Made by a program: the position numbers and the translations under genes. DNA of 64,000 nt. It comes from an uncultured Agathobacter sp. GTDB lineage: Bacteria; Bacillota; Clostridia; Lachnospirales; Lachnospiraceae. The DNA is taken from contig CAKRNE010000007.1 of assembly GCA_934365945.1 (NCBI GenBank), forward strand, positions 27,407 through 91,406, read 5' to 3'. Positions 1 to 64,000 of the stretch are shown here, one piece after another. The notes beneath the pieces are model-generated. The model did no database searches, was not told the origin of the DNA, and saw only the letters and a program-made list of their open reading frames with translations. How positions within the stretch are numbered: position 1 is the first letter of the stretch; each line of letters opens with the position of its first letter.

Positions 1-289
1 CGCCTGCCCATTTCTTAAGCTCCTCAACGCTCTTTGTCTTCGCAAGTGAAAGCGCAGGATACTCATGAGGCTCACGATTTCCTGCCTGTGTCTCATAGCC
101 TGCATTCTGCGTCGGGCTGTCTGAGCGGATATATCCTGTCTTTTCCTCAAGCTGTGTAAGCTCATCAAACAGTGCATCCCATTCGTAGTTTGGCATGATT
201 TCATCCGCACCGTTGTAGTATGCCCTTGATGCGCGGTTAAGACTTTCAACAAGCTCATCTATCTTATCATTTAATTTATTATTCTCCAT
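1..289 (-). CDS. ligA: NAD-dependent DNA ligase, N-terminal part (cut by window edge)
   Basis: The 96 visible residues begin MENNKLNDKIDELVESLN and run off the left edge of the window. They match the helical Ia region and start of the adenylation domain of NAD-dependent DNA ligases. A Tyr-Tyr-Asn-Gly stretch is followed by NYEWDALFDELTQLE, then SPTQNAG, the family's conserved block before the adenylation core. The usual SDAEYD is replaced by MPNYEWD, as in divergent clostridial second-copy ligases. The catalytic KxDG lysine is outside the window, so activity cannot be judged. The gene starts 23 bp after the stop of the pseudouridine synthase and is probably co-transcribed with it. The family is clear; whether this is the housekeeping or an accessory copy is not. 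Confidence 0.8.
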   Translation of the reverse strand, partial: MENNKLNDKIDELVESLNRASRAYYNGADEIMPNYEWDALFDELTQLEEKTGYIRSDSPTQNAGYETQAGNREPHEYPALSLAKTKSVEELKKWAG

Positions 290-312
290 ACTGTAATAAT
301 CCCCTGTCTGCT

Positions 313-1161
313 TTACTTTGTTCTTCTATCCGGATGTTTCATCTCTGAATATTTCTTCTCTGAATGTTTCTTCTCTGAATATTTCTTGTCCAAATATTTC
401 TTATCCGAATGTTTCTTATTCATATCAGGCATAATGGGTTGATTCGATGAATCCGCAATCAAGCTTTTCAGTCCTTTATATTCAAGCGGTGTTACAGCCC
501 TATACTTTCCTCTTGGCAGGTCGCCGAGCTCAATATTCATGATCCTCACTCTCTCAAGCTTGACCACACGGTAACCAAAGTATTCACACATACGTCTTAT
601 CTGCCTGTTGTAGCCCTGTGTCAGTATAATCTTAAACTGCTTTGAAGACAGCTTTTTCACATGACACTTTCTGGTTGTCACACCAAGCTCTACAAGCGGT
701 ACACCTCCTGCAAGCCCTCTGATGAAGCTGTCAGATATTGTTTTGTTTACTGTGACGATATACTCCTTCTCGTGTCTGTTGCCGGAGCGCATCATCTTGT
801 TTACTATCTCTCCGTTGTTGGTCAGAAGTAAAAGTCCCTCCGAATCCTTATCCAGTCTGCCAATAGGATATATGCGCTTAGGGTAATTAAGATAATCAAT
901 CACGTTGTTCTTTTCCCTTTTTTCTGCTGTGCAGACTATGCCGGCCGGCTTATTGAGAGCAATCAGTATCATCTCTTCTTCCTTTGATACTACCTGTCCA
1001 TTATATGTGACAGTCTGTCCCTTTAGAACTCTGTCACCGGTTTTTGCTGTCATCCCGTCTATTTCTACTTTGCCGGCCTCTATCTGCCTGTCTGCCTCAC
1101 GTCTTGAGCACACGCCCGCTTCACTGAGGAATTTGTTTATTCTTACACCATTTTCTTCCAT
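313..1161 (-). CDS. rluF: RluF/RsuA-family rRNA pseudouridine synthase
   Basis: 282 residues. Residues 1-60 form an S4 RNA-binding domain (RINKFLSEAGVCSRREAD). The catalytic domain follows, with the family signature GRLDKDSEGLLLLT near residue 101, where the Asp of RLD is the nucleophile, and later GYNRQIRRMCEYFGYRV. The enzyme isomerises a uridine in rRNA; the closest named relative by motif is RluF (23S U2604), but RsuA/RluB specificity cannot be excluded. The C-terminal tail after about residue 245 is an unusual Lys-rich repeat of five-residue units and is not part of the fold. The start has a GGACAGG-type ribosome binding site. It lies directly upstream of the ligase gene. Confidence 0.85.
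   Translation of the reverse strand: MEENGVRINKFLSEAGVCSRREADRQIEAGKVEIDGMTAKTGDRVLKGQTVTYNGQVVSKEEEMILIALNKPAGIVCTAEKREKNNVIDYLNYPKRIYPIGRLDKDSEGLLLLTNNGEIVNKMMRSGNRHEKEYIVTVNKTISDSFIRGLAGGVPLVELGVTTRKCHVKKLSSKQFKIILTQGYNRQIRRMCEYFGYRVVKLERVRIMNIELGDLPRGKYRAVTPLEYKGLKSLIADSSNQPIMPDMNKKHSDKKYLDKKYSEKKHSEKKYSEMKHPDRRTK
334..417 (-). repeat. 15-bp tandem repeats coding a KKYSE/KKHSE tail
   Basis: Five to six consecutive 15-bp units at the 3' end of the pseudouridine synthase gene encode pentapeptides of the form K-K-[YH]-[SL]-[DE]. The units differ at a few positions. The tail is highly basic and likely disordered; it may bind RNA or may be slippage-generated sequence without function. Confidence 0.8.
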
Positions 1162-1251
1162 AATCCTGTCCCGTTTCCAATTTCATACGAAATGCATCAG
1201 TGCAACCATATCTTTCTACGCTCAACAATAGCTATCTGCCATGTAGATTAA

Positions 1252-1281
1252 AACACGGAGACCTCTTATAGCCTCCGTGTT
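1252..1281 (-). terminator. Rho-independent terminator after the SH3 protein gene
   Basis: Inverted repeat AACACGGAG / CTCCGTGTT with a 12-nt loop, followed on the minus strand by TTAATC. It lies 78 bp beyond the stop codon at 1359 and upstream of the pseudouridine synthase. Confidence 0.65.
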
Positions 1282-1358
1282 GCTTTCCTATGAATGTATG
1301 CACATCTGTTGCTGTTTATGCAGACCAAATGTAAGGCTCTGCACATTGATTAATTGAT

Positions 1359-2570
1359 TTACTGTCCTACTGTCTGGAGATTTTCCGTCTTGATATAAGC
1401 CCTGCCATTTGTTCCGTCACTGTAGGATACTATAGTCCAGTCACCCTCTGTGCCGTATGCAGTAAGTGTAACCTGCTCCTTTAAGAGGCCGAGCTCCTTG
1501 GCATCTGTGCTTGCACCGTCACGTACCTTTACAACATCCTTTGTCACTACCTGATACTCAGCCGGCGCCTGTGGCTGCTCTGCCGGCTGCTGATTTGCAG
1601 CATTTGAATCTGTAGTCTGCTGGTCTGTGTTCTGTCCGGCGTTTGCGTCTGTGGTCTGCTGGTCTGCGGTCTGTCCGGCGTTTGCATCCGTAGTCTGCTG
1701 GTCTGCGGTCTGTCCGGCATTTGCATCAGTATTCTGCTGTTCGCTGTTTTGTGATGCATCATCAGCCTGCTGTGTATCTGCCTCTGTAGTCTGTGTATCT
1801 GCATCAGACTTCTTTAAATTAGCAATACCTGACGATGTGTACCACTGCTTTATTGAACCTGTGAGTGTTGTCTCAAGCATAGTCTTTAAGTTGGCATCTG
1901 CGCCGAGCGCCTGCTCATATTCCTTCTGTACCTCCTCATGAAGGTCTGCAAACTCGGATGAAGCAGTATACTTTGATATAAGCTCCATAATATCATTATC
2001 AAGTTCATTCTCACAGTATGTTCTATTGAAATTGCTGTATACATTGTTTATGAAGAGCTTTCCGTCCTTGCCTGTCTCTATATAAAAGAAATCAAGTGTA
2101 GGTGCCTGTGTATCAACTCCTGTAAACTTTATGCTGTTTTTGACAGATACAAAATATGAGCCCTTCTTCAAACCATTCTTGGTGTAAGGTGTGATGTCAT
2201 TGACCGACTCATAATACTGGCTGACAACACCGATATAGCTCTTCTCGTTATCGCTCATAGGTGTAGCAAGCTTACCAAGTGTATCGAGGTCATCACTTAC
2301 ATATGCTTTGTAGTAATCAGCAAGTAGAGTATTGATATCATCCTTTGCATCGTTTGTATAATCCTTCTCAAACTCAAAGTCCTTTACTGAAATCTCAGCC
2401 TGCGACTCAGACTCTGTATCAGAGTGTCTGCCATTATTACCTCCTGCGACAACCACTATAAGCATCAGTATAAGTCCTATAAGTATTGCTGCTACTCCTA
2501 CGTATTTTTTGTTTTCTGTGCAAAACTGCTTTATATTGTCCAATGTTTCCTTGTTAAAAAAGTCCTTCAT
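1359..2570 (-). CDS. Membrane-anchored protein with C-terminal bacterial SH3 domain
   Basis: 403 residues. An N-terminal cytoplasmic stretch is followed by one membrane helix at about residues 21-43. An extracellular alpha/beta region (about 60-250) follows, then a low-complexity Gln/Thr/Asp/Ala repeat linker (about 255-330). The C-terminal SH3b domain starts around YQVVTKDVVKVRDGASTDA, with the VRDGAS and LG-L signature of SH3b folds, and probably binds the cell wall. A GGAGG site precedes the ATG. The central region is not recognised; no enzyme motif is visible. It is transcribed just after tRNA-Arg and ends in its own terminator. A surface or wall-associated role is inferred from topology. 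Confidence 0.65.
   Translation of the reverse strand: MKDFFNKETLDNIKQFCTENKKYVGVAAILIGLILMLIVVVAGGNNGRHSDTESESQAEISVKDFEFEKDYTNDAKDDINTLLADYYKAYVSDDLDTLGKLATPMSDNEKSYIGVVSQYYESVNDITPYTKNGLKKGSYFVSVKNSIKFTGVDTQAPTLDFFYIETGKDGKLFINNVYSNFNRTYCENELDNDIMELISKYTASSEFADLHEEVQKEYEQALGADANLKTMLETTLTGSIKQWYTSSGIANLKKSDADTQTTEADTQQADDASQNSEQQNTDANAGQTADQQTTDANAGQTADQQTTDANAGQNTDQQTTDSNAANQQPAEQPQAPAEYQVVTKDVVKVRDGASTDAKELGLLKEQVTLTAYGTEGDWTIVSYSDGTNGRAYIKTENLQTVGQ
1609..1740 (-). repeat. 39-bp tandem repeats in the linker of the SH3 protein
   Basis: Three to four 39-bp units each encode QQTTDANAGQTAD or a close variant. The units are nearly identical at the DNA level, so copy number is likely variable between strains. 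The product is an extended hydrophilic spacer between the membrane-proximal domain and the SH3b domain. Confidence 0.85.
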
Positions 2571-2609
2571 GTGATTCCTCCATTAACCCAACATATTAAA
2601 ATCAAAGTA

Positions 2610-2682
2610 TGTGACCGACGCGAATCGAACGCGCACTCGCCGGAGTCGGAGTCCGGAATTTTATCCATTAAACTACGGTCAC
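2610..2682 (-). tRNA. tRNA-Arg (anticodon CCG)
   Basis: Reading the minus strand: acceptor stem GTGACCG / CGGTCAC, D arm GTTT...AAAT, anticodon stem CCGGA / TCCGG with loop CTCCGAC giving anticodon CCG, a five-base variable loop, and T arm GCGCG-TTCGATT-CGCGT. It is 73 nt including discriminator A, and CCA is not encoded. It decodes CGG. It sits 39 bp upstream of the SH3 protein gene on the same strand. Confidence 0.95.
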
Positions 2683-2859
2683 AAAAAAAGTTACCAACTA
2701 TTTATATCACATCTTTTACTTTTTTTCAATGTTACTTTTTTCTTATTATAGCCTTTTGGTGTTTTATTATAACTTTTTATGCATGCTACTATAATTGATA
2801 AAAATTTGACAACATATCCCATTTATCTTATTATTTAACTATTCGGGCATTATTATATA

Positions 2860-2890
2860 TTGGAAATTTTTTCCGATATGCCATTATAAT
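2860..2890 (+). promoter_or_regulatory. Candidate sigma-A promoter of DAHP synthase
   Basis: TTGGAA at 2860 and a perfect TATAAT at 2885, with a long 19-bp spacer, lie 47 bp upstream of the DAHP synthase start in a very AT-rich region. The -10 is convincing; the -35 pairing is tentative. Confidence 0.4.
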
Positions 2891-2937
2891 ATACCATTTT
2901 AATTAATAAAATTACTATTTACATAAGGAGCAGTATT

Positions 2938-3969
2938 ATGAGTTTCACATTTTTAAACCAGCTTCCAACTCCTGCACAGATTAAGGAAGAATACCCTCTG
3001 TCAAAGGAGCTTACCGAGCTTAAAGCAAAGCGAGATGCAATGATTTCAGATGTCATCTGCGGAAAGGATGACAGATTTCTCGTCATTATCGGACCATGTT
3101 CAGCCGACAACGAGGATTCAGTCTGCGACTATGTCAGCCGCCTGACAAAGATCCAGGAGGATGTAAAGGACCGCGTAATCATCATCCCTCGTGTATATAC
3201 AAACAAGCCAAGAACAACCGGTGAGGGATACAAGGGAATTGCTTCACAGCCTGACCCTGAGAAGGCTCCTGACATGGTTGAGGGTCTCATTGCCATGAGA
3301 AAGATGCACATCCGTGCTATCGCAGAGAGCGGGCTCACCTGTGCAGATGAGATGCTTTACCCTGAGAACTGGGGCTATGTTGAGGATCTCCTCTCATATG
3401 TCGCAATAGGTGCTCGTTCCGTTGAGGATCAGCAGCATCGTCTCACAGTCAGCGGCTTTGATGTGGCAAGCGGTATGAAAAACCCTACAAGTGGTGATTT
3501 TTCTGTCATGCTCAATTCTGTTTATGCAGCACAGCACCCACATCACTTCGTTTACAGAGGCTATGAGGTTGAGACATCAGGAAATCCTCTGACACACGTT
3601 GTTTTAAGAGGCGCTGTCAGCAAGCATGGCAACACTACTACAAACTACCATTACGAGGACTTAATCCGCCTGCACGAGATGTACGACAAGATGGACGTTG
3701 TCAATCAGGCTGCTATCATCGATACCAACCATTCCAACTCTGGAAAACAGTTCAAGGAGCAGATTCGTATCGCCAAAGAAGTTATGCACAACAGACAGCT
3801 TTCTTCTGATATCAAATCACTTGTCAAAGGTCTCATGATTGAGAGCTACATTGAGGAAGGCAACCAGAAGATTGGCGAGCATGTCTACGGAAAATCCATC
3901 ACAGATCCATGTCTTGGATGGGAGGATTCAAAGAAGCTTATCTACGATATTGCAGAAATGAATTTTTAA
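2938..3969 (+). CDS. aroF: 3-deoxy-7-phosphoheptulonate (DAHP) synthase, class I
   Basis: 343 residues, the usual length for AroF/AroG/AroH. It condenses phosphoenolpyruvate with erythrose 4-phosphate, the first step of the shikimate pathway. Visible motifs are IIGPCSADN near residue 51, RVYTNKPRTT (PEP/E4P binding), GARSVEDQQHR and TNHSNSGK. These are hallmarks of the class I alpha fold. The N-terminal extension before the barrel, used for feedback control in enterobacterial paralogues, is present. Which aromatic amino acid inhibits it cannot be read reliably, so the letter of the symbol is provisional. An AAGGAGC site precedes the ATG. It is monocistronic, flanked by genes on the opposite strand. 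Confidence 0.9.
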   Translation: MSFTFLNQLPTPAQIKEEYPLSKELTELKAKRDAMISDVICGKDDRFLVIIGPCSADNEDSVCDYVSRLTKIQEDVKDRVIIIPRVYTNKPRTTGEGYKGIASQPDPEKAPDMVEGLIAMRKMHIRAIAESGLTCADEMLYPENWGYVEDLLSYVAIGARSVEDQQHRLTVSGFDVASGMKNPTSGDFSVMLNSVYAAQHPHHFVYRGYEVETSGNPLTHVVLRGAVSKHGNTTTNYHYEDLIRLHEMYDKMDVVNQAAIIDTNHSNSGKQFKEQIRIAKEVMHNRQLSSDIKSLVKGLMIESYIEEGNQKIGEHVYGKSITDPCLGWEDSKKLIYDIAEMNF

Positions 3970-4004
3970 GCCGCGGATTATAAGCACATTATTTTTGCAA
4001 AACA

Positions 4005-4035
4005 CAAGCCACAGGAATAAATATCCTGTGGCTTG
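4005..4035. terminator. Bidirectional terminator between aroF and the Nudix gene
   Basis: Inverted repeat CAAGCCACAGGA / TCCTGTGGCTTG closes a short AT loop between two convergent genes. T-rich tracts flank both sides (TTATTTTG on plus, TGTTTTGC on minus). Confidence 0.7.
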
Positions 4036-4067
4036 CATTATTTTGTATGTTATTATTTTGTATGTTA

Positions 4068-4607
4068 TTATTTAATCATATTGCTATAGGCAAGGACTGC
4101 ACTGACTGTTTTTGAATCCTGGATTTTCCCTGCATAAATCATGTCGCACAGCTCCTTTAGGGTGTATATTTCTACATCGATTGACTCGGCATCATCGAGA
4201 TGCTGCTCGCCCTTTTTCAGGTTTTTGGCAAGATAGACATCTACTTCCTCATCGCAAAACGCTACTGTTGTGCGAAGTGAAAGTAAAAACGAGATATCAT
4301 CAGAGCTGTAGCCTGTCTCCTCCTTCAGCTCTCTTTTTGCACACAGCCTTGTGTCTTCTCCCACAAAATCCCTGCAGCCGGCTGGAATCTCTATTGTCTC
4401 TCTCTCGAGGGCATTTCTGTACTGGCGTACCATGATTATCCTGCCGTCATCGAGTACCGGAAGCACTGCCGCAGCTCCCTTTCTGTGTGAGACAAAATCC
4501 CACTCCTCTGTCTTGCCATTTGCAAACTGCATTGTATCCTTGTATATATCGAGTATTGAACCCTTATATACAAGCTCTCTTTTTTGCCGTTTTATTTCAT
4601 CAATCAT
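4068..4607 (-). CDS. nudF: Nudix hydrolase, ADP-ribose pyrophosphatase type
   Basis: 179 residues. An N-terminal beta-strand region is followed by the Nudix box (GCRDFVGED...CAKRELKEETGY, about residues 76-100). The catalytic Glu cluster REL-x-EE is intact, but the segment between the first Gly and first Glu is one residue longer than the usual GX5E. The family cleaves ADP-ribose or related nucleoside diphosphate sugars to AMP and ribose 5-phosphate. The spacing fits NudF-type ADP-ribose pyrophosphatases. The gene begins 49 bp after the alcohol dehydrogenase stop and is probably in its operon. Confidence 0.8.
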   Translation of the reverse strand: MIDEIKRQKRELVYKGSILDIYKDTMQFANGKTEEWDFVSHRKGAAAVLPVLDDGRIIMVRQYRNALERETIEIPAGCRDFVGEDTRLCAKRELKEETGYSSDDISFLLSLRTTVAFCDEEVDVYLAKNLKKGEQHLDDAESIDVEIYTLKELCDMIYAGKIQDSKTVSAVLAYSNMIK

Positions 4608-4656
4608 TTTCCTGTTTACCTTCTAACATAATTTAAGTTCAGAGTCGCCATCTTGA

Positions 4657-5874
4657 TTAGAAATCAACCTCTGTGTCATAATAGCAGCACTTGAGAAGCT
4701 TCTCCATCTCCTCCTGGCTTGGCTGGCGTGGATTTGAGCCTGTGCAAGCATCAAGGATGGCATTTGCCGCAATCTCTGGAAGTCTCTCAAGGAACACCTC
4801 CTCCGGTACAAAGCCCTGCTCTGTCGGATAGCTGTCTGCTCCGTAATTCTTGATGCAGTGTGGTATATTCAGGTCATCATTCATGCCGCGTAAGTATTTT
4901 ATAAGAAGCTCAATCTTCTCGTCAAGTGTATCTCCACCCAGCTTCATGAAATCAGCTATTGCTCCGTAGCGCTCCTTTGCTGTCTCATCCTTTGCATTGA
5001 AAGCAATAACCTTTGGCAGATACATTGCATTGGCTGCACCGTGAATGATATGTGCGCCGTAATCTGCAAAAGCTGCTCCTGTCTTGTGTGCCATGGAATG
5101 AACTATTCCAAGGAGTGCGTTGGAGAATGCCATTCCTGCCAGACACTGTGCATTGTGCATTGCATCTCTCTTTGCCATATCACCATTGTATGAATCAATC
5201 AGGTCATGCTGTATCATCTCTATTGCATGAAGTGCAAGCGGATCTGTAAAATCGCTGTTGGCTGTGGATACATATGCCTCGATAGCATGTGTCATGGCAT
5301 CCATTCCGGTGTGTGCGACAAGCTTCTGTGGCATTGTCTCTGCAAGCTCAGGGTCTACGATTGCAACGTCAGGTGTAATCTCAAAGTCTGCGATTGGATA
5401 TTTGATACCCTTCTCATAATCTGTGATGATTGAGAACGCAGTAACCTCTGTTGCTGTGCCAGATGTAGATGAAATAGCACAGAAATGTGCTTTCTTTCTA
5501 AGCTTTGGAATACCAAATACCTTGCACATGTCCTCAAATGTGATATCCGGATACTCATACTTAATCCACATAGCCTTGGCTGCATCTATAGGTGAGCCTC
5601 CACCGATAGCTACAATCCAGTCCGGTTCAAACTCTTCCATGGCAGCAGCACCCTTCATGACTGTCTCAACTGACGGATCAGGCTCGATTCCCTCAAAAAG
5701 CTTTACCTCCATGCCGGCTTCCTTCAAATAAGCCTCGGCCTTGTCTAAAAAGCCAAATCTCTTCATTGAGCCTCCGCCCACACAGATAATAGCTTTCTTT
5801 CCCTCAAAGCTCTTTAATGCCTCAAGTGCTCCCTTTCCATGATATAAATCTCTTGGTAATGTAAATCTCTGCAT
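4657..5874 (-). CDS. Iron-containing alcohol dehydrogenase
   Basis: 405 residues from the ATG at 5874, chosen because GGAGGG lies 7 nt upstream; an in-frame ATG at 5889 would place that site inside the gene. Group III alcohol dehydrogenase: NAD(P)-binding IGGGSPIDAAKAMW near residue 95, then the iron-ligand region with VAHTGMDAMTHAIE, HSMAHKTGAAF and HGAANAMYLP. It interconverts alcohols and aldehydes in fermentation; butanol or ethanol dehydrogenase activity is the usual annotation, and substrate cannot be set from sequence. The Nudix gene follows closely. Confidence 0.85.
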   Translation of the reverse strand: MQRFTLPRDLYHGKGALEALKSFEGKKAIICVGGGSMKRFGFLDKAEAYLKEAGMEVKLFEGIEPDPSVETVMKGAAAMEEFEPDWIVAIGGGSPIDAAKAMWIKYEYPDITFEDMCKVFGIPKLRKKAHFCAISSTSGTATEVTAFSIITDYEKGIKYPIADFEITPDVAIVDPELAETMPQKLVAHTGMDAMTHAIEAYVSTANSDFTDPLALHAIEMIQHDLIDSYNGDMAKRDAMHNAQCLAGMAFSNALLGIVHSMAHKTGAAFADYGAHIIHGAANAMYLPKVIAFNAKDETAKERYGAIADFMKLGGDTLDEKIELLIKYLRGMNDDLNIPHCIKNYGADSYPTEQGFVPEEVFLERLPEIAANAILDACTGSNPRQPSQEEMEKLLKCCYYDTEVDF

Positions 5875-6180
5875 TGCAAATCCCTCCATATGATATTGTT
5901 ATTATATAGTTTCTCCCTGGTAATATTTGTAAATACTGCAGCCATAAAATGCTGAATAGTTGCTAAATATTACACTTCTTATTTTATAACATTTTACTAA
6001 TTTTGTCACGCACTATTATCACTTTTTGTTAATTTAATACATTTTTTACATACATTTTTATGCAATATATATAATCATCTTCAGTAATTTAGAATCGTTA
6101 CTGATAGTCTATTTTATAGCATCTGCACAGCGTTGTAAAAATCGGCTTCATTTGTGTTTTTCATATGTTTTCATACATTT
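5875..6180. other. AT-rich intergenic region upstream of the alcohol dehydrogenase
   Basis: About 300 bp without a credible gene. A TATAAT-like -10 for the alcohol dehydrogenase is visible near 5905 on the minus strand, without a well-spaced -35. A TTGTTAA half-site near 6026 resembles half of a redox-responsive Rex operator, but the second half is poor. Nothing else stands out. Confidence 0.4.
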
Positions 6181-6214
6181 TTGAAAAAAGAAAAGGCTTC
6201 ATACGAAGCCTTTT
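6181..6214 (-). terminator. Rho-independent terminator of rny
   Basis: Perfect 10-bp stem AAAAGGCTTC / GAAGCCTTTT with a 4-nt loop, followed on the minus strand by CTTTTTTC. It lies 45 bp beyond the rny stop codon. Confidence 0.9.
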
Positions 6215-6258
6215 CAAATGTACATGTTATTATGTCAAACCGACAATGCACTAATGCT

Positions 6259-7806
6259 TTACTTTGCGTAATCCACTATACGTGACTCACGTATTACATT
6301 AACCTTTATCTGACCCGGATACTCTAACTCAGACTCTATCTGCTTAGATATGTCTCTGGCCATGATAACCATGTCGGCGTCGCTGACCTGCTCAGGAACT
6401 ACCATAATACGAATCTCTCTACCTGCCTGAATAGCAAAAGATTTCTCTACCCCTTTATAACCATTTGTAATGTCCTCTAACTGCTGAAGACGATTTGAAT
6501 ATGTCTCCAAAGTCTCTCTTCTTGCACCCGGACGTGCCGCACTGATTGTATCAGCCGCCTGCACGAGACATGCAATAAGTGACTCCGGTTCAACATCACC
6601 GTGGTGTGATTCTACTGCATTAATCACAAGTGGTGACTCTTTGTATTTCTTACATAATTCGGCACCGAGCTGGATGTGTGAACCCTCCATCTCGTGATCT
6701 ACTGCCTTACCTATATCATGTAATAAACCTGCACGCTTCGCCATTCTGACATCCTCGCCGATTTCAGCAGCCAGTAAGCCGGTAAGCTGTGCAACCTCGA
6801 TAGAATGCTTTAACGCATTCTGACCGTAGCTTGTTCTAAACTTCATCTTTCCAAGAAGACGCACAAGCTCCGGGTGAATACCATGTATGCCTACCTCAAG
6901 TGTGGCAGCTTCACCCTCTTCACGAATCATATTGTCGACTTCTTTTTGAGCTTTCTCAACCATCTCCTCTATACGGGCCGGATGGATTCTTCCGTCAACA
7001 ATAAGCTTCTCAAGAGCTATTCTTGCAACTTCTCTTCTGATCGGATCAAAGCTTGACAAAATGACCGCCTCAGGTGTGTCATCTATAATCAGATCTACCC
7101 CTGTCATAGTCTCGAGAGTACGGATATTACGTCCCTCTCTTCCTATGATACGTCCCTTCATCTCATCATTTGGAAGTGATACTACTGAAATAGTAGTCTC
7201 AGATACATGGTCTGCTGCACATTTCTGAATAGCTGTAACCACGTAATCCTTAGCCTTACGGTTTGCCTCTTCCTTTGCTTTGTTTTCCATTTCTTTAATC
7301 ATTTTTGCAGTATCAAGTTTTACATCTTCTTCAATGGTCTTTAAGAGATATTCTTTAGCTTGCTCGGAGGTTAATCCAGAGATTCTTTCAAGTTCCTGTA
7401 AACGCTGCTCGTTAAGCTTTGATATTTCAATCTTCTGCTTCTTGAGTTCCTCTTCCTTAACTGCAAATCCGGCTTCACGCTTCTCGATAGCTTCGAGCTT
7501 CTTGTCGACATTCTCTTCCTTCTGAACGATACGACGCTCATTACGGGAAATCTCGTTTCTACGCTCTTTGATTTCCTTATCAAGATCATTCTTAGCCTTA
7601 ATCGACTCTTCCTTGATCTCAAGCATAGACTCGCGCTTCTTTTCCTCCGCAGTCTTTACAGCCTCATCAATGATTCCTCTTGCCTTCTCCTCAGCATTTC
7701 CTATCTTGGAGTTAGCAGATTTCTTCTGGTATGAAGCGGCTGCAAACCATACAACCAATGCAGTAATAATAATAGAAACTACAGCAGTAATGATATACGG
7801 TAGCAT
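6259..7806 (-). CDS. rny: Ribonuclease Y
   Basis: 515 residues, typical of RNase Y. An N-terminal membrane helix (residues 3-25) is followed by a long charged coiled coil (about 30-200). A KH RNA-binding domain (about 205-270, [15 protein letters not shown]) and an HD domain with [12 protein letters not shown] near residue 360 complete it; the His-Asp pair binds the catalytic metal. This membrane-bound endonuclease initiates mRNA decay in Firmicutes. A GGAGG site lies 10 nt upstream of the ATG. It is preceded by its own promoter, overlapping the recX stop, and followed by a strong terminator. Confidence 0.95.
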
Positions 7807-7863
7807 TACAGGAGCACCTCCTTTATTAAATTTTCATTGTATTTCACAAATTACAACAATTAA

Positions 7864-7892
7864 ATTCTATACTTTTTGGTGCAAATTGTCAA
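7864..7892 (-). promoter_or_regulatory. Sigma-A promoter of rny
   Basis: On the minus strand TTGACA (7892-7887), a 17-bp spacer and TAGAAT (7869-7864). The -35 box overlaps the recX stop codon. Confidence 0.75.
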
Positions 7893-8497
7893 GGTAATTG
7901 TGACCTCATTGCTGAAAGAATCTGGCTGCTCTTAAAGCCCCTTCTCATTAGAAACTGGTATATCCTGCGAAACTCCTTTTCATCACAGTTATCAGGATCA
8001 TAGTGTTTCTTTTCAAGCAGCTTTACTATATGTTTCTCTTCTTCAGCGGTATATTCGCTCTCTATGGCACAATTGATATCATCTCTGCCTATTCCCTTTG
8101 TCATAAGCTTCTGCTCAAGCTGCCTGCGGCTTAAGCTGTCCTGATGATATCTGACATATGTGGCGGCAAATCTGTAATCATCAAGATAATGAAAGCTCTT
8201 CACATACTCTATCGCTGCATCCACACAGCAATCCGGATATCCGCCCTGTGTGAGCTTTTCCCTGAGCTTTCTCTCACTCCTGTCCATCTGCTCAAGCAGA
8301 TGCAGTGCTCTCTTTTTAGCTCTCTTTCCTACCACATCAGTTATCAGCTTTTCGTAATCCTCTTCACTGATAAAGGCGCCCTCCATAATAGAGGACCGCA
8401 CGGCCTCTGTACGGTACAACACACATGTCATACCATTATCAAATGTCGTGCGGTATTTGCCCTTACCAATATTCTCATATCCGGTAATCTCTATCAT
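7889..8497 (-). CDS. recX: RecX regulatory protein
   Basis: 202 residues built of repeated three-helix units characteristic of RecX (for example LHLLEQMDRSERKLREKL, and DDYRFAATYVRYHQDSLSRRQLEQKL near the middle). RecX binds RecA filaments and modulates recombination and the SOS response. It lies 19 bp downstream of recA on the same strand, the usual pairing, and is probably expressed by read-through from recA. It is longer than short proteobacterial RecX and fits the Firmicute form with an N-terminal beta region. Confidence 0.85.
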   Translation of the reverse strand: MIEITGYENIGKGKYRTTFDNGMTCVLYRTEAVRSSIMEGAFISEEDYEKLITDVVGKRAKKRALHLLEQMDRSERKLREKLTQGGYPDCCVDAAIEYVKSFHYLDDYRFAATYVRYHQDSLSRRQLEQKLMTKGIGRDDINCAIESEYTAEEEKHIVKLLEKKHYDPDNCDEKEFRRIYQFLMRRGFKSSQILSAMRSQLP

Positions 8498-8516
8498 ATA
8501 TAATCCTGCTTACTTA

Positions 8517-9569
8517 TTACTCTTCTGATTCAGCCTTTTCAGAGTCGTCCTGTACTGCAACCTCCTCATCCTCCGGCTGTGTAAAGTAAAAGTCCCTGAC
8601 CTTTGCTTCAAGCATCTCAAAAAATGCCGGATTCTCATGGATATAAGTCTTTGCATTCTCACGACCCTGGCCTATCTTGTCGCCCTCGTATGCGTACCAT
8701 GCGCCTGATTTATTGACAATACCTGCATTGACCGCAAGATCGAGCACATCGCCCTCTCTTGAGATACCCTGACCAAACATGATATCAAACTCTGCCTCTC
8801 TGAAAGGTGGAGCTATTTTATTCTTGACAACCTTTACACGGACATGGTTACCAACTATCTCACCGGCCTGCTTGAGTGACTCGGTTCTTCTGACATCAAG
8901 ACGTACTGATGAATAGAACTTTAATGCCCTTCCACCTGTGGTAGTCTCAGGATTTCCAAACATCACACCTACCTTCTCACGAAGCTGATTGATGAAGATA
9001 ACGATACAATTTGACTTGCTGATAACTGCCGTGAGCTTACGGAGTGCCTGGCTCATAAGCCTTGCCTGAAGACCCACATGGGAATCACCCATATCTCCGT
9101 CAATCTCGGCCTTTGGTACGAGTGCCGCAACCGAATCGACAACTACGATATCCACAGCGCCCGAACGCACCATTGTCTCTGTTATCTCAAGTGCCTGCTC
9201 ACCGCAGTCAGGCTGTGAAATATAGAGATTGTCAATATCAACACCTATATTTCTGGCATATACAGGATCAAGAGCATGCTCTGCATCTATAAAGCCTGCG
9301 ATGCCGCCACGCTTCTGCACCTCTGCCACACAGTGGAGTGCAACAGTTGTCTTACCTGATGACTCCGGTCCGTACACCTCAATAATCCTGCCCTTCGGAA
9401 GGCCTCCGAGTCCTAATGCAATATCAAGGCTTAATGAGCCTGTAGGTACTGTCTCTACATTCATATTGGCTGAATTGTCGCCAAGCTTCATGACAGAGCC
9501 CTTTCCGTATTGTTTCTCAATCTGCGCAATGGCAGCGTCTAATGCTTTTAATTTATCTTCCTTTGCCAT
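8517..9569 (-). CDS. recA: Recombinase RecA
   Basis: 350 residues. Walker [10 protein letters not shown] near residue 66, Walker [11 protein letters not shown], loop L1/L2 regions including [19 protein letters not shown] and [14 protein letters not shown], and an acidic C-terminal tail. It catalyses strand exchange and stimulates LexA self-cleavage. An AGGAG site precedes ATG. A LexA box and a near-consensus promoter lie immediately upstream, so SOS control is directly visible. recX follows in the operon. Confidence 0.97.
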
Positions 9570-9589
9570 AATAATCTCCTATTCTCTTG

Positions 9590-9603
9590 CGAACAAACGT
9601 TCG
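9590..9603. promoter_or_regulatory. LexA (SOS) box upstream of recA
   Basis: CGAACAAACGTTCG is a 14-bp near-palindrome matching the Firmicute LexA consensus GAAC-N4-GTTC. It lies just downstream of the recA -10 element, where bound LexA would block transcription. Confidence 0.9.
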
Positions 9604-9613
9604 TTCTGCTATT

Positions 9614-9642
9614 ATAATAATACACTTCTATTCAATTGTCAA
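9614..9642 (-). promoter_or_regulatory. Sigma-A promoter of recA
   Basis: On the minus strand TTGACA (9642-9637), a 17-bp spacer and TATTAT (9619-9614). The LexA box begins 10 bp downstream, over the expected transcription start. Confidence 0.85.
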
Positions 9643-9745
9643 CTAATAAATTGGAATAATTACAGAATCAAATAGCTGCCCGTATCTCACGCTATACTCT
9701 AAAAGCAGCTATAAGTAAAATACTCAAAATATTCAAATAAAACAT

Positions 9746-9776
9746 AATTAAAAAGACAGTTGCTTTCACAACTGTC
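9746..9776 (-). terminator. Terminator downstream of prfC
   Basis: Stem GACAGTTG / CAACTGTC with a 6-nt loop, followed on the minus strand by TTTTTAATTATG. About 140 bp separate it from the prfC stop; that stretch holds only a small hairpin (CTACATC / GATGTAG at 9841-9863). Confidence 0.75.
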
Positions 9777-9914
9777 CTCATTATACACATATTCTCTTAC
9801 TAACGTCAAGTCCAAATTCAACCTTGAAATCCTTGCCTGACTACATCAATTTTTCGGATGTAGCCGATGAAAAATCATGCAGGTTACTGATCCGGTTATT
9901 TGCCAAACGCTTAC

Positions 9915-11507
9915 CTAGTTTCTTCCAAACTCTGTAAGCACAAGTCCGTCATTTCTATCAAGTGTCATGCCGATGCTCCACTCATTGATAAACAGAAGAA
10001 GCGGATTGCCCTTCATGTCGACAACCTTCTTCATATCGCTTGTTCCGTTAATTGTATCTACATTGACCTCATCCTTGTTCTCAATCCATCTGATATGCTC
10101 ATATGGCAGATTCTCAAGTCTGATCTGCACATTGTACTCATTTTCCAGTCTGAATTTAAGTACGTCAAACTGAAGCACGCCGACCACGCCGACTATGATT
10201 TCTTCCATGCCGCCCTTGTACTCCTGGAACATCTGGATAGCACCCTCCTGCGCTATCTGTGTGACACCCTTTACAAACTGCTTTCTCTTCATGGAATCCA
10301 CAAGTGATACCCTCGCAAAATGCTCAGGTGCAAATGTCGGAATACCCTCAAACTCAAATTTATCCTTTGCTGTTGTGAGTGTATCTCCGATAGAGTATAC
10401 GCCCGGATCAAACACACCTATGATGTCTCCCGCATATGCCTTGTCCACTATTTTTCTCTCATCTGCCATCATCTGCTGTGGCTGTGAAAGCTTTAAGCTC
10501 TTGCCGCCCTGCACATGATATACCTCCATGCCGGCTGTAAACTGTCCTGAGCAGATTCGCATAAATGCTATTCTGTCCCTGTGGTTCTTGTTCATATTGG
10601 CCTGAATCTTGAATACAAATGCTGAAAAATCCTCTGAAAACGGATCAATCATTCCAATATCGGATTGTCTGGCTGTCGGTGCATATGTCATCTTAAGGAA
10701 ATGCTGTAAAAATGTCTCAACACCAAAGTTTGTGAGAGCCGAGCCGAAAAATACAGGTGAAAGCTCTCCCTTTGTAACAAGCTCCATATCAAAATCGGCA
10801 CTGGCGCCATCCAACAGCTCAATCTCATCCATGAGCTGGCTTTTAAATTCCTCTCCGATCTCATCGGAAAGAGCCGGATCATCTATATGGATGATCTTCT
10901 CCGAGCCCTCCTTTGTTCCCTTTAAGGTGTCAGCAAAGGTCATGACCTCTTTACTGTTTCTGTCATACACACCCTTAAACTGCTTTCCCGAGCCTATCGG
11001 CCAGTTGATAGGACATGTCGCGATACCCAGCTCTTTTTCGATGTCATCGAGAAGCTCAAACGTATCGTTGGCATCACGGTCCATCTTGTTTATGAATGTA
11101 AAAATCGGGATATGTCTCATGACACAGACCTTAAAAAGCTTTCTGGTCTGTGCCTCAACACCCTTGCTCGCATCAATTACCATGACGGCCGAATCGGCTG
11201 CCATGAGTGTACGGTATGTGTCCTCTGAGAAATCCTGGTGTCCCGGTGTATCAAGGATATTGATGCAATATCCGTCATAATTAAACTGTAACACAGATGA
11301 AGTAACCGAAATACCTCTCTGCTTTTCTATCTCCATCCAGTCCGAAACAGCATGCTTTGCCGTAGCCTTTCCCTTTACTGAGCCGGCCTGGTTTATTGCC
11401 CCTCCGTACAAAAGAAACTTCTCTGTCAGAGTAGTCTTTCCTGCATCCGGATGGGAAATTATTGCAAATGTTCTTCTTTTTTCTATTTCCTGTCTTAAGT
11501 TATCCAC
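9915..11507 (-). CDS. prfC: Peptide chain release factor 3
   Basis: 530 residues from a GTG at 11507, chosen because GGAGG lies 8 nt upstream; the in-frame TTG at 11522 overlaps that site. A translational GTPase that recycles RF1/RF2 from the ribosome. The G domain starts FAIISHPDAGKTTL (P loop), with switch region KQRGISVTSSV, DTPGHQDFSEDT and FINKMDRD (NKxD). RF3-type domains II and III follow. Its length and N-terminal motif set fit RF3 rather than EF-G or TetM-type proteins. It appears monocistronic, ending in a hairpin before recA. Confidence 0.92.
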   Translation of the reverse strand: MDNLRQEIEKRRTFAIISHPDAGKTTLTEKFLLYGGAINQAGSVKGKATAKHAVSDWMEIEKQRGISVTSSVLQFNYDGYCINILDTPGHQDFSEDTYRTLMAADSAVMVIDASKGVEAQTRKLFKVCVMRHIPIFTFINKMDRDANDTFELLDDIEKELGIATCPINWPIGSGKQFKGVYDRNSKEVMTFADTLKGTKEGSEKIIHIDDPALSDEIGEEFKSQLMDEIELLDGASADFDMELVTKGELSPVFFGSALTNFGVETFLQHFLKMTYAPTARQSDIGMIDPFSEDFSAFVFKIQANMNKNHRDRIAFMRICSGQFTAGMEVYHVQGGKSLKLSQPQQMMADERKIVDKAYAGDIIGVFDPGVYSIGDTLTTAKDKFEFEGIPTFAPEHFARVSLVDSMKRKQFVKGVTQIAQEGAIQMFQEYKGGMEEIIVGVVGVLQFDVLKFRLENEYNVQIRLENLPYEHIRWIENKDEVNVDTINGTSDMKKVVDMKGNPLLLFINEWSIGMTLDRNDGLVLTEFGRN

Positions 11508-11585
11508 TGATATTTCCTCCAAACAAAATCAGAATATAGTATAGCTTAAAACGGTTTCTATTTCAAGATACTAAAAATTTATGTA

Positions 11586-12212
11586 TCAGTCCATCGTAGA
11601 TATGACGATATTTGATGCCCCTATATTGGTTTTGCGCTTGATAATGTCCTCTATCTGAGCCCTCTTTTCATCAGTCACATCCTCCTTTCCAACAATCACA
11701 TCACAGCAGTCATCACTGAGGCTTACCACCGCATTCTTAAAACCCTTTGCCTCCAGCATCATCTGGGCATCCTCCTCCATCTGTGCGTTTTCTGTCAGCT
11801 TCACCATGGCATCGACCGCACTCTTCTTCTCTGCCTCCGACACTCCTGCATCATCAATAATCTTCTGCAGGGCCTCCTTGTTCTTTGAGCGCACCTGCTC
11901 GCGTCCCAGCTTCACCTGCGCTACACACTCCTCGCTCTCTGTTGATGCACTTGTCAGCACTGTCTCACCTGCATTTAATATCTCCTCTGTCGAGTCTGTC
12001 TCAAGTGCCACCTCATCCGATACCTGTGTATCCCCGCCTTCATCCGGCTCCTTTGTCTCCGCTTTTCCATTTACAGCTTCAATTTCGGTGGAAAGCACAT
12101 CCCTTGCATTCATAAAGGTATCCCTGTTATCGTAGCTTATGTATCCGACCACTGCCAAAAGAAGTGCAAGTGTCGTAATAATTATCTGATTTTTATGGCT
12201 GCCTTTCTTCAC
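11586..12212 (-). CDS. spoIIIAH: Stage III sporulation protein AH
   Basis: 208 residues, GTG start with GGAGG upstream. One N-terminal membrane helix (about 9-25), an acidic variable linker (about 45-95), and a C-terminal domain (about 100-208) with the ring-building YscJ/EscJ-like fold typical of SpoIIIAH. In Bacillus it spans the outer forespore membrane and binds SpoIIQ to form the feeding-tube channel; its place as last gene of spoIIIA is conserved here. It starts 2 bp after spoIIIAG. Confidence 0.88.
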   Translation of the reverse strand: MKKGSHKNQIIITTLALLLAVVGYISYDNRDTFMNARDVLSTEIEAVNGKAETKEPDEGGDTQVSDEVALETDSTEEILNAGETVLTSASTESEECVAQVKLGREQVRSKNKEALQKIIDDAGVSEAEKKSAVDAMVKLTENAQMEEDAQMMLEAKGFKNAVVSLSDDCCDVIVGKEDVTDEKRAQIEDIIKRKTNIGASNIVISTMD

Positions 12213-12214
12213 TT

Positions 12215-12763
12215 TTATTCCTCCCTGGATATCATTTTTGCTATTTTTATTTTATGCATGGGCACATCAAATAATGCAGAAACCGCATTAGAAATATCGT
12301 TGTTTATCTGCGGGCTTCCTCCTCCCTGCGCAACGACAAGCACTCCCGAAACAGTCGGTTTGTCCGTGCTTGTGACATAAGGTACGCTAGCATCCTCATC
12401 ATCGTATATGACTGTTGTTTTTTCAACGCTCTCCGTGGTCTCCTTAGTATCCTTATCCACTATCCTTGTGCCGTCGTCTGACAGCGTAATCATCACAGAT
12501 ACCTCGCCCACACCGTCCATCCTCTCAAGAATACTCTCAAGCTTTTTTTCAAGCAGCTTCTCATATTCTTCATCATCATAGGTGCTTTCACTTACAGACT
12601 TTCCTTTAGCCTTATCTTGTGAATCACTACCGGTCTTTTTATCCTCTTTTACCGGAAGCACTACAATAAGAAGCAGCACTCCAACAAGCAAAATCACTAT
12701 GTAGTCAGTTTTCTTCAGCTTCAAAAGCCGTGAACAAATCTGTTGCATCCGCGTCATATTCAT
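12215..12763 (-). CDS. spoIIIAG: Stage III sporulation protein AG
   Basis: 182 residues with one membrane helix at about 20-40 (DYIVILLVGVLLLIVV), then a periplasm-like domain with EKKLESILERMDGVGEVSVMITL, the ring-building motif of SpoIIIAG. It forms a large oligomeric ring in the mother cell-forespore channel. The reading frame overlaps spoIIIAF by 59 bp; a TTG inside that overlap is an alternative start. The next gene, spoIIIAH, follows at once. Confidence 0.88.
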   Translation of the reverse strand: MNMTRMQQICSRLLKLKKTDYIVILLVGVLLLIVVLPVKEDKKTGSDSQDKAKGKSVSESTYDDEEYEKLLEKKLESILERMDGVGEVSVMITLSDDGTRIVDKDTKETTESVEKTTVIYDDEDASVPYVTSTDKPTVSGVLVVAQGGGSPQINNDISNAVSALFDVPMHKIKIAKMISREE

Positions 12764-12956
12764 ACGAAATCCCCTCTATTTTCTTTGTAAGCTCAGCAAA
12801 TCTCAAGTCATATTCATACCCTGCTGCAAGAGGCTTTAGGATAATGACCGCCAAAAATACCCCAAGCATAAACCTAAAATACCTCCTGTACTGCTCCTTT
12901 GGCGCAAGATATGTCATTACCATGAAAAAAAGTGCCAGATACAGATAACCCTTCAT
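12705..12956 (-). CDS. spoIIIAF: Stage III sporulation protein AF, short form
   Basis: 83 residues with two membrane helices (about 3-18 and 28-45) matching the N-terminal membrane part of SpoIIIAF. Its position between AE and AG is diagnostic. Bacillus SpoIIIAF has about 200 residues with a soluble C-terminal domain; here the protein stops shortly after the membrane part and its 3' end overlaps spoIIIAG. Whether this is a lineage-wide short form or a truncation cannot be told from one sequence. Confidence 0.7.
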   Translation of the reverse strand: MKGYLYLALFFMVMTYLAPKEQYRRYFRFMLGVFLAVIILKPLAAGYEYDLRFAELTKKIEGISYEYDADATDLFTAFEAEEN

Positions 12957-12962
12957 TCCTTA

Positions 12963-14111
12963 TCAACCTCCAATAAAGCTTGTGGATGCACATACTATCG
13001 CAATCACGATAAAAAATAATATAGATGCATCCCTTATCACGATGTAATACAGATTTCCTGCCCTCGCAACAGCTTCTATCCCCTCCACAATCCTGTTGTC
13101 AGAAACTGGCTGCAGTGCTGCTGAAAGCAGTCTGTACATCAAAGAAAAAACAAGCGTTTTTACAAGCGGCGTCAGTACTATGAAAAAGAGCACGATAATT
13201 GCCGCCATCCCAACGCTGTTTTTTATGAGCATCGCACAGCCAAGCAGGATTTCGCCTGCGCCCTGCCCAAGCCTCCCCACACCGGGTATCGCCTGAAAGC
13301 TTTTTAAGATAAGACTTTCCGATATTTTGTCCTTTGCGGGAGCAATCATGGCCTGGACTATTCCTATTCCTGCCACTATCTTTATGGATGCCTTCATTAT
13401 TTTTGTGATTGCTGCTTCAATAAACTCTGCAAGCTTTTCAAGCTTCTTTTCACTTGATACATGATTGAGCACCTCAAGCACCAGAAACAGATGGATTCCC
13501 GGAATGAGCACCAGCTTTATGAGCCACTCCACCACATAAATAAGTACAAATGCAAGCATGTAAAAGCCCGATGCCGAAAAGCCTTTTCCGGACGCAAGAA
13601 GCACTGTCGCATATGCCGGAACCAGCGCTGTAAGATAGGTCAAAAGCACATCAATACAGCCCTTTGCCACGTCAGACAGCACGAAAAAGGATGCCATAAG
13701 CATCGATATAACCGACGCATACATGAACAGGAAGCTTACATTGTATACATAATCCTGCCTCCAGAAAATAAGCCTTGAAAACACCATAAAAAGTATCGTG
13801 TAGCACAGCACATTTATAACAACAGGCTTCACTGCCGCTATCTCGTAAAAGAAAAGCTCGTAAATATACTCACAGATTTTTTCGCCTGCCTTTTTGTCTT
13901 TATCTAAAAAAGCATCCACAATATCCGAAAACGATAGTCGCTCCGGCAGATAATCCTTTGAATATTTTTCCACGTCGGACATATCTATTTTTTCAAGCAT
14001 TTGCTGCTCAATTGTATCTGTAATTTCGGTGTCCGACGCATACACAAACCCCTGTGGCAAAAATATCACAGCCAACATGACTATTATTAAAATATATTTT
14101 TTACAAATCAA
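12963..14111 (-). CDS. spoIIIAE: Stage III sporulation protein AE
   Basis: 382 residues from a TTG at 14111 that overlaps the spoIIIAD stop (TTGA) and has GGAGAG just upstream; an in-frame GTG at 14141 is the alternative. A signal-like N-terminal helix ends near FLPQGFVYA, then a soluble segment and about seven to eight membrane helices. It is a polytopic component of the SpoIIIA-SpoIIQ channel, needed for sigma-G activity in the forespore. Motifs such as IPGVGRLGQGAGEILLGC fit the family. Confidence 0.9.
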   Translation of the reverse strand: MICKKYILIIVMLAVIFLPQGFVYASDTEITDTIEQQMLEKIDMSDVEKYSKDYLPERLSFSDIVDAFLDKDKKAGEKICEYIYELFFYEIAAVKPVVINVLCYTILFMVFSRLIFWRQDYVYNVSFLFMYASVISMLMASFFVLSDVAKGCIDVLLTYLTALVPAYATVLLASGKGFSASGFYMLAFVLIYVVEWLIKLVLIPGIHLFLVLEVLNHVSSEKKLEKLAEFIEAAITKIMKASIKIVAGIGIVQAMIAPAKDKISESLILKSFQAIPGVGRLGQGAGEILLGCAMLIKNSVGMAAIIVLFFIVLTPLVKTLVFSLMYRLLSAALQPVSDNRIVEGIEAVARAGNLYYIVIRDASILFFIVIAIVCASTSFIGG

Positions 14112-14485
14112 AGCAGCTCTCCAATCAGCTCTATCAGACACGACATCACAGGAATTGACATCACAACAATCGCCCCCTTTGCAAAAAACTCTATCTGCGA
14201 TGCAATCGCACTATGGCCGCAATCCTTACAGATTGAGGATGAAAACTCCGCAACATATGCAATCCCAAGCATCTTTATCATAGTGACAAAAAATGCCGAA
14301 TCCACAGGAAGCTTTGAAAGAAGCCCTTTAAAAAACTCAATTGTTGCGCCAAGCCGCTCCAATGCAAAAGCAAAAATTATCGTACCGCAGGCCACTGAAA
14401 GAAGCATGGACAGCTCAGGTCTGTCACGCTTTAAAAGCACTGCAAAAAACACCGCCGCAATTCCTATTATCCCAATCTTCAACAT
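14108..14485 (-). CDS. spoIIIAD: Stage III sporulation protein AD
   Basis: 125 residues from an ATG at 14485, one base after the spoIIIAC stop; an upstream in-frame ATG at 14527 lies inside spoIIIAC and would add 14 residues not seen in the family. Three to four membrane helices, beginning MLKIGIIGIAAVFFAVLLK, with the conserved KDCGHSAIASQIEFFAKG near the end. A small membrane subunit of the SpoIIIA complex, with weak similarity to type III secretion export proteins. It overlaps spoIIIAE by 4 bp. Confidence 0.9.
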   Translation of the reverse strand: MLKIGIIGIAAVFFAVLLKRDRPELSMLLSVACGTIIFAFALERLGATIEFFKGLLSKLPVDSAFFVTMIKMLGIAYVAEFSSSICKDCGHSAIASQIEFFAKGAIVVMSIPVMSCLIELIGELL

Positions 14486-14486
14486 A

Positions 14487-14681
14487 TTACAAAGAAAACA
14501 TATCCTGCATTGTCTTAAACAGCTCACTTATATATGGCACAATCCAGAACAATACAATCACAAGTCCGGCCAGACTAAGCAGGAAAGTCATTTCCTCCCT
14601 TCCGCTGTGTTTTAAGACCTGTCCAAGCACTGTAATCACTATTCCAAGTGCCGCTATCTTAAAAATAATCGAAATCTCCAT
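14487..14681 (-). CDS. spoIIIAC: Stage III sporulation protein AC
   Basis: 64 residues, nearly all in two membrane helices (ISIIFKIAALGIVITVLGQVL, where the hydrophobic run is residues 3-22, and about 32-50). Size and helix pattern match SpoIIIAC. Three start codons sit side by side (TTG 14687, ATG 14684, ATG 14681) behind AAAGGA; the last has the best spacing. It belongs to the same sporulation channel complex and is followed by spoIIIAD after one base. Confidence 0.88.
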   Translation of the reverse strand: MEISIIFKIAALGIVITVLGQVLKHSGREEMTFLLSLAGLVIVLFWIVPYISELFKTMQDMFSL

Positions 14682-14748
14682 CATCAAGTCCTTTCATCTC
14701 ATACAACAGTATGTTTAATCTGATTACCACTTTTTTATACAAGCATTT

Positions 14749-15264
14749 TTATATAAGCATGATTGATATCATAATCCCTCCCAAAATCCCCACCGGACAA
14801 ATCACCTTCATTTTTTCAATATACTCTTTCCTGTAAAAATCTATCTGTTTATGTATGTCCAAAGCGCATTCCTTAAGCCGTTGCTCCATCGCGGCTGCAT
14901 TTTTTTCAAAGAATGCGCCTCCCATTTCAACTATCGTTTTCTTCACCTTCTCATCCGATATCCTGCCGCAAAGCACATCCTCCCACACAGCCCTCCAGCC
15001 CTCCTCTCCGCTTCTACAGCTTCTGTTTGAAAGTACCTCTCCCATTCTTTTGCAACCCTCATTAAACACCTCGCTCTTTCCTCTTATGCTGCAAAAAAAC
15101 TGTGGTGCCTTCATTCTTTCTCCTGCCAGATAAAATGCCCCCTTTTCAAGCAAAAGCATGAAATCATACAGCATCGCTATATCTGCCTTTTTTCTTTTGC
15201 TGTAATCGTTTATCAGCCCCGATACTGCAAACAGTACTATACAAAAGCCTGTAAGCTTCATCAT
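14749..15264 (-). CDS. spoIIIAB: Stage III sporulation protein AB
   Basis: 171 residues. An N-terminal membrane helix (MMKLTGFCIVLFAVSGL), a helical soluble region, and a hydrophobic C-terminus (VGILGGIMISIMLI). Start and end fit the family, which resembles type II secretion GspF-like membrane platform proteins and may partner the SpoIIIAA ATPase. The first 101 bp are shared, in another frame, with the 3' end of spoIIIAA. A 60-bp gap precedes spoIIIAC. Confidence 0.85.
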   Translation of the reverse strand: MMKLTGFCIVLFAVSGLINDYSKRKKADIAMLYDFMLLLEKGAFYLAGERMKAPQFFCSIRGKSEVFNEGCKRMGEVLSNRSCRSGEEGWRAVWEDVLCGRISDEKVKKTIVEMGGAFFEKNAAAMEQRLKECALDIHKQIDFYRKEYIEKMKVICPVGILGGIMISIMLI

Positions 15265-16105
15265 AAATGCTATAGCGTCTCACCCCTTTTTCGTCATGGT
15301 CTATAAACACAAACCGTTCTATTGCATGTGGCAGCATTTTTCTTCGCAGATCCTCTGCATTGGTGCCATGTACGCTGCCAAGTATCCTTATTCCACAGCT
15401 CACGAGCTGATTTAGTGCCTCGATATCACCTTCTCCTCCCAGCTCATCCACCGCAATCACATCCGGAGACATAGAGCGCAAAAGCATCCTCATGCCAAGT
15501 GACTTCGGACAGTTATCCAGCACATCACTGGATTTTCCTACATCATTTTGAGCCACTCCCCTGTAGCACGCCGCTATCTCCGAGCGCTCATCCACCACCG
15601 ACACCTTAAGAGCGTTTTTTCCGTCACAGCCGTCTGAAAGTATCCTGATGCAGTCTCTTAAAAATGTTGTTTTTCCTTCTCCCGGCCGCGATACCACCAA
15701 TGTATTGTAAATGCTGTTTTCATCCCTGATATAAGGCATCAGTGGCATTGCAACACCCTTTATCTGATGGGCAATTCTGATATTTAAGGATGCTATCTCA
15801 CTGACTGCTGTAACCTTTCCTCCATCGCAGCCCATCTGTCCCGCAATTCCCACACGATGTCCTCCCTCCACCGTAAAATAGCCTGCAGCAAGCTGCGGCG
15901 CTATCGCGTGGATTGAATATCCGCTCAGATAGTTTATCATCTCCTCTATATCGCTTTGTAAGATATTCACTCCTGTTCTATAGCCTCCCGCAAACCTATA
16001 CTGCACCGGCTTTCCCACGCGCACCCTGATTTCCTCCAGACCACGCGGCATGTACTCTTCTGCCTCAGACCTCATCTTTTGTGGCAGGTAATCAATTATA
16101 TCCAT
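15164..16105 (-). CDS. spoIIIAA: Stage III sporulation protein AA, secretion-type ATPase
   Basis: 313 residues from the ATG at 16105, which has AAGGGGTG 5 nt upstream; an in-frame ATG at 16126 lacks a site. AAA-type ATPase related to secretion ATPases. Walker A region reads SRPGEGKTT, lacking the usual leading Gly, and Walker B is DVIAVDELGGEGD. The IHAIAPQLAAGYFTVEGGHR region is family-typical. It should energise the SpoIIIA channel. A 266-bp palindromic repeat begins 28 bp upstream, where the sigma-E promoter would be expected. The last 101 bp overlap spoIIIAB. Confidence 0.92.
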   Translation of the reverse strand: MDIIDYLPQKMRSEAEEYMPRGLEEIRVRVGKPVQYRFAGGYRTGVNILQSDIEEMINYLSGYSIHAIAPQLAAGYFTVEGGHRVGIAGQMGCDGGKVTAVSEIASLNIRIAHQIKGVAMPLMPYIRDENSIYNTLVVSRPGEGKTTFLRDCIRILSDGCDGKNALKVSVVDERSEIAACYRGVAQNDVGKSSDVLDNCPKSLGMRMLLRSMSPDVIAVDELGGEGDIEALNQLVSCGIRILGSVHGTNAEDLRRKMLPHAIERFVFIDHDEKGVRRYSIYDEAYRLLYSTVCSIGADKRLQQKKKGRYSDAV

Positions 16106-16132
16106 ATTTTCACCCCTTATCGCCACTTCCGT

Positions 16133-16398
16133 GGCAGGTCGGGATGGCGCGCACGCGTGTGGCTGCAGTGTCGCAGAAGCTACGCTGCGCTATTAAGAGT
16201 CTGTATAAATTATGCGGTAGCTCTTCTATGCCCGACGAAACCGTCGATACTCGCCGTCCGGGCTCGATATCTCCTTGCCTCGGCGTCCATGCCTCGGCAT
16301 TTCTGTGCTTCAAAGCATAATTCAACAGACTCTAAACAGCTCCGCTATGCGCTTCTGCGACACTGCAGCCACACGCGTGCGCCCCATCCCGACCTGCC
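16133..16398. repeat. 266-bp palindromic intergenic element
   Basis: Outer arms 16133-16179 and 16352-16398 are inverted copies matching at 46 of 47 positions. The palindrome continues inward: AGAGTCTGT (16196) pairs with ACAGACTCT (16325), and AATTATGC (16208) with GCATAATT (16315). The 99-nt apex holds further small hairpins (CGACG-AAAC-CGTCG) and a direct repeat TGCCTCGGC. It is GC-richer than its surroundings and lies between argS and spoIIIA. No transposase is encoded. A miniature inverted-repeat element or a structured RNA are the two main readings. Confidence 0.85.
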
Positions 16399-16416
16399 AT
16401 CTGCAATTATATAAAT

Positions 16417-16461
16417 AAAATAGGACATAGACGATTCTGATAAATCATCTATGTCCTATTT
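16417..16461 (-). terminator. Terminator of argS
   Basis: Inverted repeat AATAGGACATAGA / TCTATGTCCTATT with a 16-nt loop, followed by TTTATT on the minus strand. It lies 45 bp beyond the argS stop. Confidence 0.8.
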
Positions 16462-16505
16462 ATATTACATGTCCAATTATTTTAGAACATGAAAATTAAT
16501 ATTTT

Positions 16506-18299
16506 CTACATCCTGTCAGGAGCTGAGAATCCAAGCATATCGATGCAGGCCTCAAGTATCTCCTTTGTGAGCACAAGAAGTGAAATATATGACTTCTTAA
16601 GCTCCTCATTCTCCTCGGAAAGAATCTTTGTGTCATGGTAGAAGCCGTTGAATGCATTGGCAAGCTCGTAGATGTATGCACATATCTTGTGTGGTGCAGA
16701 CTCCTCGTATGCATTTTCAATTGTAGCATTAAACTTTGCCAGAGAGAGCATAAGATTCTTCTGTCCTGCATTGACTGCCGGCATGATTGCATCATTCAGT
16801 GCGCTGATGTCGCCGCCCTTTGCCTCATACTTTGAGAGAATTGACTTGATACGCACGATGGTGTAAAGGATGTATGGTCCTGTGTTGCCCTCGAAGGATG
16901 TAAATCTGTCGATATCAAAGACATAATCCTTGCTCGCCTGATTTGACAAATCACCATACTTGACTGCTGCAAGCGCTACAGTTTTGGCTGTCTGCTTTGC
17001 CTCTGCCTCGTCAATGTTTAAATTCTCTTTTTCCTTCTGGTTTTCCTTAATCTTATTGAGCATCTCATCGTCAATTTCCTTGAGGAGATACTCAAGACGC
17101 ATTACTCCGCCGTCTCTTGTCTTGAAAGGCTTGCCGTCCTTGCCGTTCATGGTTCCAAAGCCGATATGTACAAGCTCTGTGGTGTCAGGTACGATGCCTG
17201 TCTTTCTTGCGCAGCGGAATACCTGGATAAAGTGCATTGACTGACGTGCGTCTGCCAGATAAATCACACGGTCAGGATTGTTCTCCTTCATACGCATAAC
17301 AAGTGTTGCGAGGTCTGTAGTGCTGTAAAGTGAAGCTCCGTCAGACTTTAGGATGATACATGGCGGAATCTCCTTTGCATCTGTGTCCTCCTTTACATCT
17401 ACAACCAAAGCGCCCTCACTCATATGAGCAAAGCCCTTTTCCTTCATCATTTCAACCATCTCAGGTACGTATGGCTGTGCATCCGACTCGCCCTTCCACA
17501 GTTCAAAATGAACGTTCAGATTCTCATAATTTCTCTTAAGGTCTGTTACAGAGACATTCATGATGTGTGAAAGCAGTGCCTGATAACCTCTCCTGCCTCC
17601 CTGAAGCTCCTTTGTGGCAAGAAGTGCTGCTTCCTTGAAGCTCTCATCTTCTTTTGACTTGCCACTGGCTGTCGGATAGATGTCCTCAAGCTCTGATATG
17701 GTAAACGGTGCCTCCTTCGGGTACTCTCCTGTATAGCTCTCATCAAAATAAACTAAGTCAGGCTTTCTCTCGCGAAGCTCTGTGATGATAAGTCCCATCT
17801 GAAGTCCCCAGTCACCAAGATGCACATCACCAATCACATTGTGTCCCATGAACTTTGCGATACGCTTTACGCTCTCTCCGATTACTGCTGAGCGAAGGTG
17901 TCCTACATGAAGAGGCTTTGCCACGTTTGGTCCGCCGTAATCCACTACTATAGTGAGTGGATTTTTAGCCTTCTCCAAGCCGTATCTGCCCTCATCATCC
18001 TTCATCTCGTTCATATATTTTGCCAGAAAAGCGGTATCCATTTTGATATTAAGAAATCCCGGCTTTACTGATTCTACTGACTCAAACATCTCATCTGACT
18101 CAAGGAGCGCTGCTACCTTGTCTGAGATCATAAATGGTGCACACTTATATTCTTTTGCTGCTGCCATTGCTCCGTTGCACTGGAACTCACAAAGATCCGG
18201 TCTGTTTGAAAGTGTAACCTTTCCGTACTTCTCATCATATCCAGCACTGACGAATGCCTTTGTCACTTCCTCTGATATCAAATTAATCAGTTTTTTCAT
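16506..18299 (-). CDS. argS: Arginyl-tRNA synthetase
   Basis: 597 residues. Class I synthetase: N-terminal Add-1 domain (1-110), HIGH-type motif HVGHLRSAVIG near residue 133, and a DALR anticodon-binding domain at the C-terminus. The KMSKS position appears as the variant FKTRDG, common in ArgRS. It charges tRNA-Arg. It ends in a clear terminator before the palindromic element and is divergent from the ECF transporter gene. Confidence 0.96.
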   Translation of the reverse strand: MKKLINLISEEVTKAFVSAGYDEKYGKVTLSNRPDLCEFQCNGAMAAAKEYKCAPFMISDKVAALLESDEMFESVESVKPGFLNIKMDTAFLAKYMNEMKDDEGRYGLEKAKNPLTIVVDYGGPNVAKPLHVGHLRSAVIGESVKRIAKFMGHNVIGDVHLGDWGLQMGLIITELRERKPDLVYFDESYTGEYPKEAPFTISELEDIYPTASGKSKEDESFKEAALLATKELQGGRRGYQALLSHIMNVSVTDLKRNYENLNVHFELWKGESDAQPYVPEMVEMMKEKGFAHMSEGALVVDVKEDTDAKEIPPCIILKSDGASLYSTTDLATLVMRMKENNPDRVIYLADARQSMHFIQVFRCARKTGIVPDTTELVHIGFGTMNGKDGKPFKTRDGGVMRLEYLLKEIDDEMLNKIKENQKEKENLNIDEAEAKQTAKTVALAAVKYGDLSNQASKDYVFDIDRFTSFEGNTGPYILYTIVRIKSILSKYEAKGGDISALNDAIMPAVNAGQKNLMLSLAKFNATIENAYEESAPHKICAYIYELANAFNGFYHDTKILSEENEELKKSYISLLVLTKEILEACIDMLGFSAPDRM

Positions 18300-18490
18300 T
18301 GTATTCCTCCTGATATATAGCTGTTTTGCGTCAAACAGCGAATATACTTATATTAGCACACAAATGAATTGCTTTCAATATCAACCGTCATTTTTGCCTG
18401 CGGATTAAACAGATAAGATGTAACGTAAACTTGCATTTACACCCCTAAAGGAGTATGCTTGCATATGAAAAATTAAAGGAGGTCTTATCA

Positions 18491-19033
18491 ATGAAGATAA
18501 AAACCAAACAAATAACTGTTACTGCAATTATGCTTGCAATCTGTCTTGTCAGCCAGTTCTTTAAGAACTTAAGCGTATACATCACAGGACCGGTCATCAA
18601 TGCAGCTTTAATACTTACCGTGCTCTATGCCGGAATGGCATGCGGCATTATCCTAAGCATTATCACACCTGTCACATCATTTTTCATCACAGGAAGCCCT
18701 GTTATGGCAGCTATCCCTGCGATGTTTCCATGTATCATGATAGGAAATATCATTCTCGTGGTCTGTGTGGGACTGCTTCGCAAAAAATGCGGCAAAACTG
18801 CCGGTTTTCCTGTATCAATTGCTATAGGAGCCGTACTAAAAGCCGTTTTCATGGGAATAGCCATTGCTCTTATCATTCTCCCGGCATTTCTGCCAGCTCC
18901 GATGCACAAAATGCTGCCGGTTTTACAGCTTCAGTTTTCAGTGACTCAGCTTATCACCGCTGTTATCGGAGGTGTATACGCAGTCATAATTGCAGCTGGG
19001 CTTAAGAAAACTTCTTTAGCACAGACAGACTAG
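18491..19033 (+). CDS. ECF transporter S component
   Basis: 180 residues from an ATG with AAAGGAGG 8 nt upstream; an in-frame ATG at 18455 has no site. Five to six membrane helices, with the N-terminal KQITVTAIMLAICLVSQF region typical of substrate-capture subunits of energy-coupling factor transporters. The substrate is not evident: no binding signature for biotin, thiamine, riboflavin or folate was recognised. The short leader contains two small hairpins (GTAAA/TTTAC and GTATGC/GCATAT) around 18425-18465, which could be regulatory. Convergent with sigG. Confidence 0.75.
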   Translation: MKIKTKQITVTAIMLAICLVSQFFKNLSVYITGPVINAALILTVLYAGMACGIILSIITPVTSFFITGSPVMAAIPAMFPCIMIGNIILVVCVGLLRKKCGKTAGFPVSIAIGAVLKAVFMGIAIALIILPAFLPAPMHKMLPVLQLQFSVTQLITAVIGGVYAVIIAAGLKKTSLAQTD

Positions 19034-19055
19034 ATATTTAATCTAAAAGTGACAT

Positions 19056-19835
19056 TTAAGATACCAGATATCCGTGCATATTTTTAAGCGCATTTTTCTC
19101 AAGCCTTGATACCTGTGCCTGAGAGATATTTATCTCCTCTGCCACCTCTATCTGTGTCTTGCCCTCGAAAAATCGCAGCTTTATTATCTGTCTCGCTCTG
19201 TCATCAAGCAGCTTTAATGCATCGTCGAGAACCAGATTTTTCACCCATGCTTCCTCTTTGTTTTTCTTGTCCGATATCTGATCCATCACGTAAAGCGTAT
19301 CACCACCGTCAGTATATACGGGATCAAAGAGGGAAAGCGGTGTCTGGATTGCATCAAGTGCGTATAGTATATCGTTTTCAGGAATACCGCAATCCTTTGA
19401 TATTTCTGCCAATGATGGCTCATGCACCAGCTTTCTCGATAGCTTTTCCTTTGATTTAATAGCCTGATATGCCGTATCCCTGAGCGAACGCGGAATACGG
19501 TACGCACTGTTGTCACGCAGATAGCGTCTCACTTCACCTATAATCATCGGTACAGCATAGGTGGAAAACTTAACACCTATAGTCGGATCAAAATTATCAA
19601 TTGATTTCATAAGCCCGATGCATCCTATCTGAAATAAATCATCCATATTTTCATTATGATTTGAAAACCTTCGGATTACCGAAAGCACCAGCCTTAAATT
19701 TCCACGAATGTACTTTTCTCTTGCAGCCTTATCACCCTTTTTTATTTTCTCAAACAGTTCTTCTTTTTCGTCATCCTTAAGTACCGGCAGTTTTGATGTA
19801 GTCACACCACATATATCAACCTTATATACAGACAT
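19056..19835 (-). CDS. sigG: RNA polymerase sporulation sigma factor G
   Basis: 259 residues with sigma-70 regions 2, 3 and 4. MDDLFQIGCIGLMKSIDNFD is region 2.2, followed by KFSTYAVPMIIGEVRRYLRD, and a region 4 helix-turn-helix (TQIEVAEEINISQAQVSRLE) ends the protein. The N-terminal VDICGVTTSKLPVL is characteristic of SigG rather than SigF. It directs late forespore gene expression and depends on the SpoIIIA channel also encoded here. GGAGG lies 6 nt before ATG. Confidence 0.95.
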   Translation of the reverse strand: MSVYKVDICGVTTSKLPVLKDDEKEELFEKIKKGDKAAREKYIRGNLRLVLSVIRRFSNHNENMDDLFQIGCIGLMKSIDNFDPTIGVKFSTYAVPMIIGEVRRYLRDNSAYRIPRSLRDTAYQAIKSKEKLSRKLVHEPSLAEISKDCGIPENDILYALDAIQTPLSLFDPVYTDGGDTLYVMDQISDKKNKEEAWVKNLVLDDALKLLDDRARQIIKLRFFEGKTQIEVAEEINISQAQVSRLEKNALKNMHGYLVS

Positions 19836-19915
19836 GGGAATCCTCCGGATAAATTTCTTTATCTAAAGCATTCCCATTTACAGTAATTCTATTCAATTAA
19901 TCTGCGCGTATTATT

Positions 19916-20956
19916 CTACAACACTGCCGCAATCTTTATATCCTTTTCATCCTTCAGTGCAAGCACACTGTTGTCTTCAAGCAATGTAACCGTAGGCCTT
20001 GAATACTTTTCTGTCACAAAAATTATTTTAGCCTTCTTACCGTTTGTCAACAATACATTGCTTCCGATATATGAGCTTGCAATCTTCTTTAAAAACATGC
20101 CTATATACTTCGGATGATACTTTGATATGCCTTCATACTCAAAATCGGCTATCACATCAAACGGGCACATTCCGTCACGGTAACAGCGCTTTGAGGTCAT
20201 TGCATCATAGACATCGGCTATCGTAATAATAGCTGATATATTGTCGATTTTATCGGATTTATATCCAAACGGATATCCTGACCCGTCAAACTTTTCATGA
20301 TGTAAAAGTGCCGCACGCTTTGTGCTTTCAAGAATATTGAAATCCTTAAGTATCTCATAACCATATATAGTGTGCTTCTTTATCACCTCAAACTCATCCT
20401 TTGTGAGCTTTCCCGGCTTCAATAATATCTCATCGGGTATCTTGAACTTGCCTATGTCGTGTAATAAGCCTGCCATGGAAATCTCATCCAGCTTTTCGGT
20501 ATCAAACCCTGCCCACACACCAATGAGACGTGCAATGATTGATACATTTATGGAATGCGCCATCGTAGATACATCTGTCTGCTTTAATACCTGAAGTGCA
20601 TCAAAGAGCTCATATGAAGTCTCAAACCTATCAAAAATCTCTACAGAATCCCTGATTATTGTATTCTTATCCGGGATGATATTCCTGTATAGTATATCAT
20701 TCATATATTCATGCAGGTTATCAATGGAATCACGATATTCTTCCTTAATCAGGGCATATTTTTTATCCCATTCTTCCTTTTTCTCCTCTGAGCTTCCCTC
20801 AACAAAAATCGAATCTATATTGTAAAATCCAAACTTAGCTATATCAAATGCCGATATTTCCATGTGTCTTTTCAAAATAAGCTGTCCACTTTTTGAAAAA
20901 ACATCTACCGCAGTAAACATTCCCTCTTTTAGTTCATTAACCTTTATCTCTCTCAT
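19916..20956 (-). CDS. HD-GYP domain protein, probable cyclic di-GMP phosphodiesterase
   Basis: 346 residues. The HD-GYP core spans about residues 130-300: [12 protein letters not shown] (HD), HHEKFDGSGYPFGY (the GYP loop) and IADVYDAMTSKRCYRDG. All expected metal ligands appear present. The N-terminal 120 residues resemble the DUF3391-like region that often precedes this domain. The C-terminal 40 residues may be a PilZ-like or beta-rich tail. It would hydrolyse cyclic di-GMP. It stands alone between sigG and queT. Confidence 0.85.
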   Translation of the reverse strand: MREIKVNELKEGMFTAVDVFSKSGQLILKRHMEISAFDIAKFGFYNIDSIFVEGSSEEKKEEWDKKYALIKEEYRDSIDNLHEYMNDILYRNIIPDKNTIIRDSVEIFDRFETSYELFDALQVLKQTDVSTMAHSINVSIIARLIGVWAGFDTEKLDEISMAGLLHDIGKFKIPDEILLKPGKLTKDEFEVIKKHTIYGYEILKDFNILESTKRAALLHHEKFDGSGYPFGYKSDKIDNISAIITIADVYDAMTSKRCYRDGMCPFDVIADFEYEGISKYHPKYIGMFLKKIASSYIGSNVLLTNGKKAKIIFVTEKYSRPTVTLLEDNSVLALKDEKDIKIAAVL

Positions 20957-21031
20957 AATGCTGTTTTCCCCTTGTTGTCTATTTCTTGTGCAGCAGTCAT
21001 CTGCCCAATTATATCTATACTTCCGTTTTAT

Positions 21032-21121
21032 TCATTATATCATGAAGCCTTGCTTCATGATCAACATTCGTCGTTCGCCGAATGCATAAATGCATTCTTC
21101 TCACTTGCACTCATTATATCA
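21032..21121. repeat. Small triple-hairpin element flanked by 11-bp direct repeats
   Basis: TCATTATATCA occurs at 21032-21042 and again at 21111-21121. Between them lie three short hairpins in a row: CATGAAGC-CTT-GCTTCATG, CATTCG/CGAATG and GAATGCAT/ATGCATTC. The arrangement suggests a palindromic unit with a target duplication, or a repeat-prone regulatory stretch. It is intergenic, 138 bp before queT. Confidence 0.55.
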
Positions 21122-21158
21122 CAATCTCTCCAAATATGGCACTTACTTTATGTATTTC

Positions 21159-21187
21159 TTGACATTCATAGCATTTTTTGTTAACAT
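21159..21187 (+). promoter_or_regulatory. Sigma-A promoter of queT
   Basis: TTGACA at 21159 with TAACAT at 21182 and a 17-bp spacer. Transcription would start just before the preQ1-like leader. Confidence 0.65.
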
Positions 21188-21205
21188 GTCAAGGCGAAAA
21201 TAAAT

Positions 21206-21249
21206 GCGTCAGTTCGAAACCTTCCTGACGTAAAACAAAACTAAAGGAG
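21206..21249 (+). ncRNA. preQ1-I-like riboswitch in the queT leader
   Basis: A stem GCGTCA / TGACGT closes a 14-nt loop starting GTTC. It is followed by an A-rich tail (AAAACAAAACTAAAGGAG) that can pair AACT with AGTT of the loop, forming the H-type pseudoknot of class I preQ1 riboswitches. The ribosome binding site AAAGGAG overlaps the tail, so ligand binding would hide it. The downstream gene is a queuosine-precursor transporter, which strongly supports the call. Not confirmed by covariance search. Confidence 0.65.
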
Positions 21250-21257
21250 AACTAAAT

Positions 21258-21776
21258 ATGAGAAACAAAAAAGTATTATTTGCAGTACAGGCAGCTATGA
21301 TTGCAGCACTCTACGTTGTGCTTACGTATATCACCAATCTGCTTGGTCTCGCATCAGGAACTATTCAGGTACGCTTTTCTGAGGCGCTTTGCATCCTTCC
21401 GGTTTTCACACCGGCAGCCATTCCGGGGCTTTTTATCGGATGTCTGATTTCCAATCTTATCACAGGCGGCATCATCTGGGATATCATCTTTGGAAGCATC
21501 GCTACACTGCTCGGTGCACTCGGCACATACTTCCTTCGAAAGAAGAAGTTTGTATACACCCTGCCACCGGTCATCGCCAACATGATTATCGTGCCACTCG
21601 TGCTCAGATACGGATACGGTTTTACAACTGTATACAAGGGTGTTGATATCTCTCTTGTCTTCAATGCAGTTACAGTCGGAATCGGTGAGATTATATCAAT
21701 ATGTGTACTTGGAAGCCTGTTAAAAGGAATACTTTCAAAATACAGAAATGTCATTTTCAAGCAGGACGAGGCGTAG
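21258..21776 (+). CDS. queT: Queuosine precursor ECF transporter S component QueT
   Basis: 172 residues with about five membrane helices. Family features are the N-terminal AVQAAMIAALYVVLTYI, the VRFSEALCILPVFTP motif and PGLFIGCLISNL, all characteristic of QueT. It imports preQ0/preQ1 precursors together with a shared ECF energising module, which is not in this window. A probable preQ1 riboswitch precedes it and a bidirectional terminator follows. Confidence 0.9.
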   Translation: MRNKKVLFAVQAAMIAALYVVLTYITNLLGLASGTIQVRFSEALCILPVFTPAAIPGLFIGCLISNLITGGIIWDIIFGSIATLLGALGTYFLRKKKFVYTLPPVIANMIIVPLVLRYGYGFTTVYKGVDISLVFNAVTVGIGEIISICVLGSLLKGILSKYRNVIFKQDEA

Positions 21777-21819
21777 TTACATACATAGCACTTTTAATAA
21801 GCTGCGCGTCATAAAATAA

Positions 21820-21864
21820 AAAAGCTCTGTGTCATACACTTATATGTATGCACAGAGCTTTTTG
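21820..21864. terminator. Bidirectional terminator between queT and the beta-CASP nuclease
   Basis: Stem AAAAGCTCTGTG / CACAGAGCTTTT with an 18-nt loop between convergent genes; T tracts occur on both strands. Confidence 0.85.
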
Positions 21865-21895
21865 CTTTATTACTTTGATATGCTGTGATTATATT

Positions 21896-23503
21896 CTATC
21901 TATCCCACTTATCACACAATGCATTTATCTGGTCTGCAAACTTGCTCAAATCCTTATTCGCCATTCCCTGACACTTCTGGATAACAGATACAAGTCTCTG
22001 TCCTGCTGCCACCAGACGGTCAAATATAGTCTTCTCTCTGCTCGCCATGCCATATGAAGCCTTTTTCTCCACACGCTTGCGTGAACCATCAGCCACCTTC
22101 TGATTCGTGATAAGGTCATAGGCATCACCACTGTACGGTGCCACTGCATCATAGCCTAAGGTCTCATGCACATGGTTTGCAAAGTACTCTGCTGTGGATT
22201 CCTCTCCATGAACTATAAATACATGCTCCGGCTTGTTTTTTATTGCGCCAAGCCACTCGGTAAGTTGATTTTTGTCTGCATGTCCGCTGATACCCGGCAG
22301 ATTTACTATGCTTGCCCTTACTTCTATTTCCTCACCAAAAAGCTTCACCTTTTTAGCTCCGTTCAAAAGTGCATAGCCAAGTGTGCCCGGAACCTGGTAT
22401 CCTACAAACAGAACTGTCGAATCGCTTCTCCAAAGATTGTGCTTTAAGTGATGCCTGATACGTCCGGCCTCACACATACCCGATGCAGAGATTATGACCT
22501 TTGGCTTCTTATCGAAATTAATCATCTTTGACTCATCCGATGATACTGCCACACGAAGTCCCGGAAACTTGATTGGATTGATGCCTGCCGAAATAAGCTC
22601 CATAGCCTCCTCATCAAAACAGTCCGATATATTCTCATGAAATACATTTGTTGCCTCAACAGCAAGGGGGCTGTCGATGTAAACCTCAAAATTCGGATGC
22701 TCCGGTAACAGATTCTCAGTCTTTATACGCCTGATAAAGTAGAGCATCTCCTGCGTCCTGCCCACTGAAAATGCCGGGATTACCAGATTGCCACCTCTTG
22801 TAAAGGTCGCATTGATGACCTTTGCAAGCTCCACCGCATAGTCAGGCGGCGTATCGTGCAGACGATTGCCATATGTAGATTCCATAACCACATAATCAGC
22901 ACTGTCCACATACTGCGGATCCTTGATGAGCGGCCTGTTGTGATTTCCGATATCACCTGAAAAGACAAGCTTTTTAGTCACATTCTCCTCAGTCACCCAC
23001 ATCTCAATAGATGAGGAGCCAAGCAGATGACCTGCATCCACAAATCGCACCTTAAGCCCCGGACATATCTCATACACACTGTTGTAATCACACGGTGTAA
23101 AGTGCTGCATGACATTCTGGGCATCCTCCACATTGTACATAGGAGTCACCTCAGGTCTTCCGGCTCTCCTTGCCTTTCTGTTCTTCCACTCCGCCTCAAA
23201 TTCCTGAATATGCGCAGAATCCTTCAGCATGATGTTACATAAATCTGTTGTCGCCTTTGTCGCAAAAATGGTGCCCCTGAAACCATGATTGTATATGAGC
23301 GGCAAAAGACCTGAGTGGTCAATGTGTGCGTGTGTGACAAACACATAGTCTATGAGCGAAGGATTGACCGGAATCTCCTGATTCACGTACAAATCAGCGC
23401 CCTGCTCCATTCCACAATCAATAAGTACATGTGTGTCCCCAAATGTCAGATAGTGACAGCTTCCAGTAACCTCTCTGTCAGCCCCGATAAATTCCAATAC
23501 CAT
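21896..23503 (-). CDS. Metallo-beta-lactamase/beta-CASP RNA-specific nuclease
   Basis: 535 residues. The metallo-beta-lactamase domain carries HAHIDHSGLLP (HxHxDH) near residue 58, followed by a beta-CASP domain and an RMMBL C-terminal motif (SGHADKNQL, FIVHGEE). This matches the CPSF-like RNA-processing nucleases, distinct from RNase J by length and C-terminal layout. The last 80 residues are a helical extension. It likely cleaves RNA; the exact substrate is unknown. It lies between queT (convergent) and sigE. Confidence 0.85.
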   Translation of the reverse strand: MVLEFIGADREVTGSCHYLTFGDTHVLIDCGMEQGADLYVNQEIPVNPSLIDYVFVTHAHIDHSGLLPLIYNHGFRGTIFATKATTDLCNIMLKDSAHIQEFEAEWKNRKARRAGRPEVTPMYNVEDAQNVMQHFTPCDYNSVYEICPGLKVRFVDAGHLLGSSSIEMWVTEENVTKKLVFSGDIGNHNRPLIKDPQYVDSADYVVMESTYGNRLHDTPPDYAVELAKVINATFTRGGNLVIPAFSVGRTQEMLYFIRRIKTENLLPEHPNFEVYIDSPLAVEATNVFHENISDCFDEEAMELISAGINPIKFPGLRVAVSSDESKMINFDKKPKVIISASGMCEAGRIRHHLKHNLWRSDSTVLFVGYQVPGTLGYALLNGAKKVKLFGEEIEVRASIVNLPGISGHADKNQLTEWLGAIKNKPEHVFIVHGEESTAEYFANHVHETLGYDAVAPYSGDAYDLITNQKVADGSRKRVEKKASYGMASREKTIFDRLVAAGQRLVSVIQKCQGMANKDLSKFADQINALCDKWDR

Positions 23504-23549
23504 AATACCATCTCCTATTCTGTTTTATAATAAAAATATTATATCACAC

Positions 23550-24284
23550 TTATGCCATTTTCTGTATTTCTTTCTTCAATCTTGCCATTATTTTTTTCTC
23601 AAGTCTCGATATGTATGACTGTGAAATCCCCAGAATGTCTGCCACCTCCTTCTGTGTCAGCTCCTTATTCTCCACGCGGTTTACTCCAAATCGAAGCTCT
23701 ATTATCTGCCTCTCACGCTCGTTCAATGACAACATAGCCTTTTTTAGCAGTGATATCTCAACCTCAGTCTCAAGATCCTTGTATATGACATCCTCATCCG
23801 TCCCCAGTATATCTGATAAAAGCAGCTCATTTCCGTCCCAATCAGTGTTTAGTGGCTCATCAAAGGATACCTCAAGCTTCACTCTGTTGTTGCGCCGCAG
23901 ATACATAAGAATCTCATTTTCTATGCATCTGGATGCGTATGTGGCGAGCTTTATTTTCTTCTCGGGATTGAATGTATTTATCCCCTTTATGAGGCCGATT
24001 GTACCGATTGAGATAAGGTCCTCCACGCATACTCCCGTGTTTTCAAATTTCTTTGCCAGATACACAACAAGCCGCAGATTGTGCTCTATAAGCTGCTTTT
24101 TTGCCTGTTCCTTTGACATTGCCACATTTTTATCCACCAGTGCAACCAGGCAGCATTTCTCCTCATCTGTCTCAAGCGGAGGTGGCAGCACCTCCGTCCC
24201 GCCTATGTAAAAAACCTCATTTGTTTTGTTTTTTCCAAAAATAAGATTTCTTAATTTCCTTTGAATCACTAAAAACAGCTTCAT
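23550..24284 (-). CDS. sigE: RNA polymerase sporulation sigma factor E precursor
   Basis: 244 residues. The N-terminus is a pro-sequence of about 29 residues ending in YIGG, then TEVLPPPL; SpoIIGA cleaves near this point in Bacillus. Regions 2 ([19 protein letters not shown]) and 4 ([20 protein letters not shown]) are intact. It controls early mother-cell genes such as spoIIIA. The start lies inside the end of spoIIGA (68-bp overlap), so the two are translationally linked, as the protease and its substrate. Confidence 0.95.
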
Positions 24285-25065
24285 TTAAAATCATATCGTA
24301 TGCACTGTTTGTCAATAGATTTTCCGATGCTTTTCCAATCAGAACATTATGTAATAGCTTTTTCTTTCCTTTATTTTCCACCACCATAGTATCAAAATAG
24401 CATGCCTTAAGACATCCATTTTCATTTCCCAGGCTTTTATACGGCACATTTATGTACTCTTTATCATCACCTGTTATATCAAAAACACTTGCCTTTGCTA
24501 TATGTACAGGGACATTTTCCGGCTGTTTTTTCAATAGATTGCCTGAATCGTACAGTGCCGTTACATACACCTTCTTTTCCTTTTCCATGATAGTTACCCT
24601 GTATAGTCCCCTGCTCTCATTGCTACACTCACACCAGGATTTTAATATCATATAGGTTATCACAAAGCCTCCCGTGCATATCAGGGAAGTATCCGCTGAT
24701 AACAGGCTGTCAAGTGCATACACCACACCTCCCGACAAAACTGTGACAAAAACAGACAGCCCAAAAAGCTTAATCATCCCGATTCTTGCATCTGTCGCAA
24801 AATATACTGCTGCCGGAGCTACAACAAACAATGACAGCCACCTGTAGATACTGTAGCCTCCAAACAAAAGCAGCAGGCAAGAAACCATGCCGGATGCTGC
24901 GCCCGCCAGAATAATCCTTCTGATTCTGCCATATAAAGGTATTTTCAGCACATATGTGATACATATCATTCCCATAGAGTTTACCATAAAAGTTCTCAGG
25001 TAAAAGACATCGATATAAAATGCATAGATAATTTTCACCTCTCTTTCATTAAAAATATATACCAA
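24217..25065 (-). CDS. spoIIGA: Sigma-E processing peptidase SpoIIGA
   Basis: Up to 282 residues. Five membrane helices fill the N-terminal half, and a C-terminal aspartic-protease-like domain contains YDSGNLL (D-S-G) near residue 190. It cleaves the pro-sequence of sigma-E after forespore signalling. The start is uncertain: homologues begin near IIYAFYIDV, and a GTG at 25038 is closer to that point than the first ATG at 25065. The gene immediately precedes and overlaps sigE. Confidence 0.88.
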
Positions 25066-25091
25066 AGCTCTACTCTGTTAAAATCACATTA

Positions 25092-25099
25092 TGTCGACA
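25092..25099. promoter_or_regulatory. Candidate Spo0A box upstream of spoIIGA
   Basis: TGTCGACA contains TGTCGA, close to the 0A-box consensus TGTCGAA, and lies 27 bp upstream of the spoIIGA ATG. In Bacillus the spoIIG operon is activated by Spo0A. A single short match, so weak. Confidence 0.35.
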
Positions 25100-25116
25100 C
25101 ACTACTATAAATGCAC

Positions 25117-25161
25117 AACAAAAAGGGCATACAGTCTGAATTAAAATCAAACTGTATGCCC
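25117..25161 (-). terminator. Terminator of ftsZ
   Basis: Perfect 10-bp stem GGGCATACAG / CTGTATGCCC with a 21-nt loop, then TTTTTG on the minus strand. It separates ftsZ from spoIIGA-sigE. Confidence 0.9.
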
Positions 25162-25192
25162 TGTATAAAACGTCTGTCAGTTCCGCGAAAAA

Positions 25193-26440
25193 CTATCTTC
25201 TGGAATTCTTAAGGAAATCAGGGATATTAATCTCTACCGGCTTAACTGTGCTTTCCGGCTGACGAGGTCTTTGTATACCTGAATATGTCTGTGGGGCTGA
25301 TGCCTGCTGGATACCTGTTGTATGAAGTCCATTAGCTGTTGTATGGAGTCCGTTTGTAACAGTATTCGGTGTAGTCATGCCGGCTCCCGGTCTTTGTCCC
25401 ATCTGGTTAGGATATGTCATATGTCCCTGCATATTGGCTGCCATACCGCCCTGAGCTGCTGCCTTTTGAGGAGTAACCATATTTGCTGATACATCCTCTA
25501 ATCCGGTGGCAATTACTGTGATAGATGCCTGATCTGTCATAGTCTCATCATACTTGGCACCGAAAATAATATTGGCATTCTCGCCCGCAAGATCCTGAAC
25601 ATAGCTTGCTGCATCATTTGCATCCATAAGAGAAATATCTCCTGAGATATTGATGATGACATGTGTGGCACCATTAATCTTTGTCTCAAGAAGAGGAGAT
25701 GCAACTGCAAGCTTAACAGCCTCTATTGCCTTGTCATCGCCCTGTGCACTACCGATACCGATATGAGCCATTCCCTTGTCCTTCATTACTGTCTGGACAT
25801 CGGCAAAGTCAAGATTGATAAGTGCAGGAAGGTTGATAAGATCAGTAATTCCCTGAACCGCCTGCTGCAATACCTCATCTGCCTTCTTAAGTGCATCCGG
25901 CATTGTTGTACGACGGTCTACAATCTCAAGAAGCTTGTCATTAGGAATGACGATAAGTGTATCGACACTCTCTTTAAGTCTGTCTATTCCTGAAACAGCG
26001 TTAATCATACGCTGCTTTGCCTCGAATTTAAAAGGCTTTGTAACAACACCAACTGTAAGAATGCCCTGGTCTTTTGCAATCTTTGCAACAACCGGAGCTG
26101 CACCGGTTCCGGTTCCGCCACCCATACCGCATGTGACGAATACCATATCAGCACCCTTAACCGCTGCCTGAAGCTCCTCTGCGCTCTCCTCAGCAGCCTT
26201 CTGGCCAATCTCAGGCTGTGCACCGGCACCGAGTCCTTTTGTGAGCTTCTCTCCAATCTGTATCAGAGTAGGGGCCTTACAAAGCTGTAATGCCTGCTTA
26301 TCAGTATTGATACCTATAAACTCTACTCCACCTATATTCTCGTCAATCATTCTGTTGACTGCATTGTTACCGGCTCCACCGACTCCGATGACAATTATCT
26401 TTGCACTGTTATCTGCCTCGTTAGTTTTAATCTCAAGCAA
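25193..26440 (-). CDS. ftsZ: Cell division protein FtsZ
   Basis: 415 residues from a TTG at 26440, chosen because AGGAGG lies 7 nt upstream; the in-frame ATG at 26461 would put the site inside the gene. Tubulin-like GTPase: [13 protein letters not shown] at the N-terminus, the GTP loop [13 protein letters not shown], and NLDFADV. A Gly/Gln/Thr-rich linker precedes the C-terminal peptide [10 protein letters not shown], which binds partner proteins. It forms the division ring. It has its own promoter and terminator, hence can be expressed apart from the upstream dcw genes. Confidence 0.97.
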
Positions 26441-26517
26441 GGTTATTCCTCCTCTTTCCATCCAAATATTCTAAATTATATATTATAAATTCAAATATTC
26501 TGAAATCCATATACTCT

Positions 26518-26546
26518 ATAATATAATTTTTCTAGCAAATAATCAA
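26518..26546 (-). promoter_or_regulatory. Sigma-A promoter of ftsZ
   Basis: On the minus strand TTGATT (26546-26541), a 17-bp spacer and TATTAT (26523-26518), about 80 bp upstream of the TTG start. Confidence 0.75.
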
Positions 26547-26570
26547 CCATTAAATGTGATTTTTTTAATT

Positions 26571-27320
26571 TTATTGGGTCTTATCAAACACAATATTTGT
26601 GGTTTCCTCAGTCCAGTTCTCTAAATGTAGTGTACCGGAGAGCCCATCAAGCGATGGCATGATGGCTTTTAGCCTCTCTATCTTTCTGGTCAGCTTTGTT
26701 GTATCCCCTATAAGCACGTTCACATTTCCGTAATGTACCTCCGGTGCATTGTCACCACCGTAATCGATGGAATCCGGTACCAGCTCCTGTCGCTTGAGAG
26801 ATTGTGTTACCTCCAGAAGCTCTCTTAATGTTGACTTTTTTATAGGCAGCTTTTCATACAGCACTACCTTATCGCAGCTTATGCCGTCAATTCTCGGCAC
26901 ACCGGGCACCGTGTCTGACGATGTCTCAACCACAAACCCGTCCTTGTCAAAATATGCGTTCTCATCTATTCCCGGAATGTATATATACCCAAGCATTCCT
27001 TTTTCATATACTGATATATGAAGTGTATGCGGACTGTCTAAGCTGATGCTCATTGTATCAATAAACGGAATCTTACTTGTATCCTTGATTTTGTACTTTA
27101 TGTATACATACAATGAATTCCATGAATACTTGTCATTTAATACAGCATCCTCAATAACCTTCTGCTCATAAAGCTCATTTCCCTCAACCACAACCTTTTT
27201 CACGGTAAAGAGCTTTAATGCTATAAGAAACATCACCGCAAGCACACATATCGTAATAAGGAATCCCATGAGGAAATGCTTCAATCTCTTTTCATGTCTT
27301 CTTTTTTTCCTGATCATCAT
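26571..27320 (-). CDS. ftsQ: Cell division protein FtsQ/DivIB
   Basis: About 249 residues. A basic N-terminus (MMIRKKRRHEKRLKHF) precedes one membrane helix, a POTRA domain starting VKKVVVEGNELYEQKVIED, and a beta domain. It stabilises the divisome with FtsL and DivIC. Several start codons are clustered (TTG 27329, ATG 27320, ATG 27317); GGTGA lies close to the ATGs. It follows ftsW almost directly and precedes the ftsZ promoter. Confidence 0.85.
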   Translation of the reverse strand: MMIRKKRRHEKRLKHFLMGFLITICVLAVMFLIALKLFTVKKVVVEGNELYEQKVIEDAVLNDKYSWNSLYVYIKYKIKDTSKIPFIDTMSISLDSPHTLHISVYEKGMLGYIYIPGIDENAYFDKDGFVVETSSDTVPGVPRIDGISCDKVVLYEKLPIKKSTLRELLEVTQSLKRQELVPDSIDYGGDNAPEVHYGNVNVLIGDTTKLTRKIERLKAIMPSLDGLSGTLHLENWTEETTNIVFDKTQ

Positions 27321-27335
27321 CTTCACCAAGCCTAA

Positions 27336-28475
27336 CTATTGTACTTTTCCAAGTCTGATCCCCCTCGACACTGACAGTACTATACCAATCTCCGCCATCA
27401 GGAAAATGATGGATGTTCCTCCATAACTGATAAACGGCAGGATGACACCTGTGTTCGGAATAGAGTTGGTTACAACGGCAATATTCAATATAACCTGAAT
27501 CGCAATATGACTCATGACTCCGATCACTAAAAGCGAACCGTATAAATCCCTGGCATTATTTGCAACAACCATCATGCGCCATATCAGAATGATAAACAGG
27601 AGTATAAGACAGATTGCTCCAAACAATCCAAGCTCCTCACAGATGATTGTAAAAATCATATCGTTTTGTGACTCCGGGACATTTCCAAGCTTTTGTAAGC
27701 TTTCTCCAAGTCCCTTGCCGAACAAACCGCCTGAGCCTATTGCATATAACCCCATCATTGTCTGGTAAACCGCATCACTGCTGGCGGTTTCCGGATGCAG
27801 CCATGCTTCGATTCGTGTACTTCTATAGCCTGCCAGCATTACAAATGCCACTGCAAATACAAGCACTCCGATCCCGACCAGAATAAACTGCAGATATTTC
27901 GGACTGGCAACAAACATCATACAAACAGATATGCCGATTATGATAATTGCCGTACTTAAGTTACTGTACGCAACTATTCCTATAAGCGGTGCAAGTATTA
28001 TAAACATCTTTATGATACTTGAAAACCTTGTAAACTGTTTGGGAATCTTGTCAATTATCATTGCCATAAATATGATAACGGCTATCTTTGCCACCTCTGA
28101 AGGCTGGAACTGTATCGGTCCGATACCAATCCATCTGGATGAACCATGTGAGCTCGTTCCTATTCCCGGCACAAATACAAGAATACACAGCAGAAATGAC
28201 ACTACATAGGCTGCCACTCCAAGCTTCTTCCACCACCTGTAGTCTATCGCCGTCATAACAGCCATGACTGCAATTCCCAACAGAATATTTCGTATCTGAA
28301 GCTTCAGATAATGCATACTGTCGTGATATCTGTTAGCTGATGTATATGAGCTTGAGCTGTATAGCATTACAAGACCAAAGCAAAGCAAAAATATAACAAT
28401 AAACAAAAGATTATAGTCAAAAAAAGGTATTCCTTTTTCTTTTTTTTCTTTTTGTTTTCTACGCTTTCCTGCCAA
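27336..28475 (-). CDS. ftsW: SEDS peptidoglycan polymerase FtsW
   Basis: 379 residues, TTG start with GAGGAG 9 nt upstream. Ten membrane helices typical of SEDS proteins. A short basic N-terminus is followed by FFDYNLLFIVIFLLCFGLVM; ALGSGGLFGKG appears here as AIGSGGLFGKGLGES, then VPESQNDMIFTIICEELGL, IPNTGVILPFISYGG and PFISYGG-TS near the end. It polymerises glycan strands with a class B PBP. It lies between murD and ftsQ in the dcw order. Confidence 0.93.
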   Translation of the reverse strand: MAGKRRKQKEKKEKGIPFFDYNLLFIVIFLLCFGLVMLYSSSSYTSANRYHDSMHYLKLQIRNILLGIAVMAVMTAIDYRWWKKLGVAAYVVSFLLCILVFVPGIGTSSHGSSRWIGIGPIQFQPSEVAKIAVIIFMAMIIDKIPKQFTRFSSIIKMFIILAPLIGIVAYSNLSTAIIIIGISVCMMFVASPKYLQFILVGIGVLVFAVAFVMLAGYRSTRIEAWLHPETASSDAVYQTMMGLYAIGSGGLFGKGLGESLQKLGNVPESQNDMIFTIICEELGLFGAICLILLFIILIWRMMVVANNARDLYGSLLVIGVMSHIAIQVILNIAVVTNSIPNTGVILPFISYGGTSIIFLMAEIGIVLSVSRGIRLGKVQ

Positions 28476-28481
28476 AATGAA

Positions 28482-29843
28482 TTACTCCTCTAATCCTTTT
28501 ACTAATTCCTTGAAGATACGTCCTCTCTCCTCATAATTAGGGAACATGCCCCAGCTTGCACAGGCAGGTGATAAAAGGACGGCATCGCCTGAAGCAGCAT
28601 GCTCATAACAATAGCTGACAGCCTCCTCAAAGGTATCCTTCTTTACTGTATTCATAAATCCATGTCTGTGTGCACATTCCTCTATTTTGTCCGCTGTCTG
28701 ACCGATAAGCACAAGCTCCTTGACCTTACCGTCAAAAGCCTCTATCCACTCGTCATATTCTGACTGTTTATCATATCCCCCTCCGATAAGGAGTGTCGGT
28801 CTGTTCATGGCACGTATTCCCTGAATAGCCGCATCAGGGTTGGTTCCCTTTGAATCATTGTAAAACTTGACGCCGCGCTTTTCTGTCACATATTCTATTC
28901 TGTGTTCAACTGCCTTAAATACCTTAAGCACCTCGACAATCTTATCCATCGGCACGCCAAAGCTTAATGACATGGCACAGGCTGCCATAACATTCTCAAA
29001 ATTGTGCTTTCCAAGCAGGTTCAGGTCATTCACATTGATTATCTCATTGCGTGCACCATCGTGTGCATACATGATGCTGTCTCCATCCAGATAAAAGCCC
29101 TCTGAAAGCTCAGACTTACTGCTGAAAAAGATAACCTTAGCAGGGCACTCTGCCGCAAAGCTTCTAAGCACCTCATCCTCATAGTTTAAGATACAAAAAT
29201 CATCCTGTGTCTGATTCTTTGTGATATCCTCTTTTGCCCTGATATAGTTTTCCATTGTGTGATGACGGTTAAGATGATCCGGTGTAATATTTAATATTGC
29301 ACTGATGTGAGGCTTAAAGGTATCAATTGTCTCAAGCTGGAAGCTGGATATCTCTGCCACTGTCACGGTCTCATCCGTGCTTCCTGTGACCATTGATGTA
29401 TATGGTATTCCAATGTTTCCAACAACCCTTACATCCTTAAAGTAATTCTTCATTATCTCTCCTGTAAGCGCCGTGGTCGTTGTCTTGCCGTTGGTTCCTG
29501 TGATGGCAATGATTCTGCCTGCACCAAATGTGTATGCAAGCTCTATCTCACCCCAGATTTTAACGCCCTTATCCCTCAGGGAATTGACCATTGGAATGTC
29601 TGTTGGTACGCCAGGACTGAGTACAGCCACATCAAACTCATCCATCTGTGCATCTGTTATATCTCCAAGTATGAGCGGTACTTCACGAATTGCCGGTGCC
29701 TTCTCATAAAGTGCCACTGTATCAAGCTCTTTATTTCCATCAAATAATACTGTATCTATATTATTGGCACGTAAAAGCTCTGTAGCTGCGATTCCGCTTT
29801 TTCCTGTACCGACAACAAGTACTTTCTTTCCTTGTAAGCTCAT
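28482..29843 (-). CDS. murD: UDP-N-acetylmuramoylalanine--D-glutamate ligase
   Basis: 453 residues. Mur ligase: N-terminal Rossmann-like UDP-binding domain (KVLVVGTGKSGIAATELL), central ATP loop ITGTNGKTTTTAL near residue 115, HNFENVMAACA, and C-terminal YNDSKGTNPDAA. It adds D-Glu to UDP-MurNAc-L-Ala in the cytoplasm. A GGAGG site precedes ATG. A promoter overlapping the end of spoVD serves this gene, so it does not need read-through from the interrupted cluster. Confidence 0.95.
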   Translation of the reverse strand: MSLQGKKVLVVGTGKSGIAATELLRANNIDTVLFDGNKELDTVALYEKAPAIREVPLILGDITDAQMDEFDVAVLSPGVPTDIPMVNSLRDKGVKIWGEIELAYTFGAGRIIAITGTNGKTTTTALTGEIMKNYFKDVRVVGNIGIPYTSMVTGSTDETVTVAEISSFQLETIDTFKPHISAILNITPDHLNRHHTMENYIRAKEDITKNQTQDDFCILNYEDEVLRSFAAECPAKVIFFSSKSELSEGFYLDGDSIMYAHDGARNEIINVNDLNLLGKHNFENVMAACAMSLSFGVPMDKIVEVLKVFKAVEHRIEYVTEKRGVKFYNDSKGTNPDAAIQGIRAMNRPTLLIGGGYDKQSEYDEWIEAFDGKVKELVLIGQTADKIEECAHRHGFMNTVKKDTFEEAVSYCYEHAASGDAVLLSPACASWGMFPNYEERGRIFKELVKGLEE

Positions 29844-29895
29844 TTTTATTCCTCCGTTTTCCTTGTGTTAAATCCTGATTTATACACTAAATTAT

Positions 29896-29924
29896 AGTAT
29901 ACGTTATTTATCCGCATTTCGCAA
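29896..29924 (-). promoter_or_regulatory. Promoter of murD at the 3' end of spoVD
   Basis: On the minus strand TTGCGA (29924-29919), a 17-bp spacer and TATACT (29901-29896), immediately after the spoVD stop codon. It would drive murD-ftsW-ftsQ independently of the interrupted upstream gene. Confidence 0.65.
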
Positions 29925-29927
29925 GAG

Positions 29928-30563
29928 CTACTGTTCATCCACATATGGTATTATTTCCGTAAACACCTCCGCGGCAACAGGAGCGGCAATGGTACCTCCG
30001 TAGTATACTCCTCCTTTTGGATTATTTATTTTGACAAGCACCATCAGCCTTGGGTCATCTGCCGGATAAAATCCAAGAAACGATGCAATATAGACATTAT
30101 CACTGCGTGGAAGTGTCTGCGATGTAGCGGTCTTTCCACCTATTGCATACCCTTCTACCTGTGCGTTTTTGCCTGAGCCCTCAGATACCACTCCTTCAAG
30201 AAGCTTTCTGAGAGTCTTAGAGGTCTCCTGTGTACAAATACCGCTTTTTGTATCAAAAGACACCTGTTTTTTTGTGGTGCCATCGGGATTCAATATTTCT
30301 TTGCCTATATGCGGTGTCACCCTGTTTCCTCCATTTATCAGGGAGGATACTGTGGTCATAAGCTCTATCGGTGTAATCTGAAATGACTGTCCAAATGAAA
30401 TTGTTGCAAGCTCCACCTGTCCTATCTTGTCAGGCTGATGCATTATAGTACCTGCCTCTCCCGGCAGATCTATCCCTGTTTTTTCCAGCAGGCAAAAGCT
30501 TTTAAATTTCTCATAATACCTGTCACAGCCTATGCGCAGTCCAAGGTCTATGAATACAGGATT
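29928..30563 (-). pseudogene. spoVD: spoVD-like PBP gene, 3' portion (severed by the element)
   Basis: 212 codons that continue the PBP gene interrupted at 44699-44701. Read from the junction: NPVFIDLGLRIGCDRYY, then EKTGIDLPGEAGTIMHQPD, FGQSFQITPIELMTTVSSLINGG and the third active-site motif, here KTA (GGKTATSQT) in place of KTG. No start codon or ribosome binding site serves it in the present configuration; an internal ATG at 30443 would make only a fragment without catalytic Ser. Joined to the 5' portion it gives a 559-residue class B PBP. It lacks the PASTA domain of Bacillus SpoVD. Likely silent unless the element excises. Confidence 0.85.
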
Positions 30564-30574
30564 GACAGTGTTAT
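30552..30574. other. Left attachment site (attL) of the intervening element
   Basis: On the plus strand TACAGGATT (gene side) meets GACAGTGTT (element side). The crossover dinucleotide is deduced as TT at 30562-30563 because only this placement restores the PBP reading frame and its conserved SCN motif when joined to the right junction, which reads TACTGGTTT at the same position. Confidence 0.75.
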
Positions 30575-30601
30575 CATTTTACCCCTTTTTTCACACCTAA
30601 A

Positions 30602-32482
30602 TTAACAGTCGGCTCCATTTTCCGTACGATTTACTATCCATATAGCAGTTTTAAAATCTAATTTCTTATGCTCCAACTTTCCCATTTCACGCAACTGTTT
30701 AACCGACGTGCATATGTAGCTGTATTTCATACCCAGCATTTTAGCACAATCTTTTACTTGTAGGTTAGGATTTTTTGAAAAAAGCTCTAAAACTTTCTCA
30801 TTGGTTTCTCGCCTTATTCTCTCTCTCTTTTGCTCCCTATGATATTCAAACTCTAAAGTAAATATATTTTTATCTATCATGTTAATCATTTCGCCTACAT
30901 TGTATAAACTTAATAATTCTACAAGCTTGTCTGTATCGAAAATGACTGTAACATGACCGCTCGGCTCTACCTCGATTTTTTCAATTATATTTTTTAATTG
31001 CATGGTAATTGCATCACGCTCTATTGTACCACTATGTATGACTTTCCGAATTTCCTCAAGTTTTGCCTTATATTCATTATATGACTGTCTCATACCTTTT
31101 AGAACATCTATTTTATCCTTAAGCTTATCTATTTCACATTGTAGCTTTTCATTATATTCTTTAAAGTCAGAATCATTTATTGTTCCATCGATTAATTTAT
31201 TAAACAGGATATCTTTTTTCCTTACTTGCAGTCTATGTTCCTCCTCTAAGTTGTTTAGAATACCCTCACTGGAGTTATCATTTAAAGCGATTTCAATATA
31301 TTTCATTGCTTTATCAATAATTCCAGTGTTCTTCCGAAACAACTGACTAAACTTCTCTTTTGCTTTCCTGTCAATCAACTCGCTTAGTACTGTTTCTTCT
31401 ATTATAATGTTATTGCATGCATTCTGTCCTAAATTCATCTTTTTTGAGCAGCGCCAATTTGTCAACTCATTAGGTGTCCCCTTTTTTACTATATAACGAT
31501 AGTAATAGCAATTACATGTTTTGCAGAATATTTTATGACTGTATAAATGTTTTCTGATGATTTTTCTGTCACCAGTAACATTTTTATACGACCTATCCTT
31601 AAGCATCTGTATTGTTTCTTCTTGATACTCTTTACTTACTATTGCAGGTAACGCATTATCATAGTATATCCACTCACTCTCTGGCACCTTTTCTCTTTGT
31701 TTTGTCCAAAAATTCATACTATCCTTATGCATTACCACTGTTCCATGCATCTTAGGATTGTATATGCATCCATTTTTCCACCATGTAGCCGATATCATTC
31801 TAGGCTCCATACTTTTTGTTCCAGATGTTCCCTTTGACCTATAGCCTTTTTCATACATATACTTTGCTAAACGATAAAATCCCATTCCTCCACGCACCAG
31901 CTCAAAGGCTTCTCTAATTGCGTCAGCTTCTTGTTCATTTATCTTGTATACATTTGTGTCCACCTTGTCCCATCCGAACATTTCTCGGCAAATATTAATA
32001 CCCGTTTTAAACTCCTGCCTCTTTGCATGTGCATCCTTTATTTTTTCTGAAAGCATTACACTCTGGAACTCATTGAATTTTGAAATCATACTATAAACCA
32101 TATGATCCTGCTCATGGTTATACAGTTTGCTATCTATGTAAAAGAATAATCTTTTACCAGTCTTTAACAACTCTCGTATGAATAAGTTCCACTCTAAATC
32201 ACTTCTCATTAATCTATCCTGTGATTTTACTACTACTAAATCGTAATCCATAGTTGATAAACTTGCATATAATTTTCTATACTCGTAGCGATGTTCTGAA
32301 CTGGTGCCTGATTTAGCTTCTACATATTGATGCACTATTATCCAATTACGTTTAATGCAATAATCTCTACTGTATTCTACCTGTCTCTCCAATGCATCCA
32401 CTTGCGCCAGTTCTTCTGTTGAGCATCTATTATAGATTACTACCCTTAATCGACTGTTTAAATCAATATTAGCATATGCCAT
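30602..32482 (-). CDS. Large serine recombinase
   Basis: 626 residues from the ATG at 32482, which has AGGAGG 10 nt upstream and follows the preceding gene by 4 bp; an in-frame ATG at 32509 lacks a site. The resolvase-type catalytic domain begins RVVIYNRCSTEE, where the Ser of CST is the nucleophile; VVKSQDRLMRSDLEW follows. Then come a recombinase domain, a zinc ribbon (CKTC...CSKK...NACNN, about 335-375), a coiled coil, and an unusual C-terminal winged-helix-like segment (about 565-610). It cuts and rejoins attL and attR. The stop lies 38 bp from the left junction, the position typical of recombinases acting on their own element. Confidence 0.92.
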   Translation of the reverse strand: MAYANIDLNSRLRVVIYNRCSTEELAQVDALERQVEYSRDYCIKRNWIIVHQYVEAKSGTSSEHRYEYRKLYASLSTMDYDLVVVKSQDRLMRSDLEWNLFIRELLKTGKRLFFYIDSKLYNHEQDHMVYSMISKFNEFQSVMLSEKIKDAHAKRQEFKTGINICREMFGWDKVDTNVYKINEQEADAIREAFELVRGGMGFYRLAKYMYEKGYRSKGTSGTKSMEPRMISATWWKNGCIYNPKMHGTVVMHKDSMNFWTKQREKVPESEWIYYDNALPAIVSKEYQEETIQMLKDRSYKNVTGDRKIIRKHLYSHKIFCKTCNCYYYRYIVKKGTPNELTNWRCSKKMNLGQNACNNIIIEETVLSELIDRKAKEKFSQLFRKNTGIIDKAMKYIEIALNDNSSEGILNNLEEEHRLQVRKKDILFNKLIDGTINDSDFKEYNEKLQCEIDKLKDKIDVLKGMRQSYNEYKAKLEEIRKVIHSGTIERDAITMQLKNIIEKIEVEPSGHVTVIFDTDKLVELLSLYNVGEMINMIDKNIFTLEFEYHREQKRERIRRETNEKVLELFSKNPNLQVKDCAKMLGMKYSYICTSVKQLREMGKLEHKKLDFKTAIWIVNRTENGADC

Positions 32483-32486
32483 ATCG

Positions 32487-32732
32487 TTACAACCTCCTAC
32501 CTTTGTCATTAGAAATTAAGTGCTTTACCTTAATTCCTTCTATTTCTGATAAATTACCAGCATTGACCAGCAAATCTATTATGTTTATTAACATTTCTGT
32601 TTCTGTTCCTAACTGGGTGTTGGATTGTAACGCTGTGTACTCGTAATGTCCAGACATTTTACTCAAAGTATTACCTACTTTATTTTCCTTGGTATTAACT
32701 TTATTATTATTGTTATCATTATATTCATCCAT
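32487..32732 (-). CDS. Small protein of unknown function coupled to the recombinase
   Basis: 81 residues from the ATG at 32732 (95 from an in-frame ATG at 32774 without a visible ribosome site). Asn-rich N-terminus (MDEYNDNNNNKVNTKENK) followed by a helical part with LGTETEMLINIIDLLVNAGNLSE. Its stop is 4 bp from the recombinase ATG and overlaps that gene's ribosome site, so the two are coupled. No family recognised. Size and position would fit a directionality factor or a regulator of the recombinase, but this is only a guess from context. Confidence 0.55.
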   Translation of the reverse strand: MDEYNDNNNNKVNTKENKVGNTLSKMSGHYEYTALQSNTQLGTETEMLINIIDLLVNAGNLSEIEGIKVKHLISNDKGRRL

Positions 32733-32733
32733 G

Positions 32734-32761
32734 CGATACAAAAATCCTTTCTTTTGTATCG
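32734..32761 (-). promoter_or_regulatory. Hairpin with a Shine-Dalgarno-like loop upstream of the coupled gene
   Basis: Perfect 10-bp inverted repeat CGATACAAAA / TTTTGTATCG. On the minus strand the 8-nt loop reads GAAAGGAT, a ribosome binding site; the ATG at 32732 starts directly after the stem. It could control translation of the small gene and the recombinase, or act as an operator. Confidence 0.6.
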
Positions 32762-32841
32762 TTATCCTTTTCATTTATTTCACAGCTTAGCAATGCGCAA
32801 ACATATGCTAAACCGTGAAATTTGTTGTTTAGTCTTTTCTC

Positions 32842-33207
32842 TTAAGAAGAAAAGGTAAACACTTTCTTCTTTTCTGTCGTGTCAGTCAAGAACTCTTTCT
32901 TGACCTCATCCATAGCAGACTGTATTGCACTCATCATCTCATTGACTTGTTCTGCTGAGTATGTATAATACTTTTTGTTTGACAGCTTCTTCATATCATC
33001 TATTGATGATATGATTTTAGATGTCTGTGCCTCTGCCCTTTCTATGAAACGCAGTGCCTTTACATCTGTTGTTATATTGTCCAGCGCAGGTGTATGCTGT
33101 GCTGTTGCCATTGCCGGGGCTGTTGCTGTCTGCTGTGTTACTTGTGTCTGCGCACCAATTATAGGTGCTTGATTACTTACAAAACTTTCCATTTTGTTTT
33201 CCTCCAT
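32842..33207 (-). CDS. Unknown element protein, 121 residues
   Basis: Soluble protein. Residues 1-45 are Gln/Thr/Ala-rich and probably disordered (QTQVTQQTATAPAMATAQ); residues 50-121 are predicted helical with charged repeats (RFIERAEAQTSKIISSIDDMKKL). GGAGG lies upstream of the ATG. No family recognised. It is the first gene of a likely operon with the coupled small protein and recombinase. Confidence 0.6.
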   Translation of the reverse strand: MEENKMESFVSNQAPIIGAQTQVTQQTATAPAMATAQHTPALDNITTDVKALRFIERAEAQTSKIISSIDDMKKLSNKKYYTYSAEQVNEMMSAIQSAMDEVKKEFLTDTTEKKKVFTFSS

Positions 33208-33898
33208 AGATTTGTTTTATTTATACTGCTTTTCTCTTGTTGCTGTAGGTACCTTACACTTGCAATATACCACCAAAATGGCAAAATATAAACAAAAGTG
33301 AGTGTAGAAAAAATCTGCTCTGTTTGCTTCATTCTACACACTTAAAATTCACAAAAAACAAATGTCATAAACCACTTAAGTATAAGTGTATGCACATTTT
33401 TCATGATGAGTCTATTGTGCAATTTGACGAACACCAAAAAAAATAGCTGCAATTTTCTTTGATATATCTGCTCTGAAATAGAAAATTGCATCAGAGTAAA
33501 CTTCTAATGCAATCATCTGAATTTTTTACTATGCAATTTTGAATCGGTAACTATTTGGGTTATTTTTTGAATTATTTGCTGGTGGTGTTTATTTACTGTT
33601 TTAACAGGGCATTTATGCTATGGTAATTATAGGTACATTTTATCTCACTATCTATTTATTCTCCCAAACTGCTATTTTTTTATTGTTTTCAAGCCGATTT
33701 TTTCTAAAAAATAAAAACTTTGAAAAAATCTTTATATACTTTTCTCAAATTTTCAATATTTTTATTTCTATCATTTTTTTCATATTTTCAATATTTTTGA
33801 TTGTCACATCCATTGATATAAAAATTTCCAATGCATACACCCTGTCAACCAGTCTTAAAAATGCATACTTATTTTTTAAGGAAATTGATAATGCTGGA
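33208..33898. other. AT-rich non-coding stretch of the element
   Basis: Very AT-rich. Contains inverted repeats CACTTA/TAAGTG near 33373 and GCAATTTTCT/AGAAAATTGC near 33452-33490, and a possible minus-strand promoter for the recombinase operon (TATATT at 33269-33264 with an ATATT-type -35 near 33286). A plus-strand reading frame at 33620-33928 is not convincing. The repeats make this a candidate replication origin or regulatory region; no iterons were seen. Confidence 0.45.
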
Positions 33899-33932
33899 CA
33901 AAAAGAAAAGACACCACATTTTCTGTGATGCC
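33899..33932 (-). terminator. Terminator after the small paralogue pair
   Basis: On the minus strand GGCATCACA-GAAAA-TGTGGTGTC (nine pairs including two G-U) is followed by TTTTCTTTTTG, 21 bp beyond the stop at 33953. Confidence 0.8.
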
Positions 33933-33952
33933 TTGCTGTTATCGAATATTGT

Positions 33953-34144
33953 TTAGCTGTGAAGTGCCTTGCGTAAACGTTTCCTATATGCCTGTTCTAT
34001 TTCATCATAAAACTCTACATCCGCCCTCCAGTCTCCATCCATTGGCAGCTCTGCCATTAATACTGTTCTAGGATGTCCATCTGGATAAACCATATTTACA
34101 CCCATTATGTTACGCTCACGTATACTCTTAAATCTTATCTGCAT
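33953..34144 (-). CDS. Small element protein, paralogue A
   Basis: 63 residues starting MQIRFKS and containing ELPMDGDWRADVEFYDEIEQAY. The GDWRAD-x-E-x-YD-x(4)-AY-x(2)-R-x(2)-K-x-LH pattern is shared with the next gene upstream, so the two arose by duplication. No known family recognised. Probably a soluble, partly helical protein. A strong terminator follows. Confidence 0.6.
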   Translation of the reverse strand: MQIRFKSIRERNIMGVNMVYPDGHPRTVLMAELPMDGDWRADVEFYDEIEQAYRKRLRKALHS

Positions 34145-34171
34145 AGCTCATGCCCTCCATTGTAATTGTTA

Positions 34172-34360
34172 TCAGTGTAATGTCTTTTCCCAGCGTTCCT
34201 CATATGCCGCCAGTACCTTATCGTAACACTCCATGTCTGCTCTCCAATCGCCATTGTCTGGTAACAGCATTGTAATGACCTCTTTTTCCTTAGCTGTTGG
34301 AATCGACATTAAGATGACCACTTTGTTGTTTTCCTTATGTCCTCTTAGTCTTATCTGCAT
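34172..34360 (-). CDS. Small element protein, paralogue B
   Basis: 62 residues, starting MQIRLRGHKENNKVV and sharing with its neighbour LP-x(2)-GDWRAD-x-E-x-YD and a C-terminal KxLH. The N-terminal half contains a short beta-like hydrophobic run (KVVILMSIP). Function unknown. The 27-bp gap to the paralogue contains its ribosome site, so both are co-transcribed, downstream of the Rep-like gene and separated from it by a terminator. Confidence 0.6.
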   Translation of the reverse strand: MQIRLRGHKENNKVVILMSIPTAKEKEVITMLLPDNGDWRADMECYDKVLAAYEERWEKTLH

Positions 34361-34464
34361 AACTCATGCCCTCCTGCACTTTAATTTCTTTTATTTTATT
34401 TCATATCTATGTATTGTGCGAGGTGTAGCACACTGTAAGGAGTTTTTACTTTGCAGGTAATATA

Positions 34465-34494
34465 AAATGCAGTCCCTCTGCTTGGACTGCATTT
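34465..34494 (-). terminator. Terminator of the Rep-like gene
   Basis: Perfect 11-bp stem AAATGCAGTCC / GGACTGCATTT with an 8-nt loop, then TATATT; 8 bp beyond the stop codon at 34502. Confidence 0.8.
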
Positions 34495-34501
34495 ATTCTT
34501 A

Positions 34502-35428
34502 CTACTTTGTTTTAACTTTTTCTGTTGCTGGCAGCAGGGGTGCAAACCTGTCTGAAAAATCTGCCGATGATGTTAAGTGCGTATAAACTCCATCCCAGCT
34601 CTCATATCCAGCCTGTTCAAGTGCTGTTGTAAGTTCCCTGTCTGGTATGTGATACTCTGACACCTCGCCTGTCTGCTCGTTCACTGTCTGACCTTTTACT
34701 CCCAGATGATTTCTCGTTTCATACAGTATCTTTCTATCAGTACTTGCAACACGCTCAAAAGCCTCTGCAAATTCATCCTCTTGGTCAGCGTGCCATGAAT
34801 CTATTACAATGTCACGCTCACAATTCTTTGAATATAAAAAACCTCTTTTGCCCTTTAATTCACCCGATGCATCATTCATGTTATCTATTAAGTATTGTAC
34901 AGCTGTCCTATAGCCATCCATTGACTTAATCTCAGTAACATAAGTAAACCCATTCTTCCAAAGATTCTGTATTATATTATTACTTATGTCGTTTTGGAAG
35001 TTGCACATTACATGGTAGTGCCAGTTTCCATTTGTCTGCCTGTTAAATGTCGCAAGATACTTAAAATTATCATAATGCGAACATACCCTCTGGATAAATT
35101 TCTTAAACTCATAATGCGACTGTACCAGATCACTGCATATGCTGCTGTCAAGTTTTGTACTGTCATAAGTCAGTGTAATCATTACGACTTTTGGAATATC
35201 AAAACTGTTATAACATATCTCACGTATTGTGCTCCTTCGGTTCTTCATACGATTATGATAATTAAACCCTGCATAATCACTTGGTATTGTAGGTTTTATC
35301 TTTTTCTGCTTATCGCTCTTTATCGGCTTTGTTGTATGTAACCGCATATTTTCATATGTAGTTACCCTTGTACGCTTTCTGCTGATTTTTATTTTATATC
35401 CATTTTCTATGTATTCTGCTCCACTCAT
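34502..35428 (-). CDS. rep: HUH-family replication initiator (Rep-like)
   Basis: 308 residues. Three ordered motifs of rolling-circle initiators are visible: motif 1 VVMITLTYDS near residue 82, the metal-binding HUH motif NWHYHVMCNF near 130, and a downstream tyrosine region AVQYLIDNM near 177. The usual Lys after the catalytic Tyr (YxxK) is not obvious. It would nick an origin and start rolling-circle replication of the excised circle. C-terminal residues 215-308 are unrecognised. GGAGG-like AGGTAAAATATG precedes the start. Good family call; activity uncertain. Confidence 0.72.
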   Translation of the reverse strand: MSGAEYIENGYKIKISRKRTRVTTYENMRLHTTKPIKSDKQKKIKPTIPSDYAGFNYHNRMKNRRSTIREICYNSFDIPKVVMITLTYDSTKLDSSICSDLVQSHYEFKKFIQRVCSHYDNFKYLATFNRQTNGNWHYHVMCNFQNDISNNIIQNLWKNGFTYVTEIKSMDGYRTAVQYLIDNMNDASGELKGKRGFLYSKNCERDIVIDSWHADQEDEFAEAFERVASTDRKILYETRNHLGVKGQTVNEQTGEVSEYHIPDRELTTALEQAGYESWDGVYTHLTSSADFSDRFAPLLPATEKVKTK

Positions 35429-35622
35429 ATTTTACCTCCCATATATACCCAAATTATATCAGATAAACATATCTGACGATATTGGTATTTTAAACATTTT
35501 TCATATTGAAATAAAGGATTTGATTGTGTCATATTTTTTTCTTGAAATGCATTTTTGAAATTTTCAATATTTTTGAAATGAGTGAGATATGACTTGATTC
35601 TTAAATAATATGTTTTAGAAGA
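35429..35622. other. AT-rich gap between Rep-like and secreted protein genes
   Basis: No gene. Contains poly-T/A runs and repeated TGAAATTTTC-like words near 35540-35580. A location for the Rep-like promoter; no clear nick site was recognised. Confidence 0.4.
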
Positions 35623-37026
35623 TTAAACCATGAGGACATATAAATTATCATTGTCACCAATGGTTATGACTGATGAGGATGTACCTTGCTGGGTGACACT
35701 GCCTATTGAATTAAAGTCTCTCTTGCTATTCAATGAATGCGATTTTGATGATGCCTTCCAACCTTCGAGGACATAGCCTGATTCATTATCTACACTGATA
35801 TAATTCGTGGTTTTTGAGCGACTAAACTTATGCTTATCTTTCTCTGCCTCCGCTATCGTGCCATCGGGATTTAATACCTCTGTATAATATAACTTCTTTA
35901 TCGTACACTTTCCATCTTTTGGTGGGTCTGGGTTCTCTGTATTGCCTGGGGTTGAACCACCATATGTATGAATGGGAGGGAGGGAAAAACCTGTAATGTC
36001 GATGGAGGCTATTGCTACACCATCACTCGCTATCTCTGATGAACTACTTATACGATGTACTTTACTACTTACTGCTGGATAAACCACCTTTGAACCACCC
36101 GTACTCGTACCATTAAATGTTGGTACCTCTAAATCATGCTCTAAGCATAGACTATATGGTAACTGAGTGTTGTAGAACTTATAGGTGTATTCTCCTCCAC
36201 CTGTTCCACCTACTCTATTTGATTCTCCTAATAATTGATATGCTGTTCCAAAATGTACCCTTGGATACCAATAATTATTATTTGTTGCTCCATCTGGCAT
36301 TGGGTCACCTGCGCTCCATGACTTGCCTGTTGCATCTGTTACGTCATTCGCAAATGTATTGTTGGTATACATATAATTGATTGAGACTGGCTCTACTACT
36401 GCATGCCATTTTGTATCGGGTTTGGCTAATGCCTCAAGCGCTTTTGCTCCACTAGCACCAGTATCTAGTACGTATGATGCCCATCTTGGTAATGGCATTT
36501 CACAACCTTTAATTTTTATCTTTTTACCACTATCCTGCATTAAGTATGCCATAGATTGTGAACCTGTGGCTTGCCAGCCATTCGTATATGTTACTGGGGT
36601 GATTCCTTGCACATATTTGTAAGTACCTATGTCTCCAAGTGATACTGATGTTTTTGGTCTTAGATGTCGATATGCTGCTATTCCTTTTGTTCCACCTAAA
36701 CCAGTAGTTTTGTAATCACCATACTTAATCGTGCCTGCTTCCTCCAAGAGGATTGCTTTACACTGTGTTGCTCCTCTTTCATCTACTACATATAACATGA
36801 TTCCACTTCGCTCACCAGATGCAGCCCAATATAGGTAGCTGGCTTGCTCGTTTGATGACTCATCGGTTTCATTACTACTGTATGAACTAAGGTTCATCAC
36901 TTGACCTATGCTGACGTCATCATCCGCATATGCTTGGAGTGGATTAAACATGAATATCGCTATGAAAAATATAAACACTGCTATTGCTTTTATTACGTTT
37001 CGCTTGATTAAAATTCGCTTTTCCAT
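35623..37026 (-). CDS. Secreted protein of unknown function
   Basis: 467 residues. Cleavable signal peptide: basic start MEKRILIKRNVIK, hydrophobic core, and cleavage after LQAYA near residue 34. The exported part is Tyr/Gly/Ser-rich with a central region VAYLMQDSGKK-type (SMAYLMQDSGKKIKIKGC) and a C-terminal beta-rich module ending SVITIGDNDNLYVLMV. No sortase or transmembrane anchor is visible. The end is abrupt, so it may be shortened relative to larger relatives. No function assigned. Confidence 0.6.
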   Translation of the reverse strand: MEKRILIKRNVIKAIAVFIFFIAIFMFNPLQAYADDDVSIGQVMNLSSYSSNETDESSNEQASYLYWAASGERSGIMLYVVDERGATQCKAILLEEAGTIKYGDYKTTGLGGTKGIAAYRHLRPKTSVSLGDIGTYKYVQGITPVTYTNGWQATGSQSMAYLMQDSGKKIKIKGCEMPLPRWASYVLDTGASGAKALEALAKPDTKWHAVVEPVSINYMYTNNTFANDVTDATGKSWSAGDPMPDGATNNNYWYPRVHFGTAYQLLGESNRVGGTGGGEYTYKFYNTQLPYSLCLEHDLEVPTFNGTSTGGSKVVYPAVSSKVHRISSSSEIASDGVAIASIDITGFSLPPIHTYGGSTPGNTENPDPPKDGKCTIKKLYYTEVLNPDGTIAEAEKDKHKFSRSKTTNYISVDNESGYVLEGWKASSKSHSLNSKRDFNSIGSVTQQGTSSSVITIGDNDNLYVLMV

Positions 37027-37083
37027 GTTGCTCCTACCTTTCTTAAAAATTGTAAATTTTTAATTTATATTTTTAGTAAGGTA

Positions 37084-37119
37084 GAAAAAAATGCACTTCA
37101 TCGGAAAATGAAGTGCATT
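37084..37119 (-). terminator. Terminator of the GIY-YIG/methyltransferase gene
   Basis: Stem AATGCACTTCAT / ATGAAGTGCATT with a 6-nt loop, then TTTTTTC on the minus strand; 47 bp beyond the stop. Confidence 0.9.
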
Positions 37120-37165
37120 GATTGTTATTATTCATTTTTTAAATTAAAAATAGATGTAAATACTG

Positions 37166-39343
37166 TTATTTTGATTGCTGTTGTAACTGTCTGTTGATGT
37201 AGTTTGCTTCATAGTCTTGTTGTGTATACTTTTGTTTACTCGGCTCTGTATTTGTTGGTTTACTCGACTCTGTATCCATGGATTTTACTGTACCTTCTAT
37301 GTATTCTATTTCATCATCCGTGAGGTTGTACTTTTTATAAAGCTTTTTATCTATGTCTGCTATGGACTGCGACCAGTCGATGTCTGAGGAGGATGTAAAG
37401 TCTTGAAGTGGCACTAAACTAAATCTATATGCACTTACAGCTATTACTCCATCCTCTGAAAAACACCTTACTAAGAATCTAAATAGTTTCGTCTTAATAT
37501 ATTTTTCTACTGCTTTTGTTTCATTCAGATTGTCAGATGCAAACAATACACCCCAAGATGATGAACATACTGTATTTGGATTAGCAAGTTTTATATTGTT
37601 TATGATATTATTATCTTTGGTTAGTATCCTTCCACATATGACTTTATATTTAGGTGCCAACTCTGCCCTTGCAGGAACATCATTTATATTTATATACTTT
37701 ACATAAGGTTTCTTTTGTTCATTCATATATATTACGGCAATATTATTTTTTTCTGACCTTTCATTATAAGTTTTCAAGTCATATGCACTTTCTCCACGTC
37801 CTACTCTTCCGTTTGTAGTTATTCTAAATGGCTCTGATGGATATGTCTTAATACTAAAGTCTTCATTTTTACTTATTTTAGAAAACCTATTTACTATCTG
37901 CTGTTCAATTTTATTTGATGCTATTATCCTTGCACCTCTTAGGTTTTCATCATAATTTTCGATAACCTTACCTTTTTTAATCTCGGTATAATGTGTTTTA
38001 TCTCTATACCCTTTTTGTACTCCAAATATTGTTACCGCTGCACCTATGTTATTAAATATTTCTCCAGCTTCAGAATAGTTGACTATATTAGTTAACCCCA
38101 TATTAATCATATTGTTCCTAGTTGCTTTCAATGTATCAGATACTAACCAATTATTCTTTACTATCATAGTGATAGCATCTGGTTTTAATCCGATTGCTGA
38201 ATCTATAAATTCATTGTAGATTGATTTTGTTTTCTGCTGATATGGTGGATTTCCTATTATGACATTAAACTTCATATTCTTATCCTCTATATTAAACTTA
38301 GTCTTTAAATATTCCTCAAATGTATTTTCTTTTATTCCAAGTATATGTAACTTTTCTTTTGCATTTAATATCTTAGTTTTAGGCTGATTATCAGATGAAA
38401 TGATATTAAAATTTTTCATTATATCATTAAGTTGTATGTATGGCTCATCAATTTTAATGATATTTGACTTATTCATTAAGTTCTTAGTTGTTAACTCATA
38501 TGACTTATCTGATAATACTACTCCATATAATTGTTTTGATACTATATGTAATGTCCGTGCTACTGTATTCTCATATTCTGTTCCTTTATATAAATCAGAC
38601 GCTAACAACCTATTAAGTACTGCTTTTAAAAACTCTCCAGATGTACTAGATAAATCTAAAAAAGTTGTATATGGATTCCATATATTTTTCGGAAGTAAAT
38701 CTAGTGTCTGTTCAACTATATTCTTAGGAGTCTGTACTTCAGTTACTGATTCAGATTGCTTATCTACTATTCTTTTTCCACTCTGCTTTAGTTCTTCTTC
38801 TCCGTACCCAAGTCTAGGTACTTCTTTAACAGCCTCTTGCTTCTTATCTTTTTTAAATACATCTTCTTTTAAAATGAAATTAACAAATTCCTTGATGTAT
38901 TCAACTTTGTTTTTTATTGACTCATAAGTGTATCGTTTAGTATCTGGCTCTGTATTATTAAGTCTAACACTATCTAATAAAGAGTGATAAAAGTAATTCT
39001 CAAGATTTCTCATTTCATCAAAGCCTAAATCTTTAAATTTAATTGCTATCGCGTTATCCCACTTTTCTCTATATCTTTCTGATGTACTTGTTTTATGTTG
39101 ATATAACCTCGTAAATACAGGAGTGTTATTCATAGTTTCAGAAGACCTACCTACATAAACCTCTAGTTTTCCATCCTCTGTTTCACCATATAGAAAATAT
39201 ATAGAATGACCTTCTATACCTAAGCTATTGTATTTATCATCTTTAATTTGCTTTCTTGCAATCTTATATGCTTCAATATTCCAATCTTTATTATAATATC
39301 TTGTTATATCCCTATAGGCTGTGTCTTCACTTTGTATACCCAT
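37166..39343 (-). CDS. GIY-YIG nuclease-like domain fused to Eco57I-type DNA methyltransferase
   Basis: 725 residues. Residues 45-135 resemble a GIY-YIG endonuclease: SIYFLYGE, then VYVGRSSE with the conserved Arg, RLYQHK, and Glu in MRNLENYFYH. Residues 205-440 form an N6-adenine methyltransferase: AdoMet motif FLDLSSTSGEFLKA near 225 and catalytic NVIIGNPPYQQ (NPPY) near 359. A C-terminal region (450-690) could be the target-recognition part, and the last 35 residues are low-complexity Ser/Thr/Glu/Pro. This suggests a single-chain restriction-modification enzyme protecting the element or host; cleavage is inferred. Markedly AT-rich coding. Confidence 0.75.
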   Translation of the reverse strand: MGIQSEDTAYRDITRYYNKDWNIEAYKIARKQIKDDKYNSLGIEGHSIYFLYGETEDGKLEVYVGRSSETMNNTPVFTRLYQHKTSTSERYREKWDNAIAIKFKDLGFDEMRNLENYFYHSLLDSVRLNNTEPDTKRYTYESIKNKVEYIKEFVNFILKEDVFKKDKKQEAVKEVPRLGYGEEELKQSGKRIVDKQSESVTEVQTPKNIVEQTLDLLPKNIWNPYTTFLDLSSTSGEFLKAVLNRLLASDLYKGTEYENTVARTLHIVSKQLYGVVLSDKSYELTTKNLMNKSNIIKIDEPYIQLNDIMKNFNIISSDNQPKTKILNAKEKLHILGIKENTFEEYLKTKFNIEDKNMKFNVIIGNPPYQQKTKSIYNEFIDSAIGLKPDAITMIVKNNWLVSDTLKATRNNMINMGLTNIVNYSEAGEIFNNIGAAVTIFGVQKGYRDKTHYTEIKKGKVIENYDENLRGARIIASNKIEQQIVNRFSKISKNEDFSIKTYPSEPFRITTNGRVGRGESAYDLKTYNERSEKNNIAVIYMNEQKKPYVKYININDVPARAELAPKYKVICGRILTKDNNIINNIKLANPNTVCSSSWGVLFASDNLNETKAVEKYIKTKLFRFLVRCFSEDGVIAVSAYRFSLVPLQDFTSSSDIDWSQSIADIDKKLYKKYNLTDDEIEYIEGTVKSMDTESSKPTNTEPSKQKYTQQDYEANYINRQLQQQSK

Positions 39344-39368
39344 GTTGTTTTCACCTCCTAATATGTTG

Positions 39369-39393
39369 AATGGGAACCACTAGGGTTCCCATT
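39369..39393. other. Short perfect hairpin between lipoprotein and methyltransferase genes
   Basis: AATGGGAACC / GGTTCCCATT with a 5-nt loop, lacking a clear T tract on either strand. Could be a weak terminator or mRNA processing site between 39343 and 39433. Confidence 0.45.
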
Positions 39394-39432
39394 GTTATAA
39401 TGAATGTAATTTAGTGTTACTGATTAATTATT

Positions 39433-41001
39433 TTAATTATTGCTGCTGTTTTCTTCCCATGCATCTAAGTCATAAACTGTTTCGCCACTCTCGTTTGTAT
39501 ATGAAGGAACATTGTACTCTTTCATTTTCTTATCAATCTCATTATCTAAGATGGCTGCATACTCTTCCATTGTTCCACATAACTGATTACCATCTGGCAG
39601 GTAGTCTCCTACGTGAAAGACTTTACCATAATCCGGAGAACCCTCTTTCATATAAACCGCATATGATGGCTGATCTCCTGCACCCTCTCCATGTATATAA
39701 ATCCATGTCCAACCTGACATGCCATCAGCACCTTGAGATGCAGCATATTGCCCATATTGATGGACTGCATCCCATGAACCATTGATGTCTGCCCATTTTG
39801 AATTTCTTATCTCTTCCTCTTCTTTGTTCACATTGCTGTTTTCACTGCTATCACTTGATTCACTACTGTCGGAACTTTCATCACTACTGTTGTTTGCTAT
39901 TGTTGATGGGTCGATGTAATCACTGTAGAGTTGGTAGGTGTTGTTGGCATTGGTTGCCATTGTTGTAAACAACTCAAGTGCATCTGCTTTTGTAAGTGCT
40001 GAGTCCCAATCACTTAATGTGTCCTCTGTTAAATATCCATTCGCTATTGCTACTTTAAAGGTGTTGTACAGGTCTGTTGGAACTCCTTTGTCTGCATCAT
40101 TGATTGCTTTCTGATACTTGATGTCTCCTGCATCCTTTACTGTCGTAATTGATACACTCGATGTATCTGAATAATTATCTACATATCCATTTGCCTCTAT
40201 CTCTGCTAAATAATTAGCTCTAAGATAATTAGTTACTAATGCTATGTATTCACCCTTTGTCATGGTGCTGCTGAATGACTTCTCATTTAAACCATTTGAA
40301 GTGTTGATGTAGCTGTATTCATCCATTGGTGCCGCGAAGTTTGTATATGTTGTTTCACCTACCTTATCCGTGAAATCTTTGTTCTCTTCTGGTGCCTGTG
40401 CTTCATTTACCTGTGTTGTTGCTCTCATTACAAGTGCCATTGCCTGTGCTCTGCTGATTGTTGAATCACCATCAAATTTTCCATCCTCTTGGTCTGGAAG
40501 TAACTCAAAGTATGAATTAATGACTGCGTAAGGTGCTTCTGGACTGTCTTTTTCTACATCTGTATAAGCATCTCCTACAAGCTCTCCTATTTCCACCATG
40601 TATCCCTCTGATGAAAGATACTGCGATATTGCTGAGTTCTGTGTTGCCATAAGATATGTTACATTTTGCTCTGCTGTCTGCGTTGCTGGATTGTAGTACA
40701 ATGTACCCTCTTTGTTTCCTGTCTTGCCAGTTATGTTGAAATACTTTTCAAATGCTGAACGCAGTTCTGTATGTGTCTCAAGTGATGATAATTGAAGCCA
40801 TGGCAACAACTCCACTTTTGACTCCTCCCCACTATCATAGTTTGGTACTGCATACTCTATCTCAATCTCCGAGGCTTGCTGACTCATATCCTTTGCCTCT
40901 TTTTTAGAGCACGCTGATACTCCAAACAACATACTGCTTATCAGTATAAGTGTTAATGTTGGAATGACTATCTTTTTGACTTTCATGTATTTACCACTCA
41001 T
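39433..41001 (-). CDS. Lipoprotein with S-layer-homology-like domains
   Basis: 522 residues, ATG with AGGAGG 9 nt upstream. Signal peptide with lipobox FGVSAC; Cys near residue 31 would be lipidated by the Lgt enzyme encoded at 49.9 kb. Residues 170-330 contain SLH-like units (STISRAQAMALVMRATT and ALTKADALELFTTMATNA), then a Ser/Asp/Glu-rich linker and a unique C-terminal domain. It sits on the cell surface; role unknown. The only surface-anchored protein of the element. Confidence 0.68.
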   Translation of the reverse strand: MSGKYMKVKKIVIPTLTLILISSMLFGVSACSKKEAKDMSQQASEIEIEYAVPNYDSGEESKVELLPWLQLSSLETHTELRSAFEKYFNITGKTGNKEGTLYYNPATQTAEQNVTYLMATQNSAISQYLSSEGYMVEIGELVGDAYTDVEKDSPEAPYAVINSYFELLPDQEDGKFDGDSTISRAQAMALVMRATTQVNEAQAPEENKDFTDKVGETTYTNFAAPMDEYSYINTSNGLNEKSFSSTMTKGEYIALVTNYLRANYLAEIEANGYVDNYSDTSSVSITTVKDAGDIKYQKAINDADKGVPTDLYNTFKVAIANGYLTEDTLSDWDSALTKADALELFTTMATNANNTYQLYSDYIDPSTIANNSSDESSDSSESSDSSENSNVNKEEEEIRNSKWADINGSWDAVHQYGQYAASQGADGMSGWTWIYIHGEGAGDQPSYAVYMKEGSPDYGKVFHVGDYLPDGNQLCGTMEEYAAILDNEIDKKMKEYNVPSYTNESGETVYDLDAWEENSSNN

Positions 41002-41127
41002 TTTGGTGTTCCTCCTTTAAACTATAATGCTTTGATAATGCGTGAGGGCATCTTGCGATGCCCCCAAACTTAAAATTTTTTAAAAAATTATTTTTATTTC
41101 TTTTTATTGAAATGCTGTTACTTATGT

Positions 41128-41604
41128 CTATATCAGAATACCCGCTGTTCTTAGTAAAAGTATAACAGCAGATTCCACACAGGTCTGCAAAGCAGTTGTT
41201 CCTATGCATTTTATAACCGCTTTCACTTTCTTACCAAAATCCTTATTGACTCCTTTAAACTCTTTTGCGCTTAATAACTTATTACCTTTTTCGCTTATTC
41301 TTATATCATCAAATGTACATGATGAAAAATCTATTGCATCTGTTGACTCTTCCTCAAAAGTATCTGGGTCCATCTTTATTTCATATTTGAGTACTACTGT
41401 ACCATCTATGCAGCCTTTGTTTTTTAACGCTTCTATCGTTTTACAAACCATTTCTGCAAAGCCTGTATTTGCTTCAGCAGGAAATAAATCCTCATTTAAT
41501 ACCTCTTCAAATGTTTTATTATTTTTCTCTGCATAAACTATACATTCCTTTACAATACATAATACAAGTAATTCCTGCTCTTTTTCTGTTAATTGTATGC
41601 CCAT
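41128..41604 (-). CDS. Unknown element protein divergent from the XRE regulator
   Basis: 158 residues. Residues 1-115 are alternating helices and strands with EKGNKLLSAKEFKGVNKDFGKKV, resembling a winged-helix-like regulatory or effector fold. The C-terminal 35 residues are hydrophobic (CVESAVILLLRTAGILI), so membrane association is possible. GGAGG-like site present. No family recognised. Divergently arranged with an XRE regulator over a 119-bp region containing an inverted repeat, which suggests control by that repressor. Confidence 0.55.
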   Translation of the reverse strand: MGIQLTEKEQELLVLCIVKECIVYAEKNNKTFEEVLNEDLFPAEANTGFAEMVCKTIEALKNKGCIDGTVVLKYEIKMDPDTFEEESTDAIDFSSCTFDDIRISEKGNKLLSAKEFKGVNKDFGKKVKAVIKCIGTTALQTCVESAVILLLRTAGILI

Positions 41605-41640
41605 AATTTTCCTCCATTGCTGTTTATTCGTGATAGTAGC

Positions 41641-41723
41641 ATTTTACTACTTTTAGTCGTATTTGACAACCCATTGTAGCATACAACTATATAAAATCTG
41701 TTTACATATATGGAGGTCTGGCT
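41641..41723. promoter_or_regulatory. Divergent regulatory region with candidate XRE operator
   Basis: Inverted repeat AGTAG-N7-CTACT (41636-41652) lies between the divergent starts. TTGACA at 41664 heads a plausible plus-strand promoter for the XRE gene (-10 within TATATAAA). Operator assignment is inferred from symmetry and position. Confidence 0.4.
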
Positions 41724-42020
41724 ATGCTTGAAAATTTAGGTGATAAACTCAAAACTTTACGTGTTAATAATCAGCTTACAAGGAAACAAGTCGCTGAATT
41801 GATTGGTGTGTCAGTAAGTACCATTGGTCTGTATGAAAGTAATGAACGACTTCCATCAATCCCTGTTCTTGTAAAATTGGCTAGTCAATACAAGACCTCT
41901 GTCGATTATCTTCTTAATATTGATACAAGCAATAAAAGCGCCCTTTCCCTTGATGGATTGACTGATAAACAGATAAAAGCCTTAAAAATGACTGCTGAAT
42001 GTTTTCGTAATTCTAATTGA
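41724..42020 (+). CDS. XRE-family helix-turn-helix regulator
   Basis: 98 residues. An HTH_3 domain fills residues 5-60: LGDKLKTLRVNNQLTRKQVAELIGVS then STIGLYESNERLPSIPVLVKLA, the classic XRE pattern. A short C-terminal helix follows. GGAGG is 8 nt upstream of ATG. It is the only clear plus-strand gene of the element and probably represses it or the divergent gene. Overlaps by 8 bp, tail to tail, with the next minus-strand gene. Confidence 0.88.
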   Translation: MLENLGDKLKTLRVNNQLTRKQVAELIGVSVSTIGLYESNERLPSIPVLVKLASQYKTSVDYLLNIDTSNKSALSLDGLTDKQIKALKMTAECFRNSN

Positions 42021-42246
42021 TGAGTTTTATCAGTTCTAAATGTGATTTCAATATCTTTTCTACGATAGATACAGTTCTGATTGTATGCTCGTCATCTTCA
42101 TTTGCTGATAACTCTACTTCAAGCAGTTGCAAAATATTTATTGCATCCCTTGTCTGTTCCTCTAGGTTTTCTTTTAAAGCCTCATGCTCAATGTTATCGG
42201 ATAGTTGTAGCGATTGATTGTTTGAGGTGTTTGTAATAGTAACCAT
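42013..42246 (-). CDS. Small helical element protein
   Basis: 77 residues, AAGGAGG 8 nt before ATG. A polar N-terminus is followed by a mostly helical, possibly coiled-coil region (LEEQTRDAINILQLLEVEL and VEKILKSHLELIKLIN). No family recognised. A hairpin terminator separates it from the upstream resolvase; its own promoter should lie at 42260-42320. Confidence 0.55.
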   Translation of the reverse strand: MVTITNTSNNQSLQLSDNIEHEALKENLEEQTRDAINILQLLEVELSANEDDEHTIRTVSIVEKILKSHLELIKLIN

Positions 42247-42597
42247 GGTAGCTGTCCTCCTTCCTATAAGTTGGATGAGATAATAACGCTTGAAATAGGG
42301 AAATTCAAGGTATTTTGATAGTGAAAAATCGGTAGCGCGATACTTCCGATTTTTACTAAAAAATTTTTAATCCTAATGCATCTATATATTTTTGCCCCTA
42401 TGCATTACTAGGAAATTCACCCATGCAGACACCAATCGTTCTGGAGTCGGACTGAAATTTTTACTCCAGATGAAAAATCAATAATTAAGAATTAGTATTT
42501 TTAATTATTGCAGGAACTACTTTTGATGCATTTGTAATGTTATATAAATTTTATTAATGCTGGGAGTGCGATGCAACACACATAATAATTTGATGCA
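42247..42597. other. Non-coding region between resolvase and small protein
   Basis: 350 bp without a gene. Holds a terminator (42320-42354), an inverted repeat CTGGAGT/ACTCCAG near 42441-42469, an AT-rich palindromic stretch near 42480-42515, and several TGCAT words. The resolvase might bind a res-like site here; none can be defined by eye. Confidence 0.45.
42320..42354 (-). terminator. Terminator downstream of the small resolvase
   Basis: Stem AAAAATCGG / CCGATTTTT with a 13-nt loop; the T run forms part of the stem on the minus strand. About 245 bp beyond the resolvase stop. Confidence 0.6.
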
Positions 42598-43281
42598 TCA
42601 ATCGTTTTTAATCTTATGTTTGTTTGACTGATAATTCGGGTAGAATACCTTAAACCATTTCCAATAAACATAGTCTTTTAAGCCAAGGTTATGCATAGCC
42701 TCTTTATGCGTGATATATCGTGCGATTGCCCTGTCTGCCTGCTGTCGGAACTGCTTTTCATCTACCTTTATTGCTTCACGTCCAAATCTGACACCTTTTG
42801 CGCGCGCCTCGGCAATTCCCTCTCGTGTACGTTTTTCCTTATAATGCAGCTCCTGCTCTGCCCAGTAGGATTTTAACAGTATTACTATATCTATCAAAAG
42901 TTCACCAGTTATTCCCATTGACTCATTGAACAATTCTTCGGGTATATCCAAAAACCTCAATGTAACACCATGCTTTCTAAACCAGTAAACCTCATTTTGT
43001 ATCTCTCTGTAATCCCTGCCTATCCTGTCCAGCTCATGCACAGTTAATCGGATTGGTGTGTCAGCATTAGCTTCTTTCAACTCTATTATTTTTTCCTTAA
43101 GTTTTGTATACTCTGGTCTGTTAAATTCTTTACCTGTATACTTATCCTCAAAAAAGTATCTCGCTTTAAGCTCTGGTATCGCCTCAAATATAGCTGTTTC
43201 CTGTCTCTCCAAATTCTGTGACTTGCTCGACACCCGTGCATATGCCATTTCAGTGTATTGTATTTCTCGTGTGTGCTCCAT
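42598..43281 (-). CDS. Small serine recombinase (resolvase/invertase family)
   Basis: 227 residues. Catalytic domain residues 8-150: MAYARVSSKSQNLERQE (Ser of VSS is the nucleophile), LTVHELDRIGRDYREI, and GELLIDIVILLKSYWAEQE (helix E start). The C-terminal part (about 185-227) should be a DNA-binding helix-turn-helix but is divergent. It could resolve multimers of the circular form or invert a segment. It is distinct from the large recombinase at the left end. Typical of plasmid maintenance. Confidence 0.88.
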   Translation of the reverse strand: MEHTREIQYTEMAYARVSSKSQNLERQETAIFEAIPELKARYFFEDKYTGKEFNRPEYTKLKEKIIELKEANADTPIRLTVHELDRIGRDYREIQNEVYWFRKHGVTLRFLDIPEELFNESMGITGELLIDIVILLKSYWAEQELHYKEKRTREGIAEARAKGVRFGREAIKVDEKQFRQQADRAIARYITHKEAMHNLGLKDYVYWKWFKVFYPNYQSNKHKIKND

Positions 43282-43425
43282 GCCTTTTTCTCCTTATCTA
43301 TACTGCAAACCCTACTTTTTCAGACAGCCCCATTTTTTAGGAATTTTTGTCCGAAAAACTATCAAAAATAAAAAACAAATATTTGATTAAATATAATACC
43401 TTTGTCAGATAACTGGCATATTCAC

Positions 43426-43467
43426 AAAAATGTACTGTCTATCCTAATTGAATAAACAGTACATTTT
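43426..43467 (-). terminator. Terminator of the DUF3846 gene
   Basis: Perfect stem AAAATGTACTGT / ACAGTACATTTT with an 18-nt loop, followed by TTGTG on the minus strand; 17 bp beyond the stop at 43484. Confidence 0.75.
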
Positions 43468-43483
43468 CTAAATTCAAGTCGAT

Positions 43484-43834
43484 TTATAGTAGTCCAAAGT
43501 AGTTTAGCAATACTGCCTTGAATAATGCTTCTTCGGAGATTGGTTTTACTTTGGAATTTATGAGTTCTAAATCTTCATCCGTTATGCTCTTAAAATTCCC
43601 CTGCCTGTCGTGTCTGCAAATAAAGCAGTCACCTGCTATGATTGTTTCTAACTCACGTATCATTACCCTAGGCTCTAATCCAACCAACCAGCCTTCTTCA
43701 TTACAGACTAAGTCTATTTCTTCTGTAAGGGCAGTGCACTCTATAAGTCCACCGACAAACTCCTGTTCTGCCTGTAGCGTATTTTCTATATCCATGAAAC
43801 CTTGTTCATCTTTCTTAAATCCATATACTCTCAT
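43484..43834 (-). CDS. DUF3846 domain protein
   Basis: 116 residues. The middle matches DUF3846: an early TLQAEQEFVGGLIECTAL, then IDLVCNEEGWLVGLEPR and AGDCFICRHD. These small proteins are common on plasmids, phages and conjugative elements and are of unknown function. AAGGAG site upstream. Supports plasmid-like origin. It follows the 179-residue protein in the same direction. Confidence 0.75.
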   Translation of the reverse strand: MRVYGFKKDEQGFMDIENTLQAEQEFVGGLIECTALTEEIDLVCNEEGWLVGLEPRVMIRELETIIAGDCFICRHDRQGNFKSITDEDLELINSKVKPISEEALFKAVLLNYFGLL

Positions 43835-43892
43835 AATGTGCTCCTTATAATAAATGTGGCAGGTGCTCTGTTTGCACCTGCCGTTTACTGAG

Positions 43893-44432
43893 TTACTTTG
43901 TTTGGTTTTCTATTGCTGTTGTTTTCTCACTCTTTTTATCTGCTGACTGCTCTGGTTTTGACTGCTTTGATTTTTCCAGTGAAGCTACGATTATTTTATC
44001 GTCCTGTATTTTTGCTCCACCACTGACTATATGCATATCAAGTAATGTTTTCACTTTTTCCTCTGTGAAGCTTGTTCGCTCATATCGTGATGAAATCACA
44101 TCATACATTGTAGTGCCTTTATCTTTATGAGTTCCTATCACAATATAAAACAGGTTCGCTAAACAATCATCCTCGACCATTGGAATCAATGTATTTGTAT
44201 GAACCTTTTTCATCATGTTTGTTACAAAGAAATTCTCTGTATCAAGCTCCAACTCACCAGCCTCTGTTATTTTCATGCCATAAACCTCATCCGATGTAAT
44301 GCCCTTAAGCGCATCCTTTATCTGCTTTTCTGTCAGCTCCACGACCTCTCCTTTTGGTAAGCTGTAAGCCTCAAAACATATTGGTCTGCTTCCTAAAAAG
44401 ATCTCGTTTGTAATGATTAATTTTCTACACAT
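43893..44432 (-). CDS. Unknown element protein, 179 residues
   Basis: Start at 44432 chosen for AGGAGG 8 nt upstream; a second in-frame ATG at 44477 also has a GGAGG site and would add 15 polar residues, so a leader or alternative form is possible. The protein has alpha/beta character (CRKLIITNEIFLGSRPICFEA), a helical midsection, and a charged Lys/Ser/Gln-rich tail. No family recognised. It is the first gene inside the right end of the element. Confidence 0.55.
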   Translation of the reverse strand: MCRKLIITNEIFLGSRPICFEAYSLPKGEVVELTEKQIKDALKGITSDEVYGMKITEAGELELDTENFFVTNMMKKVHTNTLIPMVEDDCLANLFYIVIGTHKDKGTTMYDVISSRYERTSFTEEKVKTLLDMHIVSGGAKIQDDKIIVASLEKSKQSKPEQSADKKSEKTTAIENQTK

Positions 44433-44587
44433 ATCGTTTTCCTCCTGCATTTCGCATTTATTATTTTTTCTGGACATTTCTTTTTATGTCCTCCTTACAT
44501 TTAATACAATAACGCTGGGAAAACTGGATGTCAGTAGTGGGAATAGCCAGAGTTTTCATACTGAAATTAGAGATGTTGTAACAAATG

Positions 44588-44616
44588 CAAAAGGGCAGCG
44601 CCTATCGGCACTGCCC
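44588..44616 (-). terminator. Terminator at the right end of the element
   Basis: Stem GGGCAG-c-GCC / GGC-a-CTGCCC with TATC loop, followed on the minus strand by TTTTGCATTTG. It lies 83 bp inside the right junction and would stop transcripts entering from the spoVD 5' portion. Confidence 0.75.
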
Positions 44617-44667
44617 ATACTAATTAAACCTATTCAATTCCTTATTTTTCCCTTATGTTCCCTATTT

Positions 44668-45744
44668 TTATACTAGGTACGAAAGTATAGGTACTGGTTT
44701 ACATGAATTTTGTATCCCCTGCACAAAGGTTTCGCTGCCGTGACCACTCCTTTTATGACAGTGTATGCGCCTGTCCTCCACCGTAATATACCCGGGACAG
44801 TAAAAGCTGTCGTCCAGACTTACCACATTTTCTTCGAGTGCTATAGCGGCTGTGATGATTTTAAATGTCGATCCCGGCTCGTAAGTATCGCTGACGCAGC
44901 CGTTTCTCCAGGCCTCGTCATGATTTTCGCAGGAAAACGGGTCATTGAGATTGTACTCGGGATAGTCAGACATAGCATAGATTTCGCCATTCATAGGATT
45001 CATGACTATGATGCTCACACTGTCAGCAAGGTTTTCATTATATGCCTCAGCGGCCTTCTGCTCACAGATTCTTTGTATGTTTATATCCAGTGTTGTGACA
45101 AGTGTATCGCCCTTTTTTGGTGCCTGTCGTCTCTCCTTATAGCCCTTCACCTCCACACCTCTGCCATCACATACTGTATATATTTTTCCGGGTTTTCCGA
45201 AAAGGACATCATCATAAGTCGCTTCAAGTCCGACAACGCCCTGTCCATCAGCCCCTGAAAATCCAATAACCTTTGAAAACAGTTCATTTCCCGGATAGTA
45301 TCTGATGCTTGACTCATCTACCTTTACCCCGTCTAAACCATAGGAAAGTATTCTGTCACCGGTTTCCTTTGAAACATTGTTTTTTATTTTTTCTATTGAT
45401 GTGACCTTTTCCACCTTTTTGCGTATCTTCGATTCATCCATCGAAAGCTCTGTGCTCAGTGTCCTGATCACCGCCTCCTCATCAGTTATCTGATTGTGTA
45501 TCACTGAAATATTGCAGGCAGTCTCATTTGTCGCTATAACACTTCCGTTTCTGTCTAATATATCTCCTCGTATACCTGTTATCGCCCTCTCCCGCTCCTG
45601 CAGGGCACGGGCTTTTTTACTGTAATATTCTCCCTTTACAATAATAAGATAGCCCAGACGGACACATAATACCATAAGCATTATTGTCATCATCACACAT
45701 AGTGCACATATTTTCTTTCTATACCCGGTATTATTCAATATCAT
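44668..45744 (-). CDS. spoVD: spoVD-like class B PBP, 5' portion (severed by the element)
   Basis: 348 host-encoded residues followed by ten element-encoded residues (KPVPILSYLV) and a stop. N-terminal membrane helix (about 12-32), PBP dimerisation region, GVVGLEATYDDVLFGKPG, and the transpeptidase motif PGSTFK (SxxK) with the catalytic Ser near residue 294. FYCPGYITVEDRR and FVQGIQNSC end the host part one residue before the Asn of SxN. As it stands the enzyme lacks half of its transpeptidase domain. Joined to 30563-29928 it is in frame (559 residues). SpoVD makes spore cortex; the assignment to SpoVD over a vegetative PBP is based on sequence style and position. Confidence 0.85.
   Translation of the reverse strand: MILNNTGYRKKICALCVMMTIMLMVLCVRLGYLIIVKGEYYSKKARALQERERAITGIRGDILDRNGSVIATNETACNISVIHNQITDEEAVIRTLSTELSMDESKIRKKVEKVTSIEKIKNNVSKETGDRILSYGLDGVKVDESSIRYYPGNELFSKVIGFSGADGQGVVGLEATYDDVLFGKPGKIYTVCDGRGVEVKGYKERRQAPKKGDTLVTTLDINIQRICEQKAAEAYNENLADSVSIIVMNPMNGEIYAMSDYPEYNLNDPFSCENHDEAWRNGCVSDTYEPGSTFKIITAAIALEENVVSLDDSFYCPGYITVEDRRIHCHKRSGHGSETFVQGIQNSCKPVPILSYLV
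44689..44711. other. Right attachment site (attR) of the intervening element
   Basis: On the plus strand TACTGGTTT (element side) meets ACATGAATT (gene side); crossover TT at 44699-44700. It aligns with the left junction TACAGGATT, sharing seven of nine positions up to and including TT. Confidence 0.75.
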
Positions 45745-45747
45745 AAA

Positions 45748-45798
45748 AATAGCCTCAATATTTTTACACTAATATATGCAAAAAATATTGAGGCTATT
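45748..45798 (-). terminator. 18-bp perfect hairpin between the two PBP genes
   Basis: AATAGCCTCAATATTTTT (45748) and its exact reverse complement (45781) flank a 15-nt loop. On the minus strand the hairpin begins 3 nt after the upstream PBP stop and ends with a T run that abuts the ATG of spoVD. The only ribosome site for spoVD (GAGG, 8 nt upstream of ATG) is inside the 3' arm. It looks like a terminator or an attenuator that also hides the ribosome site. Confidence 0.85.
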
Positions 45799-45800
45799 CT

Positions 45801-47756
45801 CTATTCACCCTGCTCGCCTTCCTGAGTCACCTTCTCTCCTGTTGGAGGATTTGCTCCTGTTATCGTAAGGTCAGCGTTTACACCCGTCTGTTCCTCATCA
45901 GGGTAGATATTCATGTAAGGAAGTACTTCCTTTAATATCTCTCTTGTAAGATTCTGTGCATAGTTGCTGTGAGGCTGATCCTGCACATTAGGCTGGTCAA
46001 TTACAGTGTATATGACAAGCTGCGGATCCTGTGCCGGCACACAGCCGATAAATGATACAAGATAGCAGCCCCTTTTTCTCAGATGGGTTGTCTCATCATA
46101 CATCTGTGCTGTTCCTGTCTTTCCACCCATTGAATATCCATCAACCTTTGCAACCTTACCGGTTCCTTGTGCCACAACATTTTGCAGGTAATTTTTCAAT
46201 GTCTGGCTGGTCGACTCAGATACAGTTTTTTTGAGCAGCGTCGGCTCTATTGTCTTTACGGTATTTCCGTCCTCATCGGCAATTTTCTTTATCACATGCG
46301 GCTGATAATAATTTCCGTCATTCACAAGTGCTGAAAACGCACCTGCCATCTCTATCATCGTACAGTTATAGTTCTGTCCGAATACATTGGTAGCCAAATC
46401 CACCGGCTTTATGTTGTCGAGTGTATACATAAGTGTTGACGTATTTGCCTCTCCTGGCAAATCAATGCCTGTCTTTTGGCCAAAGCCAAATACACTCTGA
46501 TAGTATAGGAAATTTTCCGCACCTATCTTGTATGACATCTGCATGAGTGCATCGTTGCAGGAATCCATGAGTGCCTTTTCAAGTGTTTCTATACCATGTC
46601 CGCTTCGATTGACACAGGATACCTTGTCACCGCCAAACATCTCATATCCATCACACAAAAATGTCATATCCGTAGTGAGTGTCCCAGTATCAAGTCCACA
46701 CGCAACGGTAAACGGCTTTTGGACTGAACCCGGCTCATATGTGTGTGTAATACAGAAGTTCTGCCACAGCTTATTCAGATTATTCAGAGTATCGTCATCA
46801 CTCATGGCATCAAGCTGCTCCTGTGAATAGTAATTACTCATATTCTTTGGATCATTCAGATCAAAGTTTGGATAATTTGCCATGGCAAGTATCTCACCGT
46901 TTTTAGGGTTCTCTATGATTACACCGATATTCTCCGCTCCGAGTCCCTCTCTTGCGTTATTTGCATAAGTATCTGAGAAAAGCTTTATCTTGTCCTCCAC
47001 AATTGACTGTATATTTGCATCAATTGTGGTATAGATTGTATCTCCGTTTTCAGCAGGTATAACCGTTTTTTGAAAATCATTATCAGCGTTTAAGTATCCG
47101 TATTCTCTTCCGTTCACACCGTTTAGTGTATCATTATAGTAATTTTCAAGTCCTGTTGTACCAACATCACCCGATGAAGTAAATCCGATTACAGAGCTTG
47201 CCAGCGTGCCAAACGGATAGTTTCTCTGGTATTCTGTCTCAAACCATACGCCCTTGATATTGGGATTTTTGAGGTTTCCTTTTTTGTCAACCGCATCCTG
47301 CAGCTGCACAAACGGCTGGATTGTGTCATATGACTGCTTTTTTAAAAGTACGATGTATTTTTTATCCTTGCTGTTTTTAGCGTAATCCTCAAGTACAGCG
47401 CGGTCCAGCTCAGGAAAGCACTGTGTAAGTGCATTAATTGTCGGCTCTATATACTCCTTCTTGCCGGTCATGACCGAACAATCCAGCACAACATTATAAA
47501 CAGCCACACTCGTTGCAAGCACTGTACCATTTGAATCCACTATATTTCCTCGCTGGAATGGTATTGTTTTGCTGTCGTATGACTGTAGTGATAAAACCTT
47601 TTTTGTATATGCATCTCCGCTTGTGTATTCTATATACATCAGCCTGCCGACAAGTCCAAGCATGCCTGCAACAATAAACATAAACAACACAAACAGCTTT
47701 TTTTTCATCTGACGGCCTATTTTTCTGACTGGTCTTTTCCTCGTTCTGGCTGCCAA
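45801..47756 (-). CDS. Class B penicillin-binding protein (FtsI-like transpeptidase)
   Basis: 651 residues. A basic N-terminal tail and membrane helix (about 18-40) are followed by a dimerisation region and a transpeptidase domain with all three motifs: PGSVQK (SxxK), SCN (SxN, DSCNDALMQ) and KTGTAQ. An acidic tail follows; no PASTA domain. It cross-links septal peptidoglycan with FtsW. Position after ftsL in the dcw cluster supports the divisome PBP role. It is intact, in contrast to the next gene. The symbol is left blank because FtsI/PbpB/SpoVD naming differs in this group. Confidence 0.88.
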   Translation of the reverse strand: MAARTRKRPVRKIGRQMKKKLFVLFMFIVAGMLGLVGRLMYIEYTSGDAYTKKVLSLQSYDSKTIPFQRGNIVDSNGTVLATSVAVYNVVLDCSVMTGKKEYIEPTINALTQCFPELDRAVLEDYAKNSKDKKYIVLLKKQSYDTIQPFVQLQDAVDKKGNLKNPNIKGVWFETEYQRNYPFGTLASSVIGFTSSGDVGTTGLENYYNDTLNGVNGREYGYLNADNDFQKTVIPAENGDTIYTTIDANIQSIVEDKIKLFSDTYANNAREGLGAENIGVIIENPKNGEILAMANYPNFDLNDPKNMSNYYSQEQLDAMSDDDTLNNLNKLWQNFCITHTYEPGSVQKPFTVACGLDTGTLTTDMTFLCDGYEMFGGDKVSCVNRSGHGIETLEKALMDSCNDALMQMSYKIGAENFLYYQSVFGFGQKTGIDLPGEANTSTLMYTLDNIKPVDLATNVFGQNYNCTMIEMAGAFSALVNDGNYYQPHVIKKIADEDGNTVKTIEPTLLKKTVSESTSQTLKNYLQNVVAQGTGKVAKVDGYSMGGKTGTAQMYDETTHLRKRGCYLVSFIGCVPAQDPQLVIYTVIDQPNVQDQPHSNYAQNLTREILKEVLPYMNIYPDEEQTGVNADLTITGANPPTGEKVTQEGEQGE

Positions 47757-47771
47757 TATACTTCCTCCAAT

Positions 47772-48248
47772 TTATTCCGGAATATCGTTATACTGATCCA
47801 TATAGTTATTATTGTCAACCGAATAGTAAACTATCTGATCCTGTGTGGCATTCTTCATGCCAAGTCTGTTGATTGCCGCATCTTTAATGGCATTCAAATC
47901 TGTCGATGTGGTAATTTTCTTATATCTGACATCATTATCTGCTTTGATGTCTGCTACCTTGCTCTCGAGTGCCGCCACTTCCTTCATCTGCTGGGTCACA
48001 TTTGATCTGGTCTGTATAACTGTAACAGAAACGAATGCTGATGCCAGCACACACGCTGTAAGAAATGTGACAAATGCACGATTCATTGAAAGTGCTCTTT
48101 CCTGGTTTCTGCGCGCTGCTCTTCTTCTGTTTTTTCTGCGTCTGGCATCCTCAAGCTCTCTTCTTGTACTGTGCTCGTGTCTTTGTGGCTCTGCCTCCTC
48201 AAGTTTTCTTACTGCATTCCCGTTTACATAATAAATTGTTTTATTCAT
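47772..48248 (-). CDS. ftsL: Cell division protein FtsL-like
   Basis: 158 residues. An Arg-rich cytoplasmic N-terminus (EDARRRKNRRRAARRN), one membrane helix near residues 58-76, then a coiled coil (QQMKEVAALESKVADIKAD) and a C-terminal tail. Topology and position between rsmH and the PBP identify FtsL, which bridges DivIC, FtsQ and FtsW/PBP. Low sequence identity is normal for this family, so the call depends on context. Confidence 0.75.
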   Translation of the reverse strand: MNKTIYYVNGNAVRKLEEAEPQRHEHSTRRELEDARRRKNRRRAARRNQERALSMNRAFVTFLTACVLASAFVSVTVIQTRSNVTQQMKEVAALESKVADIKADNDVRYKKITTSTDLNAIKDAAINRLGMKNATQDQIVYYSVDNNNYMDQYNDIPE

Positions 48249-48272
48249 TTAGCTGCTCCTTTTGCTGTCATT

Positions 48273-49217
48273 CTATAATTCATTTCTTTCAAATACCCGA
48301 AGCTTTGCGCTTTTGGAGCGTGAATTTTCTTCAAGCTCCTTTTCGGATGGAAGGATTGGTTTTCTGGTGATAACCGTTCCCTTTGATTTATTACCGCATA
48401 CACACACCGGAAAGCTCGGCGGACATGTACATGGATTTTCGTTTTTCTTGAAATTGGATTTTACTATTCTGTCCTCAAGCGAGTGGAATGTGATAATACA
48501 TATCCTGCCACCCGGATTAAGTAAATCTATCATGTCATCCAGGTTGTCCCTTAGCACATCAAGCTCATGATTCAGCTCAATTCTGATAGCCTGATAGGTT
48601 CTCTTTGACGGGTGACCGCCGGTAGCTCTGACCTTTTGAGGTATTGCTGCCTTTATTATCTCGTTGAGCTCGCCTGTTGTCGTTATCTCGTGCTTTTGTC
48701 TTGCTGCCACAATGTGCTTTGCAATATTCTTTGCAAACTTGTCCTCACCGTAATCTCTGATGATACGATACAAATCATTTTCGCTGTAGGTATTTACTAT
48801 ATCCCTTGCGGTAAGGGCATTTCTGTCGTCCATACGCATATCAAGCGGTGCATCCTCACTTCTGTAGGTAAAGCCCCTCTCTGGTGTGTCAAGCTGAAAC
48901 GATGACACTCCAAGATCCAGCATGATGCCGTCCACCTTTTCGATACCAAGTGAATGAAGTACATTCTTCATATCGGAATAATTGCTTCTGACTATCGTTA
49001 CCCTGTCGCCAAACTCTGCAAGTCTCTCTCCTGCTGCCTTTATGGCATCTGCATCCTGATCTATGCCAATCAGCCTGCCCTTGCCTGAAAGTCTCTTTGC
49101 TATCTCATACGAGTGCCCGGCTCCTCCGAGAGTACCATCCACATAAATGCCGTCAGGACGGATGTTTAAATTTTCAATTGTCTCGTCCCTTAAGACTGAA
49201 TAATGCTTAAATTCCAT
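48273..49217 (-). CDS. rsmH: 16S rRNA (cytosine1402-N4)-methyltransferase RsmH
   Basis: 314 residues, the normal MraW/RsmH length. N-terminal [13 protein letters not shown], AdoMet motif [27 protein letters not shown] and [15 protein letters not shown]-terminal [14 protein letters not shown] is highly characteristic. It methylates C1402 of 16S rRNA. Follows mraZ in the conserved order. Confidence 0.96.
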
Positions 49218-49236
49218 GCGGTCTCTCCATTTAAAA

Positions 49237-49668
49237 TCAAATTCCTATGCCAAGCTCTGCCATATGATCTGCTATCTCATCCATGTCGTCAAAATCAGAG
49301 TTCTCAAGATATCTGTCTTTGCTCCAGATTTCTACTCTGCTGTATACTCCGACAGATACTACTTCCTTATCTATACCTGCGTATTCTCTTAAGTTCGCCG
49401 GTAAGAGGATTCTGCCCTGCTTGTCCACCTCACAGTTGGCTGCTCCTGCAAAGAAGAATCTCATAAATTTTCTTGCTTCTCTTGATGTGAGTGGTTTGTC
49501 GCGAAGATTTTCCTCAATGCGGTGCCATTCTTCGTTGGAATAGACGAACAGACAGCCATCTAAGCCCTTGGTAACTACGAACTCATTACCAAGCTGTTCA
49601 CGGAACTTCGCCGGGACAATCATACGGCCCTTGGCGTCTATTGAATGATTATATTCGCCCATGAACAT
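49237..49668 (-). CDS. mraZ: Transcriptional regulator MraZ
   Basis: 143 residues from the ATG at 49668, preceded by AGGAGG; an in-frame ATG at 49707 would add 13 residues atypical of the family. Two SpoVT-AbrB-like swapped-hairpin repeats: [19 protein letters not shown] and [20 protein letters not shown]. MraZ forms a ring and represses its own dcw operon by binding spaced GTGG boxes, four of which lie just upstream. Confidence 0.95.
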
Positions 49669-49718
49669 GGCATCCGTCCTCCTTTTCCTCATTTTGGAGC
49701 TTTTCATTCATTATTTCA

Positions 49719-49765
49719 CCACTTCACACCACTTATATGGTATTTCGCTCCACTTTTCACCACTT
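49719..49765 (-). promoter_or_regulatory. MraZ operator (four AAGTGG boxes)
   Basis: AAGTGG (minus strand) recurs at 49765, 49755, 49734 and 49724 (box 5' ends). The pairs are spaced 10 bp, with 21 bp between pairs, so all four lie on the same helix face. This is the repeated GTGG pattern bound by MraZ, placed between promoter and start codon. Confidence 0.8.
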
Positions 49766-49772
49766 GGTTACA

Positions 49773-49801
49773 ATATTACACCTAACAGCCCTCAAAATCA
49801 A
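49773..49801 (-). promoter_or_regulatory. Sigma-A promoter of the mraZ operon
   Basis: On the minus strand TTGATT (49801-49796), a 17-bp spacer and TAATAT (49778-49773), immediately before the MraZ boxes. Confidence 0.8.
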
Positions 49802-49830
49802 GGCTTTAAGCCAAATTCCCATAAAAAAGC

Positions 49831-49856
49831 ATTAAAAAAAGACGTTCAGTCTTTTC
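49831..49856 (-). terminator. Terminator of lgt
   Basis: Stem AAAAGAC / GTCTTTT with a 5-nt loop and TTT extension on the minus strand; 39 bp beyond the lgt stop and upstream of the mraZ promoter. Confidence 0.75.
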
Positions 49857-49894
49857 GTTGACTTTACGCCTTTTTTGTAAAATACATATAAAAT

Positions 49895-50794
49895 TTACTC
49901 TTTAGTGGTGGATTGTGGTGGAGTGTCCACCATTTTACCCATTTTCATCTGCTTATACCTGACAATACCTATCCATATGGCTGATACTGCCACCAAAGTG
50001 GCGGCGAGTGCCATAGACACCGGATAATTGATATGCGGTATGAGAAGCTGGTCTGTACGCAGGCTTTCTATCCAGAATCTTCCGATACCATAACCTATTA
50101 AATATAGAAGAAACACCTCTCCGTCAAATCTTCTGTGCTTAAAATAAAGCATCAACAGAATAAACAGGCACAGATTCCAGAATGATTCATACAAAAATGT
50201 GGGATGCACCGAGATATACTCCACTCCGTCTACCACAGTTGTATGTGACATAAGCTTTTCAGTCAGATCCGATGTCCTGACAGCTGATACCGGAAGCTGC
50301 ATGGCAAAAAGTCCGTCATAATAATCGCCAAATGCCTCCCTGTTGCAGAAGTTTCCCCATCGGCCAATCGCCTGTCCCAGTATCAGTCCAAGCCCCGCCG
50401 TATCACACAACAGTGGAAACGACAGCTTTCTGACCTTTGCAAAAACGAATGTGGTGATAATTGCTGCTATCACTCCTCCGTAAATTGCCAGTCCTCCCTG
50501 CCTGATATTGAATATGCTAAGCAGGTCATCCTTGTACAAATCCCATCTGAATACCACATAGTATATTCTTGCGCCTATCACCGAGCATATGATTGCCACA
50601 AGTGCCAGGTCAAAGTATGTATCAGGATTTTGTCCTGATTTTTTGGCCACATAGTAGGCCACGCCCAGCCCCGCAAGCATACCACATGCGATTATTATGC
50701 CGTACATCGCAATATCAAAGCTTCCTATTGATATGCTCTTTATCACATGCTGCAGATATATATGAAGATGTGGGAAGTTTATATTATAATCCAT
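49895..50794 (-). CDS. lgt: Prolipoprotein diacylglyceryl transferase
   Basis: 299 residues from the ATG at 50794, which has GGAAAGGA upstream; an in-frame ATG at 50830 lacks a site. Seven membrane helices; conserved GARIYYVVF, QGGLAIYGGVIAA and the Lgt signature GQAIGRWGNFCNREAFG near residue 145, plus HPTFLYES. It lipidates the lipobox Cys of exported lipoproteins in the cytoplasmic membrane. Stands alone upstream of mraZ. Confidence 0.95.
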   Translation of the reverse strand: MDYNINFPHLHIYLQHVIKSISIGSFDIAMYGIIIACGMLAGLGVAYYVAKKSGQNPDTYFDLALVAIICSVIGARIYYVVFRWDLYKDDLLSIFNIRQGGLAIYGGVIAAIITTFVFAKVRKLSFPLLCDTAGLGLILGQAIGRWGNFCNREAFGDYYDGLFAMQLPVSAVRTSDLTEKLMSHTTVVDGVEYISVHPTFLYESFWNLCLFILLMLYFKHRRFDGEVFLLYLIGYGIGRFWIESLRTDQLLIPHINYPVSMALAATLVAVSAIWIGIVRYKQMKMGKMVDTPPQSTTKE

Positions 50795-50876
50795 ATTTTT
50801 CCTTTCCTGACTGTAATTGCTGTCTGTCACACCATAATATATACGGCAGCAATCACAAATTACGAAAATATATGTA

Positions 50877-50906
50877 CCCGGAGCACCATAAACCTGATAC
50901 TCCGGG
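50877..50906 (-). terminator. Probable terminator after the DUF1540 gene
   Basis: Stem CCCGGAG / CTCCGGG with a 16-nt loop; the following minus-strand sequence is only moderately T-rich (TACATATATTTTCG). Confidence 0.5.
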
Positions 50907-50931
50907 CAACTGTCATTATGCGCTTCTTAGT

Positions 50932-51249
50932 CTACGCCTGACACTCAAAGCTTGCACACTCTGTACTGCACTTATTAGGTGTACAGTTTTTCTTGATGCC
51001 AATCTGATTGGCCATGCAGCTATTGTGGTCATTGTACTTACACTTTGCTGCATCACAGTGCACATCTGTCTCCTTGTGAATAGCTAGCTCTGCAGATACC
51101 TCACAGTCACAGGCCTTATTTGAAAAGCTGCCACACTGTGTATCGCAGGCTTTCTTTGCCTTAGTTCCTTTCACATCGATTTCTCTGAGCTTACAGCAGT
51201 TATCTGCATTATACGCACATTTTTCAACATTACAATCAAGTCTTGTCAT
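50932..51249 (-). CDS. DUF1540 cysteine-rich protein
   Basis: 105 residues with two tandem DUF1540 modules (about 1-45 and 55-100). Each carries four to five Cys in a C-x(4)-C-x(6-7)-C...C-x(3)-C-x(2)-F pattern (CNVEKCAYNADNCC, CDTQCGSF, then CDAAKCKYNDHNSC, CSTECASF). Probably a small metal-binding protein; the family is common in Clostridia and sporulators with unknown role. An AGGAGGC site precedes ATG. Confidence 0.85.
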   Translation of the reverse strand: MTRLDCNVEKCAYNADNCCKLREIDVKGTKAKKACDTQCGSFSNKACDCEVSAELAIHKETDVHCDAAKCKYNDHNSCMANQIGIKKNCTPNKCSTECASFECQA

Positions 51250-51318
51250 ACTTTTGCCTCCTTTGCTTATGCATAGGCTAGTATGTCCTGATTGATTTTT
51301 TTTATACTTTTTAATCGA

Positions 51319-53292
51319 TTATCTGTGTTTTTCCTCTTCCGGAAGCTCCACCCTGATTTCCTTTGTACGGATTTCCTTGCAAATCTGGTCAATGAAATCT
51401 GAAAGTGGCTTAACACCCTCATTTCCTTCAAAACGGCTTCTTACAGATACTGTGCCGTCTGCCTCCTCGTCTGCTCCGACAACAAGCATATATGGAAGCT
51501 TATCCATACGAGCCTCTCTGATCTTGTATCCGATCTTCTCAGCTCTGTTGTCAACTGTCACATCGACATCATTGCGCTTAAGCTCATCTGCTACCTTTTC
51601 AGCATAATCAGCATACTTCTCTGAGATAGGAAGTACTCTTACCTGCTCAGGGCAGAGCCATGTAGGGAACTTGCCTGCGTAGTGCTCGATGAGCCATGCA
51701 AGTGTACGCTCATAGCAGCCGAGTGATGTACGATGAATGATATACGGACGGATTTTATCGCCGTTTTGATCAATATAGTACAGATCAAAATTCTCAGCAA
51801 TAGCGCAGTCAAGCTGTATTGTTACCATGGTATCCTCTTTACCGTATACGTTCTTGGCCTGGATATCAATCTTTGGTCCGTAGAATGCAGCCTCGCCGTC
51901 GGCCTCAACAAAAGGAACATTTTCCTCAATAAGGATGTTACGAAGAACCTCCTGTGTTGAGTTCCAGTACTCGTCATCTCCTAAGTACTTTTCTGTGTTC
52001 TTTGGATCCCATTTTGAAAGACGGTATGTCACATCATTCTCGAGTCCAAGCACCTTAAGGACATATCTGTTAAGACTGAAGCATGCCTTAAGCTCCTCCT
52101 CACACTGGTCAGGACGGATAACATTGTGACCCTCTGAGATAGTAAACTGTCTGACACGTGTCAGTCCGTGCATCTCTCCTGAATCCTCGTTTCTAAACAG
52201 TGTGGATGTCTCACCCATTCTGTAAGGCAGGTCTCTGTATGAATGCTGCTTTGCTTTGTATACATAATACTGGAACGGACATGTCATCGGACGAAGTGCC
52301 ATAACCTCTTCCTCACCGTCCTTCTCAGGATCTCCGAGAACAAACATGCCGTCAAGATAATGATCCCAGTGTCCTGAAATCTTGTAAAGGTCTGATTTTG
52401 CCATGAGTGGTGTCTTTGTACGCACATAGCCCCACTCCTTATCCTCAAGATCCTCAATCCATCTCTGCAGCTTCATAATCATCTTTGTGCCCTTTGGCAT
52501 CATAAGCGGAAGTCCCTGTCCGATTACATCTACTGTTGTGAAAAGCTCCATCTCACGGCCAAGCTTATTGTGATCACGCTTCTTAGCCTCCTCCATTCTC
52601 TCAAGATGTGCCTTTAAGTCCTCTTTCTTATTGTAGGCTGTTCCGTAGATACGATGAAGCCTTGCCTTGTTTGAATCACCTCTCCAGTATGCCATTGATG
52701 ACGATGTGAGCTTGAAGGCCTTTACTCCCTTTGTGCTCATAAGATGTGGTCCTGCACATAAATCAACAAATCCACCCTGGTCATAGAACGAAATCTCCTC
52801 GCCCTCAGGAAGCTCCTCGATGAGCTCTACCTTGTATGGCTCATCCTTTTCCTTCATGAATTTGATTGCTTCCTCTCTAGGAAGTGTAAATCTTGTTATC
52901 TCATGACCCTGTTTGATGATTTTCTTCATCTCTGCCTCAAGTGCATCAAGATCCTCTCTTGAGAATGGCTGTGAATCGAAATCATAGTAGAAACCGTCAT
53001 CAATTGCCGGTCCGATTGTGATTTTTGCATCCGGGAACAGATTCTTTACTGCCTGTGCCAGTACGTGTGATGCTGTATGTCTGATGACACGAAGTCCTTC
53101 CTCATCGCTTGCTGTGATGATATTGAGTGCGCAGTCCTTATCGAGAACTGTTCTTAAGTCAACGATTTCTCCGTCAACCTCTCCTGCGCAGGCTGCTCTT
53201 GCAAGACCCTCGCTTATGTCCTTTGCGATTTCATATACGCTTTTTGCTTCGCTGTACTCTTTTGATGAGCCATCCTTCAATGTTATCTTCAT
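51319..53292 (-). CDS. thrS: Threonyl-tRNA synthetase
   Basis: 657 residues from the ATG at 53292 with AAAGGAGAG upstream; upstream in-frame ATG at 53349 lies in the T-box terminator. Class II synthetase: N-terminal TGS domain (MKITLKDGSSKEY), editing domain with HTASHVLAQAV, catalytic motifs RPMTCPFQYYVYK (motif 2 area) and RTSLGCYERTLAWLIEHY, and C-terminal anticodon-binding domain. It charges tRNA-Thr. Its own T-box leader controls it. Confidence 0.97.
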   Translation of the reverse strand: MKITLKDGSSKEYSEAKSVYEIAKDISEGLARAACAGEVDGEIVDLRTVLDKDCALNIITASDEEGLRVIRHTASHVLAQAVKNLFPDAKITIGPAIDDGFYYDFDSQPFSREDLDALEAEMKKIIKQGHEITRFTLPREEAIKFMKEKDEPYKVELIEELPEGEEISFYDQGGFVDLCAGPHLMSTKGVKAFKLTSSSMAYWRGDSNKARLHRIYGTAYNKKEDLKAHLERMEEAKKRDHNKLGREMELFTTVDVIGQGLPLMMPKGTKMIMKLQRWIEDLEDKEWGYVRTKTPLMAKSDLYKISGHWDHYLDGMFVLGDPEKDGEEEVMALRPMTCPFQYYVYKAKQHSYRDLPYRMGETSTLFRNEDSGEMHGLTRVRQFTISEGHNVIRPDQCEEELKACFSLNRYVLKVLGLENDVTYRLSKWDPKNTEKYLGDDEYWNSTQEVLRNILIEENVPFVEADGEAAFYGPKIDIQAKNVYGKEDTMVTIQLDCAIAENFDLYYIDQNGDKIRPYIIHRTSLGCYERTLAWLIEHYAGKFPTWLCPEQVRVLPISEKYADYAEKVADELKRNDVDVTVDNRAEKIGYKIREARMDKLPYMLVVGADEEADGTVSVRSRFEGNEGVKPLSDFIDQICKEIRTKEIRVELPEEEKHR

Positions 53293-53317
53293 GGTTATCT
53301 CTCCTTTATTTTTAATA

Positions 53318-53585
53318 CAAAAATCCCCGACACCGCATTGCTGCGACATCGGGGACGATAAGCTTTGTTACCGTGGTTCCACCCACATTCTCTCTGCCTG
53401 AAAACAAACTGCTTGTATGTATCCGACAGAAACTCATTTGACTATAACGGTGTCACCGGGCTTTATTAGAGCCACTCCAAGCTGGTGTTCGGTATATCAT
53501 CCACCGGGGAGCTTTCACCACTCTTTGGACTAAGATTCTTATCGTCCTCCAAGGCTTCCCTCTCTGCTGCTTTTAATATACTTAC
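53318..53585 (-). promoter_or_regulatory. T-box riboswitch of thrS
   Basis: On the minus strand the conserved T-box GGGTGGAACCACGG (53384-53371) precedes a strong terminator stem TCCCCGA / TCGGGGA (53355-53324) with TTTTTG. The upstream Stem I region contains GAACACCAGC, where ACC (Thr codon) is a plausible specifier. Uncharged tRNA-Thr would favour the antiterminator and thrS transcription. Confidence 0.9.
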
Positions 53586-53668
53586 TGTGCTCTTCAACGT
53601 ATTGTTATTATGCTAATGTTCCTTTCAAAAAATGATAATATACTTATTTTTCTAATCTGTAAAGTACT

Positions 53669-54175
53669 TTATGCATTTTTTCCGCAACATTTTTTATATT
53701 TCTTGCCTGAACCGCATGGACATGGGTCATTTCGGCCGATTTTCTTGCCTACTACTACTGTTCCCGACTTCTTCTGCTCGAGGTAAAGCGCATGCTTTGT
53801 CTCTGCATCAAAGATTTCATCCCATGCAGGAAGATTGTAAAGCCAGTCTGCCTTTGCATCTACCATGTTCTTGTAGAGCTTCTCCTTATCGAATGCAAGG
53901 CTTACCTTTGTGTCCTCATCCATCTCCTCGATTGGATTTGGTGCGACAAGGCTGTCATTGATTCCATCTAAGAAGCCTGTCATCTCCATGATTGATAACT
54001 CATATTTCTCAGCAAGCTCTTTGACTGTTCCCTCTACTGCCTCATCCGGATTTGCAAGGAGCTGCTCATATACGCCCTTCTCCAAGAGGAAATAATGCTG
54101 CCAAAAACGCTGTAACTCTCCCTGATCTGCTTTGTCATTGTAGGCAATCTTGTGCCACTCTTCTAATAAAGCCAT
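53669..54175 (-). CDS. SEC-C zinc-motif protein
   Basis: 168 residues from the ATG at 54175 with AAAGGTGG upstream. A helical body (5-140) is followed by a C-terminal SEC-C motif ([18 protein letters not shown]), which binds zinc through three Cys and one Cys/His. The same motif ends SecA, but there is no SecA domain here. Function unknown. Confidence 0.8.
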
Positions 54176-54187
54176 TTTTACTACCAC

Positions 54188-54575
54188 CTTTATCTTTTAT
54201 AAACTGATATGAGGCCGACTACAGCCTCAACTTCACATATGGATGTATTATACCAAAATAACGGCTTGACGTCAATTTTGTTTTTTTATATTATAATAAA
54301 TAAAAAACTATTCAGAACCACTGAGAACAAAAAAACTGATGCGTCATGCTCGCATGTAAGCAGCAGGTTTTCTTGTTCTCAAGGTGGCTCGAATAGAGCC
54401 ACCCCACACATATGAGCAAAATTAGCTGCGTAGCAGCGGCGCTAAACGTCCGGTGGACGTTTGTTCAGCGCGGACCGGAACGGAGTGTAGACAAAGCACG
54501 AGTATCGTGCGTTTTTGCGAATGTGCGTGGGATGGTTCTGAATTGTTACATTATAAAAAACACGGAGAACAATTC
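54188..54575. other. Intergenic region with a structured element
   Basis: Divergent region between the SEC-C gene and a small membrane protein gene. 54188-54309 is AT-rich and should hold the SEC-C promoter. 54310-54543 is the multi-hairpin element listed separately. GGAG before 54576 is the ribosome site of the next gene. Confidence 0.5.
54310..54543. repeat. 234-bp multi-hairpin element with 11-bp terminal inverted repeats
   Basis: ATTCAGAACCA (54310) and TGGTTCTGAAT (54533) are exact inverted ends. Inside, at least five hairpins follow one another: GAGAACAA/TTGTTCTC, GGTGGCTC/GAGCCACC, GCTGC-GTA-GCAGC, ACGTCC/GGACGT within CGCT/AGCG, and GCACGA-GTA-TCGTGC. It encodes no credible protein. 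Either a non-autonomous inverted-repeat element or a structured RNA in the leader of the next gene. Confidence 0.75.
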
Positions 54576-54842
54576 ATGAAAAAGACAAAACGTATTCTGG
54601 CACTGATTGGTGCCATCCTTTTATTACTTTTATATGTTGTGGCATTTGCTGCCACTGTCCTCGACCACACAAACGACATGCGCTACTGGAAGGCTGCCGT
54701 TGCCGCAACCATCATTATCCCGGTGCTTATCTGGGCATATTCATTTGTATACAGGCTTTTGAAGGGTTCTGATAAAGACTCTGGTGATGTGAACAGAAAT
54801 AAAACAGATGTCTGTGATAAAAACGACACTCTTCACAAATAG
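54576..54842 (+). CDS. Small two-helix membrane protein
   Basis: 88 residues from an ATG with GGAG 8 nt upstream; a longer in-frame start at 54453 would read through the hairpin element and is rejected. Two membrane helices (about 7-27 and 42-62) separated by a short polar loop DHTNDMRYWK, then a charged Asp/Lys-rich tail. No family recognised. Followed by an unrelated gene after 51 bp. Confidence 0.6.
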   Translation: MKKTKRILALIGAILLLLLYVVAFAATVLDHTNDMRYWKAAVAATIIIPVLIWAYSFVYRLLKGSDKDSGDVNRNKTDVCDKNDTLHK

Positions 54843-54893
54843 CATCAATCGATAACTGCATCGATTAATTATCCTTCAAGGAGTATCCATGCC

Positions 54894-55535
54894 ATGAAAT
54901 GCAAAATCACACCTGAATTATCATCTAAGGACTGGAAGGAATTCTGCAGCCGTTTTCATTTTAATAGCGATAAGCTGCCCCTTATCCGGGCAATATACAC
55001 TGCAATGCTTCCATTGGTGGATGCCTACGCATATTATTCCATAAAGCAGGATTTACCGGAGGTATCCTTAGCGCACTATGCCTACGGCCTCGTGACACTT
55101 GGAAACGGTGCAGACGAGCTGTCAGAGCTGTATTTAAACCACGAGCAGCTTGAGGAAGCATACATAGCAGACTGTTTAAGTCTCATGCTTTTGTCAAATG
55201 CATATGAGCAGTTTGCAAAGACTGTTGAAAAAGACAGCTGCCTTTATGCCATAGAGCTGTCCTTTTTAGGCGATGAATATCCACTTGAGCTGCTGCCTGA
55301 GATTTTTGATCACGTAAGCCCCGATGGCATACGTCTCACCGGTTCAAATATGCTCATGCCGCTTAAGACAGCCGCTCTCATAATAAAGCTCGACTCACAA
55401 CAGAAAAAAAATATCACAGAGCTCTGCAATACCTGCGCAAGCTGTAAGAATCTGTCGTGCCCATCAAGAAAGGCTCCGGGTCCTAAGCTGCCACACACCT
55501 ACGGTGCCATGCAGATTTTCAATATTAGACATTAA
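54894..55535 (+). CDS. Putative methionine-synthase activation-domain-like protein
   Basis: 213 residues. An alpha/beta protein with LVTLGNGADELSELYL in the middle, GIRLTGSNMLMPLKTAALI later, and a Cys-rich end CNTCASCKNLSCPSR. These resemble the vitamin B12-dependent methionine synthase activation domain proteins that stand alone in many Clostridia. Similarity is by eye and moderate. Such proteins would act with AdoMet and flavodoxin to reactivate cobalamin-dependent enzymes. Its last 11 bp overlap, tail to tail, the ATPase gene. Confidence 0.45.
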   Translation: MKCKITPELSSKDWKEFCSRFHFNSDKLPLIRAIYTAMLPLVDAYAYYSIKQDLPEVSLAHYAYGLVTLGNGADELSELYLNHEQLEEAYIADCLSLMLLSNAYEQFAKTVEKDSCLYAIELSFLGDEYPLELLPEIFDHVSPDGIRLTGSNMLMPLKTAALIIKLDSQQKKNITELCNTCASCKNLSCPSRKAPGPKLPHTYGAMQIFNIRH

Positions 55536-57978
55536 AGTCCTTCTTTTTTTTCATTTCTTTCTTCATCAGATTTTTCTCATAGGAGCCTCGCAGCTTCTCA
55601 ACCAGAAGTGTCAGATTCCTAAACAGTGACTCAGCCGCAAAGCCAAACACTATCATGAGAAGAATACATATATTTGACAAATCCGTCAGTGCAAACAGCT
55701 TCTTTAAGAAGAAGCCTGAAAATACCAGACCTGCTATATTTCCGATAATAACTGCATATTTCATTCCATTGAGCGGCTCGCTGATTTTAAAGAGGATCAT
55801 AAAGCCCACTACCGAAAGTACAAGTGTCGCTATCGTTCCGATGCTCGCATCCGATATACAAAATACCTCTCCGCATATGACAAGTGTTCCGACAGCTATT
55901 ACATCCGTAAGTCCGCCGGGCAGTGCCTTTAGCATAACATTGGTGATAAAGTGTCCCTTTATCCTGTCCTTATTCGGCTCCAGTGCCAGTAAGAATCCCG
56001 GTACTCCTATGGTAAACATACTGATGAGCGATACCTGTGCCGGCTCAAGCGGATACGTAACCATCAGGGTAACCGAAAACAGTGAAAGTAACAGTGAGAA
56101 TATATTTTTCACCAGAAACAAACTGGCTGAGCGCTGGATATTGTTTACCACCCTGCGGCCCTCATATACCACATCCGGCATGTGTGCAAAGTCAGAGTCC
56201 AAAAGAACAACCTGCGCTGCCTGGGCTGCCGCCTCACTTCCCGATGCCATAGCCACACTGCAGTCTGCATCCTTCATGGCAAGTATATCGTTGACTCCGT
56301 CTCCGGTCATCGCAACTGTATGTCCTTTAGCCTGCAAAGCCTTTACAAGCTGCTTCTTCTGCTTTGGTGTCACTCGTCCGAATACAGTATATTTATTCAC
56401 TGCATCGGCTATTTTATCCTCAGTATCAAGTGTTGCCGCATCGACAAAGCTTTCTGCATTTTCTATCCCTGCCTGTATGGCAATCCTTGAAACAGTACGC
56501 GGATTGTCACCTGAAATAACCTTTATCGCAACACCCTGGCTCTTGAAATACTCAAAGGTCTTTACTGCATTCTCCCTGATAGGATTGGCAAGTGCCACAA
56601 ATCCAAGCGGAGTAACACTGCCATTTATGCCGTTTTCCACGTTTTCTCCATCATACCTGGCAAATAAAAGCACTCTGTCGCCTTTGTCAGCGTATGGTAT
56701 GATTTCCTCCTCAATGCGCGCAAAGTCATCGTGCATGATAAACTCAGGTGCTCCGAGCAGATATGTTCCGTCAGAAAAGGTAACACTGCCATACTTGAGG
56801 CCCGACGAGAACGCCTGCTGTGAAACCGCTGTACGATGCAGTGCAGATGTATTATTTGTCAAAGCATCCGCCGCATATGCCTTTAGTGCGAGCATGGTCG
56901 CATTGTTGTCAACGGAGGCATTTGCATAATCTGAAATAAGACTCTTAAGCTCATCTAATGTCAAAGCCGTCTGTGCGTCATCTGCTCCACTGTTTTTACA
57001 TAGGAAAATTTCTTTAAGCTTCATATCAGGCTCAGTGATTGTGCCTGTTTTGTCCACACAAAGCACATCCACGCGCGCAAGCGTCTCAATACTTTTCATA
57101 TCATGAAGCAATACCTTTTTGCTTGCAAGCTTCATCGTGCTTAGGGCAAGCGCCACTGTAGTCAGCAGATACAAGCCCTCCGGTATCATTCCTATAATCG
57201 CTGCAACTGTCGATGTAACACTCTTTGTGATAGACTCGCCATTCACAAAATGACTCTGCCAGAACAGTATAAGTCCAATCGGAATAATAACTATACCAAC
57301 CCATTTGACTATCAAATTTATGGAGCGTATCATCTCTGACTGCTCCTTGTCGCCCATTGATTTTGCCTCAAGACTCAGCTTTGATATATATGATTCATTA
57401 CCGACCTTTTCAAGCCTTGCATAGCACTCTCCCGATACAACAAAGCTACCCGACATAAGAGTACTGCCCTCTGTCTTTTCCACCTCATCAGCTTCACCTG
57501 TGAGCAGTGATTCATTTACCTGTATATTTCCGGATATCACAACCGCATCCGCACAAATCTGCTTTCCTGCGGTAAGTAAAATCACATCATCCTTTACAAG
57601 CTCCTCCGTACTAATCTGCTTTAGACTTCCGTTTCTGATGACATCCGCATGTGGAGCATTCAAAAGGCTCATTTTCTCAAGAGTCTTTTTTGCACGGATC
57701 TCCTGAACGATTCCGATTACCGTATTTCCAATAATTATAGGCAGAAACGTCAGATTTCTAAAAGAACCTACCATTATGAGCAGAATCGTTATGACAAGAA
57801 ATATAAGGTTAAAATATGTGAAAACGTTTGAAATCACAATTTCCTTTGTCGTCTTGTCTGTAGATATATCCGCTCTGTTGGTAAGTCCTTTCTCTGCTTT
57901 CTGCCTAACCTCTTCATCCGTAAGACCCGTGATATTTATATTTTTGCTGTCATTATTCATCTGATTCATGCTATTCAC
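55525..57978 (-). CDS. P-type cation-transporting ATPase
   Basis: 817 residues, GTG start at 57978 (an ATG at 57969 is possible). Motifs: LLTGEADEVEK (TGE actuator), phosphorylation site CVDKTGTITE near residue 311, hinge TGDGVNDILAMKDAD, and about ten membrane helices. The C-terminal membrane layout resembles CtpE-like calcium or cation P2-type pumps; heavy-metal binding motifs (CPx, N-terminal GMTCxxC) are absent. The ion is not fixed by sequence. Confidence 0.85.
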   Translation of the reverse strand: MNSMNQMNNDSKNINITGLTDEEVRQKAEKGLTNRADISTDKTTKEIVISNVFTYFNLIFLVITILLIMVGSFRNLTFLPIIIGNTVIGIVQEIRAKKTLEKMSLLNAPHADVIRNGSLKQISTEELVKDDVILLTAGKQICADAVVISGNIQVNESLLTGEADEVEKTEGSTLMSGSFVVSGECYARLEKVGNESYISKLSLEAKSMGDKEQSEMIRSINLIVKWVGIVIIPIGLILFWQSHFVNGESITKSVTSTVAAIIGMIPEGLYLLTTVALALSTMKLASKKVLLHDMKSIETLARVDVLCVDKTGTITEPDMKLKEIFLCKNSGADDAQTALTLDELKSLISDYANASVDNNATMLALKAYAADALTNNTSALHRTAVSQQAFSSGLKYGSVTFSDGTYLLGAPEFIMHDDFARIEEEIIPYADKGDRVLLFARYDGENVENGINGSVTPLGFVALANPIRENAVKTFEYFKSQGVAIKVISGDNPRTVSRIAIQAGIENAESFVDAATLDTEDKIADAVNKYTVFGRVTPKQKKQLVKALQAKGHTVAMTGDGVNDILAMKDADCSVAMASGSEAAAQAAQVVLLDSDFAHMPDVVYEGRRVVNNIQRSASLFLVKNIFSLLLSLFSVTLMVTYPLEPAQVSLISMFTIGVPGFLLALEPNKDRIKGHFITNVMLKALPGGLTDVIAVGTLVICGEVFCISDASIGTIATLVLSVVGFMILFKISEPLNGMKYAVIIGNIAGLVFSGFFLKKLFALTDLSNICILLMIVFGFAAESLFRNLTLLVEKLRGSYEKNLMKKEMKKKKDFNV

Positions 57979-58104
57979 CGTTGTCCCTTATTATTTTACA
58001 CAATAATAATGGTACAACATAAACATGATTTCAATACCTATTTCATTAAAAAAGGATGAACTATTTCTTAATTTCTTTTCACATTGTAACTTATCAATCC
58101 GTTG

Positions 58105-58314
58105 CTACTCACTTTCAGTCTCAGCACTCTCGCTGTCCTCTGCTGCTACCATATCATCTATAGAATCCGGGATTGTTCCAAGGATTGTGTTACTTGAAAG
58201 ATATACATCATCATCACTTTTATATTTATTGTAATTTAGAAGCCCAAGGTAGCCCGCCATGCAGGCTACCAGAACTATCGCAAGTATCACAAAGGTGCGT
58301 TTCTGCTTATTCAT
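58105..58314 (-). CDS. Short membrane protein, probable DUF4340 remnant
   Basis: 69 residues: a basic start MNKQKRTFVILAIVLVACM with one membrane helix, then a short acidic tail DSIDDMVAAEDSESAE. In related genomes the gene after a GldG-type protein encodes a DUF4340 protein of several hundred residues with a similar N-terminus. Here only the anchor remains. It may be a shortened gene or an unrelated peptide. It follows the permease by 36 bp. Confidence 0.5.
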   Translation of the reverse strand: MNKQKRTFVILAIVLVACMAGYLGLLNYNKYKSDDDVYLSSNTILGTIPDSIDDMVAAEDSESAETESE

Positions 58315-58350
58315 TATTTCTCCTATTTCCTATACGCTTTTACCTGTAAT

Positions 58351-60477
58351 CTACTTCTTTCTTCTCATTGCCCACACAACGATTCCTATGATTATAAGCA
58401 GTATCGGTACAGCAATCATTATGATAAGTCCCGTAATAACCGCCTGCAGCGTATTTATAGTGATATTGCTTAAGGTGTAATCCTTCACCGGTATCACACT
58501 TGATGCAAGCTCCACATTTCCGGTCATTGATGTGATAACATCCTTGAACATGTCTGCATTGTTGCCGGAAACGGCATTATCGTATGAATCATCAACCACA
58601 TACGGTGTGCCAAACACGACAACCGATGCGCCGGTGCTCGAATCATTTACAGCAAGACCTGTGGTAAACGGTCCGTTCTCATCCCCATCCTCTGCCTTCG
58701 ATGTGGTGATATTCTTCCAGTCCTTCTTTAAAACTGCGCTGTCTGATGTAGAAAGCAGCTTTGTATATGTCACATCATCTGTATCATCCGGATAACTGAT
58801 TGCACAGCTTCCTGCCAAAAATACATATCCGTCTGTGGCATCTGAGGTGTAATCTGTCGTCTCAACCGTTGGAAGCAGGTAGAGAGGATTCTGATAGTAT
58901 TTTGAACTGTCATTTTCAGCTACAACACCGGTCTTGAAGCTGACATTATAAGCCACAAGTATCTTGTTAAAGTTTGTAAGCTCGTCATTATATGCGTAGC
59001 AGCCGATAATCAGTGCTTTTCCGCCGCCATTTAAATAATCAATTACCTTCTGTGCATCCTCCTCGTTGAAATCAACCGTCGGGGAATTAATAATAATGGC
59101 TGTTGCATCCTCCGGCACCTTTTCCTCATTAAAAAGCTCAAGGCTCTTTAAATTTGCATTTGCCTTGCTTACAACACTCTGGAAATTGCTTCCTATCTCT
59201 GTTTCATTGTGTCCTGTTATCTGATAGATTACAGGAAGCTCATCTGCATCCATCGTGACATATTCTATAGCACTTGTAATCTGTCCCTCGGCATCATAGC
59301 CAGTGATGCTTGACTGCGACTGGTATCCGTAATAGTATGATGAGCTGTCATATTCATATATGTCATTGTAATCAATCACCTTTGAGCGGTTTTTGCTCTC
59401 GATGATAAGACTGTTTGTAGTCGGTGTCGTGTCTGTGTAATCCTGATAAAACTTCGGACTTGTCGCCGGGTCTACATATTTTACCTTTATATGACTTGAA
59501 AGGTCCTTGTATCTGTTTATTGTCTCATCTATCTTTGCATCCTTTGATTTTTTGGAATTCAAAACATAGATTGTGATATCCTCGTCAAGCTTACTTACCC
59601 TGTCCTTTGTATCGCTTGTGAGCGAGTACAGCTTTGTAGCCGAACAATCAATTGACGTATACTTAGCAGGGAGCGCTGACACCACGAGGTTTACAACCAC
59701 ACAGATTGCACACATTATGACTATCATTCCAGCCGAAAACGCTCCTGTGCCTATCCTCTTCTTTGAAAAAGCCCACCTTCTCTTCTGGATAGACTGCGTC
59801 GTAAGGAAACATAAAAGCAGAATAACCGTCACATAATAAGCTGCCGATGTGACACTGAAGCAGCCACTCACAAAATTCTCAAATGGTGTATACAGATCAA
59901 AGCAATTAAGTACCTTTGTGAGCAGGTTGCCGCTCGATGAGATAAGCCCTGTGATGGACTGCATCATATATGAGAGGAACAATGCCGCAAATGTAAGTAT
60001 TGCAGATATAATCACACTCTCAGATATTGACGATATAAAAAGTCCCACTGCGATGCATGATAAACCGTAAAGCCAGTAGCCAAACAAAGCCACATAGGCT
60101 TCACTTAAAGCCACCTTGCCGTAGATTGACAGCACGAGCGGTGAAAGTGCAAAAATAGCTATGTCTATTGTGTATACTGCTGCCATTGCAAAATATTTTC
60201 CTGCGACAATTTTGCCGACAGATACAGGCGATGTCAGCATGAGCTGATCTGTCTTTGTCTTTCTCTCATCAGAAAGTGATCTCATTGTGAGGATTGGCAC
60301 TGCAATCATCATAATAAAACCGATTCCCTTTAAATCATATGAAATATACGGATAACCGTTTTTCAGATTGTATACATAAAAATACAGGCCATACACTGCA
60401 AGAAGCGCGGCTACAAAGAGCCATCCTGTAACATTCTGGAAATATGATTTGAATTCTCTTTTAAATATTGCAAGCAT
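58351..60477 (-). CDS. Gld-like ABC permease fused to GldG-type domain
   Basis: 708 residues. Residues 1-245 are an ABC-2 permease with six helices (MLAIFKREFKSYFQNVTGW start, KTKTDQLMLTSPVSVGKIV). Residues 265-690 are a GldG-like periplasmic region (DITIYVLNSK, KVKYVDPATSPKF, ITGHNETEIG) closed by a final C-terminal helix. Fusion of GldF and GldG parts is common in Lachnospiraceae. Substrate unknown. ATG overlaps the ATPase stop by one base. Confidence 0.82.
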   Translation of the reverse strand: MLAIFKREFKSYFQNVTGWLFVAALLAVYGLYFYVYNLKNGYPYISYDLKGIGFIMMIAVPILTMRSLSDERKTKTDQLMLTSPVSVGKIVAGKYFAMAAVYTIDIAIFALSPLVLSIYGKVALSEAYVALFGYWLYGLSCIAVGLFISSISESVIISAILTFAALFLSYMMQSITGLISSSGNLLTKVLNCFDLYTPFENFVSGCFSVTSAAYYVTVILLLCFLTTQSIQKRRWAFSKKRIGTGAFSAGMIVIMCAICVVVNLVVSALPAKYTSIDCSATKLYSLTSDTKDRVSKLDEDITIYVLNSKKSKDAKIDETINRYKDLSSHIKVKYVDPATSPKFYQDYTDTTPTTNSLIIESKNRSKVIDYNDIYEYDSSSYYYGYQSQSSITGYDAEGQITSAIEYVTMDADELPVIYQITGHNETEIGSNFQSVVSKANANLKSLELFNEEKVPEDATAIIINSPTVDFNEEDAQKVIDYLNGGGKALIIGCYAYNDELTNFNKILVAYNVSFKTGVVAENDSSKYYQNPLYLLPTVETTDYTSDATDGYVFLAGSCAISYPDDTDDVTYTKLLSTSDSAVLKKDWKNITTSKAEDGDENGPFTTGLAVNDSSTGASVVVFGTPYVVDDSYDNAVSGNNADMFKDVITSMTGNVELASSVIPVKDYTLSNITINTLQAVITGLIIMIAVPILLIIIGIVVWAMRRKK

Positions 60478-61421
60478 TATTTCTCATCTCCTTCCCCTGT
60501 AAGCTCAAGGAATACATCCTCGAGTGACTTGACAACAGAATGCATCTCAAGGATTGGCATATGCATTGCGCTTGCAAGCTCAAATATTTCCTCACGTATA
60601 TCGCAGTTTGCTTTTGCAACAACCAAAGCCTTCACTGTACCCTCTTCCTCAGATTGTTCAAATGTTACCTTATCAACATTTACAATCTTCTCAAGCATTC
60701 CTCTTGCACCAATCTCGTCTGATTTTATGACAAGGTTGATTTCCTGGTTCTTTGACATGAGACTGATCAGATTTTCAGTGGCATCACTTGCTACAAGCTT
60801 GCCCTTTGATATGATAAACACATGATCGCACACTGCACTTATCTCGCTTAGAATATGTGAGCTAAGTATCACCGTATGATTTTCTCCAAGCCTTTTGATA
60901 AGCTCACGAATCTCTATTATCTGCTTTGGATCAAGTCCAACCGTAGGCTCATCCAGTATGATGATTTCCGGATAGCCAAGCAGTGCCTGAGCGAAGCCAA
61001 CTCTTTGTCTGAAGCCCTTGGACAGATTCTTTATGAGACGGTTTTTCACCTCCGTGATACCGGTCATATCCATGGCATCTTCTATCATTTCTTTTCTCTT
61101 TTTCCTGTCAAGCTTTTTTAGCTCTGCCACAAATTTCAGATATTCATACACCGTCATATCCACATAAAGCGGTGGTATCTCCGGCAGATATCCGATACAT
61201 TTTTTTGCCTCCTCAGGCTGTGCGAATATATCATAGCCGTTTATCTTTACTGTTCCACCATCAGCACCGATATATCCGGTAACAATATTCATGGTGGTTG
61301 ACTTTCCGGCGCCGTTTGGTCCCAGAAGTCCGTATATCTTTCCCGGCTCCACAGTCAGTGAAAGATGATCGACAGCCATATGGTCGCCATATTTCTTAAC
61401 GAGATTACTAATTTCTATCAC
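60477..61421 (-). CDS. ABC transporter ATP-binding protein (Gld-like)
   Basis: 314 residues, GTG start. Walker A GLLGPNGAGKSTTMN near residue 33, Q loop, signature LSKGFRQRVG near 134, Walker B IIILDEPTVGLDP, and H loop SSHILSE. A C-terminal extension after residue 225 (MSKNQEINLVIKSDE onward) is typical of GldA-like exporters. Partner of the downstream permease. Confidence 0.9.
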   Translation of the reverse strand: MIEISNLVKKYGDHMAVDHLSLTVEPGKIYGLLGPNGAGKSTTMNIVTGYIGADGGTVKINGYDIFAQPEEAKKCIGYLPEIPPLYVDMTVYEYLKFVAELKKLDRKKRKEMIEDAMDMTGITEVKNRLIKNLSKGFRQRVGFAQALLGYPEIIILDEPTVGLDPKQIIEIRELIKRLGENHTVILSSHILSEISAVCDHVFIISKGKLVASDATENLISLMSKNQEINLVIKSDEIGARGMLEKIVNVDKVTFEQSEEEGTVKALVVAKANCDIREEIFELASAMHMPILEMHSVVKSLEDVFLELTGEGDEK

Positions 61422-61460
61422 AGTAATGCCCCTTCCTAAATTGTTATGATATCAGCGTAT

Positions 61461-61501
61461 AAAAAAAGAGTGTTCAATTTGTGAATTTTGAACACTCTTT
61501 T
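61461..61501 (-). terminator. Terminator of purA
   Basis: Stem AAAAGAGTGTTCAA / TTGAACACTCTTTT with a 10-nt loop and a further T run on the minus strand; 43 bp beyond the purA stop. Confidence 0.9.
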
Positions 61502-61543
61502 GTAAATTAATTAAATTTTTTCATACTGTAATATTTGGCACTT

Positions 61544-62929
<1,386 letters not shown>

Positions 62930-62939
62930 CTATTAATAA

Positions 62940-63815
62940 TTAGCTGTTACAGTACTCTATCTTCTTTGAGCAGGCTATCGCAAGCGCTCCCGGTCCTATG
63001 TGGCATGAAACCGAAAGTGAAAGTGGATTCATGACAATCTCGTTATTCGGGAATGCCGCCTGTACCTCTTCCTTAAATGCCTCTGCTGCTGCAAGATCAT
63101 GTGTGTAAGCCATCTCCAGATTTATCCGGCTGCCGTCCGGATTACCAAAGCGCTTCTCAAAATCCGACTTCATGGCATCTATCATGATGCTCTTTGCCTG
63201 CTTTACGGTACGTGCCTTTGCAAATGCGTCAAGCTTCTCACCCTGAATCTGAAGCACTGGCTTAAGCTTTAAAAGTGTGCCAAGTGCTGCCGCTGCAGGT
63301 GTGATTCTGCCACCCTTTTTGAGATAGGTGAGAGTATCGACCATGATATATATGGAAGACTCAAACTTTGCATCCTCTAATATCTGCTTTATCTCGGCCG
63401 CATTTTTTCCTTCCTCTGCCAGCTTCTTTGCATCTATAACCGACTGGCGCATTGTGACTGATATTCTCTGATTGTTGACTACCTGCACTTTGCCGTCATA
63501 ATCCTGTGAGAGCATGTATGCTGTCTCACATGAGCTTGAAAGACCTGATGACATAGGAATGTATACAATCTCATCATTTTCCTTTAAGAGCTCATCCCAT
63601 TTATCTGTTACATCCCCGACCAAAGGCATAGATGTCTTGATATCTCCGCCTGCCGCGAGCTTCTCGTAGAACTGCTCCTGCGTCAGATCAATATTCTCAT
63701 AATACATCTGCTCATTGATGTAAAAAGGCATTGGGAGTACCTCAACTCCAAGCATTTTTGCCTCGTCAGGTGTGATACCGCTGTTTGAATCGGTAACTAC
63801 TATAACCTTACTCAT
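62940..63815 (-). CDS. DegV family fatty-acid-binding protein
   Basis: 291 residues. N-terminal VIVVTDSNSGITPDEAK, MSSGLSSSCETA near residue 95, and C-terminal CHIGPGALAIACSKK are all DegV hallmarks. These proteins bind fatty acids as FakB-like subunits of the fatty-acid kinase system. The partner FakA is not in the window. The last gene in the window, in the same direction as purA. Confidence 0.9.
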   Translation of the reverse strand: MSKVIVVTDSNSGITPDEAKMLGVEVLPMPFYINEQMYYENIDLTQEQFYEKLAAGGDIKTSMPLVGDVTDKWDELLKENDEIVYIPMSSGLSSSCETAYMLSQDYDGKVQVVNNQRISVTMRQSVIDAKKLAEEGKNAAEIKQILEDAKFESSIYIMVDTLTYLKKGGRITPAAAALGTLLKLKPVLQIQGEKLDAFAKARTVKQAKSIMIDAMKSDFEKRFGNPDGSRINLEMAYTHDLAAAEAFKEEVQAAFPNNEIVMNPLSLSVSCHIGPGALAIACSKKIEYCNS

Positions 63816-63937
63816 TATTTCACACTCCGATTAATCATTCTTATGTTTTCTTTTCAACACCGCCCATTATACCATAGCAATATATGTTTGAAAAGTTTTT
63901 TTTAGCGCCCCGGGGAATATCCTAAAATGAATTTCTA

Positions 63938-63967
63938 AATTCCACCGCCCAATGGGGTGATGGAATT
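63938..63967. other. Imperfect hairpin near the right window edge
   Basis: AATTCCACCGCCC and GGGGTGATGGAATT form an imperfect stem with a 3-nt loop in the otherwise non-coding last 185 bp. Role unknown; the neighbouring gene is outside the window. Confidence 0.45.
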
Positions 63968-64000
63968 CTCTCTCGCACAGTAGATATTTACTCTTTCATA

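Follow-up and report, generated by a model that had tools for sequence, protein, structure and literature searches.

In the window, a 64,000-nucleotide stretch of DNA from an uncultured Agathobacter sp., the gene for the stage V sporulation protein SpoVD is split by an element of 14,137 bp, and we consider it probable (about 0.8), from the arrangement and conservation of the genes involved, that the element's own serine recombinase cuts it out during sporulation, predictedly in the mother cell, and so rebuilds spoVD. The skin element in sigK and SP-beta in spsM are excised in this manner by large serine recombinases in the mother cell, and the forespore copy is left intact. In Bacillus and Clostridioides, spoVD is likewise needed in the mother cell, for cortex synthesis.

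The split gene and its junctions

The gene and the element that divides it are laid out as follows.

29928..30563, minus strand: spoVD 3' part, beginning NPVFIDLG... (the ORF 29928-30443 scores 174.2 bits against NCBIfam spoVD_pbp, its best match)
30562..30563: 2-bp core, left junction
30564..44700: intervening element, 14,137 bp, absent from L001
44699..44700: 2-bp core, right junction (TT on the plus strand, AA on the minus strand)
44701..45744, minus strand: spoVD 5' part, 348 codons, ending ...IQNSC (NCBIfam spoVD_pbp best match, 318.6 bits, cut-off 688)
45801..47756, minus strand: host class B penicillin-binding protein (PBP), intact, preceding spoVD (pbpB/ftsI position)

Read on the minus strand, positions 45744-44701 and 30563-29928 together give 1680 nt, that is, 559 codons and a stop, with no internal stops. 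Comparison of the junctions revealed AA (TT on the plus strand) common to both sides, at 44700-44699 and 30563-30562; a core of 2 bp is the length expected for a serine recombinase, and because it is common to both junctions the element is delimited as 30564-44700. The active-site motif SxN (NSC^N) is interrupted within its codons, and the joined product reads NSC^NPVF, the transpeptidase SxN motif. The element has a G+C content of 34.8%, the flanks 42.6% and 42.7%. Recomputation returned the coordinates, the 14,137-bp gap, the shared TT and the 559-codon frame exactly as the initial annotation had given them, and the large serine recombinase that it placed 38 bp from the left junction does end there, with its stop at 30602.

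The annotation of the gene as a spoVD-type PBP also holds. The TIGR02214 cut-off (688 bits) is not reached by the two pieces when scored separately (318.6 and 174.2 bits), the neighbouring PBP scoring 414.5, and no PASTA domain was found in the window's spoVD. Among solved structures the joined protein is closest to a Stage V sporulation protein D (7rcz), at 362 bits, with the best FtsI at 185; judged by this match, by gene order and by the best NCBIfam match, the gene is orthologous to spoVD.

An uninterrupted form of the gene is present in a relative at 95-96% identity (L001, ONHG01000007.1), which has a gapless empty site and the junction predicted from the window; 147 of 160 bases across it are identical to the window's join, with no gaps. 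Among the best 120 of 7,959 protein matches, at least 22 public proteins of 559 aa match the joined protein at 96-99% identity, the best of them with 4 mismatches, and in all 22 the residues around the junction (339-358) are identical. The precise repairability claimed for the locus is therefore borne out both by the open 559-codon join and by the occurrence of its junction in uninterrupted natural genes. A joined frame arising by chance is ruled out by L001, by these natural proteins and by the in-frame joins of other splits described below. A search of uncalibrated sensitivity gave no match to the recombinase in the nearest relative, and because the recombinase is absent there the intact gene of that relative is read as an empty site and not as a product of excision. 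The window's spoVD halves contain neither stops nor frameshifts, and their dN/dS values against L001 are 0.06 and 0.09 (0.0169/0.288 and 0.0199/0.211).

Gene content of the element

The genes recognised on the element are listed below.

30602..32509, minus strand: large serine recombinase, 635 aa, with Resolvase and Recombinase domains and a YNRCS motif
32487..32774, minus strand: small gene for 95 aa that overlaps the start of the recombinase gene and may encode a recombination directionality factor
34502..35428, minus strand: rolling-circle-type replication protein (REP_ORF2-G2P), cargo
37166..39343, minus strand: Eco57I-type DNA methyltransferase, cargo
41724..42020, plus strand: helix-turn-helix regulator, cargo
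42598..43281, minus strand: small resolvase/invertase, cargo
43484..43834, minus strand: DUF3846 protein, cargo

The ten element proteins matched only integrase, replication, methyltransferase, invertase and unknown families in PHROGs; no phage structural family was among them, and a prophage identity was rejected on this comparison. Matches of the replication protein to phages and plasmids were all distant. Searches for the recombinase in genome contigs and viral contigs returned nothing informative, and the predicted circle junction had no exact match in the viral contigs. With its replication and methyltransferase genes, the window's element looks mobile and recently acquired. The copy is also recent when judged by its absence from the 95-96% relative.

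A small gene precedes the recombinase in all 21 spoVD-sited loci, the small proteins being only weakly alike; that of the window matched no Pfam family. Similar small genes also precede relatives of the recombinase sited elsewhere, and a rough pattern for them flagged 13 of 19 such relatives and neither of two spoVD-sited loci, figures unusable as a count of homologues. Simple patterns were used to look for a sigma-E promoter upstream of the recombinase, and only a -10-like box emerged. This box, ATATAYT, which we take to resemble the sigma-E -10, is present in 15 of the 16 elements from Parablautia (average in shuffles, 0.75). In the window, the small gene is preceded by no promoter-like box of this Parablautia type.

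Recurrence of the split

Twenty further records have a related recombinase adjoining a spoVD piece. The 21 spoVD-adjoining recombinases make up a single clade (100/100) that excludes 27 relatives at other sites, and the suggestion that the recombinase is not specific to spoVD was rejected on this contrast, the clade being found only beside spoVD pieces. The same spoVD codon is split by related elements in 18 genomes besides that of the window, a count to be read as at least 18, with matches listed down to E 1.7e-112. In all 18 parsed splits, counting that of the window, the two halves meet in frame at NSC^NPV, and a 19th split was seen in genome G755. The distant relatives L058-L065, which have no spoVD piece, entered the quick tree and are absent from the careful trees; L053, L059 and L060 were dropped from the quick tree by length. 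Within the one recombinase clade, some forms of the element measure only ~3.5-8 kb, the ~3.5 kb form holding little beyond the recombinase.

The split is most extensively represented in the genus of genome G270, very likely Parablautia, in which 17 of the 35 genomes with spoVD have it divided and an ABC-transporter operon is common to the elements. A recombinase at least 51% identical to that of G270 is present in 16 of the 17 split genomes and in none of the 17 full-length ones; in the remaining split genome the contig ends inside the same ABC cargo. The isolate Parablautia muri also has a divided spoVD. Median dN/dS is 0.031 (5' part) and 0.038 (3' part) in split genomes, and 0.045 and 0.058, respectively, in intact ones, from a sample that took in 15 of the 17 split genomes and 9 of the 17 intact ones (left out were four intact loci without a pattern match, four without a locus, and split G490 and G487). 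Only pairs with dS below 3 were used, namely 33/105 and 104/105 split pairs and 9/36 and 32/36 intact pairs for the two halves. In the ten closest split pairs, those with the lowest dS among the 105, values range from 0.019 to 0.040 (5' part) and from 0.000 to 0.048 (3' part). On these sequence comparisons, both halves of spoVD are under strong purifying selection in Parablautia, where measurable, and the split is one that has been carried through speciation in this related genus.

The recombinase of G483 lies outside the other Parablautia ones in the tree, and G480 and G495, both split, cluster with species whose gene is intact; descent within the family is therefore not wholly vertical, and losses or fresh gains occurred. 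Some Parablautia genomes have related recombinases at other sites, seven of which were checked. A search for Parablautia and spores gave no match in the papers searched. Copies in Parablautia and others, with host-like metabolic genes or almost nothing, look domesticated, so that the family apparently spans a range from mobile, as in the window, to domesticated with fixed metabolic cargo.

Sporulation genes of the host

Besides the split gene, the window encodes several sporulation functions.

11586..16126, minus strand: spoIIIA operon (AA, AB, AC/AD, AE and AH recognised; the AG-position protein below cut-off)
19056..19835, minus strand: sigG (passes the cut-off of NF006071 but not that of TIGR02850)
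23550..24284, minus strand: sigE (above cut-off)
24217..25065, minus strand: spoIIGA (above cut-off in Pfam, below in NCBIfam)

The SpoVAC/SpoVAEB family was detected in all 20 split-spoVD genomes tested and in the nearest relative, the metagenome-assembled genome G001 (37 of 38 overall). SpoIVA had no match in G001, and for this reason sporulation of the window's lineage is judged, from gene content, likely rather than proven.

Relation to known elements

The window's element lies inside a sporulation gene, with a recombinase near a precise, frame-restoring junction, as expected of a skin-like element. In the published accounts, in the parts available, skin of Bacillus subtilis and Clostridioides difficile similarly splits a mother-cell sporulation gene by means of a large serine recombinase element, with a precise, repairable junction and a small directionality gene adjoining or overlapping the recombinase, skr in the former (PMC6957869) and CD1234 in the latter (PMC5025042); the corresponding small gene here is a candidate. 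The spoVD element differs in its target, in the absence of recognised phage genes from the window's copy and in the metabolic cargo found elsewhere in the family. The gin island in gerE of Bacillus cereus ATCC 10987 is a parallel in content, as a non-phage, low-G+C island with restriction-modification genes and serine recombinases that is excised in sporulation, although its target and host order are different and it is 28.6 kb long with three recombinases (PMC5595907). SP-beta in spsM and phi3T in kamA also combine a large serine recombinase with a directionality factor, for which there is a candidate here, and the genes that they split are rebuilt in sporulation, but both are active prophages (PMC6957869; PMC5595907). 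Elements vfbin in spoVFB and yin in yabG are sporulation-gene-intervening elements with a serine recombinase, described as prophage-like and from few strains (PMC10747680), whereas the spoVD elements form a family with recurrent and conserved occupation of one codon. The portions of this literature consulted do not name spoVD as a target.

Proposed excision and its alternatives

In the mechanism favoured here, the recombinase would act on the two core-bearing junctions, with directionality supplied by the small gene just upstream, as skr supplies it for skin, and its expression would be tied to the mother-cell programme, since it is there that spoVD is needed for the cortex. The gene would thus be rebuilt in the mother cell and the element kept on the spore chromosome. 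That excision rebuilds spoVD is very likely, because a permanently broken gene would decay, yet the halves stay constrained.

The initial annotation had left the choice between an on/off switch during sporulation and a permanent insertion. Its switch gains from the constrained halves of Parablautia, which fit a reversible split and speak against permanent loss. Chance insertion of a mobile element for good, leaving the window's strain asporogenous and the halves as relics, is disfavoured for the family, where constraint on the halves extends across large divergence, and retains some plausibility for the window's one copy; we regard it as unlikely overall. The mobile-element genes and low G+C of that copy, its absence from the close relative and the missing SpoIVA match in G001 would suit such an event, as would the frequent loss of sporulation in rumen Firmicutes (PMC8340488, in the part available). 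Against it stand the intact sigma factor and spoIIIA genes of the window and the open, low-dN/dS halves, although a recent insertion would leave these halves looking the same.

Excision and integration might instead proceed in growing cells, independently of sporulation, with the status of spoVD varying as in phase variation; split and intact forms do coexist among close relatives, and yin is excised in part of the culture at all times (PMC10747680, in the part available). We think this improbable, as no element-free genome of the Parablautia genus kept the recombinase clade and random switching would serve no obvious purpose for a gene used only in spores; the lack of the recombinase from such genomes is as expected if growing cells lose excised circles for good. 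An assembly chimera or strain mixture that placed an unrelated element in spoVD is the least credible explanation, since the core is exact and in frame, the recombinase at the junction belongs to the spoVD clade, and 20 independent records show this arrangement too. Excision by the element's recombinase during sporulation thus remains the preferred reading.

Implications

On a broader reading, towards which the sequences incline us only slightly, spoVD may be a standing target of programmed DNA splicing in Lachnospiraceae, its active-site codons having been occupied repeatedly by one recombinase clade, some elements having become fixed developmental introns, and their cargo leaving the mother cell upon rebuilding of the spore cortex enzyme. 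The cargo in question includes transporters, glycerol metabolism and a chaperone. If this is true, it would amount to a bacterial split of germline and soma with metabolic cargo. Excision during sporulation would in itself place the spore cortex transpeptidase gene among the few sporulation genes known to be restored by DNA excision, and would do so in bacteria of the gut and rumen, outside the usual models. The presence of split and intact species side by side in one genus would make the effect of the splits on the host testable, and gene counts that score spoVD as broken or absent may misjudge the sporulation ability of gut bacteria.

Identity of the interrupted gene

The minus strand of the window carries a division and cell-wall cluster consisting of mraZ, rsmH, a gene in the ftsL position, an intact class B penicillin-binding protein (PBP) gene, the split PBP gene, murD, ftsW/spoVE, a gene in the ftsQ position, ftsZ, spoIIGA, and sigE, with sigG located further on and the spoIIIA operon following the cluster. 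The split gene occupies the spoVD position of the Bacillus subtilis gene order. Among solved structures, the joined protein is closest to a Stage V sporulation protein D (7rcz, from C. difficile) at 362 bits, the best FtsI scoring 185, and the NCBIfam spoVD model is the top match for both pieces, yet under its cut-off. At window positions 29843-29928 mraY is absent and murD lies directly after spoVD; by eye, mraY is found between these two genes in three other loci (L096-L098).

The junction and naturally uninterrupted genes

The dinucleotide AA is the sole sequence common to both halves at the junction, and joining them yields 559 codons, the cut falling within the SxN motif (NSC^NPVF). The gene is whole in L001, from a rumen Lachnospiraceae metagenome-assembled genome (MAG) with 95-96% nucleotide identity, and the alignment is gapless across the predicted site. 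The best 120 of 7,959 public relatives include 22 proteins of exactly 559 amino acids. Their identity to the joined protein is 96-99%, with four mismatches in the best case, and residues 339-358 are identical in all 22.

Recurrence of the split

Across 397 genomes of the family, the top three recombinase relatives (genomes G071, G128, and G270; 38-39% identity) all adjoin a spoVD 3' part, and a search of the same genomes with the 5' part found short frames in these three and in G233, whose contig stops about 340 bp beyond the break. The available flanks of 27 further recombinase loci from this set (L039-L065) contained no spoVD piece. Searching 392 genomes of the order for the recombinase clade at E 1e-90 gave three matches, namely G270, G755 (in spoVD), and G546 (outside spoVD). 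An in-frame join at the same codon is obtained in 18/18 parsed splits, window included, with G755 as the nineteenth. The human faecal record MT835561.1 encodes a 79% identical recombinase, again adjoining a spoVD 3' part, and stops within the element. Although deposited as Bacteriophage sp., this record (L100 26900-32232) is chromosomal DNA carrying the spoVD 3' part and murD; its element frames resemble, by eye, a flavodoxin, an aldo/keto reductase, MerR, a cupin, and a large permease.

The genus of G270 is very likely Parablautia, since the recombinase of G463 is identical to P0108, which is named Parablautia muri. The spoVD 5' part was matched in 35 of 37 genomes of the genus, the frames being of 378-432 codons in 17 (split), 575-606 codons in 17 (whole), and partial in one. 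A recombinase at least 51% identical to that of G270 occurs in 16 genomes of the genus, all of them split; in the seventeenth split genome, G487, the contig stops within the same cargo.

Recombinase clade and inheritance

Phylogenetically, the 21 recombinases found beside spoVD pieces separate cleanly from 27 sited elsewhere (100/100; 200/200 bootstrap trees), and 117 of 120 public proteins, of unknown location, fall in the spoVD clade in a quick tree. For the subclade of G466, G470, G472, G482, G468, and G497, the recombinase tree has the same order as the spoVD tree, and silent divergence in the three closest pairs is of similar magnitude (0.54-0.73 for the recombinase, 0.38-0.77 for spoVD); the split has therefore been inherited in this subclade. 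This did not hold throughout: the recombinase of G483 falls outside, and the split genomes G480 and G495 cluster with intact species. Split or whole status requires at least four changes. For several related recombinases outside the spoVD clade (L039, L040, L044, L056, and L164), reading by eye places an ABC-transporter permease-like frame next to the downstream end of the gene; such a frame may be the preferred site of these enzymes.

Element size and cargo

Parablautia elements are 4.8-8.0 kb in size, with G+C near that of their flanks. Three ABC-transporter genes lie on the opposite strand in 13/13 parsed elements; the permease is present in 15/15 and all three genes in G490, and the binding protein matches a tryptophan transporter protein best, under cut-off. 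By eye, the G464 element (L158, element positions 2221-3433) has gained an IS110-type transposase-like frame between ABC genes. Cargo elsewhere includes genes for a glycerol kinase and for glycerol-3-phosphate oxidase-like proteins (G071) and DnaK (G128), and the G755 element, of about 3.5 kb, contains the recombinase, a small gene, and, on the opposite strand, a single unassigned frame. The window element encodes a replication protein, a methyltransferase, and a small resolvase, and no phage structural gene was recognised in it; its G+C is low, the relative L001 lacks it, and it looks mobile and recent. Two tandem similar frames of 62-63 amino acids lie within it at 33953-34360.

Constraint and sporulation capacity

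Both spoVD halves are as constrained in split as in whole Parablautia, with median dN/dS of 0.031 (5' half) and 0.038 (3' half) in split genomes vs. 0.045 and 0.058 in whole ones, many pairs being saturated. Among split genomes, the ten closest pairs have dN/dS of 0.019-0.040 for the 5' half, 0.000-0.048 for the 3' half, and 0.072-0.132 for the recombinase. The gene spoVD is likely rebuilt by rejoining at some time, because the 3' half, without a start or the SxN motif, would not otherwise stay so constrained. The hosts look able to sporulate, since the SpoVAC/SpoVAEB family is present in 20/20 tested split genomes and in the nearest-relative MAG, G001. Spo0A and SpoIIIAE are also present in G001, but SpoIVA had no match there, which counts against this capacity. 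At 185 codons, the Spo0A-like frame of G001 and G417 falls short of the length seen in most of 60 genomes listed.

Proposed excision and relation to known systems

By analogy with skin, the two core sites would be joined in the mother cell by the recombinase together with a small partner, and the element would leave as a circle. All 21 recombinase genes are immediately preceded by a small gene, much as skr precedes and overlaps spoIVCA in skin (PMC6957869). The small gene is only weakly conserved, no Pfam family matched it, and similar genes also precede relatives sited elsewhere, so it is a candidate for the partner. Upstream of this gene, 15/16 Parablautia elements have an ATATAYT box vs. 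0.75 expected by shuffling (related sequences; single-base shuffles), and none is found upstream of the small gene of the window.

Split sporulation genes named in the literature include sigK, spsM, spoVFB, gerE, and yabG (PMC10747680) and spoVR, spoIVFB, and kamA (PMC6957869). Searches of the open-access literature, judged partly by title and abstract, turned up nothing on spoVD with an intervening element, serine recombinase, recombinase excision in sporulation, or prophage interruption. The system is therefore of a known kind, and what is new is spoVD as its target together with a recurrent recombinase clade.
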